A DNA stretch of 64,000 nt from Branchiostoma floridae (lineage: Eukaryota > Chordata > Leptocardii > Amphioxiformes > Branchiostomatidae). Made by a program: the position numbers and the translations under genes. The DNA is taken from the NCBI RefSeq assembly GCF_000003815.2, contig NC_049996.1, positions 14,421,786-14,485,785 on the forward strand. The letters are read 5' to 3'. This document shows, one piece after another, positions 1-64,000 of the stretch (within the stretch, counting starts at the first letter, position 1; each line of letters starts with the position of its first letter). The notes beneath the pieces are model-generated. The model was not told the origin of the DNA and did not search any database. It was given only the letters and a program-made list of their open reading frames with translations.

Positions 1-1580
1 TTGTAAAGGATTATAATGTGATATAGTTTCATTAATACTTGTTTAAATTATCTTCATTTATCCCATGAATGGTATATTTTAAAGCTATAACTGATACGAG
101 TGAGATACTAGCATTGATACCTCCATATCTAGGTACTAGTATATGGATAGAGACGCAACCGTTTTCAAAAGAACGCCAAACGATTTCATTTATTATTTAT
201 TCATACATCTGCAATAGCAAAGACCCTAATTCAATTGCACTTCTATATAATACCGACTTCAGGATGTATTTTAGTGATGGCTTTTGACTCATACCTCGAA
301 CAGCATCGGTTTCTGAATATATTATAAAGCAATCAAATTTGTTTCGATCTAGCGATGAGCAAAGTGCACTTGTCCTTCAGTTGTAGCTGCGTTTGTTGTG
401 CGTGTTTTGGGCACTCGATCTATGACTCACAATATGTCCCTGAAGAAGTCAAGGATGTTTTTACGGAGCCCATTGCATGTTGGGAAATACGGGACACCAT
501 GAGAAGCCCGAGGGGGTAAACACCATCGTTGCCATGACGACTTGTTTGCGGCGTATGCGTATTTTGCCCGGTCTATGTTGTAACGATAACGGTATTTCTT
601 CTTTGCCACTGACACATGACGGATTAAAACCATCAACGTAACATAAGTTTTAGTTTGTGAAGTAGAACACAACTGCACCAAACCATTAATGGTGTTCAGT
701 TGTCTTGCTGTGCCCTGTTGAGTATAAACAGTTTTCTCTTACAAGATATTCTAGTCTTAGAGTAATACCATTAAAGTTTGAATATCTGTGATTCTAATTC
801 ATTTTATTGTAATAATAGGCCGACAGTTGAAAAGATGCACCGCTGTATGAAGAGCATAGCTACAACATCAAGATGTCAACCACAGACTACTGCAGCACAT
901 GAGAGATGAAGAAGAAACCCTCACCTCTAAAGAACTGGGCATACTGCCACTAGTTATCAACATCTATATGTGTAACAGCTACATGTATTGGAAGCTGAAA
1001 TAACGCAGACTATACTTAATAGGACATTACTAGGAATGTTTTGAATAGTCCCTTATTTGAAGACAGGCATATAGTTTTCGAATAATATAGTGAACCACCG
1101 CTTTCGTCCAGTTACCTCTCCGTTTGCCGCTATATAATTGAGTCACAATATGATTTACTACGATTGCAAAGATCTTTATTGTTTTATTGTCCCATTCATA
1201 GATGGATGTTCAGTGCTTGATTGAATAATGACCATGGTATGCAAAATTAAAAGATTGAAAGAATCATAATCATAAAACATTATATGACTATCTCTTTGGC
1301 TAGTTTTGGTATGCATACACTGATTTGTTGTATTAACATATAAATACACTGTATATATTTGGCTACATTTCCACCTATAAAATTCTAATAGGCAACCTCT
1401 AGCACACGTAGTATGAAAAACCGTTAACTTTTATGTGCATGCAGTCAAACTGAAAGCAAATTTAGATGTTTAAAACATTATATAATTGTCAGTACAATTT
1501 GTATAGTTGGTGGAGAAAGTCAAATGAATCATATTAGATACAACAGAAACAAAATACACTAGTAATTGAGATACACGTTT
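1..1580. other. Intergenic DNA and probable 3' UTR of the TRIM gene
   Basis: No coding region is supported here. The short open frames at 69-287 and 427-681 have no recognisable motif or splice context. The right part lies just downstream of the minus-strand TRIM stop codon and is AT-rich, as expected of a 3' UTR. Confidence 0.5.
1175..1188 (-). promoter_or_regulatory. Candidate polyadenylation signals for the TRIM gene
   Basis: On the minus strand two AATAAA hexamers occur at 1183-1188 and 1175-1180, about 400 bases after the TRIM stop codon. The distance suits a simple 3' UTR. No cDNA is available to confirm use. Confidence 0.4.
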
Positions 1581-3533
1581 TTAGATTTTATAGATATTTA
1601 CTGGCATACCCCCTACCAGACTAGAAACAATTAGACACCGCCCATCACGTGATAGAGCCACGCCCATTGGTGCAAACAGCCCGTCATGCTTGGTGATCAC
1701 GTGCTTGACGAATGTTCCATCCCGACCGAACTTTGACACGCGATCGTTACGGCAATCTGCTACAATTATGTTGTCGTCACCATCCACGAAAACACCGGTA
1801 GGGCAGAAGAGTTGTCCGTCCCCTTTACCATACCCTGCTATGGTACCCACACGATTCCCCACCATATCAAACACACTGATGTTGTTACTACTCGGATCAC
1901 TGATGATGATTTGGTCTCTACTGTTGGTGGCAATGTACAGCCTCCAGGCAGATCGTACAGTTTTACGGGTCAGCAACTTTTTGAGCTCCTCGCTTCCCAC
2001 AAAACTGCATTCAATGCCACCGTTAGGAAGTAACACATACACCTGTGCACCCATAGACACTATGATATGGCCAGGCTTGTTTGCTGCTATACCCTGCGTA
2101 CTATACCGTTGATCGGCATCCTCTACATTAACGGCGTCTTTCTCCGCCCCACCACTGGTAAAGATGTGGATGTTGCTTCCATCTCCTGTGACGTACACGT
2201 TGTCGTTTGAATACGCCACGTCCTTAGGTTCGAAGGTCAAGTCAACGGTTTTTCTGACGTCAAAGGTCTCTCCGTTGAAGATCTTCAGCACTCGTTGCCC
2301 GGCGACGATGACGTCACCGGGGGCGGTGACCGCTAGACTGAATGACCGTGGTCTGCCGCTCTTCCATTGAGTGGTCAGTCCTCCCAGTGACGTCACAGTT
2401 TCTTCCCGATTTTCCCGCGGAGAGGTCTCTTCCATGAAGTTATCTGTCTTCCCTACTTGACCAAAAAGCGACTCGACTTCGGCTTTGACATCTTCCCTCT
2501 CTACTTCAAAAGTGAGGCCTTTGGATGCTTTTGTTGATAGTCCGTCTTTGTTTCCCGATTCAAAGCTTTTCATCTTCAAACTGTCCAGTCGATCTGCCAG
2601 ACAACCGCTAAGGGACAATATCTCCGTTGAGTTACCGTGGGCTAAAAGTGTTTGGGAGAGGTCTATGTGGGTCTTGTAGGAATCTAGAAGCTCTTCTTGC
2701 TTTCCAGATGTACTCTCTACCTTGTACTTGAGATTTTCTTCCAGCTCTTTGAGACAGCGTTCTTCTGACTCGCGTACGAGCTGGATAAGATACTGGGAAC
2801 GCTCGTGAATTTGTTGGCGAGATGTATCATACTGTTCCGACGCCCTCTTCGCAGTCTCCTCCGCCATGTCGAGTTTTCTCCGCTGGTTCTCCACGCAAAA
2901 CTGTGCCTCGTCGATTCCTTTCTCGATTCGCTTCAGCCCCTTCTCCCTGGCTTCCGTTATCTCGACGAAATCGTGCAGCTTGTGTGTTTTGACGACACAG
3001 TGTGCGCAGAGAACCTCACGGCAAGTGTTACAGTAGAGAACGCTCACCTCGCCATGGTCTTTACACTTCGTCGCTTCGCTCGAGCTCTCGGTGGCAACCA
3101 CCTTCTGTGTTTCTGACAGGTTGTCCGCTATCCACAGTTCGTGACGGTTAAAGGTGTCCGTCAGCCTGTGGGCTTCCTCACAAGCCACGCAGAGATACTT
3201 CATGCACTGAAAACAGTAGAATGCAGCATCTTTCTCGTCTGACTCACAGTCCGTGCAACTGGCTCTTACAACCTTTGTGTTGGGATCCCTTTGTACATAC
3301 AGCTTTGCCACAAGAGTGTTGTCCGGCAAACTCTGTACGCCGCCTTGTGACAGAGGGGTGTCCTGGCCGCACGTTGGACACGTCAACGCACCGCCGGTTG
3401 CCGGGATGTTCTCGAGACAACTCCGGCAAAACGTGTGAAGACATGTCAACACTTTGGGTTGATCGAAAACTTTAGAGCAGACTTTACAGAGATGATTTTG
3501 GCTGGAAAACGAAGCGGTTGGTCGAGACGCCAT
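1581..3533 (-). CDS. TRIM-family protein (RING, B-boxes, coiled coil, NHL repeats)
   Basis: This is an intact single-exon gene of 650 residues, predicted to be a RING E3 ubiquitin ligase. The RING finger has the C-x2-C-x11-C-x-H-x2-C-x2-C-x12-C-x2-C spacing from C16 to C55. Two B-box-type zinc motifs follow at about residues 92-134 and 155-193, then a charged coiled coil at about 200-330. The C-terminal part, about 390-650, has NHL-like beta-propeller repeats, for example near 'GVFVDGDDNIIVAD' and 'GVALSRDGRCLIV'. No filamin or SPRY domain is seen. The start is the first ATG, 15 codons before the first RING cysteine. TRIM-NHL proteins act as cytoplasmic ligases or RNA-binding regulators; substrate and pathway cannot be read from the sequence. 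Single-exon TRIM genes are common in expanded invertebrate TRIM sets. Confidence 0.93.
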   Translation of the reverse strand: MASRPTASFSSQNHLCKVCSKVFDQPKVLTCLHTFCRSCLENIPATGGALTCPTCGQDTPLSQGGVQSLPDNTLVAKLYVQRDPNTKVVRASCTDCESDEKDAAFYCFQCMKYLCVACEEAHRLTDTFNRHELWIADNLSETQKVVATESSSEATKCKDHGEVSVLYCNTCREVLCAHCVVKTHKLHDFVEITEAREKGLKRIEKGIDEAQFCVENQRRKLDMAEETAKRASEQYDTSRQQIHERSQYLIQLVRESEERCLKELEENLKYKVESTSGKQEELLDSYKTHIDLSQTLLAHGNSTEILSLSGCLADRLDSLKMKSFESGNKDGLSTKASKGLTFEVEREDVKAEVESLFGQVGKTDNFMEETSPRENREETVTSLGGLTTQWKSGRPRSFSLAVTAPGDVIVAGQRVLKIFNGETFDVRKTVDLTFEPKDVAYSNDNVYVTGDGSNIHIFTSGGAEKDAVNVEDADQRYSTQGIAANKPGHIIVSMGAQVYVLLPNGGIECSFVGSEELKKLLTRKTVRSAWRLYIATNSRDQIIISDPSSNNISVFDMVGNRVGTIAGYGKGDGQLFCPTGVFVDGDDNIIVADCRNDRVSKFGRDGTFVKHVITKHDGLFAPMGVALSRDGRCLIVSSLVGGMPVNIYKI

Positions 3534-3960
3534 TGTAGATTTGCCCTCTGACTAGAAGTCGTATGATGCCACGAAATGTTCAACAATGAATGCACTAGAG
3601 TAGATAGGCGTGACAATGCCTCATCATCTGATGGTGTTGAATATTTTATAAGGTAGGCAAAACGCACCTATTGTAATATCCCATGTAATACCCCTTGATT
3701 GCACTCTCTCTGATGGAATTTTGCAATATAGTTGAGTACCCACTGGCGTGAAGCTATTCTGTCTCTAACAATAGTCAAGGATGTCCTCAAATGTTCTGAA
3801 ACGTGAGAATATTATGAAAACGTAAGGATGCCTGGTACATAAATGAATATAACTATATATTTTCTGTTACCAAGAAAGAAAAAAAATCGCAGCCTTAAAC
3901 CTCTTGTAGCCAAATGTTATCATAAAAGAAGGGACGCGCTAAGTTTATTAGAATAAGAAC
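3534..3960. other. TRIM upstream region, no distinct feature
   Basis: This is the 5' flank of the TRIM gene. A promoter is expected here, but I see no clear TATA box or initiator. Confidence 0.4.
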
Positions 3961-3961
3961 A

Positions 3962-4402
3962 GCTGTGTTTGCTTGTGTGGATGGCAATCAGCACCAAGGA
4001 CAGGTGTAATTACATGTGTATGTGAGTCTGTGTGTGTGCGCGCGCGTGTTAACTATAGGCAACGTGTGTATGCCTGTGTATAGATGGCATTCAGCACCAA
4101 GGACAGGCATGATTTTATGTGTATGTGTGTGTGTATGCGTGTGTGTGCGTGCGCGCGCGCGTGTGTGTGTGCGCGCGCGTGTGTGTGTATATGTTGATTA
4201 TAGGTAAGATGTGTTTGCCTGTGTGTGGATGGCATTCAGCACCAAGGACAGGCATGCTTTCCTGTGCATGTGACTGTGTGTGTGTGTGCGCGCGCGCTTG
4301 TGTTTGTGTTATCCTGTTTATGAGCCTGTGTGGATGGCATTCAGTACCAAGGACAGGTATGGTTTCCTATGTATATGCTCTTTCACGTGTGTGGGGTCAG
4401 TA
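3962..4402. repeat. Tandem repeat with TG/CG tracts
   Basis: Four diverged copies share a core reading roughly 'GGCATTCAGCACCAAGGACA', near 3980, 4086, 4230 and 4337. They are separated by variable (TG)n and (CG)n stretches, so unit length ranges from about 105 to 150 bp. The alternating purine-pyrimidine tracts at about 4115-4192 and 4275-4300 could adopt Z-DNA. Open frames across this block are by-products of the repeat. Confidence 0.8.
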
Positions 4403-5046
4403 AAGAAGAAGGTGTGTTTGCATGTGTGTATTCGTGTCGAAATGCATAATGTTGCATACACAAGCTACGTAGCAAAGTGCTACACCTTTATCAGATATTT
4501 CTGTTTTCTGAGAAGTAAAGCGGGCAAACTGGTATATAAGCAACCCATAATTCCATTGACTCTCTTACCAATGCACCTGATCAAGTTCCACATACATATT
4601 GAGATTAGATAGGAGATCGCAACCAAACAGTAGTTTGAACAAAATTCTCGTTGATGCAGACGTTAAGTTTGACATGGATAAGTTTGAAATGGCGAGGATA
4701 ACACAACTACTTTCTAAGGGCTTTCAATTCAGTGATAAGGTAGCTACGGTTTTCAGGGTACAGTAAGTAATTGAAAACAAATAGATAAAGCTGTTTTGCA
4801 CCCCTGTGTAAAAATCACACTTGGTATGGTCCATTCAGCCAATGTCTGTTCTTGTCTTGCGGAAAAGGCTTGGATTGTTTTTCAACATTTTGGGTAAATT
4901 TATAGTTTTTGGTTCACAAATTAGTTATTCTAACGCGTGGAGTAAATATCAGGGTTGTTTCCACTGTGGATTTATGCCGTTTGTTCGATGTTGGAAGGAG
5001 AAAATGCACATTTCCTGAGCTGGAAGATTCTGAAGAAGACACGAAA

Positions 5047-5096
5047 ATGGCGTCATCGGAAGGACCGGGTTGGTTGGGGAGACGCGTTTTTACAAG
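5047..5096 (+). other. Candidate first coding exon (low confidence)
   Basis: An ATG in good Kozak context (ACGAAAATGG) opens a short frame reading MASSEGPGWLGRRVFT that runs into a strong donor, AAG|GTAAGA, at 5097. It could be exon 1 of a plus-strand gene. It ends in phase 2. No following exon is certain, and an assembly gap at 8069-8705 may hide one. The tandem exon-like modules from 9647 start in a compatible phase. Chance occurrence is quite possible. Confidence 0.25.
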
Positions 5097-5599
5097 GTAA
5101 GACAGCAAATTATGTCGTATTATCAATTTTTAATAAACTCATAACATCAAGTTATAATTACATGTGAATTGTTTCAGTAATTGTGAAAATTAGTGTGCTT
5201 CTCGAAATACTGCGCACTAATTTATAGGCCGGTTTATATTCGGAAATCTTTTTTGCATTTTCTTGATTTTTTTTTCTTTTTGGCGTCTTTAGAGAATGTC
5301 GAATTTGTTTCTTTTTTGTCGTAACGAAATGAGAGAATTGCGATGTAATATTGGTAGGAAACGTTCTATATACCCTTTTGTTTTTCATATCTCGACATGG
5401 TAATCAGCGTGTTTCAACGACCACCTGTTTATCATAAACCGCACGTGGGCATCTTTGAATCGTGATGTTTTTCCCGCCAAACAGTACATTCCTCTAAACA
5501 ACGCAAAAGGCTTCCGCACATCTGAAATATTCCAGTCCATTATTTAGATAAGTCTCAGCTTTTGTTGGCGCAGTAGAATATTCAGGGTTATTCTTCTTT

Positions 5600-5694
5600 G
5601 ATACCAAGCCGACGGTTGATGGTTTCAAACTACAATAATTTTGAAAATATTGCAGTTTGAAACCACGAACATCGACTTGATATCCATCACTACA
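5600..5694. mobile_element. Palindromic MITE-like hairpin, copy 1
   Basis: The sequence folds back on itself over about 95 bp. Both arms carry diverged forms of a GATATCAAGTCGA...TTTCAAACTGCAAT motif. It belongs to the same family as the hairpin at 6027-6120 but is more decayed. Confidence 0.65.
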
Positions 5695-6026
5695 CTGTCT
5701 TTAGAAAGGATGTAGGTTCCCCCTCGGATATAGGTGAACTAGCATTAGACTCATTCATCCCTTCGCAGTACGCTATTTGTTGTAATTTTTCTACAAGCAA
5801 ACATTAGAAAGTGATGGTCAAAATTGTTAGGACTGTTTTGAAACATTATTTATTGCTTCAAAGTTCTTCAAGAGTAGCAAATAATGACAAGCAACCAGTG
5901 GTGGCTAAAATTCTGGTAAAAGGCAGTATGAATGTATAACAAAGTTTTTTAGTGTAAGATACATGTAATGCTGGTGCTCCTTTATCCGTTGTGTAACCTA
6001 TATCCGTTGTTTTTAAAAACGGTATT

Positions 6027-6120
6027 TAGGAATATCAAGTCGACAGACATTAGTTTCAAATTGCAATATTTACAGGATATTGCAGTTTGAAACTACCATC
6101 TGTCGACTTGATATTCCTAA
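6027..6120. mobile_element. Palindromic MITE-like hairpin, copy 2
   Basis: This is a near-perfect inverted repeat of about 94 bp. The arms start TTAGGAATATCAAGTCGACAG and its complement and meet around 6072. It is a short non-autonomous element or foldback remnant with no coding capacity. Confidence 0.75.
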
Positions 6121-6391
6121 CGGGAGGTGCCCCAACACGGTACGCTTTTTCTTGCGCTCAAACTCATGGCGCTCCATCGCTAGTTGCCTGAGAGTGCTCA
6201 AATTTTTATGACTGAATTTTTTACACATAGATTTGAACAACACACTTGAATAAGAAATGCATTCATGTGATTCATGAACCTTTCGCGCTGCGTGTTACAA
6301 GCGGCAAACACTGTGAGACAATTTCGTGTATGTAACCTTCCAATTTTGTGCTACGCTGGACAGTGTGCCTAACTCGGGTCTACCGAAAGTG

Positions 6392-6464
6392 CGAAAAGGA
6401 ACGAAAAGGAACGAAAAGGAACGAAAAGGAACGAAAAGGAACGAAAAGGAACGAAAAGGAACGA
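6392..6464 (+). repeat. 10-bp minisatellite, left arm
   Basis: About seven near-identical copies of a 10-bp unit (GGAACGAAAA) lie in the left arm of the foldback element. Confidence 0.95.
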
Positions 6465-6848
6465 AGTATGAAGCAAATTCAAATAAAATCGATGGTAATA
6501 TTAGGAAAAGGTAAACTGTGATCGGCAAATGCATTTTGCGGCTTGTTCCACGAAATTCCTATAGCAATGGTTCAATGGAGGAATGAATATTGATGAGACC
6601 TATCTATGCATATCTATGTTCATGTACGTGTTAATGTGGTTATAACATTCCTTAGAATATCCATATTACATTTATATTATAAAATTTCACAAGAAGAAAT
6701 GGATTATGTTGAGAACGATTGCGCATATTTTATCATAAAAAGCCATGCTATGTGGATATAGTTGTTTAAAAAATGCAATGATAGCAAAGTTACAAGTATA
6801 TGTATTGCACAATTTGTAAGAACTTGACCTTAGAGAAATATAGGTCGA

Positions 6849-7382
6849 ATGTTCGAACCCAGGGAAGTCGACGATCGGAAGTTCGAGCCCAGCATGTTGG
6901 GAATTATTCTTCCTTCCTTTTCTTTCACACTTTCATTAATATCAATACAATGCCTTAAATTTGTTTTGCAACCAGGACATCTAAACCCGGCATTGGGATT
7001 TTTTTATCATCAGCGAGGGCCTGATGTCGGTCGCAAGAGGCAGAAATTTATTTGTATTGAATATGACGGAAAATTGTTGACAGAAATTGTATTTCCCAAT
7101 ATCCTTTGCACAAATTCCTCACGTTGGCACCTTTCTTCCCGCCAAAATGATGAATACTCATTGTACAACTTGATGAAATCTCTTTGGTACAATGTATATA
7201 TGTCTCTCCTTTTACAGCTTTTCTTTCGTTGTGAACGAGCGAGAAGATATGTCTCCAGTCTCCAGAAAACCATGTTGTTGGCCCTGTTGAAGGGAGCTGT
7301 CATGCTCGTGGGGCAGCAGTTTATTAGCATATCTTTCCTGACCGGATTTCGCGGGTCATTTGCATGCGGCGCTCCCCTCTAG
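6849..7382 (+). CDS. Unrecognised 177-codon open frame inside the foldback element
   Basis: I do not recognise this protein. It is the longest open frame between the inverted arms and starts at an ATG. It has no transposase motif, signal peptide or clear domain, though a Leu/Phe-rich stretch is visible. The DNA at its start has two tRNA-like 'GTTCGARCCC' words. It may be a chance frame in AT-rich DNA or a remnant of an element-encoded protein. Confidence 0.15.
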   Translation: MFEPREVDDRKFEPSMLGIILPSFSFTLSLISIQCLKFVLQPGHLNPALGFFYHQRGPDVGRKRQKFICIEYDGKLLTEIVFPNILCTNSSRWHLSSRQNDEYSLYNLMKSLWYNVYMSLLLQLFFRCERARRYVSSLQKTMLLALLKGAVMLVGQQFISISFLTGFRGSFACGAPL

Positions 7383-7698
7383 GGAGAATAAAAGCCACCC
7401 AAATACAACAACAACGTTACAATCTTGCCTCATCCTGAAAATGTATAATAATCGATATTCATCTACCACCCACTGAATTTTAGTCCTTACTTTCTTATCT
7501 CAGTTCCGTTTCTTTGTATTTCGCAGATCTTCAAAGAATAATTTAGCCACACAAAAACAACAGCCTGAAACAGCGCTGTAAAAATTTGATAATGTCAAAT
7601 TCTCGGTAAAATAGAACACGTTTTATAGGCTTCTAACGCCCGCAGTACCGATTCCTTATATTCTCATTGATTTTATTTAAGTTTGCTTCATACTCCAT

Positions 7699-7779
7699 TC
7701 CTTTTCGTTCCTTTTCGTTCCTTTTCGTTCCTTTTCGTTCCTTTTCGTTCCTTTTCGTTCCTTTTCGCTCCTTTTCGAC
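7699..7779 (-). repeat. 10-bp minisatellite, right arm
   Basis: About eight copies of TTCCTTTTCG, the reverse complement of the left-arm unit. The last two units are diverged. Confidence 0.95.
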
Positions 7780-8068
7780 CCCGTTCAATCCTGTACGCTC
7801 CTTTTCCCACTTGCTCTACTCCGACGAACTCGGTACACTTTAGTACCATTTTGCTCTCTTCAGAAGATATGGTAGCTTTCATTACACAGAAAAAACTAAC
7901 AGTATGATACTTCAGGTCTCTTCTGACAAAAGCATCGCGACTGACAGTCCATCTTGGCTCACATGAGGCAGGCTGCTTTGATGTGTTTTAAGCAGTTACG
8001 GTGTATAAGGTTATATATCGTACTATGATATGTTACAACGCATGCGAACACAATACACCATAATTTGC

Positions 8069-8705
8069 NNNNNNNNNNNNNNNNNNNNNNNNNNNNNNNN
8101 NNNNNNNNNNNNNNNNNNNNNNNNNNNNNNNNNNNNNNNNNNNNNNNNNNNNNNNNNNNNNNNNNNNNNNNNNNNNNNNNNNNNNNNNNNNNNNNNNNNN
8201 NNNNNNNNNNNNNNNNNNNNNNNNNNNNNNNNNNNNNNNNNNNNNNNNNNNNNNNNNNNNNNNNNNNNNNNNNNNNNNNNNNNNNNNNNNNNNNNNNNNN
8301 NNNNNNNNNNNNNNNNNNNNNNNNNNNNNNNNNNNNNNNNNNNNNNNNNNNNNNNNNNNNNNNNNNNNNNNNNNNNNNNNNNNNNNNNNNNNNNNNNNNN
8401 NNNNNNNNNNNNNNNNNNNNNNNNNNNNNNNNNNNNNNNNNNNNNNNNNNNNNNNNNNNNNNNNNNNNNNNNNNNNNNNNNNNNNNNNNNNNNNNNNNNN
8501 NNNNNNNNNNNNNNNNNNNNNNNNNNNNNNNNNNNNNNNNNNNNNNNNNNNNNNNNNNNNNNNNNNNNNNNNNNNNNNNNNNNNNNNNNNNNNNNNNNNN
8601 NNNNNNNNNNNNNNNNNNNNNNNNNNNNNNNNNNNNNNNNNNNNNNNNNNNNNNNNNNNNNNNNNNNNNNNNNNNNNNNNNNNNNNNNNNNNNNNNNNNN
8701 NNNNN
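8069..8705. other. Assembly gap (N run)
   Basis: 637 undetermined bases. Open frames that appear to cross it are artefacts. Confidence 1.
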
Positions 8706-9646
8706 TTTATTTATGTGTATCATGGCGTTGTGTGACTGCTGAAAAGAGTTCGTATAGTTAGCGACACGAGCCGCCAATACGCAGAGGCCGGTGACCGCAG
8801 TGATTCAGCACTGTCAACATTACTGTTAGAATTCTGTTTTTTGAAAAAAAACATGAAGTAAATATGTTAAAGTATACTTTGAATGCAAATTAAAGCTGTG
8901 TGCATGGACTTGGTTTATTTACCTTTGTAATCAGCATAGTCAGTGGTAACAAACACGGTGTACTTATTGATAATAAGATCAGCAAAAAATCCGTGCCGTC
9001 TTAGGACGGGAACCGTCTTAGGGCGGCCCCCGTTAAATACCCTGTTTTGAATAACAACGGATATAGGATACCACACGGATAAAGGTGAACTAGCATTACA
9101 TGTCATGCTCAAGTAAAACTTCTACCAAAATACCTATCATCTCTAGCAGGACTCACAAGTTGTCATTTGATGAAGTCAAGTCTCTTTTGGGTACATCTTT
9201 TCCCATCAGTGCTCTAAATTGATTCTTGTTTATTATAAAATAAAGATGGGTGATCATATCATGATTGGTAACCAGGTTATTAGATACAAGAGTATTGGGC
9301 TAACTACTAGTACTCCAATGAGTTACTATAATTGTGTATTGTTACTTCTTTGCCTCAGACTGTCATTTCACAGTTTGATTTGTCTTAAGGAGTGCTAATA
9401 TACCTTTCTATTGTACAACCATGTAGTTACCTGTGTCCTGAGAGTCAGCCAGCTGTGCAGGTGTTCCTGTCCTGATGAGATGAGACTTGTGATGACAGAG
9501 GCACCAGGTGATCAGATACAGGAGTATCAGGCTAGGTGAGAAAAATCTCAATTCTGTATTTTATCTACTGTTCCCTTTGTGTTATTTGAGACAAGTCAGT
9601 AACTTGTAATGTCTGTATAGTTATAGGTGTCTTCTGACTGCTGCAG
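8706..9646. other. Intergenic stretch; one possible diverged exon-like module
   Basis: No gene is supported. A segment around 9470-9540 (after ...GTGCAG, ending ...GAGTATCAG) looks like a diverged relative of the exon-like modules that follow. Around 9060-9110 there is a short match to DNA near 5720-5750 (GGTGAACTAGCATTA), which points to a shared repeat. Confidence 0.35.
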
Positions 9647-10476
9647 AAGTGAGGACTCCTGTCTAAACCTGACAAGACTGGACTGAACTAGACCAGACTG
9701 AGATAATATGAAGATGGAAGAAGAATATCAGGTAAGAAAAATCTGTATCTTTATTTTGACTACTATTCACTTTGTGTTATTTGAGACAAGTGTGTAACTT
9801 GTAATATCTGCATAGTTAGGTGTCTGCTGACTGCTGCAGTAGTGAGGACTCCTGTCTGAACCTGACAAGACTGGATTGAACCAGACCAGACTGAGATAAT
9901 ATGAAGATGCAAGAAGAATATCAGGTAAGAAAAATCTGTATCTGCATTTTGACTCCTATTAACTTGGTGTTATTTGAGACAAGTGTGTAACTTGCAATGT
10001 CTGTATAGTTAGGTGGCTGCTAACTGATGCAGTAGTGAGGACTCCTGTCTGAACCTGACAAGACTGGATTGGACCAGACCAGGTGATTTGAAGACTGCAG
10101 AGAAATATCAGGTGAGAAATATATGACTTCTGCATTTTATCTAACATTTACTTTGTGTTATTTCAGACAAGTGTGTAACTTGTAATGTCTATAGTTAGGT
10201 GCCTGCTGACTGCTGCAGTAGTGAGGACTCCTGTCTGAACCTGACAAGACTGGATTGGACTAGACCAGACAATTTGAAGACCCAAGAGGAATATCAGGTG
10301 AGAAATACATGAATTCTCCATTTCATCTTACATTAATTACTATGTGTTATTTGAGATGTGTGTGTAACCTGGTGTCTGCCGACTGTTGCAGTAGTGAGGA
10401 CTCCTGTCTGAACCTGACAAGACTGGATTGAACTAGACCAGACTAAGATAATATGAAGATGGAAGAAGAATATCAG
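9647..10476 (+). repeat. Five tandem exon-like modules with conserved splice sites
   Basis: Five copies of a 79- or 85-nt segment lie at 9647-9731, 9840-9924, 10033-10111, 10219-10297 and 10392-10476. Each is preceded by an acceptor-like TGCAG and followed by a donor, CAG|GTAAGA or CAG|GTGAGA. Start-to-start spacing is 193, 193, 186 and 173 bp. All share GTGAGGACTCCTGTCT near the 5' end and AATATCAG at the 3' end. The middle two (79 nt) are open in one frame; the 85-nt copies contain TGA in that frame. They look like duplicated exons of a noncoding or untranslated transcript, or a satellite carrying splice-like motifs. Confidence 0.6.
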
Positions 10477-10562
10477 GTGAGAAAAATCTGTACCTGCATT
10501 GTGACTACTACATGCATTCACTTGGTGTTATTTGTGTTAATTGACCCGCCGCCCCAAAATCG

Positions 10563-10680
10563 ACCCGCCGCCCTGCACGGAGGAATGGGATCCTTGCTAG
10601 CACCCGCCGCCCTGCACGGAGGAATGGGATCCTTGCTAGCACCCGCCGCCCTGCACGGAGGAAGGCGATCCTAGCTAGCA
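10563..10680. repeat. GC-rich 39-bp minisatellite, three units
   Basis: Three tandem copies of a 39-bp unit containing ACCCGCCGCCCTGCACGGAG. The last copy is slightly diverged. Confidence 0.9.
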
Positions 10681-10797
10681 AGCCTACCCGCCCGCCCCTT
10701 TCATTTCCAACAGAGAAAGTGCTCTCATGCCTTTACATGCTTTTTTGTGGCACAATTTTATGATAGAAGAAACTTATTACTGATTTAAACCATTGAT

Positions 10798-11209
10798 TAT
10801 GTGGGACCGCGTGGCACGATCGGGAGCGCGTTGGTCTCAGGCCCGAGAGGTCCCGGGTTCAAATCCGCTTGCCGTGTCACCGATCTTGTGCCCTTGGGAA
10901 AGGCACTTTACACGACTTTCCTCACCTAACTCAGGTGTGAATGAGTACATAGCTGCGGCTAGTGGCAGTGACAGGCCTTTGTGGTGGTGAAAGGCCATAG
11001 GGGCATGTTCGGGCATGACGCACCCGCCATGACACATGAGTCAGGGGTAGGAGGAACCCCTTGCATCCTTGGTCGGAAGTCCTCCTAGGAGACGGAAACT
11101 CCAAACAACAAACCTCTGTGGATCTGCCGCTACCAGCCCAAAGCTGCCTAGGCAGATCCGTGTAATGAGTTGTATCATTGGCAAATAAATAAATAAATAA
11201 AAAAATAAA
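10798..11209 (+). mobile_element. tRNA-derived SINE with 12-bp target-site duplication
   Basis: The head (10801-10880) resembles a tRNA gene, with a good B-box GGTTCAAATCC at about 10857-10867 and a weaker A-box. The body includes TGCCCTTGGGAAAGGCACTT, and the tail is (AAAT)n. A perfect 12-bp direct repeat, TAAACCATTGAT, flanks it at 10786-10797 and 11210-11221, which is direct evidence of retroposition. A second copy of the 5' 300 bp is at 23006. Confidence 0.9.
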
Positions 11210-11344
11210 TAAACCATTGATCTAAGCCAGTTTATTTAAAAGACAACAAAATTTTGTTTGCCTTTCAAACATATGATAGATTTTGACAACAGTCAGTCCT
11301 CTTGATTGTAATGTAAGCTTTTGATTAAGCAATCTCACATACAT

Positions 11345-11491
11345 TACTGTAAATGCAGAAATGTTCGCGGTGGATTAATATTCGCAGTTTTCGCGGTGAC
11401 CACTTCACCGCGAACTTAAAACCACCGCGAAAAGTCCTTTTTCCCGCAACTGCAAAATTAAATCACAGCGAACTTAAATGCATTTACAGTA
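11345..11491. mobile_element. MITE with TACTGTAAATGCA ends, copy 1
   Basis: A 147-bp element with 13-bp terminal inverted repeats TACTGTAAATGCA / TGCATTTACAGTA. Inside are repeated, partly inverted 'TTCGCGGTG' and 'CACCGCGAA' words, so most of it can fold. It has no coding capacity. Confidence 0.85.
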
Positions 11492-11785
11492 TTCTAATCC
11501 TCAAAGAGACTTCCATCAGGATGAAATGGTACTGCAGGAAACTGCACAATAATGGCTGAATTTGACTTGCAAAGTAAAAGTGGTATCCAAATCCACGTTC
11601 AGTGCATGCCCTTCCAATATGTTCCGGGAGACCTGGCGCATCCCCGTCTCGTAATTAGCCAGAGAAAGGGTATGTCACTCCGTAAGGGGCGGTATAACCC
11701 TGTCGTGTGCAAACATGTGCTAACACGACTCGACCGATGATGACGATGATGTGTCAAACTGACTCAGTCTTCTTTTCATTCTTAG

Positions 11786-11892
11786 GTTTGTCCTGGAGGC
11801 CAGCAGTGATTCCGATCCAGAATGCGCCGCGACAGATGCCTTGGCGTGCAGTGTTGCTTAGAGACACAGAGGGAGAGGAAAAGTTTCCACTG
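11786..11892 (+). other. Exon-like segment 1 (unassigned transcript)
   Basis: A polypyrimidine tract plus acceptor (TTCATTCTTAG) and a donor (CTG|GTAAGC) bound 107 nt that stay open in one frame. The frame includes the peptide QMPWRAVLLRDTEGEE. A second segment at 12240-12348 encodes a related peptide in the same frame, so this may be a duplicated coding exon. I do not recognise the family. Confidence 0.3.
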
Positions 11893-12239
11893 GTAAGCTT
11901 GACTCTTCTATCTGCCACGATGATCAGATTTCTTATTCTTACTTTCTAATTCACAGTGAGTCACTATTAATTCATGCAGCAGAGAAAAGCATAGTCGCAC
12001 TGAACTTTTTACAGTGCATCAATTTATTCTGAAGAATGTGGAAACAACTAGTACTATCTTTCCTTAAAATATATCTGAAGTTGATAAATGTTATGCAGCG
12101 CACCAAGTAATGTAAAAAGAACAGCTATTTCTAAATATGTGGAATGTTTTGAGCCAAACTATATACACACGGTACCAATTGTGCTTTCTTAATGTTGCCT
12201 CTGTCAATGCCTTAAACTGTTTGTTGCTTCCTGATATAG

Positions 12240-12348
12240 ACAGACGCCTGTCTGGAGGCCTGAGCTGTGACTCCTGTCCATATCAGATGAGGATCTGGAA
12301 TGCAGTGTGGCTAATAGAAACACCAAGGGAAGGGAATGGTTTACAAAG
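12240..12348 (+). other. Exon-like segment 2 (unassigned transcript)
   Basis: It is bounded by a GATATAG acceptor and an AAAG|GTACAT donor. It is clearly related to 11786-11892 in DNA (shared CTGTCTGGAGGCC-like start, ATGCAGTGTGGCT core) and in protein (QMRIWNAVWLIETPREGN). The splice sites are weaker than in segment 1. Confidence 0.3.
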
Positions 12349-12450
12349 GTACATTGTAAGCTCTTCTGTTCATCAAATACCCTCACTTCAAGTCCATGTT
12401 GATTTGGTTATATGGATGACATCCTGTAAGAACCCCGAAACTGATGCAAG

Positions 12451-12671
12451 TACTGTAAATGCATGTAAGTTTGTGGAGATTTAATTTCGAGACACAAACC
12501 AAGAAAAAGGACTTTTCGCGGTGGTTTTAAGTTTGCGGTAGCACCATGCACTGTAGTCTCTTACTGCCTTCGAAAAATATTTGCGGTGGTTTTAAGTTCG
12601 CGGTGGTTTTAAGTTCGCGGTGAAGTGCCCACCGCGAAAACCGTGAATCGAAAGTTTCTGCATTTACAGTA
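12451..12671. mobile_element. MITE with TACTGTAAATGCA ends, copy 2
   Basis: A 221-bp relative of the 11345 element with the same terminal inverted repeats. It carries several 'TTTTAAGTTCGCGGTG' words, showing internal tandem amplification of the subterminal motif. Confidence 0.85.
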
Positions 12672-12996
12672 TATGAAAATAAATGTTTATTCTTTGACCA
12701 TGGAATCGACATTGGTATCCTATGACATTAGTATCCATTATCTGATTTTTTTTCAAATCCATGGTATATAATAAAGTTTATTGCAAATTCTTGCCCATGG
12801 GCTAATTGCAGGTAACATAAGAGATAAAAACAGTGTAAAAACAATATCACAAGTGTCTACTCTAGTCTAAAGCTAACTCTAGTGCATCCAAACGTTTGTA
12901 GTTGGAAGAACAGACAGGATAGATACAGCATGTTGTTGTAGGCGTTAAGTTCTTAGCTGCAGTCCATCCACTGACTTTTGTTTCTCTGTCTTCAAG

Positions 12997-13058
12997 ACAT
13001 GACCCCGGAGACTGGACTGCGCCAGCAAAACCAGCAGTGAAAGAAGATAGGGGGAGTT
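12997..13058 (+). other. Exon-like segment 3 (weak)
   Basis: A good polypyrimidine acceptor (TTTCTCTGTCTTCAAG) and a GTGAGT donor bound 62 nt. The reading frame is not informative. It may belong to the same uncharacterised plus-strand transcript as the preceding exon-like segments. Confidence 0.2.
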
Positions 13059-16000
13059 GTGAGTATGGTCTCTTTGCTAACACAAGACGTTCACCTCACC
13101 TCACACAGCACCCCTCTTCAGTCAGCAGGCATGACACACATGCAGTCGTTTTCCCTACAGTTAGGACCACCACACGTTACACTTTGTAATGGACCTTTAC
13201 AAATAACATACCTCCATGCACATACTAGATATTCACTCACATTGGAGCACCTTCCTGAGACACTTTTTAGACAAATTTTACACAAATTTTACACAGTACA
13301 TCAGACCTTCATACAGTCACTTTCCCAAGGACCTCTACACTTAAATGTTTGCTACATTGGAGGAGCTACTCAAAACACTGAGCCACACTACGCCCAGCAC
13401 TGTTAATTACACAATAGGTCAGACCTTACACTAAATCCTCAAACACTTAGCCAGAATTTTACACGGTACGTCACACCTTCATGTAGTCTCTTTCCCACTC
13501 TTAGGACATCTACACTTAAATATTCACATTGACTCATACAGCACTACACCAGAGGAGCTTCTTAAAACACTTAGAATAATTTTTACTCCTGTCAGCAATG
13601 CATACAGTGTGCTCCCCAGGGGAGGTCTTTGCTAAGCTGAAGACCCGGTGCTTCGAAACACCAGCATACCTTGGCAATGACTGATCAGGTATATAACTTA
13701 GAATTAAAAACATTTAAAAAATACTTAGTAAATAAATTAACTTAGCTTATATATATACAAGATAAATAGATAGAAAAAAAAATTATATAAATATATATAC
13801 ACACAAACCAACCACCCCCTTACTATTTTCAGAACGTGTATCGTGTATATTATGCGCACTATCTCCCAGGAATACTGACATCAAGCAACCAAACCTAGCG
13901 TCGAAGCCTGGAGAAGAAAACCTCTGGGCCAGGGTAAAAAAATCCACAAAGCCCCCTCTCCTTTAGCGTAGTAGGCCTGATGACGGACAGAGCTGTTCGT
14001 CAACAGGTCTACTACGCAGAGTCAAGGCATGTGTAAGTTAGAACCCTGGGACAGAAGTTCCTCCTCCAGGCTAAGCCCAGGAAGAAGTAGAAATTGCACA
14101 TACAGAAAGAGAGAAATTGTGTTTTGTCAGGCAGTCTATCAAACTTTGCTACAACTGTTTACATACTTGCAACACTTCTATCCCTCTGCTCCAAAATCCA
14201 GGCCTAGACTCAAGCTCATCAAATAAAGTCTGTCAGCGTAACACATCACTGTCAAACTCTACTAGATCAACAAGAGACAAGTCCTAAAGTTTGCAACAGA
14301 GGATTGGAATAGCTACAAATACATCAACAATGATAACAAAGTCTGATATCAACTTGATGACTAAAAAGAAATCGGCCGGACAAAACTAGACCTGTTATTT
14401 TCTCATTAGTTCTTTCCCTAGGCTACTTTTACATGCTAAAGTTATCTCTTTTACAACTGCCATTAAATAATTATGTTCAACACTGTGACTATCTAACTGA
14501 AGTTAACTATCTACCTATCAACTACTTATTATGCGATTGCCTAACAGTATAAAATCTACTTTTTAAATCATGTCAAACTGACTGACTTCAACATTTAAAT
14601 AATATACTTGTTACATTACTGACTTGAAAATAAAATGTGGAAACCTCACCCGGCAACTGTTTAGTGTTTATAACCATCAAACTATCTGTCTTTACTATAT
14701 TTCAAGGATACCTAACCTCAAAATGCAAAACCCCTGAATGAAGAATGTATTTTTGTTCGGCCGTCATCATTTCTTACACACAATTCCTCTCCTTCCAACA
14801 TCACACACAGCTTACCTGTAGTACATTTCACTCTACAGAAAGAAAGCACAACATTGTCTGTTCCATTTCCTGTACAGCAATGGGACATATTTCTGGCAAT
14901 CAATTGTGTAAACAAAGAAATTTCCCTGAAATCCACTTCTTCACTGACAGTATTATACATTCTGTTTGTCATTGTCACCACAATTTCTGTTTAAATTGTT
15001 CATTTTCCACGATACCCTTTGTTTGTAATGTGGACATTTAAATGCCTCTATGATATATATGTGGCGGCATTATCGCACCCGGTGGAATTATGAAAGTTAA
15101 TCTTACTATCTAAAATCAATTATTTGGAGAAAAATGTGCATCCAGCTGTAGATACATTTTTGTACATGTTATGTAAATTCACCTGAGTTAAACCATTGTC
15201 AAATAGCAAATAATGATTCAGAAGAACATTAGATATCTGTGCTGCGTAGTATTCAATTTGGTATTTGACTGCTAATTCGGTGTACATTTATTACAGAAAA
15301 ACAAGATTCAAACATTTCCTAAATCTCTGCTTTTTACAAATTGATAATGAATCATTCAATACTACACATGCGGCAAAGTTGCCCAAATTACCATGAACTT
15401 TTACTGTAGTTTAGTCCTAAAGAAGGATGGAAATTTCTTCATTCGTTTATGGTCTGACAATTTTTTCCAGTCATGTTGTATCACTGCTATGTACTTTGTA
15501 ATATTCTATTTTGTGTTTTTGAAATTGAAAGGGCAGTTTTTGACTCACAGTTCTGTATCTATTGTACATGTATTTTGAATCATCACAGTGCTGCATTTTA
15601 TTACTATCTTAGTACATACTATATCATTTTTTTGCATTTGCCTTTTTCTTGTTAGACATCATAAATCACACAAGTCTTGTTATTTGTAAAAATGAATAAA
15701 GAATCGTCTGGAAAAAAGTGCTGTGACAATTCAAAACATTGAGTGTGAAACATCATCTTTGTTCTATCTCAATTTCTTTTTGTGCAAAAGTTGTAGTATT
15801 TTTCATCAATAAAAATTTGCTGTTTTATGTGACTGTACATCTTTATTGTCTGTTTACACTAAAAACAACTTCTATTTCAGAAATGGGTCTGAAAAGTGTC
15901 TACTAGGTGAATCATTATGAAGAGGATATCAGGGAAAACAATTTGATCACAAATGATTTTGAAAATACATGCCATTGCCATACAGAATGAAACAACAGAC

Positions 16001-16239
16001 AATATTACAAGTTCTCTCCTCCAATAGGCAAATGTACTGTGTTCTCCACCATATCTGCAAGAAAATATTAGTCACAACCTTAAACTAGATGTTAGTATGA
16101 GAAATATGAATTCTTTTAGAAATGACAATAAATAGCAGGAAGGGCTAATTTAACAATGTTTTAAACAATATTGAAACTTGAAAATTCAGAGGATCGCAGA
16201 TATGCCCTTTCCAATTCTGGCATCATTCATTGTCATGTC
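13059..16239. other. Intergenic, AT-rich, no gene seen
   Basis: No coding region is supported. It contains loosely repeated CACTTTC/ACACTTAA phrases at 13240-13570, a hairpin at 13966, and AATAAA hexamers near 15693 and 15808 that could end a plus-strand transcript. Confidence 0.4.
13966..14017. other. Strong 52-nt hairpin
   Basis: GCGTAGTAGGCCTG and CAGGTCTACTACGC pair across a central loop. With neighbouring bases the stem is about 20 bp with few mismatches. It could be a small MITE remnant or a structured RNA element. Nothing identifies its function. Confidence 0.45.
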
Positions 16240-16417
16240 CAGGGATCTGCATGGGAGGTCCCGATCACGCTTGGCGCTAAATTCCCGAATGCAGCAGCCT
16301 CGAATTACGCTTCATTCATGCAAGCTCAACGCTTTCGCATGATGCACAGATTACGATAAATCACAACCCGGTTTTACGCAAAATGGCTGATTACGCTTTG
16401 CGGCATGCAGACCCCTG
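16240..16417. mobile_element. Short hAT-like MITE
   Basis: A 178-bp segment with 14-bp terminal inverted repeats, CAGGGATCTGCATG and CATGCAGACCCCTG. CAGGG-type ends are typical of hAT elements. No convincing 8-bp target duplication is visible. Confidence 0.5.
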
Positions 16418-16484
16418 TTTTTAAAAGAATTCTAAAAGCGTAAAGCCAACTCACAGTCAAGTCCGATGTTCTCTTCTCTGTGAA

Positions 16485-16640
16485 CAGCTGACAGATCCTC
16501 CTGGAATACAAACAGGTACACAGGATTACTGGCAGGTAGCACAGGAACATGGACAGGTCCTCCTGGAATATGGACAGGCACACAGGATAGCTGCCAGGTC
16601 CTACAGCACACTGGAACATGGTCAGGTATACAGTATGGGA
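16485..16640. repeat. Imperfect tandem repeat
   Basis: The phrases 'CCTCCTGGAATA', 'GGACAGG' and 'ACACAGGAT' recur two or three times with a period of about 65 bp. No coding role is seen. Confidence 0.5.
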
Positions 16641-17407
16641 GGTTTTCACTTCACTTCCCACAACCTAGGAGGTAAAAGAAAAACTCATTCAGAAGAGTCA
16701 GACTAAGTGCCACATCATTACATCGCAATATTCACAGAACATGCATATCATCAGACAAAAAACATTTTGTATAACATACACAATATTAATGTTCAAGTTC
16801 TAAAACCTGCTTTGGGTCAGGGGCAAGAGAACATAAACTTAGTTAGTGAGGCAAAAGAAGAGCATACCCAAATTACATACAGTTATAACAATCAGTCAAA
16901 AGTAAACCACCACATAAAAACAAGACAGAATATATCACATCAACATATATCAAGTCTAGATGTTCCCTTCTCTGTAAACAGATCATCCTGGAATACAGAC
17001 AACCCATATGACATTAGTTAACACACATTTCATGTAGATAAAGCAGTCAAAATGCTACTACACCATAGAGTAATGCTGCATACAAAACAGGCATGAAATA
17101 CCTTAAAGTTTGCTTTGAACAGTTACATTAACAATACTAATAGTACATGGAAATTATTTGCTATCACATGAATACCACATGGCTTTCTGTACAGTTCATG
17201 ACACACAAGATTTGGCTGCACAGATTAGTTCAAAACCCCTCGTTATTTGAAGGGTAAATTATAATGATGATTCATGAATGACAACACAAGAATAACGTCA
17301 TTGTTAAGTCAAAAGCAACACATTGCATTGTTATGATACAGAATAATCCCATCAATGCAAAATATCATGCCACATGATAATACATCTAGTTATGATAGCA
17401 TATCATG

Positions 17408-17711
17408 CAGGGCTCGAAATACTTTTTCTGCATACCCGCACTGGTGCAGGTAACATGCAAAATTACCTGCACCAGACAAATTTACAAAGTATGGATCATA
17501 CTAAAATTGTTTAGAAAACATTGCTACTTTTTTCTTTATACTTTGTAAGTGGTATCATTCAATGCAGCTGATAACAATCTACATACACCTACATCATGTG
17601 ACCCAGTACATGGACCGGTGCAGGTTAGGTGCAGGTAGACAACAGAAATACCTGCACAGCTCCAATCTTACCTGTACTAACCTGCATATGCAGGTGGTAT
17701 TTCGAGCCCTG
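17408..17711. mobile_element. hAT-like MITE with CAGGGCTCGAAATAC ends
   Basis: A 304-bp element with matching 15-bp terminal inverted repeats. The interior is built from repeated and inverted GTGCAGGT / ACCTGCAC words. The CAGGG ends suit a non-autonomous hAT element. The flanking 8-mers match only partly. Confidence 0.7.
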
Positions 17712-18128
17712 TTATGTGAAAATCATGACAAGTGTAACATACATCTCATACCTAGTTACAGAGCAATTATCACAGTATCATTAAAGTTCCGAGTGGAGAA
17801 AGGAGTGGAGAAAGGATGTTTGACATTACAGGAAGAAGAAAACAACCAAGGTGAAACAAACCATACCACAAACACAAGAATCGTATACAACACATGCCAT
17901 GTTTGTAATAATACTGAGCATATCTACAAAACTGAGCAGAGTTTTAAGCTTTAAGCAACAAAATATAATGCAATTCTGGAAAACAGACATTTATAGCAGT
18001 TACTAGTTCTAAACAATTCATGCATATCAAATATCAAATATAGAAACATAATATTTACAGCATTTCAATTATTGATACAACTTTAACCAAAGTCCCCCAT
18101 TTCTCAAATCATATTAGTTCTTGAATTC

Positions 18129-18895
18129 AGTGCTTTTACTATTTTATTGATAATGTTACCTGCCTCTTACCCACTTCTGCACCCTGTAAGACCAAGGTAT
18201 CATCTCATCTTCCCCTTTAAACAAAGTACTTCAGTTCAGCACCTGGAAGGGAGTTGAGTTCTGGGTGTTGCACAAGATCTAGATAAATGTAGTTTAATTA
18301 AGTGCTTTCACTATTATCTTATCTTATAATAATGGTACCTGCCTCTTACCCATCCCTGCACCCCACAAGACAAAGGCATCATCTCATCTCTCCCTGTAGA
18401 TACAGGACTTCAGTTCAGTAGCTGGAACAGAGTTTGGACTACAATGTTGTACACCAGGACATAGGAACCAACATGATCTTATCTCACCTGATCTATTGGG
18501 TAGGTAACCTGAGGTCTACCCATCAAACGTTAAGTAGAAAATTGTGTGGAAGATAAAGAATATTGCTGTGGGTTGATGGCCTGGCAGCAATGCACAGGCA
18601 AGACAACCAAACCATGCAGATAAGATGCAAGATCAGATCTAGATGCATGTTGAGTAATCTAGTGCTTTCACTATGATAATGTTACCTGACTCTTACCCAT
18701 CTATGCAACCCGCAAGACCAAGGTATCATCTCATCTTCTCTGTAGATACAGTACTTAAGTTCAGCACCTAGAACAGAGTTTGGACTACAATGTTGTACAG
18801 CAGGACATAGGAACCAACATGATGTTATCTCACCTGTTCTATTGGGTAGGTAACCTGAGGTCTACCCATCAAACGTAAAGTAGAACATTGTTGTA
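18129..18895. repeat. Three direct repeats of a long unit
   Basis: Related copies start near 18129, 18299 and 18658, each opening with AGTGCTTT(T/C)ACTAT and TACCTG(C/A)CTCTTACCCA. The second and third are about 240 bp and share GTAGGTAACCTGAGGTCTAC; the first is shorter. No coding capacity is seen. Confidence 0.8.
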
Positions 18896-19086
18896 GCCAG
18901 CACCCCTCCTTCCGGCAAAGTTATTGCAGCTGGGCACAAAAAATTTTGCCCATTCCGACAAAAATTGATATGTAAAATAAAATAAAACAGTCTCCCTTGT
19001 GTAATTTTTCATCCAAACAGATGCTGTTAAACAGCTTAGTCTATCAGCAAAATTGACACCTCTATAAAGTATACAATTATGTATGA

Positions 19087-19735
19087 CTATGAGCGGAGAG
19101 GGGCTGGAGCGGAGAGGGGCTGGAGCAGAGAGGGGCTGGAGCAGAGAGGGGTTGGAGCGGAGAGTGGCTGGAGCGGAGAGGGGCTGGAGCAGAGGGGGGC
19201 TGGAGCAGAGGGGGGCTGGAGCAGAGGGGGGCTGGAGCAGAGGGGCTGGAGTGGAGAGTGGTTGGAGTGGAGAGTGGTTGGAGTGGAGAGTGGTTGGAGT
19301 GGAGAGTGGTTGGAGTGGAGAGGGGTTGGAGCTGAGAATGGTTGGAGTGGAGAGTGGTTGGAGCGGAGAGGGGCTGGAGTGGAGAGTGGTTGGAGTGGAG
19401 AGTGGTTGGAGTGGAGAGGGGCTGGAGTGGAGAGGGGTTGGAGTGGAGAGTGGTTGGAGTGGAGAGTGGTTGGATTGGAGAGTGGTTGGAGTGGAGAGGG
19501 GTTGGAGCTGAGAATGGTTGGAGTGGAGAGTGGTTGGAGCGGAGAGTGGTTGGATTGGAGAGTGGCTGGAGTGGAGAGTGGTTGGAGTGGAGAGTGGTTG
19601 GAGCGGAGAGTGGTTGGAGTGGAGAGTGGTTGGAGTGGAGAGTGGCTGGAGCAGAGAGTGGCTGGAGCGGAGAGGGGCTGGAGCAGAGAGGGGCTGGAGC
19701 GGAGAGTGGCTGGAGCGGAGAGGGGCTAGAAAAGT
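19087..19735 (+). repeat. 16-bp G-rich minisatellite
   Basis: About 40 tandem copies of a 16-bp unit near GAGTGGAGAGTGGTTG, with variants (GCGGAG, GGGGCTG). The unit has no stop codon in any forward frame, so three long overlapping frames appear, each encoding a Trp/Gly/Glu-rich 16-residue repeat. I see no start context, splice context or conservation supporting translation. Confidence 0.95.
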
Positions 19736-19806
19736 ATTTCCTACTGTTTGAAGACCTTTTGGAGCTCTTAATGAAGTATATGTCTCCCTGGATCAGTCAT
19801 AAAACT

Positions 19807-21912
19807 TTGTTGTTGTTGTTGTTGTTGTCCTCGTTTAATGTCTATTATTTCGCTAGACGTGGCCTCTTGGTGCTGAGTAACACATGGTTTGCATTTGAGT
19901 CAATAGTCTCTCTTGGTATTTAACTCTTGGTTCCTTGTGCTTGAGAGTTGCAGGAGGAGCTTCTAGGAGAGTACGTCGAAACGGTGTGTACTCTCAATGT
20001 ACTGGGAGAAGGCCATGTCCATCTGTTTGTTGATTCCTTCTGAAAGGTCTTCTCTCATTCCAGCAAGCGTAGTGATGTCCGTGTCTCTGCTGTCCTCTGC
20101 TGTGTTGTATGTCTCATATATATTCTCCACTTCTAGCAGCATGTGTTGTCTTTCCTTTGCATAGCGAGGGCAGTGGTACAGGAAGTGGTTGGTGGTCTCC
20201 ACAGCACCACAGTCTGTGCAGCTAGGTGAGATTTCAGGGTTCATCCAGTTTTGATAGGAGTTGAGTCTGGTATGGCCGCTCACTAGCTGGTTGATGATGA
20301 CTTGTGTGCTTCTTCTTCCAAGTGTTTGTCCTTTCTTCTTCATGTTGGTGGCTATTTTCTGCATGTGCTCACTTCTTGTGTTCAGCTTAGTCCTTCTATT
20401 CCATCTCTCGTGTGCTTGTGACTCAATGTGTTTCATGGCTTGCTGTTTTGTCCAGGATGTGTAGTTCTGGCAGTTTCTTGCTTCCTCTGCTGCCAGCTTA
20501 GCTTCCTTGTCAGCAATTTCATTTCCAGGAATACCCATGTGTCCTGGGCACCAGGTGATCTGTATGGTGTAGCCTTTAGATTTCAGTGTGCTGAGTTTGC
20601 TTCTGAGTGTGTTTATCAGGCTGTTGTAGGCTTCCACTTGTTGCACCCCTGTGACGGTTTCAATCGCTGCCTTGCAGTCGCAGAGGAGGAGTATCTTGTT
20701 TGATGTGGTCGGTCTTCTGGTGATGGTGTCTATGGCTAGGTGTAGTCCCTCAATTTCCCCTTCGTAGTTATTTGATTTGCTGGCAACCGGTTTGCGTACA
20801 GCGAACGGCTCCGTGGTTCCCCACTTTTCGTACACTACTGCAGCACAACCGGTGGGCCCAGGGTTCCCAAGGGCCGAGCCGTCAGTGAAGATGACTGTGG
20901 TGGGTACATTGTCGTCTGTGATGTTTTGAAGTATGGTCAGGATTTCCTCTCGTGCCTTGTCTTTCCCCCCGGTGGTGATGGTTGTAGCTGTAAAGGACCC
21001 AGTGATGCTGCCCATGGTGAAGGGAGGAAGTCTGGAGTCGTAGTATGGCTCCTTGTCAACCATGCTTTCTTCCATCTCGCCCTTCATTTCGTTGAGTCTG
21101 GTCTGTAGCAGATGAAGCGGAGTTCCGATGTGGATGTCTGTCTTGTGTGAGTTCATGTTTGTAATGGCGTCGAAAATGGGGTTTCCCATGTGTTTGGACT
21201 TCATTCTTAGGTAGCTCTGTGCCTGTCTGCAAGTGAGATGGATGTCAATAGGTGGGATGCCGGCTATCGATTCCAGGGCCTCAGTGCTTGTTCTCTCGAG
21301 ACATCCAGTAGCAGTGAGTAGTGCCTGTCTCTGTATAGGAGAGTAAGCCTTCTCCAGTCTGTCTTTGGCAGTGATGGTGCATTCGGCAGCGTAGTCTAGG
21401 ATGGGTCTGACCAGAGTTGTGTACAGCAGGATGTGGGCTTGTTGAGAGGGATTCTTCTTAGCTTGTGTGACCTTGCTTACAGCTTTCAGGGCTCTGAAAG
21501 CCTTCGCCTTTGTCGTCGTGATGTGTTTGTCATAGGAGAGTTGTTGGTCTAGTGTGACTCCTACAAGCTTGAAGTTGTCAACCACTTCAATGCTCTTGTT
21601 GTCAACTGTCAAGTCCTCTATCTCTATGTCATCTGCTTGTGGAGGGGGAAATATCATGGCTTTAGTTTTGCTCTGTTGGATCTTCATGTTCCAGAGTGGG
21701 CACCAGTTGAGGATGACTTTGGAGATGCCAGCCTCTACTTCTTCCTTTACTGATTGGACATCTTCCCCAGACGACCAGCCTGCTCCATCATCTGCGTACT
21801 GGAAGTTGTCAAGGTTTGTGCTTGTGTATGCGTCAGCTGTGTATAGGTTGCAGAGTGTTGTAGATAGTACCGCCCCTTGGGGGATGCCGACTTTACTCTG
21901 TTGGTGCAAAAC
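19807..21912 (-). mobile_element. 5'-truncated LINE (non-LTR retrotransposon)
   Basis: The minus strand holds the 3' part of a LINE, with the end of the reverse transcriptase, an RNase H domain, a Cys-His knuckle, a short 3' UTR and a (CAA)n-type tail at 19807-19829. The 5' end breaks off inside the reverse transcriptase near 21912, as is usual for incomplete target-primed reverse transcription. An RNase H domain after the reverse transcriptase points to the I/Nimb/R1/LOA side of LINE diversity. Confidence 0.85.
19963..21909 (-). pseudogene. Partial LINE ORF2: reverse transcriptase C-terminus plus RNase H
   Basis: The frame stays open for 648 codons with no internal stop but lacks the endonuclease and most of the reverse transcriptase. 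Visible parts are the GIPQGAVLS motif (residues 8-16), the catalytic FQYADD box (36-41), thumb sequence to about 330, then RNase H from about 336 to 465. RNase H keeps its acidic set: TDGS, EGEIEGL, LLCDCKAA and the CPGHMGIPGNEIAD motif. A C-x2-C...H-x4-C knuckle (CTDCG...HFLYHC) lies near 563-580. The first codons run into unrelated flanking DNA, so no true start exists. The uninterrupted frame suggests a fairly recent insertion. Confidence 0.85.
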
Positions 21913-22401
21913 AACGCTGTTACCGCCCCCCTCCCCACAATTATCGTACCTCCTACCGTCTGTTTCTCGTCTTGTGTCAACCCTTGGATGTCACCTTCAT
22001 CAAAACCGGCGTTATCGTGTCCCTGTCTCCAGTTCCTGGTCTCGGAATACCCATTTGTACGTCAAAACGCTTAGAATTTAACAGGAACAGTGGACAACTT
22101 GACAAAACCACGTTTTCCAAAGTTTCAGGCCAGGGGTCACATACATTAGTGACATCTAGCGACCTAAATACAAAGTGCAGTAGCAAAAGGTTTCACACAC
22201 GGTCTAAAGGCGCCCCTATGCGGTTCATTTACAAAATACAGGGCTTGAAGTTGGCTTTGCCTAGTGATACCGAAGTTACCTGTATTTCATATTGGCCCGT
22301 ACGCGTATGGAGGTAAATGAACGACACGAAAGACCGTTGCCATGGTAGATAACCTTTTTTTAGGTATAAGGAAGGAGGTATCGCTCACAAGAAGCACATC
22401 G

Positions 22402-22560
22402 CGTTTTAGATCGACAGTCGATTATATAGTGCTACCTATGACTATGTGTGTAATCAGGCATAGTTCGCTTTGAACCTTTGACCTTTCCCAACTGAGCTGT
22501 GTGTCCTGATTATCCAGATGAGTTGATCCGGCACAATATAACCGACTGCCGATCTAAAAC
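22402..22560. mobile_element. Palindromic element family P, copy 1
   Basis: The ends GTTTTAGATCGACAGTCG and its near-complement, GACTGCCGATCTAAAAC, are inverted. Inner TAATCAGG/CCTGATTA words also pair, giving a long interrupted hairpin of about 160 bp. Related copies are at 23618 and 27204. Confidence 0.8.
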
Positions 22561-22758
22561 ACAATGATCTTTACTGTTATTGATTACACCCCCTTTTCTA
22601 CGTACAAGATGGCTTAGAGCAGTGCATATTCACTGTCAAACTAAAGATAATTAGGGTGGAGATTATGGTTACCGCGCTCTTGAGTGACGCTAACATTAGC
22701 CTGACAAGCAGAGAAACCACATACATTAGCAAATATACAAAAGTAACGGTCTCCTCTG

Positions 22759-22988
22759 TCAGCACTGGAACACCAGTGCTGAAGTGGTCGTCAGCACTGG
22801 AAGTCCAGTGCTGAGCCGGCATCAGCACTGGATATCCAGTGCTGAGGCAGCTTCAGCACTCGAAGCCCTCCTGTCAGCACTGGAAACCGAGTGCTGAGAC
22901 TACAATCAGCACTGGATTTCCAGTGCTGAGGACATTTCAGCTCTGGAAATCCAGTGCTGACAAATATTCTGCACTGGAAACCGAGTAT
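22759..22988. repeat. Array of perfect 24-bp palindromes
   Basis: Eight units of consensus TCAGCACTGG-N4-CCAGTGCTGA start at 22759, 22791, 22822, 22853, 22874, 22906, 22937 and 22969. Five or six are perfect or nearly perfect hairpins; the unit at 22853 and the last are decayed. Centres are 31-32 bp apart, except one 21-bp step. The 4-nt loops and 7-8-nt spacers vary while the arms are conserved. It is not a CRISPR array: the spacers are too short and the genome is animal. Confidence 0.9.
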
Positions 22989-23005
22989 AAAATGTATAAA
23001 GTTTA

Positions 23006-23416
23006 GTGGGACCGCGTGGCACGATCGGGAGCGCGTTGGTCTCAGGCCCGAGAGGTCCCGGGTTCAAATCCGCTTGCCGTGTCACCGATCTTGTGCCCTT
23101 GGGAAAGGCACTTTACACGACTTTCCTCACCTAACTCAGGTGTAAATGAGTACATAGCTGCGGCTAGTGGCAGTGACAAGCCTTTGTTGTGGTGACAGGC
23201 CATAGGGGCATGTTCGGGCATGACGCACCCGCCATGATACACGAGTCAGGGGTAGGAGGAACCCCTTGCATCCTTGGTCGGAAGTCCTCCTAGGAGATGG
23301 AACCTCCGAACAAAAAAGCCAACGGTATGGTGGCTTTGAAAAGGCGTCTTTGGCACCTGTTTCGCCATACCCTCCATATGTATATGGAGAATCTCAATTA
23401 AAAAAAAAAAAAAAAA
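23006..23416 (+). mobile_element. tRNA-derived SINE, second copy with a different tail
   Basis: The first 300 bp match the SINE at 10798 almost base for base, including the B-box. After about 23307 the 3' end is unrelated and finishes in a run of about 17 A at 23400-23416. No clear target duplication longer than about 5 bp is visible. Confidence 0.85.
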
Positions 23417-23617
23417 GTTGGTGAATGGACAACTGTATTATACAATGTTTTTTAAATGATGCTTCTTTGCCGCACAAGCAGAATGTGTCGTCCACCTGTA
23501 ACTACCTATTCTTTGTAAAAAAAAAGCTTGCCATACATTACATCTACGTAAATGACATATCAAGTTCTCTTCGAGTTTAATACAGGAAGGAGTCATGGAT
23601 TACAAGAACGCCAAACG

Positions 23618-23776
23618 CGTTTTAGATCGACAGTCGGTTATATTGTGCTGCACACGACTGTGTGGGTAATCAGGCATAGTAAACCACGAACCTTTGACCT
23701 TTCCCAAATGATCTTTGTGTCCTGATTATCTAGATGAGTTGATGCAGCACAGTATAACCGATTGTCGATCTAAAAC
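23618..23776. mobile_element. Palindromic element family P, copy 2
   Basis: Same ends and inner motifs as copy 1, including the shared core GAACCTTTGACCTTTCCCA. Arms GTTTTAGATCGACAGTCGG and its near-complement are well preserved. Confidence 0.8.
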
Positions 23777-24049
23777 CTGTAATCAATAAATCACACAATT
23801 TTATAACTGAAAGAGAGCTTGGTGCAATTTCGTGGGTTTTTTTGTTTATTACTATCACACAACGTGGTATTATAGATAAAATTTGCCATCAGCAGCGCTA
23901 CCCTGAGGTTTTACAGTTTGCAAATGTTTGCAGTACTCCATTCGGTCACAGGGTGTCCTTTTTTTTTTAACCTTGCCGACTGCCCGAGGGTCAGGCTACT
24001 TTGCTTCGTACCGACGGCCGGGGGGCTTGAGTTTGCGCCACAGCAAAAC

Positions 24050-24316
24050 TGTTTATTTATTTATTATTTTTTTTGCTTTTCGACAGACGGGGACAATGTG
24101 GCACTGTACTCAAGTTTTTTGGTAACTTATATTAACAGTGCCACATATACACGGTACAGACAGAAGGTACCCATTTTTACACCTGGTTGAAGTGAGGAAG
24201 ATCGTTTAAAGTGCCTTTCCCAAGGGCACAACGTCGGGGCGGGGCAAGGCGGGGATCGAACTCAGAACCTCTAGGTTCCGAGCCGAACGCTCTACCAGTT
24301 ACCCCACGCCCGACGC
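24050..24316 (-). mobile_element. Second SINE family, minus strand
   Basis: Read on the minus strand, it starts with a tRNA-like head (A-box-like TGGTAGAGCG, B-box GAGTTCGATCCC). It continues through TGCCCTTGGGAAAGGCACTT and GGTGTAAAAATGGGTACC and ends in an A/T-rich tail (TTATTTATTT on the plus strand). The middle is shared with the other SINE family, but the head differs. Confidence 0.8.
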
Positions 24317-24323
24317 CACAATA

Positions 24324-27017
24324 AGCCTATTTGCATTTACCAGTACGCATGCGCGGAATTTCCTTAGCAACGAAAAAAGTGAGATAAACAAGTCGCGTTC
24401 GACAGGGCAGCGTGTGTCCAGGTTCAATGTTCAAGTGTCGAGATTTTTAGCCTCTACACGGCGTTAACGGCAGCTACCCGCCTGGATCTGATGTTCCAAC
24501 GATGTCCTAAACCTTGTGTACCTGAAACACCGTGTTCAGTTTCGCTTCAGAGGAATTTACGGTACGTTTTTTGACGGTATCCAAGCAAGTGTTCCCACAG
24601 TTAGTGATAACGCATGCATCCCTCCCCCATGCACGATGCCATCTATCTTTGCCGCTTACTTCTAGAATTTTTGTCCATTCTCACTACAGCCAGGTTTTTG
24701 TCTGTAAAGGTTACCAGTGTGACATAATTAGGAAATTTTAACCTACGTATGTTATAAACCGTAAAAATGTTAGCTAAAATGCACGACCTTGTGTCTTCAC
24801 AATAATGAAAGCCGATATGGTCACTGTCTCGTGATCTCTCGTGTCTGGACATGACCCCGCTTGCACTGACTGAGGAGCTTTCGTACTGTGACCAACACTT
24901 CGATTAGAAAGATAAAAAAATGTTAAGAACCAACAGCGAGTACACTAATAATCGCAGTAAATGGCTTGGATGTCCGTATTAGTATTAAACTGGTGCTTTA
25001 GGTTGAAAAATTGTGCTAATAAATGTGCAAGCAAGGTCGCTGCAAGTTATGCAAACGTGACGGTGGGGAGGGGTGCATGTAGAATGTGCATTGAAGTGTA
25101 TTACGCTTTAAAGCTGTATTTTTTGTTTAAGTGTTGATATTTGCTTTAATGTTTCTTCCTTTTTTTTAAGGTGCCGGAGTTCAACATGAGGCTGTGTGCA
25201 GTGGTCGGCTGCGGTAATGGAACATATCAACCAAGGCGGTTTCAACCTTCTTGTATCAACTTTAAAAAAAGGAAGTCAGGGACATGTCCAAATAAAAACA
25301 TGGAACAAAAAAAGGATTTTGATGATGCAACTGTCCCCAACCTTTCCAGCTATGCATTTCCCACTGACAAGAAAGACCCATGGTCGGACAAAACTGTTCT
25401 TGCTCACAGATTGCCAACACTTGGGTTCGCTTCCTGTCTGTGACACTACAACCACTGATAGTATGGCCAAGTAGAGCTGCAATTTCCAAGACCTTGCCAC
25501 CACAGTTCAAGAAACAATGTAGTAGAATAAGATGCATAATTGATTGTACAGAAATATTTATTGAGAGACCTAGATCTTTAGACTTACAAGCCTCCACATG
25601 GTATGACTATAAATACACAATACTTTAAAGCCGTTTGTAGGGATCACACCAAATGGGCACATCTCCTTTCTTTCAAAGACCTATGGCGGAAGAGCCTCTG
25701 ATGTGTTCATTACCTGGGACTGTGGCTTTTTAGATTTGGTTGATCCAAATGACGTTATAAAAATAATGGCAGATAGGGGATTTCCAAACCAGGAGGACCT
25801 GATGCTGCTGAATGCAACACTAGAAATACCACCAGCAGCATAGGGGAGGCGACACATGACAAGAGACAAAGTAAAGAAAACAAAAACTGTTGCAAACTTG
25901 AGGATCCGCGTAGAGCGTGCTAACAATCGACTGAAGGACTTCAAAATCCTGGAGGGTACATTTCCCATAACACTCATGTCAGCATTAGATGACATTATCA
26001 AGGTCTGTGCTGCATTGGTTCGGAACCTGCAGCCAGACTTGGTCAAATAAACAGTTGGCATACAAGCCATTCAAGTTGGCAGAGATAAACTGTATTGAAT
26101 TGCTGGCAGCTGAGTGCCAGTGACTTTTTTAATGATCCTTTACTGATTATGTTGTGATAGCAGGAAACTGTGACCGATGATAATAATGACAATGTAATGA
26201 AGATGTAATAGATAAAAGTGGATCCTTTCTGTAACATGTCCTCAAATGTATTCTCAAACATTTTTCATACATTAAGTTGTGAGTTCTTTACATTTATGCT
26301 GCCATACTGGTGGTGATGTAGGAACATATTTTTTGGAATAAAATCAACGGGATCTTACTTTTGCCTTTGTTCATGAAGTGGCTTGTGTAATGGGAAATGA
26401 TTTATCGAACAGACAAACTAACAAACTAGCTGTAGGAGCTCACAATAATTATGTTTTCCCGATATGGATAAAATTGCTCTTGCTGGTGTCTTCTTTTCAT
26501 TTCTTTTTCTACTGTCAGGAACCAATCAGAGCTTGTAACTGCCATGAACCAATCAATTTTAGAACTGCATTAGCAAATTAGCAGTATAACTATGAAGAAC
26601 CGTCCTGTGTCTTAGCTCTTCATGTGTATAAACTTCCGCCTCCTCATCCATTACGGCCGGAACGAAAATGAAGAAAAAAAACTCCACTTACTTCATATAC
26701 TGTCAGTAAAACACAAGGTCAAGGGACTAGGTAGGTAGGTAGGTAAAACACAAACACACGTCTTACACCAGACTTCAAAAACTTAAAATTATCTTTATTC
26801 TTAACTGACAGTTCTAGAATCTTCTTTAGAACAGGTGTACGTTCGTACCTGTCAGGTGGGAACACCTGCGGCGCCGCACGGCGCGGCGCGGAGCGCCATC
26901 TCCTTAAACAAACGCTGACACTACACACGCGTGACGCAACACTGGGTTGGCAAGTTATCTCCCAAAATGGCGGATTTTACCCGTCATGCATTTCGCGCCG
27001 GTAATTGCGAATAGGCT
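24324..27017 (+). mobile_element. Decayed DDE DNA transposon with terminal inverted repeats
   Basis: The ends AGCCTATTTGCATTTACC and, inverted at the right, AGCCTATTCGCAATTACC form a terminal repeat of at least 18 bp with two mismatches. A TA dinucleotide abuts each end, consistent with a 2-bp target duplication. The 2.7-kb interior carries a broken transposase gene related to the Harbinger/DDE_Tnp_4 group. An AATAAA lies near 26336, after the transposase remnant. Confidence 0.75.
25186..26050 (+). pseudogene. Broken Harbinger-like (DDE_Tnp_4) transposase
   Basis: The N-terminus (25186-25443) starts MRLCAVVGCGNGTYQ and ends with a FPTDKKDPW-like motif, resembling THAP-type zinc-finger starts seen in such transposases. 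The nuclease part is spread over other frames. A first catalytic Asp lies in IIDCTEIF (around 25540), a second in IMADRGF (around 25768), and a likely Glu in RVERANNRLK (around 25910). At least two frameshifts (near 25440 and 25620) and an in-frame TAG (near 25842) break it, so it is inactive. An acceptor-like TTTTTTTAAG just before the start suggests the original gene was spliced. Confidence 0.8.
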
Positions 27018-27203
27018 TATAGTTTACTTACGAGGTTATCATGCCTCAAGGCCACAACAACAACTATACAAACCAAATACATTATCATCAGGTCTATAAA
27101 GCCCTCTTTTACGTATCGATTGCAAGAACACTCCTTTCATATGGAGTTATGTCTCTTACAAACTCGGTCTTGTGAATCAACATTAAAAGCCATGTCAAAT
27201 GTC

Positions 27204-27375
27204 GCGTTTAGATCAACAGTCGGTTACATTGTGCCCCGAGCACTGCGCGGGTAATCAAACATTGTACGTCGCGAACTTTGACCTTTCGAGACTGCACGTC
27301 ATCATCATCATCATCATCACATTGTCCTGATTATTCAAATGTATTGATACAGTATAACCGACTATCGATCTAAGT
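27204..27375. mobile_element. Palindromic element family P, copy 3
   Basis: This is the most diverged copy. The ends GTTTAGATCAACAGTCGG and CCGACTATCGATCTAA remain. It has a (CAT)n/(ATC)n microsatellite at about 27300-27319 that the other copies lack. Confidence 0.75.
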
Positions 27376-27637
27376 CACAATGGACTATTATATATTCGAT
27401 CACTCCACCATCTGCGCCTAAAAGTTGACTTGTAAAAGATTTCGAAGCGTTTTTAGTTTATTACCGTGACAATGGTAATGACAACCCGAGAACCGTGGAT
27501 AGAGTATTGCAGCGTTTCAACGAGCTGCCAGGCGTCTCTTTTGGACCGTGCCAACTACAAACTCAAGCTCTTAAGTATTCAAATACAGAGCATTGGGCAA
27601 ATATTTACCGTAAATAAGCCTTTTCACGGAGATCATA

Positions 27638-27827
27638 ACGCATGTGGTGGCGACAGGAATTCTCATAATATGTCAAAGGGTATTAAGGCCCACAAAAAGT
27701 AAACAAATTCCGTCTGGATGTTGTTAATGATATGCAAATTGAAACAATGGTCGAGACAAGGACTATTAACTTTTTGTGGGCCTTACCCTTTGACATATTA
27801 CCTTGAATTCCTGTCGCCGCATAAGCG
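27638..27827. mobile_element. Foldback MITE with arms of about 65 bp
   Basis: Left and right arms are inverted copies with few differences. Both contain GGCGACAGGAATTC and AAGGCCCACAAAAAGT (or complements). The loop is about 60 bp. No coding capacity is seen. Confidence 0.8.
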
Positions 27828-28383
27828 TCCTGACTTTTGTTGTTGTTTATATCCGGGGTATTTCATCGCTCGTATGTAAAATGACAAGTAAGTTGTGGCA
27901 CATTCCAAGGACCACACAGCATCGCCCCCAGCGGTTGTTGGACAAAGTGCAACTTTTAACTCAAAGAAACAGTTAACGCATTTGTTCCCGAATTCTGTGC
28001 GTTTGCTCCATTATTTTTCAACGAGAAGGATATAAAACGGCCACGAGAGTCTCCAATAGAATATTAAGTACTACTTACCACCCGAAACGGATGTAGCGCA
28101 TCTTCCAAGGTCGAATCTTACCAGAGGCTTCTTCCCTTCCAAACACACTCGCCATTTTGCAAAGGCGTGGTTCACTACAGGTATCACCTGTTCAACATCA
28201 TTAGCTTAATTTGAATTTGTTAATTAGTTTGATCATCAGATAGGGTTTGATTGATTTCATCATAGTTGTCCCAAAGCATTACTCCATGCCTTTTCCTTGT
28301 TCTAATAAAACGAAATACAATCAACTTCATGAGATCACGTCTTTTGAGGTCATACTGATACAATCTTTCCATATTTGAAAAAA
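27828..28383. other. Intergenic, no feature seen
   Basis: No gene, RNA or repeat stands out. The minus-strand open frame at 28220-28453 has no recognisable motif. Confidence 0.4.
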
Positions 28384-28548
28384 TACAGTAGAAGCCATTT
28401 AATTGTACTTTCCATTTGCCAGCACATTTCGTGTAATTATCCGGGTGGTGCAATAATGCGAAGCAGCACCCCTACGGGACGTTGGGATTCCGTACAATTA
28501 ACAGAAGTGTGCAGTTGTCCGTTGTGCAATTAACTGACTTCTACTGTA
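28384..28548. mobile_element. MITE with TACAGTAGAAG ends
   Basis: A 165-bp element with about 25-bp imperfect terminal inverted repeats, TACAGTAGAAGCC...AATTGTAC and GTGCAATTAAC...CTTCTACTGTA. An inner CACCCCTACGGGACGTTGGG segment is GC-rich. No coding capacity is seen. Confidence 0.75.
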
Positions 28549-29640
28549 TGTCATGTGCGTTTCCCAGCACCCAACGATTGCCATGGTAAGGTCTGTTTGC
28601 TGGCGTCTCTTGTGTCTACCAGGGTGATGGGCGTGTCTTCCATGGTAACGACGGATCACATTGACAGAAAGAAGAACATATGTATGAAGAATCGTTAATT
28701 AAAGTACCACTTGTGTGGGTATGCAAAGGTAAACTGATTTGTTGTCAAACCTGTACAAGTGATCACCTCTACACAAGAACCAATGGCAATTGATATTAAC
28801 CTGGCAATTGATCATGATATATAAACCTATGCAATGACCATCTTTTTATTACATAAGGTCCAACTGCCTAAAGTGACTAAGTTTTTGTTGACTTGCTACC
28901 TTAGATTGTTCCCATTGACAAAATAATTAAGAGTCTTGTCTATAGTGACCACCTATCCACATAGACCGGCTTTCATTGAGGGCTTCTTGGGCAGTTTTGA
29001 CTGCTGTTAAAGTTGAAAAGTTAAACCCTTCCCGCGTCTGATGGCGCGTAGGGCGGCGCCCATCTCTGTTTCTTTAGCCCTGGGCCACACAACGCAATCA
29101 CTGCAGCAGGGGGCTAGTCCACTGGTAGTGGTGTGTGTTCAACTTCAATACTCTTCCCCACTAGGCCATTGTACCGGTTTTTGACTGCTGTACTTGATGG
29201 GAATACCTCTATGCTTATTACCCCTAGATGGTATAAGTTAGCGAAGTCCTACCAAGAAGCTTAAGAAGAAGAAGAAGACTTGTCACTGGATACTAAAGCT
29301 TAGTAATCACTATATTTTCGTTTTGTTTGGGGCATCTAGTGATATAGTTTCCTTCACATTGAAATCTCTGAAGTTAAAAAAAGTTGTTTTTTTTTCTTTC
29401 AATCATCCAGAGGCCGCCTTTGTACATGTGTGTGCGGTTCTATTGCTTGAAACCTTTCTCAATCGACTGTAAGTTCTGACGTACAGGTGTTCTTTGATCC
29501 AACAACTGAGGGCATTCCCTGTTTGATTGAACTGTGAGGGGGCTTGCAAAATACTTGGAAACATAAAAAGGCTGCTCTCAATTATATCAAGACGCTTTGA
29601 TACAGATTCTTCAAACCGAGTTTTTTTCTTGCAACCAGTC
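28549..29640. other. Spacer before the receptor cluster
   Basis: No gene is supported. The right end (from about 29430) matches the flanks upstream of genes B, C and D (CTTTGATCCAA-AACT...CATTCCCTGTT), so it marks the left edge of the repeated gene unit. Confidence 0.5.
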
Positions 29641-29649
29641 GCATAATTA

Positions 29650-30010
29650 TAAATTAGTCTGTAGCTTGTAGAAAAACAAAATTCCTTTCGTTGGACATAA
29701 TCACCATTTCTCACGCAAGGCAAATCATTTTTCATATTCATAGTTTCGTGGTATTCTATCACTTGTAGAAAACAAAATGTCATTCAAGCCCGTACCACGC
29801 CTCTCGTCGAGCATAATCACCAATACTTAAAAAGACAAACCGTTTTCCATATTCATGCAGTTTTTGTGGTATTGTATCACTTGTAGAAAACAAAATGCCA
29901 TTCAAAATACAAACCACGCCTCTGGCTGCAGCTGGGCATAATCACCATTACTTCAAAGTACAAACCATTTTCCATATTCATGCAGTTTTTCACGGTATTG
30001 TACATATCCA
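29650..30010 (+). repeat. Upstream tandem repeat of gene A, 3 units
   Basis: Three copies of a unit of about 115 bp carry GTAGAAAACAAAATG, ACCACGCC(T) and a CATAATCACCATT(A/T)CTT segment. The last ends about 40 bp before the start codon, so the array probably overlaps the promoter or 5' UTR. Genes B, C and D have 5, 3 and 7 units. Confidence 0.75.
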
Positions 30011-30047
30011 GACGTCGCATTGTAGCGCAGATGCCAGTACAGTACAG

Positions 30048-31652
30048 ATGTACGCGCAAGCACAGCCGGTTCGGGACCCGGGCAGGGGACCCGGCAGCCG
30101 CCCCAAAACCGTTGAGACACCGCCACCACCTCTTCCTGTCCGCCAGAGCGGTGCAACAGGGCGTGTCTACCATGGCAACGGCGCTTCTGGACAGCCGAAG
30201 GAAGGGCCAAGAACCTCTCCAAACATTTACGAATCAGCAGAAGCTGTGAAACCACAGAATGTTTCGGAGGGCGGCAGGCGTCATGTCAACATACCTGGTG
30301 GAATGGATACATCTACGGGTAAGCTCTAGCTAATGGACCGATCCTGTCGAACGCCATATCGAACAAATAGAACCCCCTATTCTATTTCGAACACCTCCGT
30401 CAAAAGCTGCCACAGCAGGACAGAAATGGCTATTTTTGACGGAGGTGTTCGAAACAGAACCATGATCGAACAGGGGGCGGGGTTTTGGGATCGGTCCATT
30501 TGTATAGCCGGCCGGTAGAAGCCCCTTCTGCGTAACACACAATGCCAGCTTCTATATCTATGGACAGGAATGGTTTGTAATAAGAAGTGTTTTGGAATAC
30601 GTGTGCGATACTACCATTATTGAAGGAATGCATGCTATCTTCCTGCACTTATCTATTTTCTTACAGGATATATGAATATGATTAACTTGAGGTGAGAATT
30701 ATGTTAAAGTCTAGTGATAGGAGTTATACTTAATACATCACAATGTTCACTTCTAGATATATTCATTTGTAATTGTACCGAATAGACTATGAATTGTTCT
30801 AGCCTTCACTAAAGCTTATAAATCCCTTCGGTCGATATTTCAAATCCCCCACCACATTCTTCACTGCGAAATCAACAAAGGCAGGTTCTACGTGCTCTAA
30901 ATTAATTTCTTTTATATTATTGGGCGAATTTTATATATCTTTCTCACCAAGGCCTTCTTTTGCAGTCTTTAGCTGTTATGTTGATATATGATATTTAGTC
31001 GTAATAACCAGCGTGAATTATGATTTGTTGACCAGACGACGCCTACAAGGTGGGCCGAAGCTGCCGCCGTGTTTTCTGTGATTTCCTCCGTCTCCACCTG
31101 TGTTGTCTGGCCGCCACCCTGACGGTAGTAGTGACCCTCGTCACTATGGGATGTCTGCTCATGGTCTCCGTCAATGCCAAGTTCGACAAGCATGAACAGG
31201 TCAGGACTTCGTGTATACTAGTACCTACTTACTTACTGCCCTTTGTCCTTCTGACATGTAGGACAGCAACAAAAGATCCTCAGCTCTTCGAGTCTTAGGA
31301 TACTATTTCAAGTATGGTTGAAAAACTCCGGTTCTTTCGAAACTGTTCGTCTTCTTCGGTCGGTCTTGCTTCCTCTTTCCTTCTGGCGTGTAGTGTAGCG
31401 TAGTGCTTGTCAGTGCTCACGCAAATCCTTTAGAACAAGCTGTTTGGGGACACAAACCTTCACAAATACTTCCTTTCACAAAATCTACCTGACACCAAAA
31501 TATAAAGATCACAGCATGTTCAAAAGATACAAAAAATGGAAGGTCCACTGCAGTATTAAGGACATACACCAGTGGTTCAAAAAGTGACTCCTACTCACAC
31601 ACCAAATATCATTACAATCCATCATTACAAAACATACAGACAAACACACACA

Positions 31653-31704
<52 letters not shown>

Positions 31705-34700
31705 TTGTTTGACAATGGATATGGTACACAATATCATAATCATTTAGATATACCAGAACAGTTCTGGTACCTCACCTTTGCCCTTACAATTTACTGTATG
31801 CCCTGTCGACAATAACACGTTGTTTTTCTGCAAGTAGCAGACTAATTTGAATGGAGTTATTAATCTAAACATGAAAGCGTACACATGATAGGATGATATT
31901 TAGAATGGCGTTTGAGAAACTCTTGCCTTAATTGCATTTTTTAACGTGTTTAACTTGTTAATGTTTTTTTTAGTTATTAATCAAAATATGAAAGGGTACA
32001 TATTAAAGGCTGATATTTGAAAATGCGCAGAGAAACCCTTTTATTAATGCATTTTTGTTATGTGTTTACCGCCTCTTCGTCTCATTTGTTTCTTTTCATT
32101 ATATGAAGAATAATATGAAGTGCCTTTCTCATCTCCATCTCCTTAGGAAATCTGGCACCTGTCTACCAGGGTTGACGTTCTGACACGCAATCTGGACAAT
32201 GAACGGAACCGAACTGCACTTATGGAACAGCGACTTATGGGAAAACGCAAGATGGCAGGTAAGCGACATGTTAGCGTGGATTTTTGTTGAAGTTAAAGAG
32301 GTAAGGTGATGGCGACTTACATTGGGTTTGAAGGATTGTTGGTCCATACAACAATGATCTTGCGTCTTGTGTTTTTCATCAACTGAATCGTTGATGAATT
32401 TTACATTTATTCATTTTGTCCATAGGTTCTAGCTTCTCGTACTTTGATACGGATGCAAATTTGTTTGTCTTTTACATTCTCTAGATGCTCATTTTGGCCT
32501 CGACCGAAAGATTGCACCCCCTGGACCCCCTGGACCACCCGGAGCACGCGGACCAACTGGACACCGAGGATCCCCTGGACAACCCGGGTCACCTGGACGA
32601 TCCGGACGCCGTGGAAAACCTGGACAACGTGGACCTCCTGGCCCTTTCGGACCCCCTGGACTCCCTGGACCTCTCGGACCCCCTGAACCACCTGTAGCTC
32701 TCGGGCCACCTGGAACACTCGGACTCCCTGGACCTCTCTGGCCCCGTGGACAACCCGGACCTCTCGGACCCCCTGGACAACCCGGACCTCTCGGTCCCCC
32801 TGGACAACCCGGACCTCTCGGTCCCCCTGGACAACCCGGACCTCTCGGTCCCCTGGACAACCCGGACCTCTCGGACCCCCTGGACAACCCGGACCTCTCG
32901 GGCCACCTGGAACACTCGGACTCCCTGGACCTCTCTGGCCCCGTGGACAACCCGGACGTCTCGGACCCCCTGGAAAACCCGGACCTCTCGGACCCCCTGG
33001 ACAACCCGGACCTCTCGGTCCCCCTGGACAACCTGGACCTCTCGGACCCCCTGGACAACCCGGACAACCCGGACCCCCTGGACAACCCGGACGTATCGGA
33101 CCCCCTGGACATATCGGACCTCCTGGACAACCAGGACCCCGTGGACCACCCGGGAATATCGGGCCCATTGGACGACAGGTCTCCATTAGGCATACTGGAC
33201 AACCTGGACCCCCTGGACAACCAGGACCACATGGCCAATCGTGACCTCTTGGACCCCCTGGACAACCCAGGCATTCCGGACCCCCTGGACAACCCGGGCC
33301 ACGTGGACCCCCTGGACCCCATGGACAACCTGGAGCCTCTGGACTGGCCTCCCGGACAACCTGGAGCTCATGGACAACCCGGACCACGTAGACAGCTCGG
33401 ACCCTCTGGACAACCCGGACCCCCCGGACCTCTCGGGTCCACTGGACACTTTGGACAACCCGGACATTTCGGAGGTCCAGGGCCCAGTGGACAGCATGGA
33501 ACTCTGGATCTCACTGGGCAAAAGGAGTCCATTAGAAAACCAGGCCTTCCCAGCTCACAAGGACAACCCCGCCCTTCCAAACACCGTGGACAACCTGGAA
33601 ACATTGGGCAACCCGAAACTATCGGGCCCAATGGACGACAGGTTCCCAATAGACAAACCGAGCTTCCCGGACCCACTGGACAACTCGGACTCCCGGAGGA
33701 AATCGGTCTTCCCGGACCCCGCGGAGAACCTGGATCACATGGCCAATCCGGGATCCCTGAACTTTTAGGACCCCCTGGACAACCCAAGCTCCGTGGACAA
33801 CCCAGGAAAATTTGGCAACCTGAAACTCTCGGGTTGAATGGAAGACAGTTGCCCAATAGAAAAATTGACCTTCCCGCACCCCCTGGACATTTCGGACCTT
33901 CTGGTCAACCGAAACCCCGTGGAGAACCCGGAAACGCTGGGCAACCTGGAACTGTCGGATTCAATGGAAGACCCATTGGACAAACCAGACCCTCCGGACA
34001 TTCTGAACCTTCGACCCAACAGCGCAAACTGGCCAGCGGAAACCTTCAGTACACCAGCCTAGGTTGCTGGAAGGAGAAAGTCTACAACCGCGCCATTCCG
34101 ACACTTGAGGGGACAGATCCACGTCTTACTGACCGCTTTAATTCCCGTGAAAACGCCATCGAAACGTGTTACCAGGCAGCACTATCCCGTAGTTTTACCA
34201 TGTTTGCTCTACGGAATGGCGGAGAGTGTTTGGGGTCTGCAGATGGACACAACACTTACAAAATGTACGGGCGTTCCTCAGCCTGTCATGTGGATGGCGA
34301 AGGCGGGCCTTGGGCAAATGAGGTCTACGAAATTACAGGTGAGGCTCTGATAAATATTGTATACAACAACCCGCAAATCTGATTTTGTTTGATATACAAT
34401 TCCATATCAAATTACATGCGGGAATATCTACGCTCTCTCCAAGCCATGTTTTTTTCTATTTCAGCTGCCCGGAGCTACGGTTGCCGAGTCGGATACACAC
34501 TCCTCGCTGCCACGACCTGCGTTCGGCTCGATGTCCAAGAAATGCCCTACGACAACGCCAAGATGGTCTGCAAGAAGGAAGGGGCGACACTAGCCATGCC
34601 GAAAACAAAAGAAATGGACGTCGCTTTGAGAAACCTGGTCCGCGATGAAGGCCAAAACGAAATGTATTGGATCGGTATGAGGAACAAGATCGGTATGAGG

Positions 34701-35085
34701 AAGAGGATCTTTCGTCAGAGACGCTGGCAATGGGAGGATGGGTCCTTTCTTAAGCATGGTGAATACAAGGTACGCCTTCTTAACTGTTTAAAGAAATCTG
34801 TGTCTTCATTCAACAAATTTAGAAAACTTTTACTCATCTTTATCAAAGTTATCAACATTCATACATAATGCTACATCTTTTTATCATCGTAGAACTTAAA
34901 AATGGTATCTATCTTTTTTTTATAAACAGGGATGGAATCCAGGAGAGCCAAGGAATTACCCGACGTGGCCTCATCGGTATGACCTGTGCGTGATGTACTG
35001 GTCTGTTCCCACTGGGTCTCCTATGTGGGATGACAACCCGTGCAAACATCACCACCGCTTCATCTGCCAAACACGTCCTTCATAA
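30048..35085 (+). CDS. Gene A: type II membrane collagen-stalk C-type lectin receptor (six exons)
   Basis: Exons 30048-30318, 31036-31199, 32147-32258, 32485-34338, 34465-34769 and 34930-35085 join in frame (phases 1,0,1,1,0) to 953 residues. The cytoplasmic tail is Pro-rich and has NIYES. The membrane helix is about residues 110-136 after a CRR basic stretch. A short coiled coil with an NRT sequon follows (146-182). The stalk is collagen-like from about 193 to 690, then comes a WSC-like module (about 703-800, GCWKEK, AIETCYQ, DGEGGPW) and a long-form C-type lectin domain (801-953). Two compensating indels make residues about 306-470 read as an Asp/Leu/Pro/Asn repeat instead of Gly-X-Y. The lectin motif is EPR, not EPN, with WDD in place of WND. 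The ATG chosen is the one conserved in all four paralogues. A surface pattern-recognition role is inferred from architecture. Confidence 0.85.
30335..30497. mobile_element. MITE in intron 1 of gene A, absent from paralogues
   Basis: The ends GGACCGATCC / GGATCGGTCC are inverted, and an inner pair TTCGAACACCTCCGTCAAAA is also inverted. Genes B, C and D lack the insert. The empty site in B reads CTAATTTGTATA and the filled site in A has AT on both sides (30333-30334, 30498-30499), giving a 2-bp AT target duplication. Confidence 0.85.
31641..31703. repeat. (CA)n microsatellite in intron 2 of gene A
   Basis: About 30 CA units interrupted by a few CAAA steps. The matching intron of gene B has a shorter (ACAGAC)n run at about 38766-38790. 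Confidence 0.95.
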
Positions 35086-36860
35086 ATGGGAGAAGGGCAG
35101 ACAAAACCGGCTCGCTTCAACTGAGCAGTGCCTTTTTAGATGTTTTTAGATGACTTTTGTCTTGTAGGAAGGACCGAATGGTTTTAACACCATATCGCAT
35201 TTTTTAAAAGGGCAGTTTATTATCAAATGGGATATTGTGATTTTTATTTGTCCAGTTGTTCTATATCTATTTGTACTGTTTGCTATTCAGCGAGGATATG
35301 AAGGATGGGGCTGCATGCTTTACTTTAACATTTACAGTTTCAAATTAGCATTGGAGTCAGCAGGTTTTATAACTAACCTATTGACAATTCAATGTAAAGT
35401 AATAGTAGGTCCATTCACAGCAGGAAGGGTCACTATTGTTTCTTTCTAGGAGAGAGTCTGGATGTGTTAGAAGGGCCTATCCCCACTAAGGTGATGTAGT
35501 ACATTGAACATCTAAATAGAAAGAGAATGTAATACAATCACAACTCATACTTTTTACGAACTTGTGTGATCACTGTTTATCACATTCTATCACTGATGTT
35601 GACATACATGTATAATGTTAACATTGTGTAAGCCAAAGTCCACGTTCTTTATTATTACAAGGAATGTAAGTAGAAATATTTCCTTAGCCGAAGCAAATTT
35701 CTTAAAAGCTGTCAGCATTAACTGGGAAGCTTGATCATTCATTGCCTAACTCGCAGAGACTCCACAATATATCACTCTGCACATGCGCAATTGGAACTGT
35801 GATATTGGTGTATCATTTTGGAATATGTTAAAAAATCACGTCTGTGACGTAATAATCGTTTGCTATGTAGCATTTCTAAATAAAATGTGAAAACACCAAT
35901 GCATTTTTTGTTCACTTATGAGTTGATATTTTTCTCAACGATCTAATAGGTCAACACATGTACACTTCTAATGACTTTAACGAAAGGGGTTACCATGGCA
36001 AGAGTCACACACCTCACAATGCTGCGGAAGCTTTAACAAGTGCCAGGTTGAAAAATAACTCCATGACTAAGGTTTTGCTGGTTATGCGAATGGGCCATTT
36101 GCATTTGATATTCACCTTAACCCACGTTATGCGTTGGTCACAACTGCAAGAGGGTACCCGGGTCTGCAGAGGATGCAGCCGATATTGGCCGTTTGGTCGG
36201 CGGACAAGAAGATAACGTGACAAAATAGAGAAAGTCCGACAAATCCTAAATACGTCAGAAACCAGCCGAAGCCAAACCTCTGCTTGGAGAATAGGTCTGA
36301 AGTCTGCAGGACACTGGTTATCGTTAGCCTCTACCAGGCTCAGCGGATCGGTGGTCTAATAGTAGAAATTGGACACATAGAGACCTACGCTTAAGTCTTT
36401 TTAGATATCCCAGAAGCAGTATTTGTACACGTGTGTACAGACGTGCAGACACATTACTTTAAAAAACATGTTTCTCAATCGACTGCAGGGTCTGGAAAGC
36501 TGTACATAAGATCTATCGTCCTCTTTGATCCAAGAACTAAAGACATTCCCTGTTAGATTGGGCTGCGGTGCGGCTTGAGTTGAAAACAGCCAAAACGTAC
36601 CTCAATTATATCTTAGAACCAGTAGTGTAAAACTATATGTAATACCCAACATGTTGATACATTCATATACCAGTTTGTTACTCCATTTGTACTTGTTTGT
36701 ATGGATGATGCAGACGGACTTACAAAATGCTGTGTCAATAAATATTACTATATCAAGGCGCTTTGATACAGATTGAATGTTTTCAATCGTATCGAGGATT
36801 TAAATTGATGCTGTTTTCTTACAACTAACCGATGATTATATTCCACCCACATAGATTAGT
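35086..36860. other. 3' flank of gene A and spacer to gene B
   Basis: No further coding region is supported. From about 35150 to 36350 this DNA matches the flank after gene D (62200-63500), including 'TCTATATCTATTTGTACTG' and a CATGCGCAATT segment, so it belongs to the duplicated unit. From about 36400 it changes to the upstream flank shared by genes B, C and D. Confidence 0.6.
35879..35884 (+). promoter_or_regulatory. Candidate polyadenylation signal, gene A
   Basis: AATAAA lies within TTTCTAAATAAAATGTG, a string conserved after all four genes (45556, 53912, 63055). It is about 0.8 kb past the stop codon. Confidence 0.5.
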
Positions 36861-37480
36861 CTGTAAATTGTAGAAAACAAAATGCCATCCAAAATACGTC
36901 GTACCACGCCTTTCTTTGATCATAATTACCATTTCTTCAAAAGACAAAATCATTTTCAATATTCATACAGTGTTCGTGATATTCCAGTTCTTGTAAAAAC
37001 AAAAAGCCATTCAAAATACACTGTTATACAACTATCGTTGAGTATAATCATCATTTCTCAAAAGAAAAAAAAACATTTAATTTTCAACATTCATACAGTA
37101 CTAGTGTTCGCGGTATTTTATGACTTGTAAAAAACAAAATGCCATTCAAAACACACCGTACCACGCCTTTCTTTGACCATTTCTTCAAAAGACAACGAAA
37201 TCATTTTAAATTTCTATATTCATACAGTGTTCGTGGTATTCTATCATTTGTTGAAAAAAATGTCATTCAAGCCTTACCACGCCTCTCGTTGACCATAAGA
37301 ACAATTACTTGAAAAGACAAACGTTTACATATTCATGCAGTATTCTGTCACTTGTAGAAAACAAAATGCCGTTCAAAACACGTCGTACCACGCCTTGCGA
37401 CAAGCATAGAAATAATCATCATTACTTCAAAAGAGAAACCGTTTTTCCATAGTCATAGTTTTCACGGAATTGTACATATC
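36860..37480 (+). repeat. Upstream tandem repeat of gene B, 5 units
   Basis: Five copies of the roughly 115-bp upstream unit, at about 36867, 36993, 37126, 37248 and 37352. They differ in whether TACCACGCC is followed by TTTC or TCTC. The array ends about 40 bp before the start codon. Confidence 0.75.
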
Positions 37481-37521
37481 TAGACGGCGCACCCGCGTCG
37501 TGCTTGTACAGAACAGTAGAG

Positions 37522-40500
37522 ATGTACGCGCGAGCACAGCCGGTTCGGGCCCCGGGCAGGGGACCTGGCAACCGCCCCAAAACAGGCGGGACACCGCCTC
37601 CACCTCCTCCTGCCCGTCAGATTGGTGAAACAGGGCGTGCCTGCCATGGCAACGGCGCTTCTGGACAATCGAAGGAAGGGCAAAGAAACATTTCCGAAGC
37701 AGCAGAAGCTGTGAAACCGCAGAAAGTCTCGGAGGGCGGCAGGCGTCACGTCAACATACCTGGTGAAATGGATACATCTACGGGTAAACTCTATCTAATT
37801 TGTATAACCGGCCGGTAGAACCCCCTTCTGCGTAACACACAATGCCAGCTTCTATATCTATGGAATGCAATGGTTTGTAATAATAGTCGTTTTGGAATAC
37901 GTGTGCGACACTACCATCATTGAAGGAATGCATGCTGCCTACCTGCACTTTCGTGTATTTTCGTACAGGATATATGAATATGATTATGTTGAAGTAAGAA
38001 TTGTGTTAAAATCGAGTCTTATGATAGGTGTTATACTTCATACATCATAATGTTCACTTCTGAATATATTCAGCTGCACAGAATAGACTATAATTGTTCT
38101 GGTCTTCACTAAAACTTATAAATTGCTTGGGTCAAGATTTTAAATCCCCCACCACTTCCTTTATTGCGAACTCAATATAGACAGGTTCTATACGTGCTCT
38201 GAATTAATTTGTTTTATTTCATATCTTTCTCATTAGGCCTTCTATTGCAGTCTTTAGCTGTTATGTTGATATGATGTTTATGAGATTTAATTCGTAATAA
38301 CCAGCGTGAATTATGATTTGTTGACCAGACGACGCCTACAAGGTGGGTCGAAGCTGCCGCCGTGTTTTCTGTGATTTCCTCCGTCTCCACCTGTGCTGTC
38401 TGGCCGCCACCCTGACGGTAGTGGTGACCCTCGTCATTCTGGGATGTCTGCTCATGGTCTCCGTCAATGCCAAGTTCAACAAACATCAACAGGTCAGAAC
38501 TTTGTGTCAATGGCCACGCAAATCTCTTAGAACAAACTGCTTGGGGGCCCAAACCTACACAATTTTTTCCTTTCACCAAAAGAAATGTGCAATCAAAATA
38601 TAAAGATCAAACCATGTCCAGGACAAAAGATACAAAAACCGGAAGTTCTGCTGCAGTATTTTTGTCTTTCAAACATACCAAATGTCATTACAATCCATGC
38701 AGAGGTTCTAAAGTTATTCTGACCAAAAATATCCGGTAAAACAAACAAGCATGCACACACATACATAGACACAGACACAGACACAGACACACCAAAACAA
38801 TTCCTCCATTTTTCATACTTTTTCGTTACCTAATTTTGCCCTTACATTATTTACTGTGTGCGCTAGTATCGACAATAACATGTTTTTCTGCAAGTAGCAG
38901 ACTAATTTGGATGTGAATTGAACATAAAAACGTATATATGAAAGGCTGATATTTGAATAGCCGTTTGAAAAACTCTTTAATTTTCTTTATGTGTTTACCG
39001 ACTCTTCGACTTTTTTTGAGTGAATGATCATGACTAATCTTTCTCATTACAATATCCTTAGGAAATCTCACACCTGTCTACCAGTGTGGACGTCTTGAAA
39101 CGCAACCTGGACAACGAGCGGAACCGAACTACAGTCATGGAGCAGCGACTTAACGAAAAATGCAAGATGTCGGGTAAGTTAGGTTTGCTTGACGTTTTAA
39201 CATTAGAATCAACATTAAAAGAAAGTTTTAGCATCCTCTGTTTCAACATATGAATTCGGTATCTACTATAGGTATTTTTTAATGATGTTTTTCCATGCAA
39301 GGTCAGTATTGGTCACTTCTGGCTCTTCTAAGTTGAGGAGGTTTTGAGATACAATTGTTTAGTATCTAAGAAGCTATTGAAAATGAGTCTACATCCTATT
39401 TGAGTAGAGTTACCAGAATTTCATTATAATTAAGTAATATACACAAAAATAGTTAGGAGCTAGAAGTGTACAATTTGTACATGTTTTGAAGGATTATGGG
39501 TTGAATTTGTTTTATTGTGAGAGTTTCAGTCCGATGAAATAAGCTGTTGTTATACTTATAGGAGGGCTTTGACAAGGATATTTGGGCACTGCAGGGACGT
39601 GAGCAAGAAGAGAATCTAGTGTTACACTGAAATACTCTCAGTTATGATTTTACGTCTTGTGTTTAACATCAATTTAAATCGTAACAATTCTACATTTTTC
39701 TTTTGTCCACAGGTTTTAGTTTCTCTTACTTTAACACCGATGCAGTGTTTTTCGCCTTGTATGTTCTAGATGCTCATTTTGGCCTCGACCGAATGATTGG
39801 ACCCCCCGGACAGCCCGGACCACCTGGACAACGAGGTCCTCTTGGACCCCCTGGACCACCCGGAGTACCCGGACCAACTGGAAAAAGAGGACGACAAGGA
39901 GGTCGTGGAAGACCTGGACCTCGCGGACCCCCTGGACCAACTGGACCCCCTGGACCTCATGGACAACCCGAACAACCCAGAAACCCTGGACAACATAGCC
40001 TTATCGGACCCGCTGGACAACCCGGCCCGCCAGGACTCCCTGGAAAGCTTGGACCCCGTGGACCCATTGGGCCCCACGGACCTATCGCCCAACCTAGACC
40101 AACAGGACCTCTTGGGTCCCCTGAACAACCTGGACCTCTTGGGCCCCCTGGAGAACCCGGACCTCTTGGGCCCCCTGGACAACCCGGACATCTTGGGCCC
40201 CCTGGACAACCCGGACCGCTTGGGCCTCTTGGGCAACCTGTCCCTGTCGGGCCCCCTGGACAACCCGGACCTTTTGGGCCTCTTGGACAACCCGGACCTC
40301 TTGGGCCTTTTGGACAACCTGACCCTCTCGGACATCATGGACAACCTGGTCCTCTCGGATCCCCTGGACAACCTGACCCACTCGGACCACTTGGACAACT
40401 CGGATCCTCTGGACAACCTGTCCCTGTCGGGCCTCCTGGACAACCTGGCCCTCTCGGGCCCCCTGGACACTTCGGATCCCCTGGACAACCTGGACCTCTT

Positions 40501-42579
40501 GGGCCCCCTGGACAACGCGGACCTCTTTGGCCTCCTGGACAGCCTGACCCTCTCGGACCTCTTGGACAACCTGACCCACTCGGACCACTTGGACAACTTG
40601 GATCCTCTGGACAACCTGGCCCTCTCGGATCCCCTAGACACTTCGGATCCCCTGGACAACCTGGTCCTCTCGGATCGCCTGGACAACCTGGCCCTCTCCG
40701 ACCTCTTGGACAACCTGGCCCTCTCGGAACTCTTGGACAACTTGACCCTCTCGGACCACTTGGACAACTCGGATCCTCTGGACAACCTGGCCCTCTCGGA
40801 TCCCCTTTAGATCTCGGATCCCCTGGACAACCTAACCCTCTCGGACCCCCTGGACAACCTGGCCCTCTCGGAACTCTTGGACAACCTGACCCTCTCGGAT
40901 CCCCTGGACAACCTGGCCCTCTCGGAACTCTTGAACAACCTGACCCCTTTGGACCACTTGGACAACTCGGATCCTCTGGACAACCTGGCCCTCTCGGACT
41001 CCGTGGACAACCCGACCCTCTCGGACCTCCTGGACAACCTGGCCCTTTTACTGTACACACATGTACTGGCCCATCGTGTCCTCCTGGCCAACCTAAGAGT
41101 CTGACTTCTCAATCAAAAGAACAATCGATCCAACAGCGCCAACCGGCCAGCGGAAGTCGTCACTACACCAGTCTGGGTTGCTGGAAGGACAAGCCTAACC
41201 GCGCCATTCCGACGCTTGAGTTAACAGATCTACGTCTAGATTGTAGGTACGGTTCCCATAAAAACGCCGGCTACAAGATCCGTGAAAATCCCATAGAAAA
41301 GTGCTACCAGGTCGCACGTTCTCGTGGTTTTACCGTGTTTGCTGTGCAGGATGGCGGACAGTGTATGGGGTCTGCAGATGGACACAACACCTACATGAAG
41401 CACGGGCCCTCCACACTCTGTCTAGCGGACGGCGAAGGCGGGCCTTGGACAAATCATGTCTACCAAATCACAGGTGAGCTCATATGAATAATGTAATAGG
41501 GTCACTCATCCACCGCTGCCACCAAATGTAGCGAGTGGCCGATCTAGGGTAACTCAGAGGGGAGGTCCGAATGCATTTGCTTACACTCCAGAACGGACTA
41601 GACCACTAGGGTCGGTCGTCTTTATTGCCATTCCGAGCTAACATAAACCAGATGGACAAAATATCAAAATATATGGATTTACGCCCTTCCGAGTCAAGGC
41701 ATGTTTTTGGACAGACGAGGACAATGTACCACTGCACTCATTTTTTTTAACTCGAATTAATGGTGCTACGAACACAGTACAGACATAGGTAAAGGTAGTA
41801 TTTTCTATTACCTTCCCGACCGAAGTCAGGTACCCATTTTTACACCTGGGTGAAGTGAGGAAGGTCGATCGTGTAAAGTGCCGTTCCCAAGGACGCTCTA
41901 CCAGTTATGTCACACACAAAGCCATGTTCTTTCTCTGTTTCAGCTACTATGAGCGACGGCTGCCGAGTCGGATACACACTACTCGCTGCCACGACCTGTG
42001 TTAGGCTCGATTTCCAAGAAATGACCTACTGGGACGCCAAGAATTTCTGCGAGAAGGAAGGGGCGACACTAGCCATGCCGAAAACGAGAGAATTTGACGT
42101 AGCTTTGAGAAACCTGGTCCGCAAGGAAGGCCAAAACCTCCTCTATTGGATCGGCATGAGGGACAAGGGGTGCTTTCTTCTTCATAAGAGAAACTGGATA
42201 TTTGAAGATGGGTCTCATCTTGGCAACTACAAGGTACGCCCTCTTCATTGTTTATTGCCCAAAGAAAACTCCACAAGTCAGAATGCAATATTTTCTTTCA
42301 ACGAATGCAGAACATGCTTACCTTTACCAGGAGTATTAGTCAGCATTCTACACAATGTTCCGGGCTTTAAGTCACTGACGAACCTCAAACATTAATACTT
42401 ATTCCTTTTTTTTAAACCAGGGATGGCACCCAAGAGCGCCAAATGACAAGAGGTGGTCCCATATTTCCAATGATCGACTGTGTGTGCTGTACAGGCCAGA
42501 ACCCACTGGTACTCCTATGTGGGACGACAGTCACTGCCGTATGAAACACAGCTTTCTCTGTGAAACTCCTCTTGCGTGA
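37522..42579 (+). CDS. Gene B: type II membrane collagen-stalk C-type lectin receptor (six exons)
   Basis: Exons 37522-37783, 38329-38492, 39062-39173, 39770-41473, 41944-42233 and 42421-42579 join in frame to 896 residues with the same phases as gene A. The tail has a PPPPPP run but lacks the Tyr motif of its paralogues, because exon 1 is 9 nt shorter ([10 protein letters not shown]). The helix is at about 107-133 and the coiled coil with NRT at about 143-179. The stalk (about 190-640) is the longest uninterrupted frame of the four but has about nine Gly-to-Asp/Asn steps. The WSC-like module (about 644-747) has an extra Cys and about 8 extra residues. The lectin domain (748-896) has RAPN instead of EPN, plus WDD. 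The 3' exons are nearly identical to gene C. Intron 3 has a second in-frame acceptor at 39713. Confidence 0.88.
41700..41915 (-). mobile_element. SINE remnant in intron 4 of gene B
   Basis: Minus-strand remnant of the SINE family seen at 24050, with the GGTGTAAAAATGGGTACC core. The tRNA-like B-box is deleted, leaving only the head bases GGTAGAGCGT. The same remnant is in genes C and D, so it predates their duplication; gene A lacks it. Confidence 0.75.
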
Positions 42580-43159
42580 ATAAGGGAAAGGTCAGCAAAA
42601 ATGCTTTCTTCAACTGAGCATTGCCTCATCATTGAAGCCACATTGACTTGATGATATGGATGACATCCGTGCGTGAGTTTCGTCGATTCTAAAAATAACT
42701 TTGCAACCATATGTAAGGCCAATGTTTTTGTTGAGCAGCCAATGTTTTTTGGTGCACGTACTTTTTGCCATAAGTTGAAAATGTATTTCGAGCCCCTAAC
42801 AAATTTTTCCTGAGTCAAAGAGGAAGATATGAAGGAACAAAAAATATCTATTGTTAAGTATTTCATGCTCTGTGTTTCGATCATTTATTCAAACTTCATG
42901 ACCATATGTCATAAATAAGGCAACATTATTTGGTCCAGCTTTTTTGTAAGTCTGTATGGCCTAAACGTAACAAATTATTTACATTTCAGAGGTCCAAATT
43001 CGATCTATTTCTGTTTCCATATAGGAAATAAAACTGCTTGTAAAATCTAACTACGTAAAACGCCTGTTTTTATCGGAAGGGTTGACTTTTTTTGTTGGAA
43101 AACGAAACATGTCTAAACCTTGATTTGCACGTACACACCAATGTTATGTTACGTACATA

Positions 43160-44672
43160 ACGGAAGGTGCTGTAACTTCGGACGTAAATTAACGAGTTCG
43201 ACATCGTATTGTATCAGTGTCAGTTGTCTAAAAACTGTTGCGTTTTGACTAATGATAAATGAGAGTAGTGGTGTTTGGGGATTTTCCGTTCAGGAGTTTA
43301 CTTTACATCATCTGTGCACGATTTACACCATGAATCTCGGCCGGTAAAACAGAAAATTGTTGTTGTAAATATTGCGTTCCACATTGTTCCATTCTAAATA
43401 GGGTACCCTAACTTCGGATTACAAATACCTCTGTTTCTCTTTGACTCATTGGAACAATTTTAAGAAAACAGAAAGAAGAATTTTGTGTCAACTAACTTCA
43501 GCTCCCCTCTGGTTCGTATTTTTGGACCGTGCTTAAATTTCCGCCAATGCAAGGCCCGCTGTAACTTAGCGATTGTTTACGCCGCTTGTTGCATTCCAAG
43601 TCACTTCAACGCTGACGATCTGTTGCTTCGTTTGGCGATGAGAGTAAATACTTCATTTCACACCCATGGCTCTTGAGTATGAGCGCACAAAATGCCACAA
43701 ATTTGTTACAAGAATGCCGAAAGTGTCGGCAGGCATGTTAACACCGGAAACAGATATGCTGACCCCTGCAAGGCACCGCATGTGATCTCAAAGTATGCGG
43801 CAAATCCCTCCATCAGTTCAGTGCAAAGTCATTGATATATTTGAACCAAATCCTCGATTTTTTGGGGGACCGCTAGCTGTGTTTTACTTGGTTTATTTTA
43901 GGGCATGCAATGAGAAATTCACTTTCAATTATGTTCGTGTTATGATGCACTCAGCGATTTGCATATTGTCAGATGGGCGGGCCGCGCGCTGACTTCAAAG
44001 CCTGTCGCGAACTTTATGTGAGTCTAAGGTTTCATGCAGACATGAGTTTGCTACATCAATGATCCAGTCGCGTCGTGTTTCGTCAGCCGGTCACTGAGAT
44101 TTTTCAAACTCAAACTTATACGACGTGTATAAGCTAGATTAAATGCAATTTTACCGATTTGCGAGTCCTACTTGACTTATGTACAGCGCGACCAGAGGTA
44201 CCTGCACTGTTGTAGGTACATTTCGAACAGCGGTCAACAGATATGTCCGTGACGTAACTTGGGGAGGGCGTTCGACGCCACGATTACATCGTAATTTCAG
44301 GTCAGTTTGATTGCCAGATAAACTCCCCAGTACCCAAGTTATTGGTGTTTTGTATAGCTTTATGCCTCATGTCTAAAACAACTAAATTTGCAAGGTGATT
44401 GTTGAGTAAGATAAATGTAAGAGGCGCCACTACACAGTGACCTTGTTTCGAACGTAGCCATTTTAAATGCTCAAATTCCTTGGTTACGCAAAAATCGATT
44501 ATTGTACACAAAACCGTGTTTCATCCAGACGACAGCTGTGTGCATTAACTTGGGTTCTTCGCGATTTTATTCAGCACTGTTGATGAATACAAACATGCCT
44601 CATTTCTGCATAAAGGGACAATCAAAAATTAATCCGAAGTTACAGCACATCCGAAGTTACAGCACCCCCCGT
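43160..44672. mobile_element. 1.5-kb TA-target DNA transposon after gene B, absent after gene C
   Basis: The ends are inverted repeats, ACGG(AA)GGTGCTGTAACTTCGGA on the left and the complement of ACGGGGGGTGCTGTAACTTC on the right. The gene C flank has the uninterrupted site GCATATATATCGCC at 53038, and removing this segment plus one TA from gene B restores it. Length is 1513 bp. A second inner copy of the end motif lies next to the right terminus. No transposase frame is seen, so it is non-autonomous. Confidence 0.88.
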
Positions 44673-45879
44673 TATATATCGCCATATAGTTGTAAAATAG
44701 CAACTTAGAGAAACACTAAAACTAAATGACTTGGTGAGTTGGCACGTGATGTTCTGTACATGTAGATACAGCTATTACAGCTGTTTTGTCTTGTACAAAT
44801 AAGGGCCAAAACGTTGTAGTCCTCATCATCTAATGGTGATTTTGTGATTTCTTATTGTTCAATTGTTCTTCTTTGCATTGTATGATAGTCAGTGAGAGTA
44901 AGAGGGATGAGTGATGCATACTTTATCTTAACCTTTTTCAGTTCTAAATTTGAATTGACTTTATTATGTTTCATAGTTTAAGATTACTTAAAACAGGACC
45001 AAACAGTGGTTACATTCATAGCAGCAAGGGATCGTTTGTTTTTCAGAGCGAGCGATGTTAGATTCTGGAAGGGTTTGTCCGCGTGTAAGTGGAAGTAGTA
45101 CATTAAACATCTGAATGTAACAGAATAGTACGTGACGTTCTAAATTGAAATGTGAAATTTATGTAATATAATGACAACCAGTAATTCTGACGAACTTGTT
45201 TCTATGTTTAATTAATGATTGTGTTTTATGCCTCTGCTAGTGATATCGATGTTAAATTGGTTATTGTACCATTTAATTTGGGGCTGTGTTATATTTGTGT
45301 ACGCCAAAGATCATCGTTTGTATTTTTACAAGCAAATGGAAGTAAAACAATAACGCTATTGCCGACGCAAATTGCTTCAAAGCTGTCAGAATTAACTGGG
45401 AAGCTTCATCATGCACTGCTTTGCTCTGTGAGAGACCATGATGCATCACTTTGCACATGCGCAATTGAAACTGTGAACTGACGTATTGCTGTATGATTTT
45501 GAAACATGCTAAGAAAGCACATTAACTATGTGGCAATCTTCGAGTAGTATTTCTAAATAAAATGTGAAAACACCAATACCTTTTTCCTTTCATTATGAGT
45601 TGGTATGTTCCACCATTGTCCAATAGTTCAACACATGTGCATTTCTAATGGCTTTGAGAAAAGTGGTTAGTGGTTACTATGACAACCTTCACACACGCCT
45701 CTTAATGCTCCGTAAACGTTAACAAAAGTGTCAGTTTGAAAAAATTTAGAAGAGACTAGGTTGTCATATAGCCACAACTAGATTTGCCCTGTAGGGGTCC
45801 TGGGTAGCTCGCTCGCGTGTTACACAATCTTTCTTTGTCAGGGTGTGATTGGGCCTGCTTCTAGGGTCCTGACCAGTCC
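44673..45879. other. 3' flank of gene B, no further gene
   Basis: It matches 53041-54227 after gene C closely. It holds the conserved candidate polyadenylation signal AATAAA at 45556-45561 and an ATGCGCAATT segment also found after genes A and D. The 88-codon open frame at 45215 is not conserved intact and is not called. Confidence 0.55.
45556..45561 (+). promoter_or_regulatory. Candidate polyadenylation signal, gene B
   Basis: AATAAA in the conserved TTTCTAAATAAAATGTG string. It is about 3 kb past the stop because a 1.5-kb transposon sits between. Another AATAAA at about 43027 is nearer. Confidence 0.4.
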
Positions 45880-46085
45880 TGTACAATGACCACCTATACA
45901 TAAGCACCACCTGTACATAAGCACCACCTGTACACAAGGACCACCTGTACACAAGGACCACCTGTACATAAGGACTACCTGTACATAAGGACTACCTGTG
46001 TACAAAATACCACCTGTACACAATGATCACCTGTACATAAGGATCACCTGTACATAAGGACCACCTGTACATAAGGACCAGGGAA
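45880..46085. repeat. 18-bp minisatellite, spacer B-C
   Basis: About 11 copies of CCTGTACATAAGGACCAC with small variants. The same array is much longer before gene D (54228-54975) and recurs at 63810. Confidence 0.95.
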
Positions 46086-46659
46086 TACATATATGCTTAT
46101 GACTGTGACCGGATAATTTGTATATTTCGTATTGTTCTTGCCATCTGATGATGATAGTTCCTCCATACTAAAATGTTTAGAGTAAAACAAATGAGTATTT
46201 TGAATGTCCTAGAAGCAGACTTGTACACGTGTGTACAGACATGCAGACGCATTACTTTAAAAAACAAGTTTCTCAATCGCATGCAGGGTCTGGAAAGCTG
46301 TACACAAGATCTATCGTCCTCTTTGATCCAAGAACTAAAGACATTCCCTGTTAGATTGGGCTGCGGTGCGACTTGAGTTGAAAACAGCAAAAACGTACCT
46401 CAACTATATCTTAGAACCAGTAGTGTAAAACTATATGTAATACCCAACATGTTGATACATTCATATACCAGTTTGTTACTCCATTTGTACTTGTTTGTAT
46501 AGATGATGCAGACGGACTTACAAAATGCTGTGTCAATAAATATTACTATATCAAGGCGCTTTGATACAGATTGAATGTTTTCAATCGTATCGAGGATTTA
46601 AATTGATGCTGTTTTCTTACAACTAACCGATGATTATATTCCACCCACATAGATTAGTC

Positions 46660-47030
46660 TGTAAATTGTAGAAAACAAAATGCCATCCAAAATACGTCGT
46701 ACCACGCCTTTCTTTGAGCATAATTACCATTTCTTCAAAAGAAAATGAAATCATTTTCAATATTCATATTTTCGCGGCATTCTATCACTTGTAGAAAACA
46801 AAATGTCATTCAAGCCTTACCACGCCTCTCGTTGACCATAAGAACCATTACTTGAAAAGACAAACGTTTACATATTCATGCAGTATTCTGTCACTTGTAG
46901 AAAACAAAATGCCGTTCAAAACACGTCGTACCACGCCTTGCGACAAGCATAGAAATAATCATCATTACTTCAAAAGAGAAACCGTTTTTCCATAGTCATA
47001 GTTTTCACGAAATCGTACATATCTAGACGG
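46660..47030 (+). repeat. Upstream tandem repeat of gene C, 3 units
   Basis: Three copies of the roughly 115-bp upstream unit, at about 46666, 46789 and 46893. The first and last match those of genes B and D almost exactly; the middle ones are missing relative to D. Confidence 0.75.
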
Positions 47031-47062
47031 CGCATTGCAGTGCAGATGCTAGTACAGTACAG

Positions 47063-50000
47063 ATGTACGGGCAAGCACAGCCGGTTCGGGCCCCGGGCAG
47101 GGGACCCGGCAGCCGCCCCGAAACAGGCGGGACACCGCCACCACCTCCTCCTGTCCGTCAGAGTGGTGCATCAGGGCGTGCCTGTCATGGCAACGGCGCT
47201 TCTGGACAGTCGAAGGAAGGGCCAGGAACCTCATCAGACATTTACGAAGCAGCAGAGGCGGTGAAAACGCAGAAAGTCTCGGGAGGCGGAAGGCGTCACG
47301 TCAACATACCTGGTGGAATGGGTACATCTACGGGTAAGCTCAATTAACTGTTATAGATATCCGATAGAACCGCCCTTCGGTACTGCACACCAGCTTCTGT
47401 ATCTGTATCTGTATCTGTACAGTGGTTATAACAGATCTTCCCTCTAACACCTTACCTTCTGTATCTGTATCACCACCCATTGCCGTAAAACACCAACTTT
47501 TGTATGCTACCGAAAAGGGTTGCAGTCCTTAGTAGGGGACGTTAAGCTGCGGCGTCCCCCTTCACTGTGCTTGCAATTGTTAAGCTGGGGAATTTTCCCG
47601 GTACACAACGAAACCTGTAAATACTATACATAACATAACATATGTCTTCTTTGTCACGATCAGTCTAAGATTGGGTTTTCAGTGAGCTAAACTGGATCGA
47701 GATCCCTTCCACTTTCTTTATGATTTTTTTTTCACCAGACGACGCCTACAAGATCGGCCGAAGCCGCCGCCGTGTTTTCTGTGACTTCCTCCGCCTCCAC
47801 CTGTGCTGTCTGGCCGCCACCCTGACGGTAATGGTGACCCTCGTCATTCTGGGATGTCTGCTCATGATCTACGTCAATGCCAAGTTCAACAAACATCAAC
47901 AGGTCAGGACTTCGTGTAAACTACTAGACTTACTTATTTACTGTCCATTATGCGTCCTGGCATGTAGGGCAGCTTCAAAAGATCCTCTGCTCTTCCGGTC
48001 TTGGGCCACACCCTCTGGCTACCAATCCAAGTATGGTTGAAAAACTCCGGTTCTTTCGCAACTGATCGTCTCCGATTGTTATTCGGTCGGTCTTGCTTCC
48101 TTTTCCCTTCTCGCGTGTAGCGTAGTGCTTGTCAATGATCTGTTAATGTTCAAAAATGTTCACGCAAATCTCTTGGAACAAGCTGCTTGGGGGCCCAAAC
48201 CTAAACAAATTCTTCCTTTCACCAAAAGCTATCTGCCACCAAAATATAAAGACTATACCATGTTCAGGACAAGATACAAAAATCGGAAGTTCTTCTGCAG
48301 TATTATGGCCACACACCAGGGGTCCAAAAGTTGATTTGGGCCTAGCCTTCGTCTTTCAAACACCTACCCACATACTAAATGCCATTACAATCCATCTAGA
48401 CGTTTTAAAGTTATTCTGATCACAAATATCTGGAAAAATGTAGACACACATACAGACACCGCAAAACTATTCCTTCATTTTTCATACATTTTCGGTATCT
48501 AGTTTTGCCCTTACATTATTCACTGTTTGCGATGATATCGACAATAACATGTTTTTCTGCAAGTAGCAGACTAATTTGGATGTGAATTGAACATAAAAGC
48601 GTATATATGAAAGGCTGATATTTGAATAGCCGTTTGAAAAACTCTTTCATTTATGTGTTTACCACCTCTTCGGCTTCTGTTTTTTGAGTAAATGAAAAGT
48701 CTTGCCTCACTTGCCTGTGCCTTTCTCATCTCAATCCCCTTAGAAAATCTGGCACCTGTCTACCAGGGTGGACGTCCTGACACGCAACCTGGACAACGAA
48801 CGGAACCGAACTGCAGTCATGGAACAGCGACTTAACGAAAAATGCAAGATGTCGGGTATGTTAGGTTAGCTTGAAGTTTTAACATTAGAATCAACATCAA
48901 AATGAAATGTTAGCATCCTCTGTTTCAACATATGAAGTTGGTATCTACTTAAGGTATTTTAGTGAGTTCCAGTCCGTTGAAATAAGCTGTTGTTATAGGA
49001 GGTCTTTGAAAAGGATATTTGGGCAGTGCAGTGACGTGAGCAAGAAGCGAATCTAGTGTTACATTGAAATACTCTCAGTTATGATTTTACGTCTTGTGTT
49101 TAACATCAATTTAAATCGTAACTATTCTACATTTTTCTTTTGTCCACAGGTTTTAGTTTCTGTTACTTTAACACTGATGCAGTATTTTTGCCTTGTAATT
49201 GTAGATGCTCATTTTGGCCTCGACCGAAAGGTTGGACCCCCTGGACAGCCCGGACCACCTGGACAACCAGGCCCTCTTGGACCCCCTGGACCACCCGGAC
49301 TACCCGGACTAACTGGAAAAAGAGGACGACAAGGAGGTCGTGGAAAACCTGGGCCTCGCGGACGCCCTGGACCCCCTGGACCTCAAAGACAACCCAAACA
49401 ACCCCAAAACCCTGTACAACCTAGCCCTCTCGGACCACTCGGACCCCCTGGACTTCAAGGACCCCCTGGACAACCCAAACAATCTGGATTCCCTGGACAA
49501 CCTGACCCTCTTGGACCACTTGGACAACTCGGATCCCCTGGACAACCTGGCCCTCTGGCACCTCTTGGACAACCTGACCCTCTCGGATCCCCTGGACAAC
49601 CTGGCCCTCTCGGATCCCCTGGACAACCTGGCCCTCTCGGAACTCTTGGACAACCCGACCCTCTCGGACCACTTGGACAACTCGGATCCCCTGGACAACC
49701 TGGCCCTCTTGGACCTCTTGGACAACCTGACCCTCTCGAACCTCTAGGACAACCTGGCCCTCTCGGATCCCCTGGACAACCTGGCCCTCTCGGAACTCTT
49801 GGACAACCTGACCAACTTGGACCACTTGGACAAATCGGATTCCCTGGACAACCCGGTCCTCTCGGACCTCTTGGACAACCTGACCATTTCGGATCCCCTG
49901 GACAACCTGACCATCTCGGATCCCCTGGACAACCTGGTCCTCTCGGATCCCCTGGACAACCTCACCCTTTCGAAACTCTTAAACAACCTGACCCTCTCGG

Positions 50001-52464
50001 ATCCCCTGCACAACCTGGTCTTTTCGGATCCCCTGGACAACCTGGCCCTCTCGGACCCCCTGGACAAACGGAACCCCGTGAACAACCCGAAACCAATGTA
50101 TATGGACAACCCGGAAATTTCGGGCCCACTGGAAGACAGATCTTCATTAGACAAACTGGATCCCCTGGACAACCCGGCCCTCTCGGACCTTCTGGACAAC
50201 ATAAGCCTACCGAACACTCTGCACAGCTCGAAGCTGGCCGACTCGGTCTACCCTTGGAATTTTGGGATAAATCCCATCGTCTGACGGATTTGCATGATGC
50301 GCACGGACCNNNNNNNNNNNNNNNNNNNNNNNNNNNNNNNNNNNNNNNNNNNNNNNNNNNNNNNNNNNNNNNNNNNNNNNNNNNNNNNNNNNNNNNNNNN
50401 NNNNNNNNNNNNNNNNNNNNNNNNNNNNNNNNNNNNNNNNNNNNNNNNNNNNNNNNNNNNNNNNNNNNNNNNNNNNNNNNNNNNNNNNNNNNNNNNNNNN
50501 NNNNNNNNNNAAAGTGTTACCAGGTCGCATGTTCTCGTGGTTTTACCGTGTTCGCTGTGCAGGATGGCGGGGAGTGTTTTGGGTCTGTTGACGGACACAA
50601 CACCTACAAAAAGTACGGGCCTTCCACACTCTGTCCAGCGGACGGCGAAGGCGGGCCTTGGATAAATCATGTCTACCAAATTACAGGTGAGACTCATATG
50701 AATAATGTAGCGAGTGGCCGAGCTAGGGTAACTCATCCCACCGCTGCCACCAAATGTAGCGAGTGGCCGAGCTAGGGTAACTCATCCCACCGCTACCACC
50801 AAATGTAGCGAGTGGCCGAGCTAGGGTAACTCATCCCACCGCTACCACCAAATGTAGCGAGTGGCCGAGCTAGGGTAACTCATCCCACCGCTGCCACCAA
50901 ATGTAGCGAGTGGCCGAGCTAGGGTAACTAATCCCACCGCTACCACCAAATGTAGCGAGTGGCCGAGCTAGGGTAACTCATCCCACCGCTGCCACCAAAT
51001 GTAGCGAGTGGCCGAGCTAGGGTAACTGATCCCACCGCTACCACCAAATGTAGCGAGTGGCCGAGCTAGGTCAACTCATCCCACCGCTGCCACCAAATGT
51101 AGCGAGTGGCCGAGCTAGGGTAGCTTTTGCTACCGCTGCCACCAAATGTAGCGAGTGGCCGAGCTAGGGTAGCTTTTGCTACCGCTGCCACCAAATGTAG
51201 CGAGTGGCCGAGCTAGGGTAGCTTTTGCTACCGCTGCCACCAAATGTAGCGAGTCGCCGAGCTAAGGTAAGTCATCCCCGCTGCCACCAAATGTAGCGAG
51301 TGGCCGAGCTTAGGTTACTCATCCCCGCTGCCACCAAATGTAGCGAGAGGCCGACCTAGGGTAACTCAGAGAGGGTGTCCGGACGCATAGGCTTGAACTC
51401 TACAACTGACTCGACCACGAGGGTCGGTCGTCTTTATTGCCATTCCGAGCTAGCATAAACCAGATGGGCAAGGGCCCCCATATATGGTGGAACCTGGTCC
51501 TCACAAAAGTATTGAGAAGGAAAGTGGTGTTGGCCATATGTTTCCATATCAAAATAAATGGATTTACGCCCTTCCGAGTCAAGGCATGTTTTTGGACAGA
51601 CGAGGACAATGTAGCACTGTACTCAAATTAGTAAGTTAAATTAACGGTGATACGAACACAGTACAGACATAGGTAAAGGTAGTCTTTTCTATTACCTTCC
51701 CGACCGAAGTCAGGTACCCATTTTTACACCTGGGTGAAGTGAGGAAGGTCGGTCGTGTAAAGTGCCGTTCTCAAGGACGCTCTACCAGTTACGTCACACA
51801 CGAAGCCATGTTCCTTCTCTGTTTCAGCTCCTCGGAGCGACGGCTGCCGAGTCGGATACACACTCCTCGCCGCCACGACCTGCGTTCGGCTTGATTTCCA
51901 GGAAATGACCTACTGGGACGCCAAGAAGGCCTGCGAGAAGGAAGGGGCGACACTAGCCATGCCGAAAACGAGAGAATTTGACGTAGCTTTGAGAAACCTG
52001 GTCCGCAAGGAAGGCCAAAACCTCCTCTATTGGATCGGCATGAGGGACAAGGGGTGCTTTCTTCTTCATAAGAGAAACTGGATATTTGAAGATGGGTCTC
52101 ATCTTGGCAACTACAAGGTACGCCCTCTTCATTGTTTATTGCCCAAAGAAAACTCCACAAGTCAGAATGCAATATTTTCTTTCAACGAATGCAGAACATG
52201 CTTACCTTTACCAGGAGTATTAGTCAGCATTCTACACAATGTTCCAGGCTTTAAGTCACTGACGAACCTCAAACATTAATACTTATTTCTTTTTTTTAAA
52301 ACCAGGGATGGCACCCAAGAGCGCCAAATGACAAGAGGTGGTCCCATATTTCCAATGATCGACTGTGTGTGCTGTACAGGCCAGAACCTACTGGTACTCC
52401 TATGTGGGACGACAGTCACTGCCGTATGAAACACAGCTTTCTCTGTGAAACTCCTCTTGCGTGA
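47063..52464 (+). CDS. Gene C: chimeric type II collagen-stalk C-type lectin receptor (six exons)
   Basis: Exons 47063-47333, 47739-47902, 48744-48855, 49205-50686, 51828-52117 and 52306-52464 join in frame to 825 residues; an N run covers residues about 551-618. Layout: Pro-rich tail with DIYEAAEAV (Tyr61), membrane helix at about 110-136, coiled coil with NRT, stalk from about 193 to 520 with repeated GQPDPLG breaks, WSC-like module to about 676, and lectin domain 677-825. Exons 1-4 are nearly identical to gene D. Exon 6 and most of exon 5 are nearly identical to gene B, with the RAPN and WDD lectin motifs. Exon 3 begins AAA where its paralogues have GAA, so Lys replaces Glu after the helix. 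KAC replaces NFC in exon 5. Both changes keep the frame. Confidence 0.87.
50310..50510. other. Assembly gap inside gene C exon 4
   Basis: 201 undetermined bases. The matching span in gene D (59799-59999) is also exactly 201 bp, so the frame is kept and the gap size is probably right. It covers the join between stalk and WSC-like module. Confidence 1.
50706..51365. repeat. 49-bp minisatellite in intron 4 of gene C, about 14 units
   Basis: Units start TGTAGCGAGTGGCCGAGCTA and continue to CCGCTGCCACCAAA. Gene D has about 10 units, gene B one, gene A none. It begins within about 20 bp of the exon 4 donor. Confidence 0.95.
51590..51805 (-). mobile_element. SINE remnant in intron 4 of gene C
   Basis: Orthologous to the remnant in gene B intron 4, with the same internal deletion of the tRNA-like B-box. 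Confidence 0.75.
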
Positions 52465-54227
52465 ACAAGGGAAAGGTCAGCAAAAATGCTTTCTTCAACT
52501 GAGCATTGCCTCATCATTGAAGCCACATTGACTTAATTATATGAATGACATCCGTGCGTGAGTTTCGTCGATTCCAAAAATAACTTTGCAACCATATGTA
52601 AGGCCAATGCTTGTGTTGAGCAGCCAATGTTTTTTGGTGCACGTACTTTTTGCCATAAGTTGAAAATGTATTTCGAGCCCCTAACAAATTTTTCCTGAGT
52701 CAAAGAGGAAGATATGAAGGAACAAAAATTATCTATTGTTAAGTATTTCATGCTCTGTGTTTCGATCATTTGTTCAAACTTCATGACCATATGTCATAAA
52801 TAAGGCAACATTATTTGGTCCAGCTTTTTTGTAATTCTGTATGGCCTAAACCTAACAAATTATTTACATTTCAGAGGTCCAAATTCGATCTATTTCTGTT
52901 TCCATATAGGAAATAAAACTGCTTGTAAAATCTAACTACGTAAAACGCCTGTTTTTATCGGAAGGGTTGACTTTTTTGTTGGAAACGAAACATTTCTAAA
53001 CCTTGATTTGCACGTACACACCAATGTTATGTTACGTGCATATATATCGCCATATAGTTGTAAAATAGCAACTTAGAGAAACACTCAAACTAAATGACTT
53101 TGTGAGTTGGCACTTGATGTTCTGTACATGTAGATACAGCTATTACAGCTGTTTTGTCTTGTACAAAGTGCCAAAACGTTGTAGTCCTCATCATCTAATG
53201 GTGATTTTGTGATTTCTTATTGTTCAATTGTTTTTCTTTGCATTGTATGAAAGTCAGTGAGAGTAAGAGGGATGAGTGATGCATACTTTATCTTAACTTT
53301 TTTTCAGTTCTAAATTAGAATTGACTTCATCATGTTTCATAGTTGAAGATTACTTAAAACAGGACCAAACAGTGGTTACATTCATAGCAGCAAGGGATCG
53401 TTTGTTTTTCAGAGCGAGCGATGTTAGATTCTGGAAGGGTTTGTCCGCGTGTAAGTGGAAGTAGCACATAAAACATCTGAATGTAACAGAATAGTATGTG
53501 ACGTTGTAAAAATTGATGTAATATAATGACAACCAGTAATTCTGACGAACTTGTTTCTATGTTTAATTAATGATTGTGTTTTATGCCTTTGCTAGTGATA
53601 TCGATGTTAAATTGGTTATTGTACCATTTAATTTGGGGGCTGTGTCATCTTTGTGTACGCCAAAGATAATCGTTTGTATTTTTACAAGCAAATGTAAGTA
53701 AAACAATAACGCCATTGCCGACGCAAATTGCTTAAAAGCTGTCAGAATTAACTGTGAAGCTTCATCATGCACTGCTTAGCTCTGTGAGAGACCATGATGC
53801 ATCACTTTGCACATGCGCAATTCAAATTGTGAAGTGACGTATTGCTGTATCATTTTGAAACATGATAAGAAAGCACGTTAATTATGTGGCAATCTTCGAG
53901 TAGTATTTCTAAATAAAATGTGAAAACACCAATACCTTTTTCCTTTCATTATGAGTTGGTATGTTTCTCCAATGTCCAATACTTCAACACATGGACACTT
54001 TTATTGACTTTGAGAAAAGAGGTTACTATGACAACCTTCACACACGCCTCTTAATGCTCCGTAAACGTTAACAAAAGTGTCAATTTGAAAAGTTTAGCAG
54101 AGACTAGGTTGTCAAAGCCACAACTAGATTTGCCCTGTAGGGGACCTGGGTAGCTCGCTCGCGTGTTACACAAACTTTCTCTGTCAGGGTGTGATTGGGC
54201 CTGCTTCTAGGGTCCTGACCAGTGCTG
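52465..54227. other. 3' flank of gene C, no further gene
   Basis: It follows the gene B flank closely, with an uninterrupted site at 53041 where gene B carries a transposon. Confidence 0.6.
53912..53917 (+). promoter_or_regulatory. Candidate polyadenylation signal, gene C
   Basis: AATAAA in the conserved TTTCTAAATAAAATGTG string, about 1.45 kb past the stop. Confidence 0.45.
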
Positions 54228-54975
54228 TACAAGGACTATCTGTACATAAGGACCACCTGTACACAAAATACCACCTATACACAATGACCACCTGTACATA
54301 AGGACCACCTGTACACAAGGACCACCTGTACATAAGGACTCCCTGTACATAAGGACTACCTGTGTACAAAATACCACCTGTACACAATGATTACCTGTAC
54401 ATAAGCACAACCTGTACATAAGGACCACCTGTACACAATGACCACATGTACATAAGGACCACCTGTACATAAGGATCACCTGTACATAAGGATCACCCGT
54501 ACATAAGCACTACCTGTACATAAGGACCACATGTACACAATGACCACCTGTACACAATGACCACATGTACATAAGGACAACCTGTACATAAGGACCATCT
54601 GTACATAAGCACCACCTGTACATAAGCACCACCTGTACATAAAGACCACCTGTGCACAAAATACCACCTGTACACAATGACCACCTGTACATTAGGACCA
54701 ACTGTACATAAGGATCACCTGTACATAAGGACCACCTGTACATAAGGACCAGCTGTACTCAAAGACCACCTGTACATTAGAACCGCCTGTACACAATGAC
54801 CACCTGTACACAATGACCACCTGTACATTAGAACCGCCTGTACACAATGACCACCTGTACACAATGACCACCTGTACATTAGAACCACCTGTACACAATG
54901 ACCACCCGTACATAAGGACCACCTGTACATAAGGACCACCTGTACACAATGACCACCAGTACATAAGAACCACCT
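54228..54975. repeat. Expanded 18-bp minisatellite, spacer C-D
   Basis: About 40 copies of a CCTGTACATAAGGACCAC-type unit. All three minus-strand frames stay open and give Tyr/Val/Trp/Cys-rich six-residue repeats. These are not genes. Confidence 0.95.
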
Positions 54976-55689
54976 GACTAATGTGACTACCTGTTGTTGG
55001 TGCCCTAAATCATTTCTACAAGCGTTAGAATTATATATATAGTGACAATGTGCTCACACGGACCAGATTCCATGGTCCCTTGAAAGGCCTTGCCGGCCAG
55101 TTTTGGTGGTAGTACTTCATGGGAATATGCTTATAACTGTGACCGGATAATTTGTATATTTCGTATTGTTCTTGCCATCTCATGATGATAGTTCCTCCAT
55201 ACTAAAATGTTTAGAGTAAAACAAATGAGTATTTCTAAATGTCCCCGAAGCAGTATTTGTACACGTGTGTACAGACGTGCAGACGCATTACTTTAAAAAA
55301 CAAGTTTCTCAATCGCATGCAGGGTCTTGAAAGCTGTACACAAGATCTATCGTTCTCTTTGATCCAAGAACTAAAGACATTCCCTGTTAGATTGGGCTGC
55401 GGTGCGGCTTGAGTTGAAAACAGAAAAAACGTACCTCAATTAATTGTTAGAACCAGTAGTGTAGAACGATATGTAATACCCAACATGTTGATACATTCAT
55501 ATACCAGTTTGTTACTCCATTTGTACTTGTTTGTATGGATGATGCAGACGGACTTACAAAATGCTGTGTCAATAAATATTACTATATCAAGGCGCTTTGA
55601 TACAGATTGAATGTTTTCAATCGTATCGAGGATTTAAATTGATGCTGTTTTCTTACAACTAACCGATGATTATATTCCACCCACATAGA

Positions 55690-56515
55690 TTAGTCTGTAA
55701 CTTGTAGAAAACAAAATGCCATCCAAAATACGTCGTACCACGCCTTTCTTTGAGCATAATTACCAATTCTTCAAAAGACAAAATCATTTTCAATATTCAA
55801 ACAGTGTTCTTGATATTCTATGTCTTGTAAATACAAAAAGCCATTCAAAATACACTGTTATACAACTTTCGTTGAGTATAAAAAAAATCATTTAATTTTC
55901 AACATTCATACAGTGTTCGCAGTATTTTATCACTTGTAGAAAACAAAATGCCATTCAAAACACACCGTACCACGCCTTTCTTTGAGCATGATTACCATTT
56001 CTTCAAAAGACAATGAAATCATTTTCATTTTCCATATTCATACAGTGTTCGTGGTATTGTATCACTTGTAGAAAACAAAATGTCATTCAAGCCTTACCAC
56101 GCCTCTCGTTGACAATAGAACCATCACTTGAAAAGACAAACGTTTACATATTCTTGCAGATTTTACGGTTGTATAACTTGTAGAAAACAAATGTCATTCA
56201 AGCCTTACCACGCCTCTCGTTGACCATAAGAACCATCACTTGAAAAGACAAACGTTTACATATTCATGCAGATTTTACGGTTGTATAACTTGTAGAAAAC
56301 AAAATGTCATTTAAGCCTTACCACGCCTCTCGTTGACCATAAGAACCATTACTTGAAAAGACAAACGTTTACATATTCATGCAGTATTCTGTCACTTGTA
56401 GAAAACAAAATGCCGTTCAAAACACGTCGTACCACGCCTTGCGACAAGCATAGAAATAATCATCATTACTTCAAAAGAGAAACCGTTTTTCCATAGTCAT
56501 AGTTTTCACGAAATT
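55690..56515 (+). repeat. Upstream tandem repeat of gene D, 7 units
   Basis: Seven copies of the roughly 115-bp upstream unit (about 55701, 55827, 55933, 56064, 56174, 56292 and 56396), the most in the cluster. The array stops about 45 bp before the start codon. Confidence 0.75.
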
Positions 56516-56563
56516 GTACATATCTAGACGGCGCATTACAGTGCAGATGCTAGTACAGTACAG

Positions 56564-59500
56564 ATGTACGGGCAAGCACAGCCGGTTCGGGCCCCGGGCA
56601 GGGGACCCGGCAGCCGCCCCCAAACAGGCGGGACACCGCCACCACCTCCTCCTATCCGTCAGAGTGGTGCATCAGGGCGTGCCTGTCATGGCAACGGCGC
56701 TTCTGGACAGTCGAAGGAAGGGCCAGGAACCACATCAGACATTTACGAAGCAGCAGAGGCGGTGAAAACGCAGAAAGTCTCGGAGGGCGGCAGGCGTCAC
56801 GTCAACATACCTGGTGGAATGGACGCATCTACGGGTAAGCTCAATTAACTGTTATAGATATCCGATAGAACCGCCCTTCGGTACTGCACACAAGCTTTTC
56901 TATCTGTATCTGTATCCGTACAGTAGTTATAACAGATCTTCCCTCTAACACCCTACCTTCTTTATCTGCATTACCACCCATTGCCGTAAAACACCAACTT
57001 TTGTATGCTACCGAAAAGGGTTGCAGTCCTTAGTAGGGGACGTTAAGCTGTGGCGTCACCCTTCACTATGCTTGTTGAGGTGGGGAATTTTCCGGTACAC
57101 AACGAAACCTGTAAATACTATACATAACATATGTCTTCTTTGTCACGATCAGTCTAAGATTGGATTTTCAGTGAGCTAAACTGGATCGAGATCCCTTCCA
57201 CTTTCTTGATGATTTTTTTTCACCAGACGACGCCTACAAGGTGGGCCGAAGCCGCCGCCGTGTTTTCTGTGATTTCCTCCGCCTCCACCTGTGCTGTCTG
57301 GCCGCCACCCTGACGGTAGTGGTGACCCTCGTCACTCTGGGATGTTTGCTCATGATCTCCGTCAATGCCAAGTTCAACAAACATCAACAGGTCAGGACTT
57401 CGTGTAAACTACTAGACTTACTTACTTACTGCCCTTTATGCGTCCTGGCATGTAGGGCAGCTTCAAAAGATCCTCTGCTCTTCCGGTCTTGGGCCACACC
57501 CTCTGGCTACCATTCCAAGTATGGTTGAAAAACTCCGGTTCTTTCGCAACTGATCGTCTCCAATTGTTATTCGGTCGGTCTTGCTTCCTTTTCCCTTCTC
57601 GCGTGTAGCGTAGTGTTTGTCAATGATATGTCAGTGTTCAAAAATCTTCACGCAAATCTCTTGGAACAAGCTGCTTGGGGGCCCAAACCTAAACAAATTC
57701 TTCCTTTCACCAAAAGCTATCTGCCACCAAAATATAAAGACTATACCATGTTCAGGACAAGATACAAAAATCGGAAGTTCTTCTGCAGTATTATGGCCAC
57801 ACACCAGGGGTCCAAAAGTTGATTTGGGCCTAGCCTTCGTCTTTCAAACACCTACCCACATACTAAATGCCATTACAATCCATCTAGACGTTTTAAAGTT
57901 ATTCTGATCACAAATATCCGGAAAAATGTAGACACACATACAGACACCGCAAAACTATTCCTTCATTTTTCATACATTTTCGGTATCTAGTTTTGCCCTT
58001 ACATTATTCACTGTTTGCGATGATATCGACAATAACATGTTTTTTCTGCAAGTAGCAGACTAATTTGGATGTGAATTGAACATAAAAGCGTATATATGAA
58101 AGGCTGATATTTGAATAGCCGTTTGAAAAACTCTTTCATTTATGTGTTTACCGCCTCTTCGGCTTCTGTTTTTTGAGTAAATGAAAAGTCTTGCCTCACT
58201 TGCCTGTGCCTTTCTCATCTCAATCCGCTTAGGAAATCTCGCACCTGTCTACCAGGGTGGACGTCCTGACACGCAACCTGGACAACGAACGGAACCGAAC
58301 TGCAGTCATGGAACAGCGACTTAACGAAAAATGCAAGATGTCGGGTATGTTAGGTTAGCTTGAAGTTTTAACATTAGAATCAACATCAAAATGAAATGTT
58401 AGCATCCTCTGTTTCAACATATGAATTTGGTATCTACTTAAGGTATTTTAGTGAGTTCCAGTCCGTTGAAATAAGCTGTTGTTATAGGAGGTCTTTGAAA
58501 AGGATATTTGGGCAGTGCAGTGACGTGAGCAAGAAGAGAATCTAGTGTTACATTGAAATACTCTCAGTTATGATTTTACGTCTTGTGTTTAACATCAATT
58601 TAAATCGTAACAATTCTACATTTTTCTTTTGTCCACAGGTTTTAGTTTCTGTTACTTTAACACTGATGCAGTATTTTTGCCTTGTAATTGTAGATGCTCA
58701 TTTTGGCCTCGACCGAAAGGTTGGACCCCCTGGACAGCCCGGACCACCTGGACAACCAGGCCCTCTTGGACCCCCTGGACCACCCGGACTACCCGGACTA
58801 ACTGGAAAAAGAGGACGACAAGGAGGTCGTGGAAGACCTGGGCCTCGCGGACGCCCTGGACCCCCTGGACCTCAAAGACAACCCAAACAACCCCAAAACC
58901 CTGTACAACCTAGCCCTCTCGGACCACTCGGACCCCCTGGACTTCAAGGACCCCCTGGACAACCCAAACAATCTGGATTCCCTGGACAACCTGACCCTCT
59001 TGGACCACTTGGACAACTCGGATCCCCTGGACAACCTGGCCCTCTGGCACCTCTTGGACAACCTGACCCTCTCGGATCCCCTGGACAACCTGGCCCTCTC
59101 GGATCCCCTGGACAACCTGGCCCTCTCGGAACTCTTGGACAACCCGACCCTCTCGGACCACTTGGACAACTCGGATCCCCTGGACAACCTGGCCCTCTTG
59201 GACCTCTTGGACAACCTGACCCTCTCGAACCTCTAGGACAACCTGGCCCTCTCGGATCCCCTGGACAACCTGGCCCTCTCGGAACTCTTGGACAACCTGA
59301 CCAACTTGGACCACTTGGACAAATCGGATTCCCTGGACAACCCGGTCCTCTCGGACCTCTTGGACAACCTGACCATTTCGGATCCCCTGGACAACCTGAC
59401 TATCTCGGATCCCCTGGACAACCTGGTCCTCTCGGATCCCCTGGACAACCTCACCCTTTCGGAACTCTTAAACAACCTGACCCTCTCGGATCCCCTGCAC

Positions 59501-61851
59501 AACCTGGTCTTTTCGGATCCCCTGGACAACCTTGCCCTCTCGGACCCCCTGGACAAACGGAACCCCGTGAACAACCCGAAACCAATGTATATGGACAACC
59601 CGGAAATTTCGGGCCCCCTGGAAGACAGATCTTCATTAGACAAACTGGATCCCCTGGACAACCCGGCCCTCTCGGACCTTCTGGACAACATAAGCCTACC
59701 GAACACTCTGCACAGCTCGAAGCTGGCCGACTCGGTCTACCCTTGGAATTTTGGGATAAATCCCATCGTCTGACGGATTCGCATGATGCGCACGGACCAT
59801 CGTGTCCTCCTGGCCAACCTAAGAGTTTGACTTCTCAATCAAAAGAGCAATCGATCCAACAGCGCCAAGCGGCCAGCGGAAGTTGTCAGTACACCAGCCT
59901 GAGTTGCTGGAGGGACAAGAAAAACCGCGCCATCCCGACGCTTGAGTCTACAGATCCACGCCTCGATGGCTACTACCTTAATCGTGAAAACCCCATCGAA
60001 AAGTGTTACCAGGTCGCATGTTCTCGTGATTTTACCGTGTTCGCTGTGCAGGATGGCGGGGAGTGTTTTGGGTCTGTTGACGGACACAACACCTACAAAA
60101 AGTACGGGCCTTCCACACTCTGTCCAGCGGACGGCGAAGGCGGGCCTTGGATAAATCATGTCTACCAAATTACAGGTGAGACTCATATGAATAATGTAGC
60201 GAGTGGCCGAGCTAGGGTAACTCATCCCACCGCTGCCACCAAATGTAGCGAGTGGCCGAGCTAGGGTAACTCATCCCACCGCTACCACCAAATGTAGCGA
60301 GTGGCCGAGCTAGGGTAACTGATCCCACCGCTGCCACCAAATGTAGCGAGTGGCCGAGCTAGGGTAACTGATCCCACCGCTACCACCAAATGTAGCGAGT
60401 GGCCGAGCTAGGTCAACTCATCCCACCGCTGCCACCAAATGTAGCGAGTGGCCGAGCTAGGGTAGCTTTTGCTACCGCTGCCACCAAATGTAGCGAGTGG
60501 CCGAGCTAGGGTAGCTTTTGCTACCGCTGCCACCAAATGTAGCGAGTCGCCGAGCTAAGGTAAGTCATCCCCGCTGCCACCAAATGTAGCGAGTGGCCGA
60601 GCTTAGGTTACTCATCCCCGCTGCCACCAAATGTAGCGAGAGGCCGACCTAGGGTAACTCAGAGAGGGTGTCCGGACGCATAGGCTTGAACTCTACAACT
60701 GACTCGACCACGAGGGTCGGTCGTCTTTATTGCCATTCCGAGCTAGCATAAACCAGATGGCCCAGGAACCCCCATATATGGTGAAACCTGGTCCTCACAA
60801 AAGTATTGAGAAGTAAAGTGGTGTTGGCCATATGTTTCCATATCAAAATAAATGGATGTACGCCTTCCGAGTCAAGGCATGTTTTTGGACAGACGAGGAC
60901 AATGTACCACTGCACTCAATTTTTTTAACTTGAATTAACGGTGCTACGAACACAGTACAGACATAGGTAAAGGTAGTCTTTTCTATTACCTTCCCGACCG
61001 AAGCCAGGTACACATTTTTACACATGGGTGAAGTGAGGAAGGTCGATTGTGTAAAGTGCCTTTCCTAAGGACGCACTACCAGTTGCGACACAGACGAAGC
61101 CATGTTTCTTCTCTGTTTCAGCTGCTCGGAGCGACGGCTGCCGAGTCGGATACACACTCCTCGCCGCCACGACCTGCGTTCGGCTCGATTTCCAAGAAAT
61201 GACCTACTGGGACGCCAAGAATTTCTGCGAGAAGGAAGGGGCGACACTCGCCATGCCAAAAACAGAAGAGTTGGACGTCGCTTTAAGAAACCTGGTCCGA
61301 GGGGAAGGCCAAAACCAAATGTATTGGATCGGTATGAAGAAAAAGGGGAAGACGTTCCTTCGTTGGGAATGGGAAGATGGGTCTATTCTTAAGCCTGGCA
61401 AATACAAGGTACGACTTTTTAATTGTTTGTTACTTGTTACTTAAATAAAACTATACAAACCATAATATAATGCTGTTAACAATTTCAGAAAATTCCTAAT
61501 CACATTTACCAGAAGTCAGCATTCCTACATAATGATTAATGTCACATATTTCATGTCATTGTGTCTATTTATATATTTATATATTGGTTTGGCTGTTAAG
61601 CACGCACGGCCAGGGCTGCCCACCTAGCCTGTGGCTATCACAATCATCATAGAACCTCAAATATGATATTTACTATTGAAAAACAGGGATGGAATCCAGG
61701 AGAGCCAAACGGTACCAAGGGGTGGCTCCATGCGGGTTCACCGTGCGTGATGTATTGGTCAGAACCCACTGGGTCTCCTATGTGGGACGACACCAGGTGC
61801 ACCGAACACCGCCGATTCATCTGCCAAACTCCTCGTATACAAATGGGGTAA
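56564..61851 (+). CDS. Gene D: type II membrane collagen-stalk C-type lectin receptor (six exons)
   Basis: Exons 56564-56834, 57227-57390, 58233-58344, 58694-60175, 61122-61408 and 61687-61851 join in frame to 826 residues. Domains: Pro-rich tail with DIYEAAEAV, membrane helix about 110-136 ([17 protein letters not shown]), coiled coil 146-182 with an NRT sequon, stalk about 193-520, WSC-like module about 580-676 ([22 protein letters not shown]), and lectin domain 677-826. The lectin domain has the long-form six Cys, a WIG motif and GEPNG, so it alone keeps the EPN mannose-type calcium-site motif; WND is WDD. The 5' half is nearly identical to gene C, with about seven stalk differences. The last exon and 3' flank are closer to gene A. 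This is the best complete model of the family here. Confidence 0.9.
60190..60660. repeat. 49-bp minisatellite in intron 4 of gene D, about 10 units
   Basis: Same unit as in gene C intron 4. Variant units (GCTTTTGCTACC, GTCGCCGAG) occur in the same order in both genes, so the array was copied whole and then changed length. Confidence 0.95.
60880..61095 (-). mobile_element. SINE remnant in intron 4 of gene D
   Basis: Same remnant as in genes B and C, slightly more diverged from both (for example ACACATTTTTACACATGG). Confidence 0.7.
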
Positions 61852-62667
61852 GGGTCGACAAAACAGGCTCTCTACTAATGATCTGTTGTTATTAAGAATT
61901 GATTTTTTTAATTAGATGAAAATAAACATTTTCTTATTATTACAGATCATTAGTAGATATCAATTTGCGCAACCGTGAGTTTATAGCTTTCATCATTATG
62001 CAACGAAAAACGAAGTTTCATTGCAGTGGTTTGTACCAAAGTGCTGTATTTTCTTATAGAAAAAATAATATAAGGGGCAATAAAAATGATGACGTCATCA
62101 ATTTGGACCCCAAAAAATCAGATTTAGATCAATTCTTTCTTAATTCATTAACGAGAAAACAATGGAAGGTCAAAATGCCAATTCAGTCAACCGAAATACT
62201 TTAACTGAGCATTGCCGGTTTAATGATTTTAAATGCATTTTGTCCTGTAGGAAGGACGAATTTGTTATAACAACATGTATTCTTTTCAAGGGCAGTGTAT
62301 TATCAAATGGGATTTTGTGATTTTTATTTGTCCAGTTGTTCTATATCTATTTGTACTGTTTGCTGTTCAGCGTGGATATGAGGGAAATTTGATGCATGTT
62401 TTACTTTGACGTTGCCAGTCTTGAATTAGCATTAGAGTCAGCATGCTTTAATGATAATGAACCCGCTGAAAATTAATAGTATTGTAATTGTAGACCCAAG
62501 AGGGGTTACTCTCACAGAAACAAAGGTCAGCATTGTTTCTTTCTAGAAGAGAGTCTGGATGTGTTAGAAGGGCCTATTCCACAGGAAGTTGATGTGGTAC
62601 ATTAAACATCTAAATAGAAATAGACTGTAATATAGTGACAACTCATACTTCTTGTGTGATATTTCCT

Positions 62668-62767
62668 NNNNNNNNNNNNNNNNNNNNNNNNNNNNNNNNN
62701 NNNNNNNNNNNNNNNNNNNNNNNNNNNNNNNNNNNNNNNNNNNNNNNNNNNNNNNNNNNNNNNNNNN
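62668..62767. other. Assembly gap (N run)
   Basis: 100 undetermined bases, probably a placeholder of arbitrary size. Confidence 1.
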
Positions 62768-63054
62768 CGCTATTTAGGACTGTGTTAGTATTGTGTACAC
62801 CAAAGGCCACATTCTTCATTATTACAAGAGAATGTAAGTAGGAAGTATTGCCACAGTCGACACAAGTTGCTTAAAAGCTGCCAGCATTAACTTGGAATCT
62901 TCATCATTTACTACCTAGCTCTGAGAGACACCACAATATGTCGCACTGCACATGCGCAATTGAAACTGTGAAGTGCCGTATTGCTGTACCATTTTTAAAT
63001 ATGTTAAAAAAGCACGTTTGTTATGTAATAACCGTTTGCTTTGTAGCATTTCTA

Positions 63055-63060
63055 AATAAA
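63055..63060 (+). promoter_or_regulatory. Candidate polyadenylation signal, gene D
   Basis: AATAAA in the conserved TTTCTAAATAAAATGTG string, about 1.2 kb past the stop. A nearer AATAAA is at about 61920. Confidence 0.45.
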
Positions 63061-63679
63061 ATGTGAAAACACCCATGCATTTTTCGTTCAGTTATGAGTT
63101 GATATTTTTCTCATCGATCTAATAGGTCACCTAATGAAAGAGGTTACCATGGCAAGAGTCACACACGCCTCATAATGCTTCAGAAACTTTAACAAAAGTG
63201 CCAGGTTGAAAAATAACTCCATGACTAAGGTTTTGCTGGTTATGCGAATGAGCCATTTGCATTGGATATTCACCTCAACCCACGTTATACAATGGTCACA
63301 GCTGCAAGAGGGCCTGTAGGTGGTGCAGCCGATATTGGCCGTTTGACCGGCGGACACGAGGAAAACGTGACAAAATAGAGAAAGTCCGGCAAAACCGCCT
63401 AAATACGTCAGAAACCAGCCAAAGCCGAACGTCTGCTTGGAGAATAGCTCTGAAGTCTGCAGGACTCCGTTTATCGTTACCCTCTACCAGGCTCAGCCGA
63501 TCAGTGGTCTAATGGTAGAAATTGGACAAAGAGTGTCAAAACCAAGCTAGGGGAGTCCGCCGGCCAGAGGAGTTATTTCCTCCTCGCGCCGGTAAACACT
63601 CTATGCCAATTAACTCCTACTAGGTTTTTATTCCTAACTTGGCCAAAGTCCCGTATTCCCATTCGGCCAGGCGGGAGTC

Positions 63680-64000
63680 TGGTGGAGACTAGGTTGTCGT
63701 AGCCACAACTAGATTTGTCCTGTAGGGGTCCTGGATAGCTCGCTCGCGTGTTACACAAGCTTTCGCTGTCAGAAGGTGACTGGGCCTCCTTCTAGGGGCC
63801 TGACCAGTGCTGTACAAGGACTACCTGTCCATAAGGACCACCTGTACACAATTACCACCTGTACATAAGGACCACCTGTACATAAGGGCTACCTGTACAC
63901 AAGGATTACCTGTACATAAGAACAACCTGTACACAATGACCACCTGTGCATAACGAACAACCTGGTACACAAGGGAATCTACCTGTGCATAAGTACAACC
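63680..64000. repeat. Cluster spacer motif and 18-bp minisatellite at the window edge
   Basis: The segment 'AGCCACAACTAGATTTG...TAGCTCGCTCGCGTGTTACA' precedes the 18-bp array here as it does at 45770 and 54115, where a receptor gene follows about 1.1-2.3 kb later. The array runs off the window. Confidence 0.85.

Follow-up and report, generated by a model that had tools for sequence, protein, structure and literature searches.

A tandem lancelet gene array predicted to encode type II membrane lectins with a collagen-like stalk and a WSC-like module, and an apparent hybrid gene within it

Among the systems already described, the class A scavenger receptors appear to be the closest to the locus reported here. 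According to the part of PMC3567963 available to us, SCARA4 is a type II protein with a coil, a collagenous stalk and a C-terminal C-type lectin head. The same source sets a threshold of at least 70 residues for the collagenous region of this class and proposes that its recognition heads have been changed by domain swapping. With regard to lancelets, strong shuffling of phase 1-1 exons and a fast turnover of C-type lectin (CTL) genes have been reported in the accessible text of PMC4284660, and C-type lectin domains are stated to be over-represented among the dispensable genes (PMC12373286, likewise seen in part). Conversely, the portion of PMC4967905 at hand makes the point that many new combinations of domains in lancelets stem from errors of gene prediction, including a case that involves Lectin_C.

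The locus lies in a window of 64,000 nt of Branchiostoma floridae (contig NC_049996.1, C18 of the assembly, positions 14421786-14485785), which is the whole stretch of DNA analysed, and contains four units, A to D, all on the plus strand (Table 1). In all four, the spliced gene models start their exons in phases 0, 1, 0, 1, 1, 0, have AG/GT borders at every internal exon boundary and are free of internal stops. The predicted products of A, B, C and D are 953, 896, 825 and 826 residues long, the run of N in C being taken as 67 residues. A proline-rich tail is encoded by exon 1, the membrane helix by exon 2 and a heptad coil by exon 3; exon 4 contains a collagen-like stalk and a WSC-like module in one frame, and exons 5 and 6 together make up a C-type lectin domain. 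The array is real. The six exons with identical phases that the first-pass annotation had proposed were recovered in each unit, and its domain order, from tail, helix and coil through collagen and WSC-like module to lectin, is supported. Its description of four complete paralogues holds for B and D; it does not hold for A, which has lost the collagen register over part of exon 4, or for C, which is interrupted by 201 N.

The same annotation had also suggested local duplication, which is supported, and to the four units of the same plan a decayed fifth one, E (L029), can be added, starting just past the window at about C18:14487194. The reading frame of this unit is broken in exons 1 and 5, and of its exon 4 approximately the first 42 codons remain, followed directly by the final codons of the WSC-like part, with most of the collagen and WSC sequence lost; the end of exon 4 still adjoins the lectin exons. 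No sixth unit was found beside the array among the helix, tail and lectin matches listed, and the array as assembled comprises five units. This fifth unit, the damage in A, the hybrid composition of C and the sharing of the front across the genome are additions to what the first-pass annotation had described.

Table 1. Coordinates of the units, their exons and other features, numbered from the first nucleotide of the window.
Feature	Position	Strand	Basis and remarks
Unit A	30048-35085	+	six-exon model
A exon 1, cytoplasmic tail	30048-30318	+	gene model
A exon 2, membrane helix	31036-31199	+	gene model, hydropathy
A exon 3, heptad coil	32147-32258	+	gene model, heptad scoring
A exon 4, collagen-like stalk + WSC-like module	32485-34338	+	gene model, Pfam; collagen out of register ~32855-33349
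A exon 5, C-type lectin domain part 1	34465-34769	+	gene model, Pfam; intron 4 = 126 bp
A exon 6, C-type lectin domain part 2 + stop	34930-35085	+	gene model, Pfam
Unit B	37522-42579	+	six-exon model
B exon 1, cytoplasmic tail	37522-37783	+	gene model; Ser replaces Tyr in second motif
B exon 2, membrane helix	38329-38492	+	gene model, hydropathy
B exon 3, heptad coil	39062-39173	+	gene model, heptad scoring
B exon 4, collagen-like stalk + WSC-like module	39770-41473	+	gene model, Pfam; WSC-like 41164-41472
B exon 5, lectin part 1	41944-42233	+	gene model, Pfam
B exon 6, lectin part 2 + stop	42421-42579	+	gene model, Pfam
Unit C	47063-52464	+	six-exon model
C exon 1, cytoplasmic tail	47063-47333	+	gene model
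C exon 2, membrane helix	47739-47902	+	gene model, hydropathy
C exon 3, heptad coil	48744-48855	+	gene model, heptad scoring
C exon 4, collagen-like stalk + WSC-like module	49205-50686	+	gene model; 201 N at 50310-50510
C intron 4, 49-bp minisatellite, 13.7 copies	50704-51368	.	repeat detection
C switch zone (D-like before, B-like after)	51684-51955	.	short D-like and B-like runs alternate within it
C exon 5, lectin part 1, B-type head	51828-52117	+	gene model, Pfam
C exon 6, lectin part 2 + stop	52306-52464	+	gene model, Pfam
Unit D	56564-61851	+	six-exon model
D exon 1, cytoplasmic tail	56564-56834	+	gene model
D exon 2, membrane helix	57227-57390	+	gene model, hydropathy
D exon 3, heptad coil	58233-58344	+	gene model, heptad scoring
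D exon 4, collagen-like stalk + WSC-like module	58694-60175	+	gene model, Pfam; WSC-like 59890-60174
D intron 4, same 49-bp minisatellite as in C, 9.7 copies	60193-60661	.	repeat detection
D exon 5, lectin part 1	61122-61408	+	gene model, Pfam
D exon 6, lectin part 2 + stop	61687-61851	+	gene model, Pfam; GEPN motif kept

Each of the four chains presents a single hydrophobic peak (maximum hydropathy 2.3-2.6) within residues 111-134, and no hydropathy window above 1.6 starts before residue 100. The net charges before and after the helix, the former taken over the 15 residues preceding the peak, are +2/-1 in A, +2/+1 in B, +2/+3 in C and +2/+1 in D; C alone breaks the usual type II charge rule, with more positive charge after the helix than before it. 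The chains of A to D fit type II membrane proteins with a predicted cytoplasmic N terminus. In the coil exon, which starts in phase 0 in all four units, the a/d positions of the heptad are hydrophobic at 7-8 of 11 sites, compared with 3-5 of 26 elsewhere, in all four copies and in the best of the seven registers. The tail, helix and coil of D match no Pfam family at E 0.1. All four tails carry an MYxQAxPV-like motif and a YExAExV-like motif, the second one with Ser in place of Tyr in B. These motifs are not of the YxxL kind and, if phosphorylated, could bind SH2 proteins.

The exon 4 frames of the four units match the Pfam Collagen family with E values of 8.4e-28 to 4.2e-43. In B, 120 of the 122 Gly are in one frame, and the residues found in runs of at least three GXY triplets number 213 in A, 327 in B, 228 in C and 219 in D, against maxima of 69-117 in 1000 shuffles per stalk. 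The Gly register is beyond chance. The rod is heavily interrupted, with a longest uninterrupted GXY run of only 17-19 triplets. All four units exceed the 70-residue collagenous threshold, the total of A being split by its register loss. From 32855 to 33349, over about 495 bp, the GXY register of A shifts to another frame, which has a stop at 33242, and the frame of the gene itself is open but non-collagen there; the loss may be real or an assembly slip.

The module that follows the stalk scores 11.5-17.5 bits against the WSC family (PF01822) in the four exon frames, and 19.5 bits when the D module is taken alone, both below the Pfam cut-off of 27.8, for which reason it is named WSC-like here. 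The exon-by-exon profile searches that the first-pass annotation had recommended as a check returned Collagen and Lectin_C in all four units, and the WSC part of that check failed at the cut-off. WSC is the sole Pfam family matched by the 11 module sequences tested, three from the array and eight from elsewhere in the genome (best E 1.6e-5), and C6, W7, C39, C59 and C78 are invariant in all of them. A sequence search returned no solved structural relative of the module. In C, the stretch of N falls in the WSC part and the C-terminal part of the module is visible. A search of the 513-Mb assembly (431 contigs) found the module in at least 150 places (the best 150 of 209 candidates), 146 of them outside the array, and the idea that it is special to the A-D locus was dropped. 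In all seven loci read by eye elsewhere, the flanks of the module fit a separate phase 1-1 exon, and the collagen-WSC exon 4 of the array is itself phase 1-1. Furthermore, the residues preceding the module, SGS in B and D and SGN in A, resemble the TGS with which the free exon begins at several loci, which would fit the loss of an intron between the collagen and WSC-like parts.

Once exons 5 and 6 are joined, the four spliced heads match Lectin_C (PF00059) over profile positions 2-107, with 52-68 bits against a cut-off of 22.6 (E 1.2e-13 to 1.6e-18). Many sugar binders have a WND motif, and an EPN-like motif is linked to sugar binding. All four heads carry WDD, and GEPN is found only in D, A having GEPR and B and C having RAPN. 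Since the EPN-like motif differs among A-D, the heads may differ in sugar binding, and not all of them need bind sugar. Head D matches collectin placenta 1 (2ox9) with an E value of 2.1e-8, and LY75, DC-SIGNR and several other lectins match it better. At the level of the separate modules, dN/dS ranges from 0.19 to 0.89 in 26 of 27 pairwise comparisons, the coil of C and D having no synonymous change. One-sided Fisher tests on 10 of the 27 gave uncorrected p values below 0.05 in eight cases, the exceptions being the tail of A-B (0.12) and the WSC part of A-D (0.051). Judged by these ratios, the modules are under constraint.

Unit C is a hybrid in this assembly, with a D-type front and a B-type head. 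Over 46890-51684, the identity of C with D is 98.3% and that with B 83.6%; over 51955-54030, by contrast, C shares 97.0% with B and 67.1% with D. The change takes place within about 270 bp, from the last stretch of intron 4 into the beginning of exon 5. This switch zone, in which B and D are 91.5% identical, starts about 300 bp beyond a 49-bp minisatellite that is long in both C and D. In the array order A, B, C, D, E, a gene with a D front and a B head between B and D is the expected leftover of one unequal crossover, and C may well have arisen in this way, D having supplied the front and B the head, with the exchange near the intron 4/exon 5 border. Informative sites of A, B, D and E, with C excluded, group A with B and D with E in intron 1 (82 of 84 sites), and A with E and B with D in introns 2 and 3 (55 of 69 sites), which points to conflicting histories that are independent of C. 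In exon 5 of the same four units the three possible groupings receive 10, 9 and 2 sites, with no clear favourite. A clean reassortment of fronts and heads into four combinations among A-D was also considered and dropped, because the site counts concerned (AB and CD in the front, AD and BC in the back) arise from C alone being nearly equal to D in front and to B behind.

The front of these genes is widespread in the genome. Matches to the tail exon are found in at least 150 places (the best 150 of 232 candidates), 144 of which are outside the array, and of the 35 matches listed for the helix exon, out of 229 candidates, 30 are outside it; Lectin_C occurs in at least 150 places (the best 150 of 1565 candidates). 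At the N terminus, MYxQAxPV or a close form is present in 24 of the 24 tails read, a count that is partly by construction, as the tail pattern required part of this motif. All but one of these tails (23 of 24) also have a YExAExV-like motif, the exception being unit B with Ser for Tyr. The set consists of the four tails in the window and, from among good matches, those of 20 out of 25 other loci, with L014, L020, L045 and L050 (no frame under the pattern) and L034 left out. The coil exon starts at TAG|GA in phase 0 in seven of the eight loci checked; that of L014 was missed by this pattern, yet matched by tblastn.

The positions of these matches were compared for 149 of the best 150 tails (one half-match of unit E was left out), the best 150 WSC-like places, 78 collagen places (one per cluster, of 152 matches) and 245 lectin places, the latter being a first 150 plus 95 of a second 150 from which 52 repeats and 3 second lectin exons were removed. 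Among the matches listed, a lectin place lies within 5 kb downstream of 44 of the 149 tails, compared with 21 of 149 upstream, a control that is inflated by tandem clusters, and within 10 kb downstream of 52 of 149. A WSC-like place lies within 10 kb downstream of four of the 149 tails listed, all of them in the A-D array. A further 14 WSC-like places in this set are found at most 10 kb upstream of a same-strand lectin place, none of them with a tail match among those listed, and five of the listed WSC-like places are within 5 kb downstream of a lectin place. Among the scored matches, which are the best 150 or so candidates of each search and make absences weak, only the A-D array combines this front with a WSC-like module.

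Other heads follow the same kind of front elsewhere. At L033 (C5) it is followed by collagen and Lectin_C according to Pfam, and the neighbouring L034 reads in the same way, collagen then lectin; L019 (C17) has a helix, a coil, a 21-residue GXY run and a lectin similarity. These three loci led us to abandon the idea that the genome has no membrane collagen-lectin besides the array. At L014/L052 (C16) the head is Fibrinogen_C (E 7e-33). At L015/L053 (C14) it is an intelectin (E 1.3e-104 against XEEL, about 1e-100 against intelectin-1), located 3.3 kb past the helix exon, and no coil exon was found at this locus. When seven more tails were followed for about 4 kb, a head was found at four of them: a kringle at L057 (C1), Lectin_C at L055 (C10) and L059 (C12), and an unnamed two-copy module at L056 (C9). 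At L054, L058 and L060 there was no head within the approximately 4 kb followed past the tail. Order and strand suggest that these other heads are on the same transcripts as the tails.

The reading we favour, with a probability of about 0.6, is that the array encodes type II glycan receptors that exchange heads and whose plan arose by insertion of a 1-1 exon. The N-terminal tail would be cytoplasmic and the single helix would anchor the chain, probably at the cell surface. The coil would start a trimer, a trimeric type II receptor being likely by analogy with the class A scavenger receptors as described in the available part of PMC3567963. The interrupted collagen-like rod would hold the head away from the membrane, and the WSC-like module and the C-type lectin domain would together make up a glycan-binding head, its ligands being probably microbial, with avidity provided by the trimerised heads. 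The tail, with its two tyrosine motifs and a proline run, might serve in signalling or uptake. With regard to its origin, a phase 1-1 exon in which collagen is fused to the WSC-like module would have been put between an older front of tail, helix and coil and a lectin head split over two exons; 1-1 shuffling in lancelets being reported in PMC4284660, as far as its accessible text goes, the assembly route for such a plan is already known. The array would still be exchanging parts, C having come from unequal crossing-over between D and B.

The alternatives to this reading differ in how much of the evidence they can accommodate. Each unit could hold two genes, with exons 1-4 coding for a collagen-WSC membrane protein and exons 5-6 for a C-type lectin of its own, a false fusion of the kind that the available part of PMC4967905 gives for lancelets; lectin places elsewhere are also found without a tail match upstream, among the matches listed. 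This division is most improbable given that intron 4 of A is so short, that the phases are 1/1 in all four units, that every exon 4 ends at an in-frame donor without a prior stop, that no signal peptide was seen by eye in frame before exon 5, and that in unit E the lectin exons still lie beside the end of exon 4; one gene per unit is likely rather than proven. A different concern is that C is an assembly artefact in which D-front and B-head haplotypes of a heterozygous genome were joined wrongly. The differences between C and D (1.7%) and between B and C (3.0%) are of a size that lancelet alleles can show; C also contains a run of N, and short runs of both kinds alternate in the switch zone, where B and D are so similar. 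The hybrid nevertheless sits where a crossover product would sit, and the conflict between intron 1 and introns 2-3 is also found in A, B, D and E without C, so that we consider a wrong join rather unlikely.

The units could also be a decaying remnant without present function, as might be suspected from the register loss in A, the frame breaks and the loss of most of exon 4 in E, and the second tail tyrosine lost in B. Open frames of 896 and 826 codons in B and D and a dN/dS below 1 in the compared modules (0.19 for the head of B-C) make this improbable. Finally, the product could be structural, or serve adhesion in the gut mucosa, instead of being an immune receptor. Collagen and WSC modules are also found in matrix and adhesion proteins. 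The WSC and CTL domains of PKD1 are linked to Wnt and matrix binding in the part of PMC9672506 available. We consider this reading unlikely, since the same front is found upstream of several kinds of carbohydrate-recognition head and since recognition receptors typically diversify through duplication and the exchange of heads. Type II glycan receptors, with a possible immune role, are preferred over these alternatives.

The heads that would fall under a wider superfamily are lectin, collagen-lectin, collagen-WSC-lectin, fibrinogen, intelectin, kringle and an unnamed repeat. Such a superfamily can be proposed tentatively, at slightly less than even odds: in lancelets, one conserved signalling and anchoring front would be joined to many heads, and the A-D array would show fronts and heads being exchanged by unequal crossing-over, so that reshuffling in the germline would create new specificities with an unaltered output. 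Of all these results, the hybrid gene and the shared front deserve most attention. In a single array of a basal chordate, a hybrid appears to stand beside both of its parents; if transcripts confirm it, the array would offer a test case for innate receptors that change specificity with an unchanged signalling half. Transcripts of this kind would also test whether domain innovation in lancelets, as put forward in the seen part of PMC4284660, is real or an annotation artefact of the sort discussed in that of PMC4967905.

In comparison with known systems, no paper describing the tail-helix-coil-collagen-WSC-lectin architecture was found by titles and abstract starts, which is weak evidence, as subscription literature was mostly outside the search; in this genome, and among the scored matches, the order appears solely in this array. 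Polycystin-1 (PKD1) is not known to have collagen or a type II anchor. Like the array, it has WSC and a C-type lectin domain in one protein, and it differs in being a large multi-pass protein with LRR, PKD, GAIN and channel parts, according to the available text of PMC9672506. The locus at 12.08 Mb of C7 (L031) also has a WSC-like module upstream of a split-exon lectin domain; unlike the array, it has galactose-binding and kringle domains between the two, and no tail match within 10 kb upstream among the matches listed. L033 and L034 are similar to the array in having the same kind of tail, helix and coil, with collagen and a C-type lectin domain following in that order, whereas their collagen is shorter, their lectin is in one open frame, no WSC-like frame is present in the 2.7 and 3.4 kb read, and no scored WSC place lies within 10 kb among the matches listed. 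With the class A scavenger receptors (SCARA4/COLEC12, also MARCO and SR-AI) the array shares a predicted type II orientation, a coil, a collagen stalk and a C-terminal recognition head. It differs from SCARA4/COLEC12 in the WSC-like module between collagen and lectin in A, B and D, of which the C-terminal part is seen in C, in a lectin split over two exons, and in a front that belongs to a superfamily of its own genome. The statement of the first-pass annotation that this order departs from the COLEC12 and MARCO families is in agreement with the class A plan as given in the accessible part of PMC3567963. Judged by its domain plan, the array is a variant of the membrane-collectin/class A scavenger plan and not a new kind.

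The first introns of the four six-exon receptor units A to D and of unit E, a decayed fifth unit just beyond the window end, fall into two types that are nearly unalignable to each other, with an identity across the types of 44–49%. The A and B introns are 88% identical and those of C and D 96%, while intron 1 of unit E shares 72–73% identity with its counterparts in C and D. In unit C, a hybrid with a D-like front and a B-like head, exon 4 (collagen-like stalk and WSC-like module) contains an N run of 201 bases (window 50310–50510). Exon 4 of C, with this run counted, has exactly the length of that of D (1482), because the run has 201 bases. The run may equally be a gap in the assembly or sequence that was withheld.

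Tandem repeats upstream of exon 1 in A and D, to which copies preceding B and C are related, are possibly promoter-side repeats. The 17-bp minisatellite lies between the units of the receptor array, and the 16-bp minisatellite has several frames open on both strands.

Tandem repeats of the window
Feature	Window position	Copies	Location
16-bp minisatellite	19091–19722	39.6	
17-bp minisatellite	54231–54976, 45888–46080, 63816–63974	up to 43.7	
125-bp tandem repeat	29717–30002		a short way upstream of A exon 1
112-bp tandem repeat	56057–56384		a short way upstream of D exon 1

With regard to other coding frames on the minus strand, a single open frame of 656 residues (window 1581–3551) with RING, B-box and NHL matches is a TRIM-NHL type gene. 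A 675-residue frame (19963–21990) matching reverse transcriptase and RNase H is a retroelement, perhaps of the non-LTR type.

Elsewhere in the genome, a tail/helix/coil front at locus L056 is followed downstream by a two-copy module (1425–2360, minus strand). Each copy is about 100 residues long, and the module had no match in Pfam or NCBIfam searches. At another locus (C7:12080500–12088500), WSC-like, galactose-binding, kringle and split-exon lectin modules follow one another consecutively on one strand.
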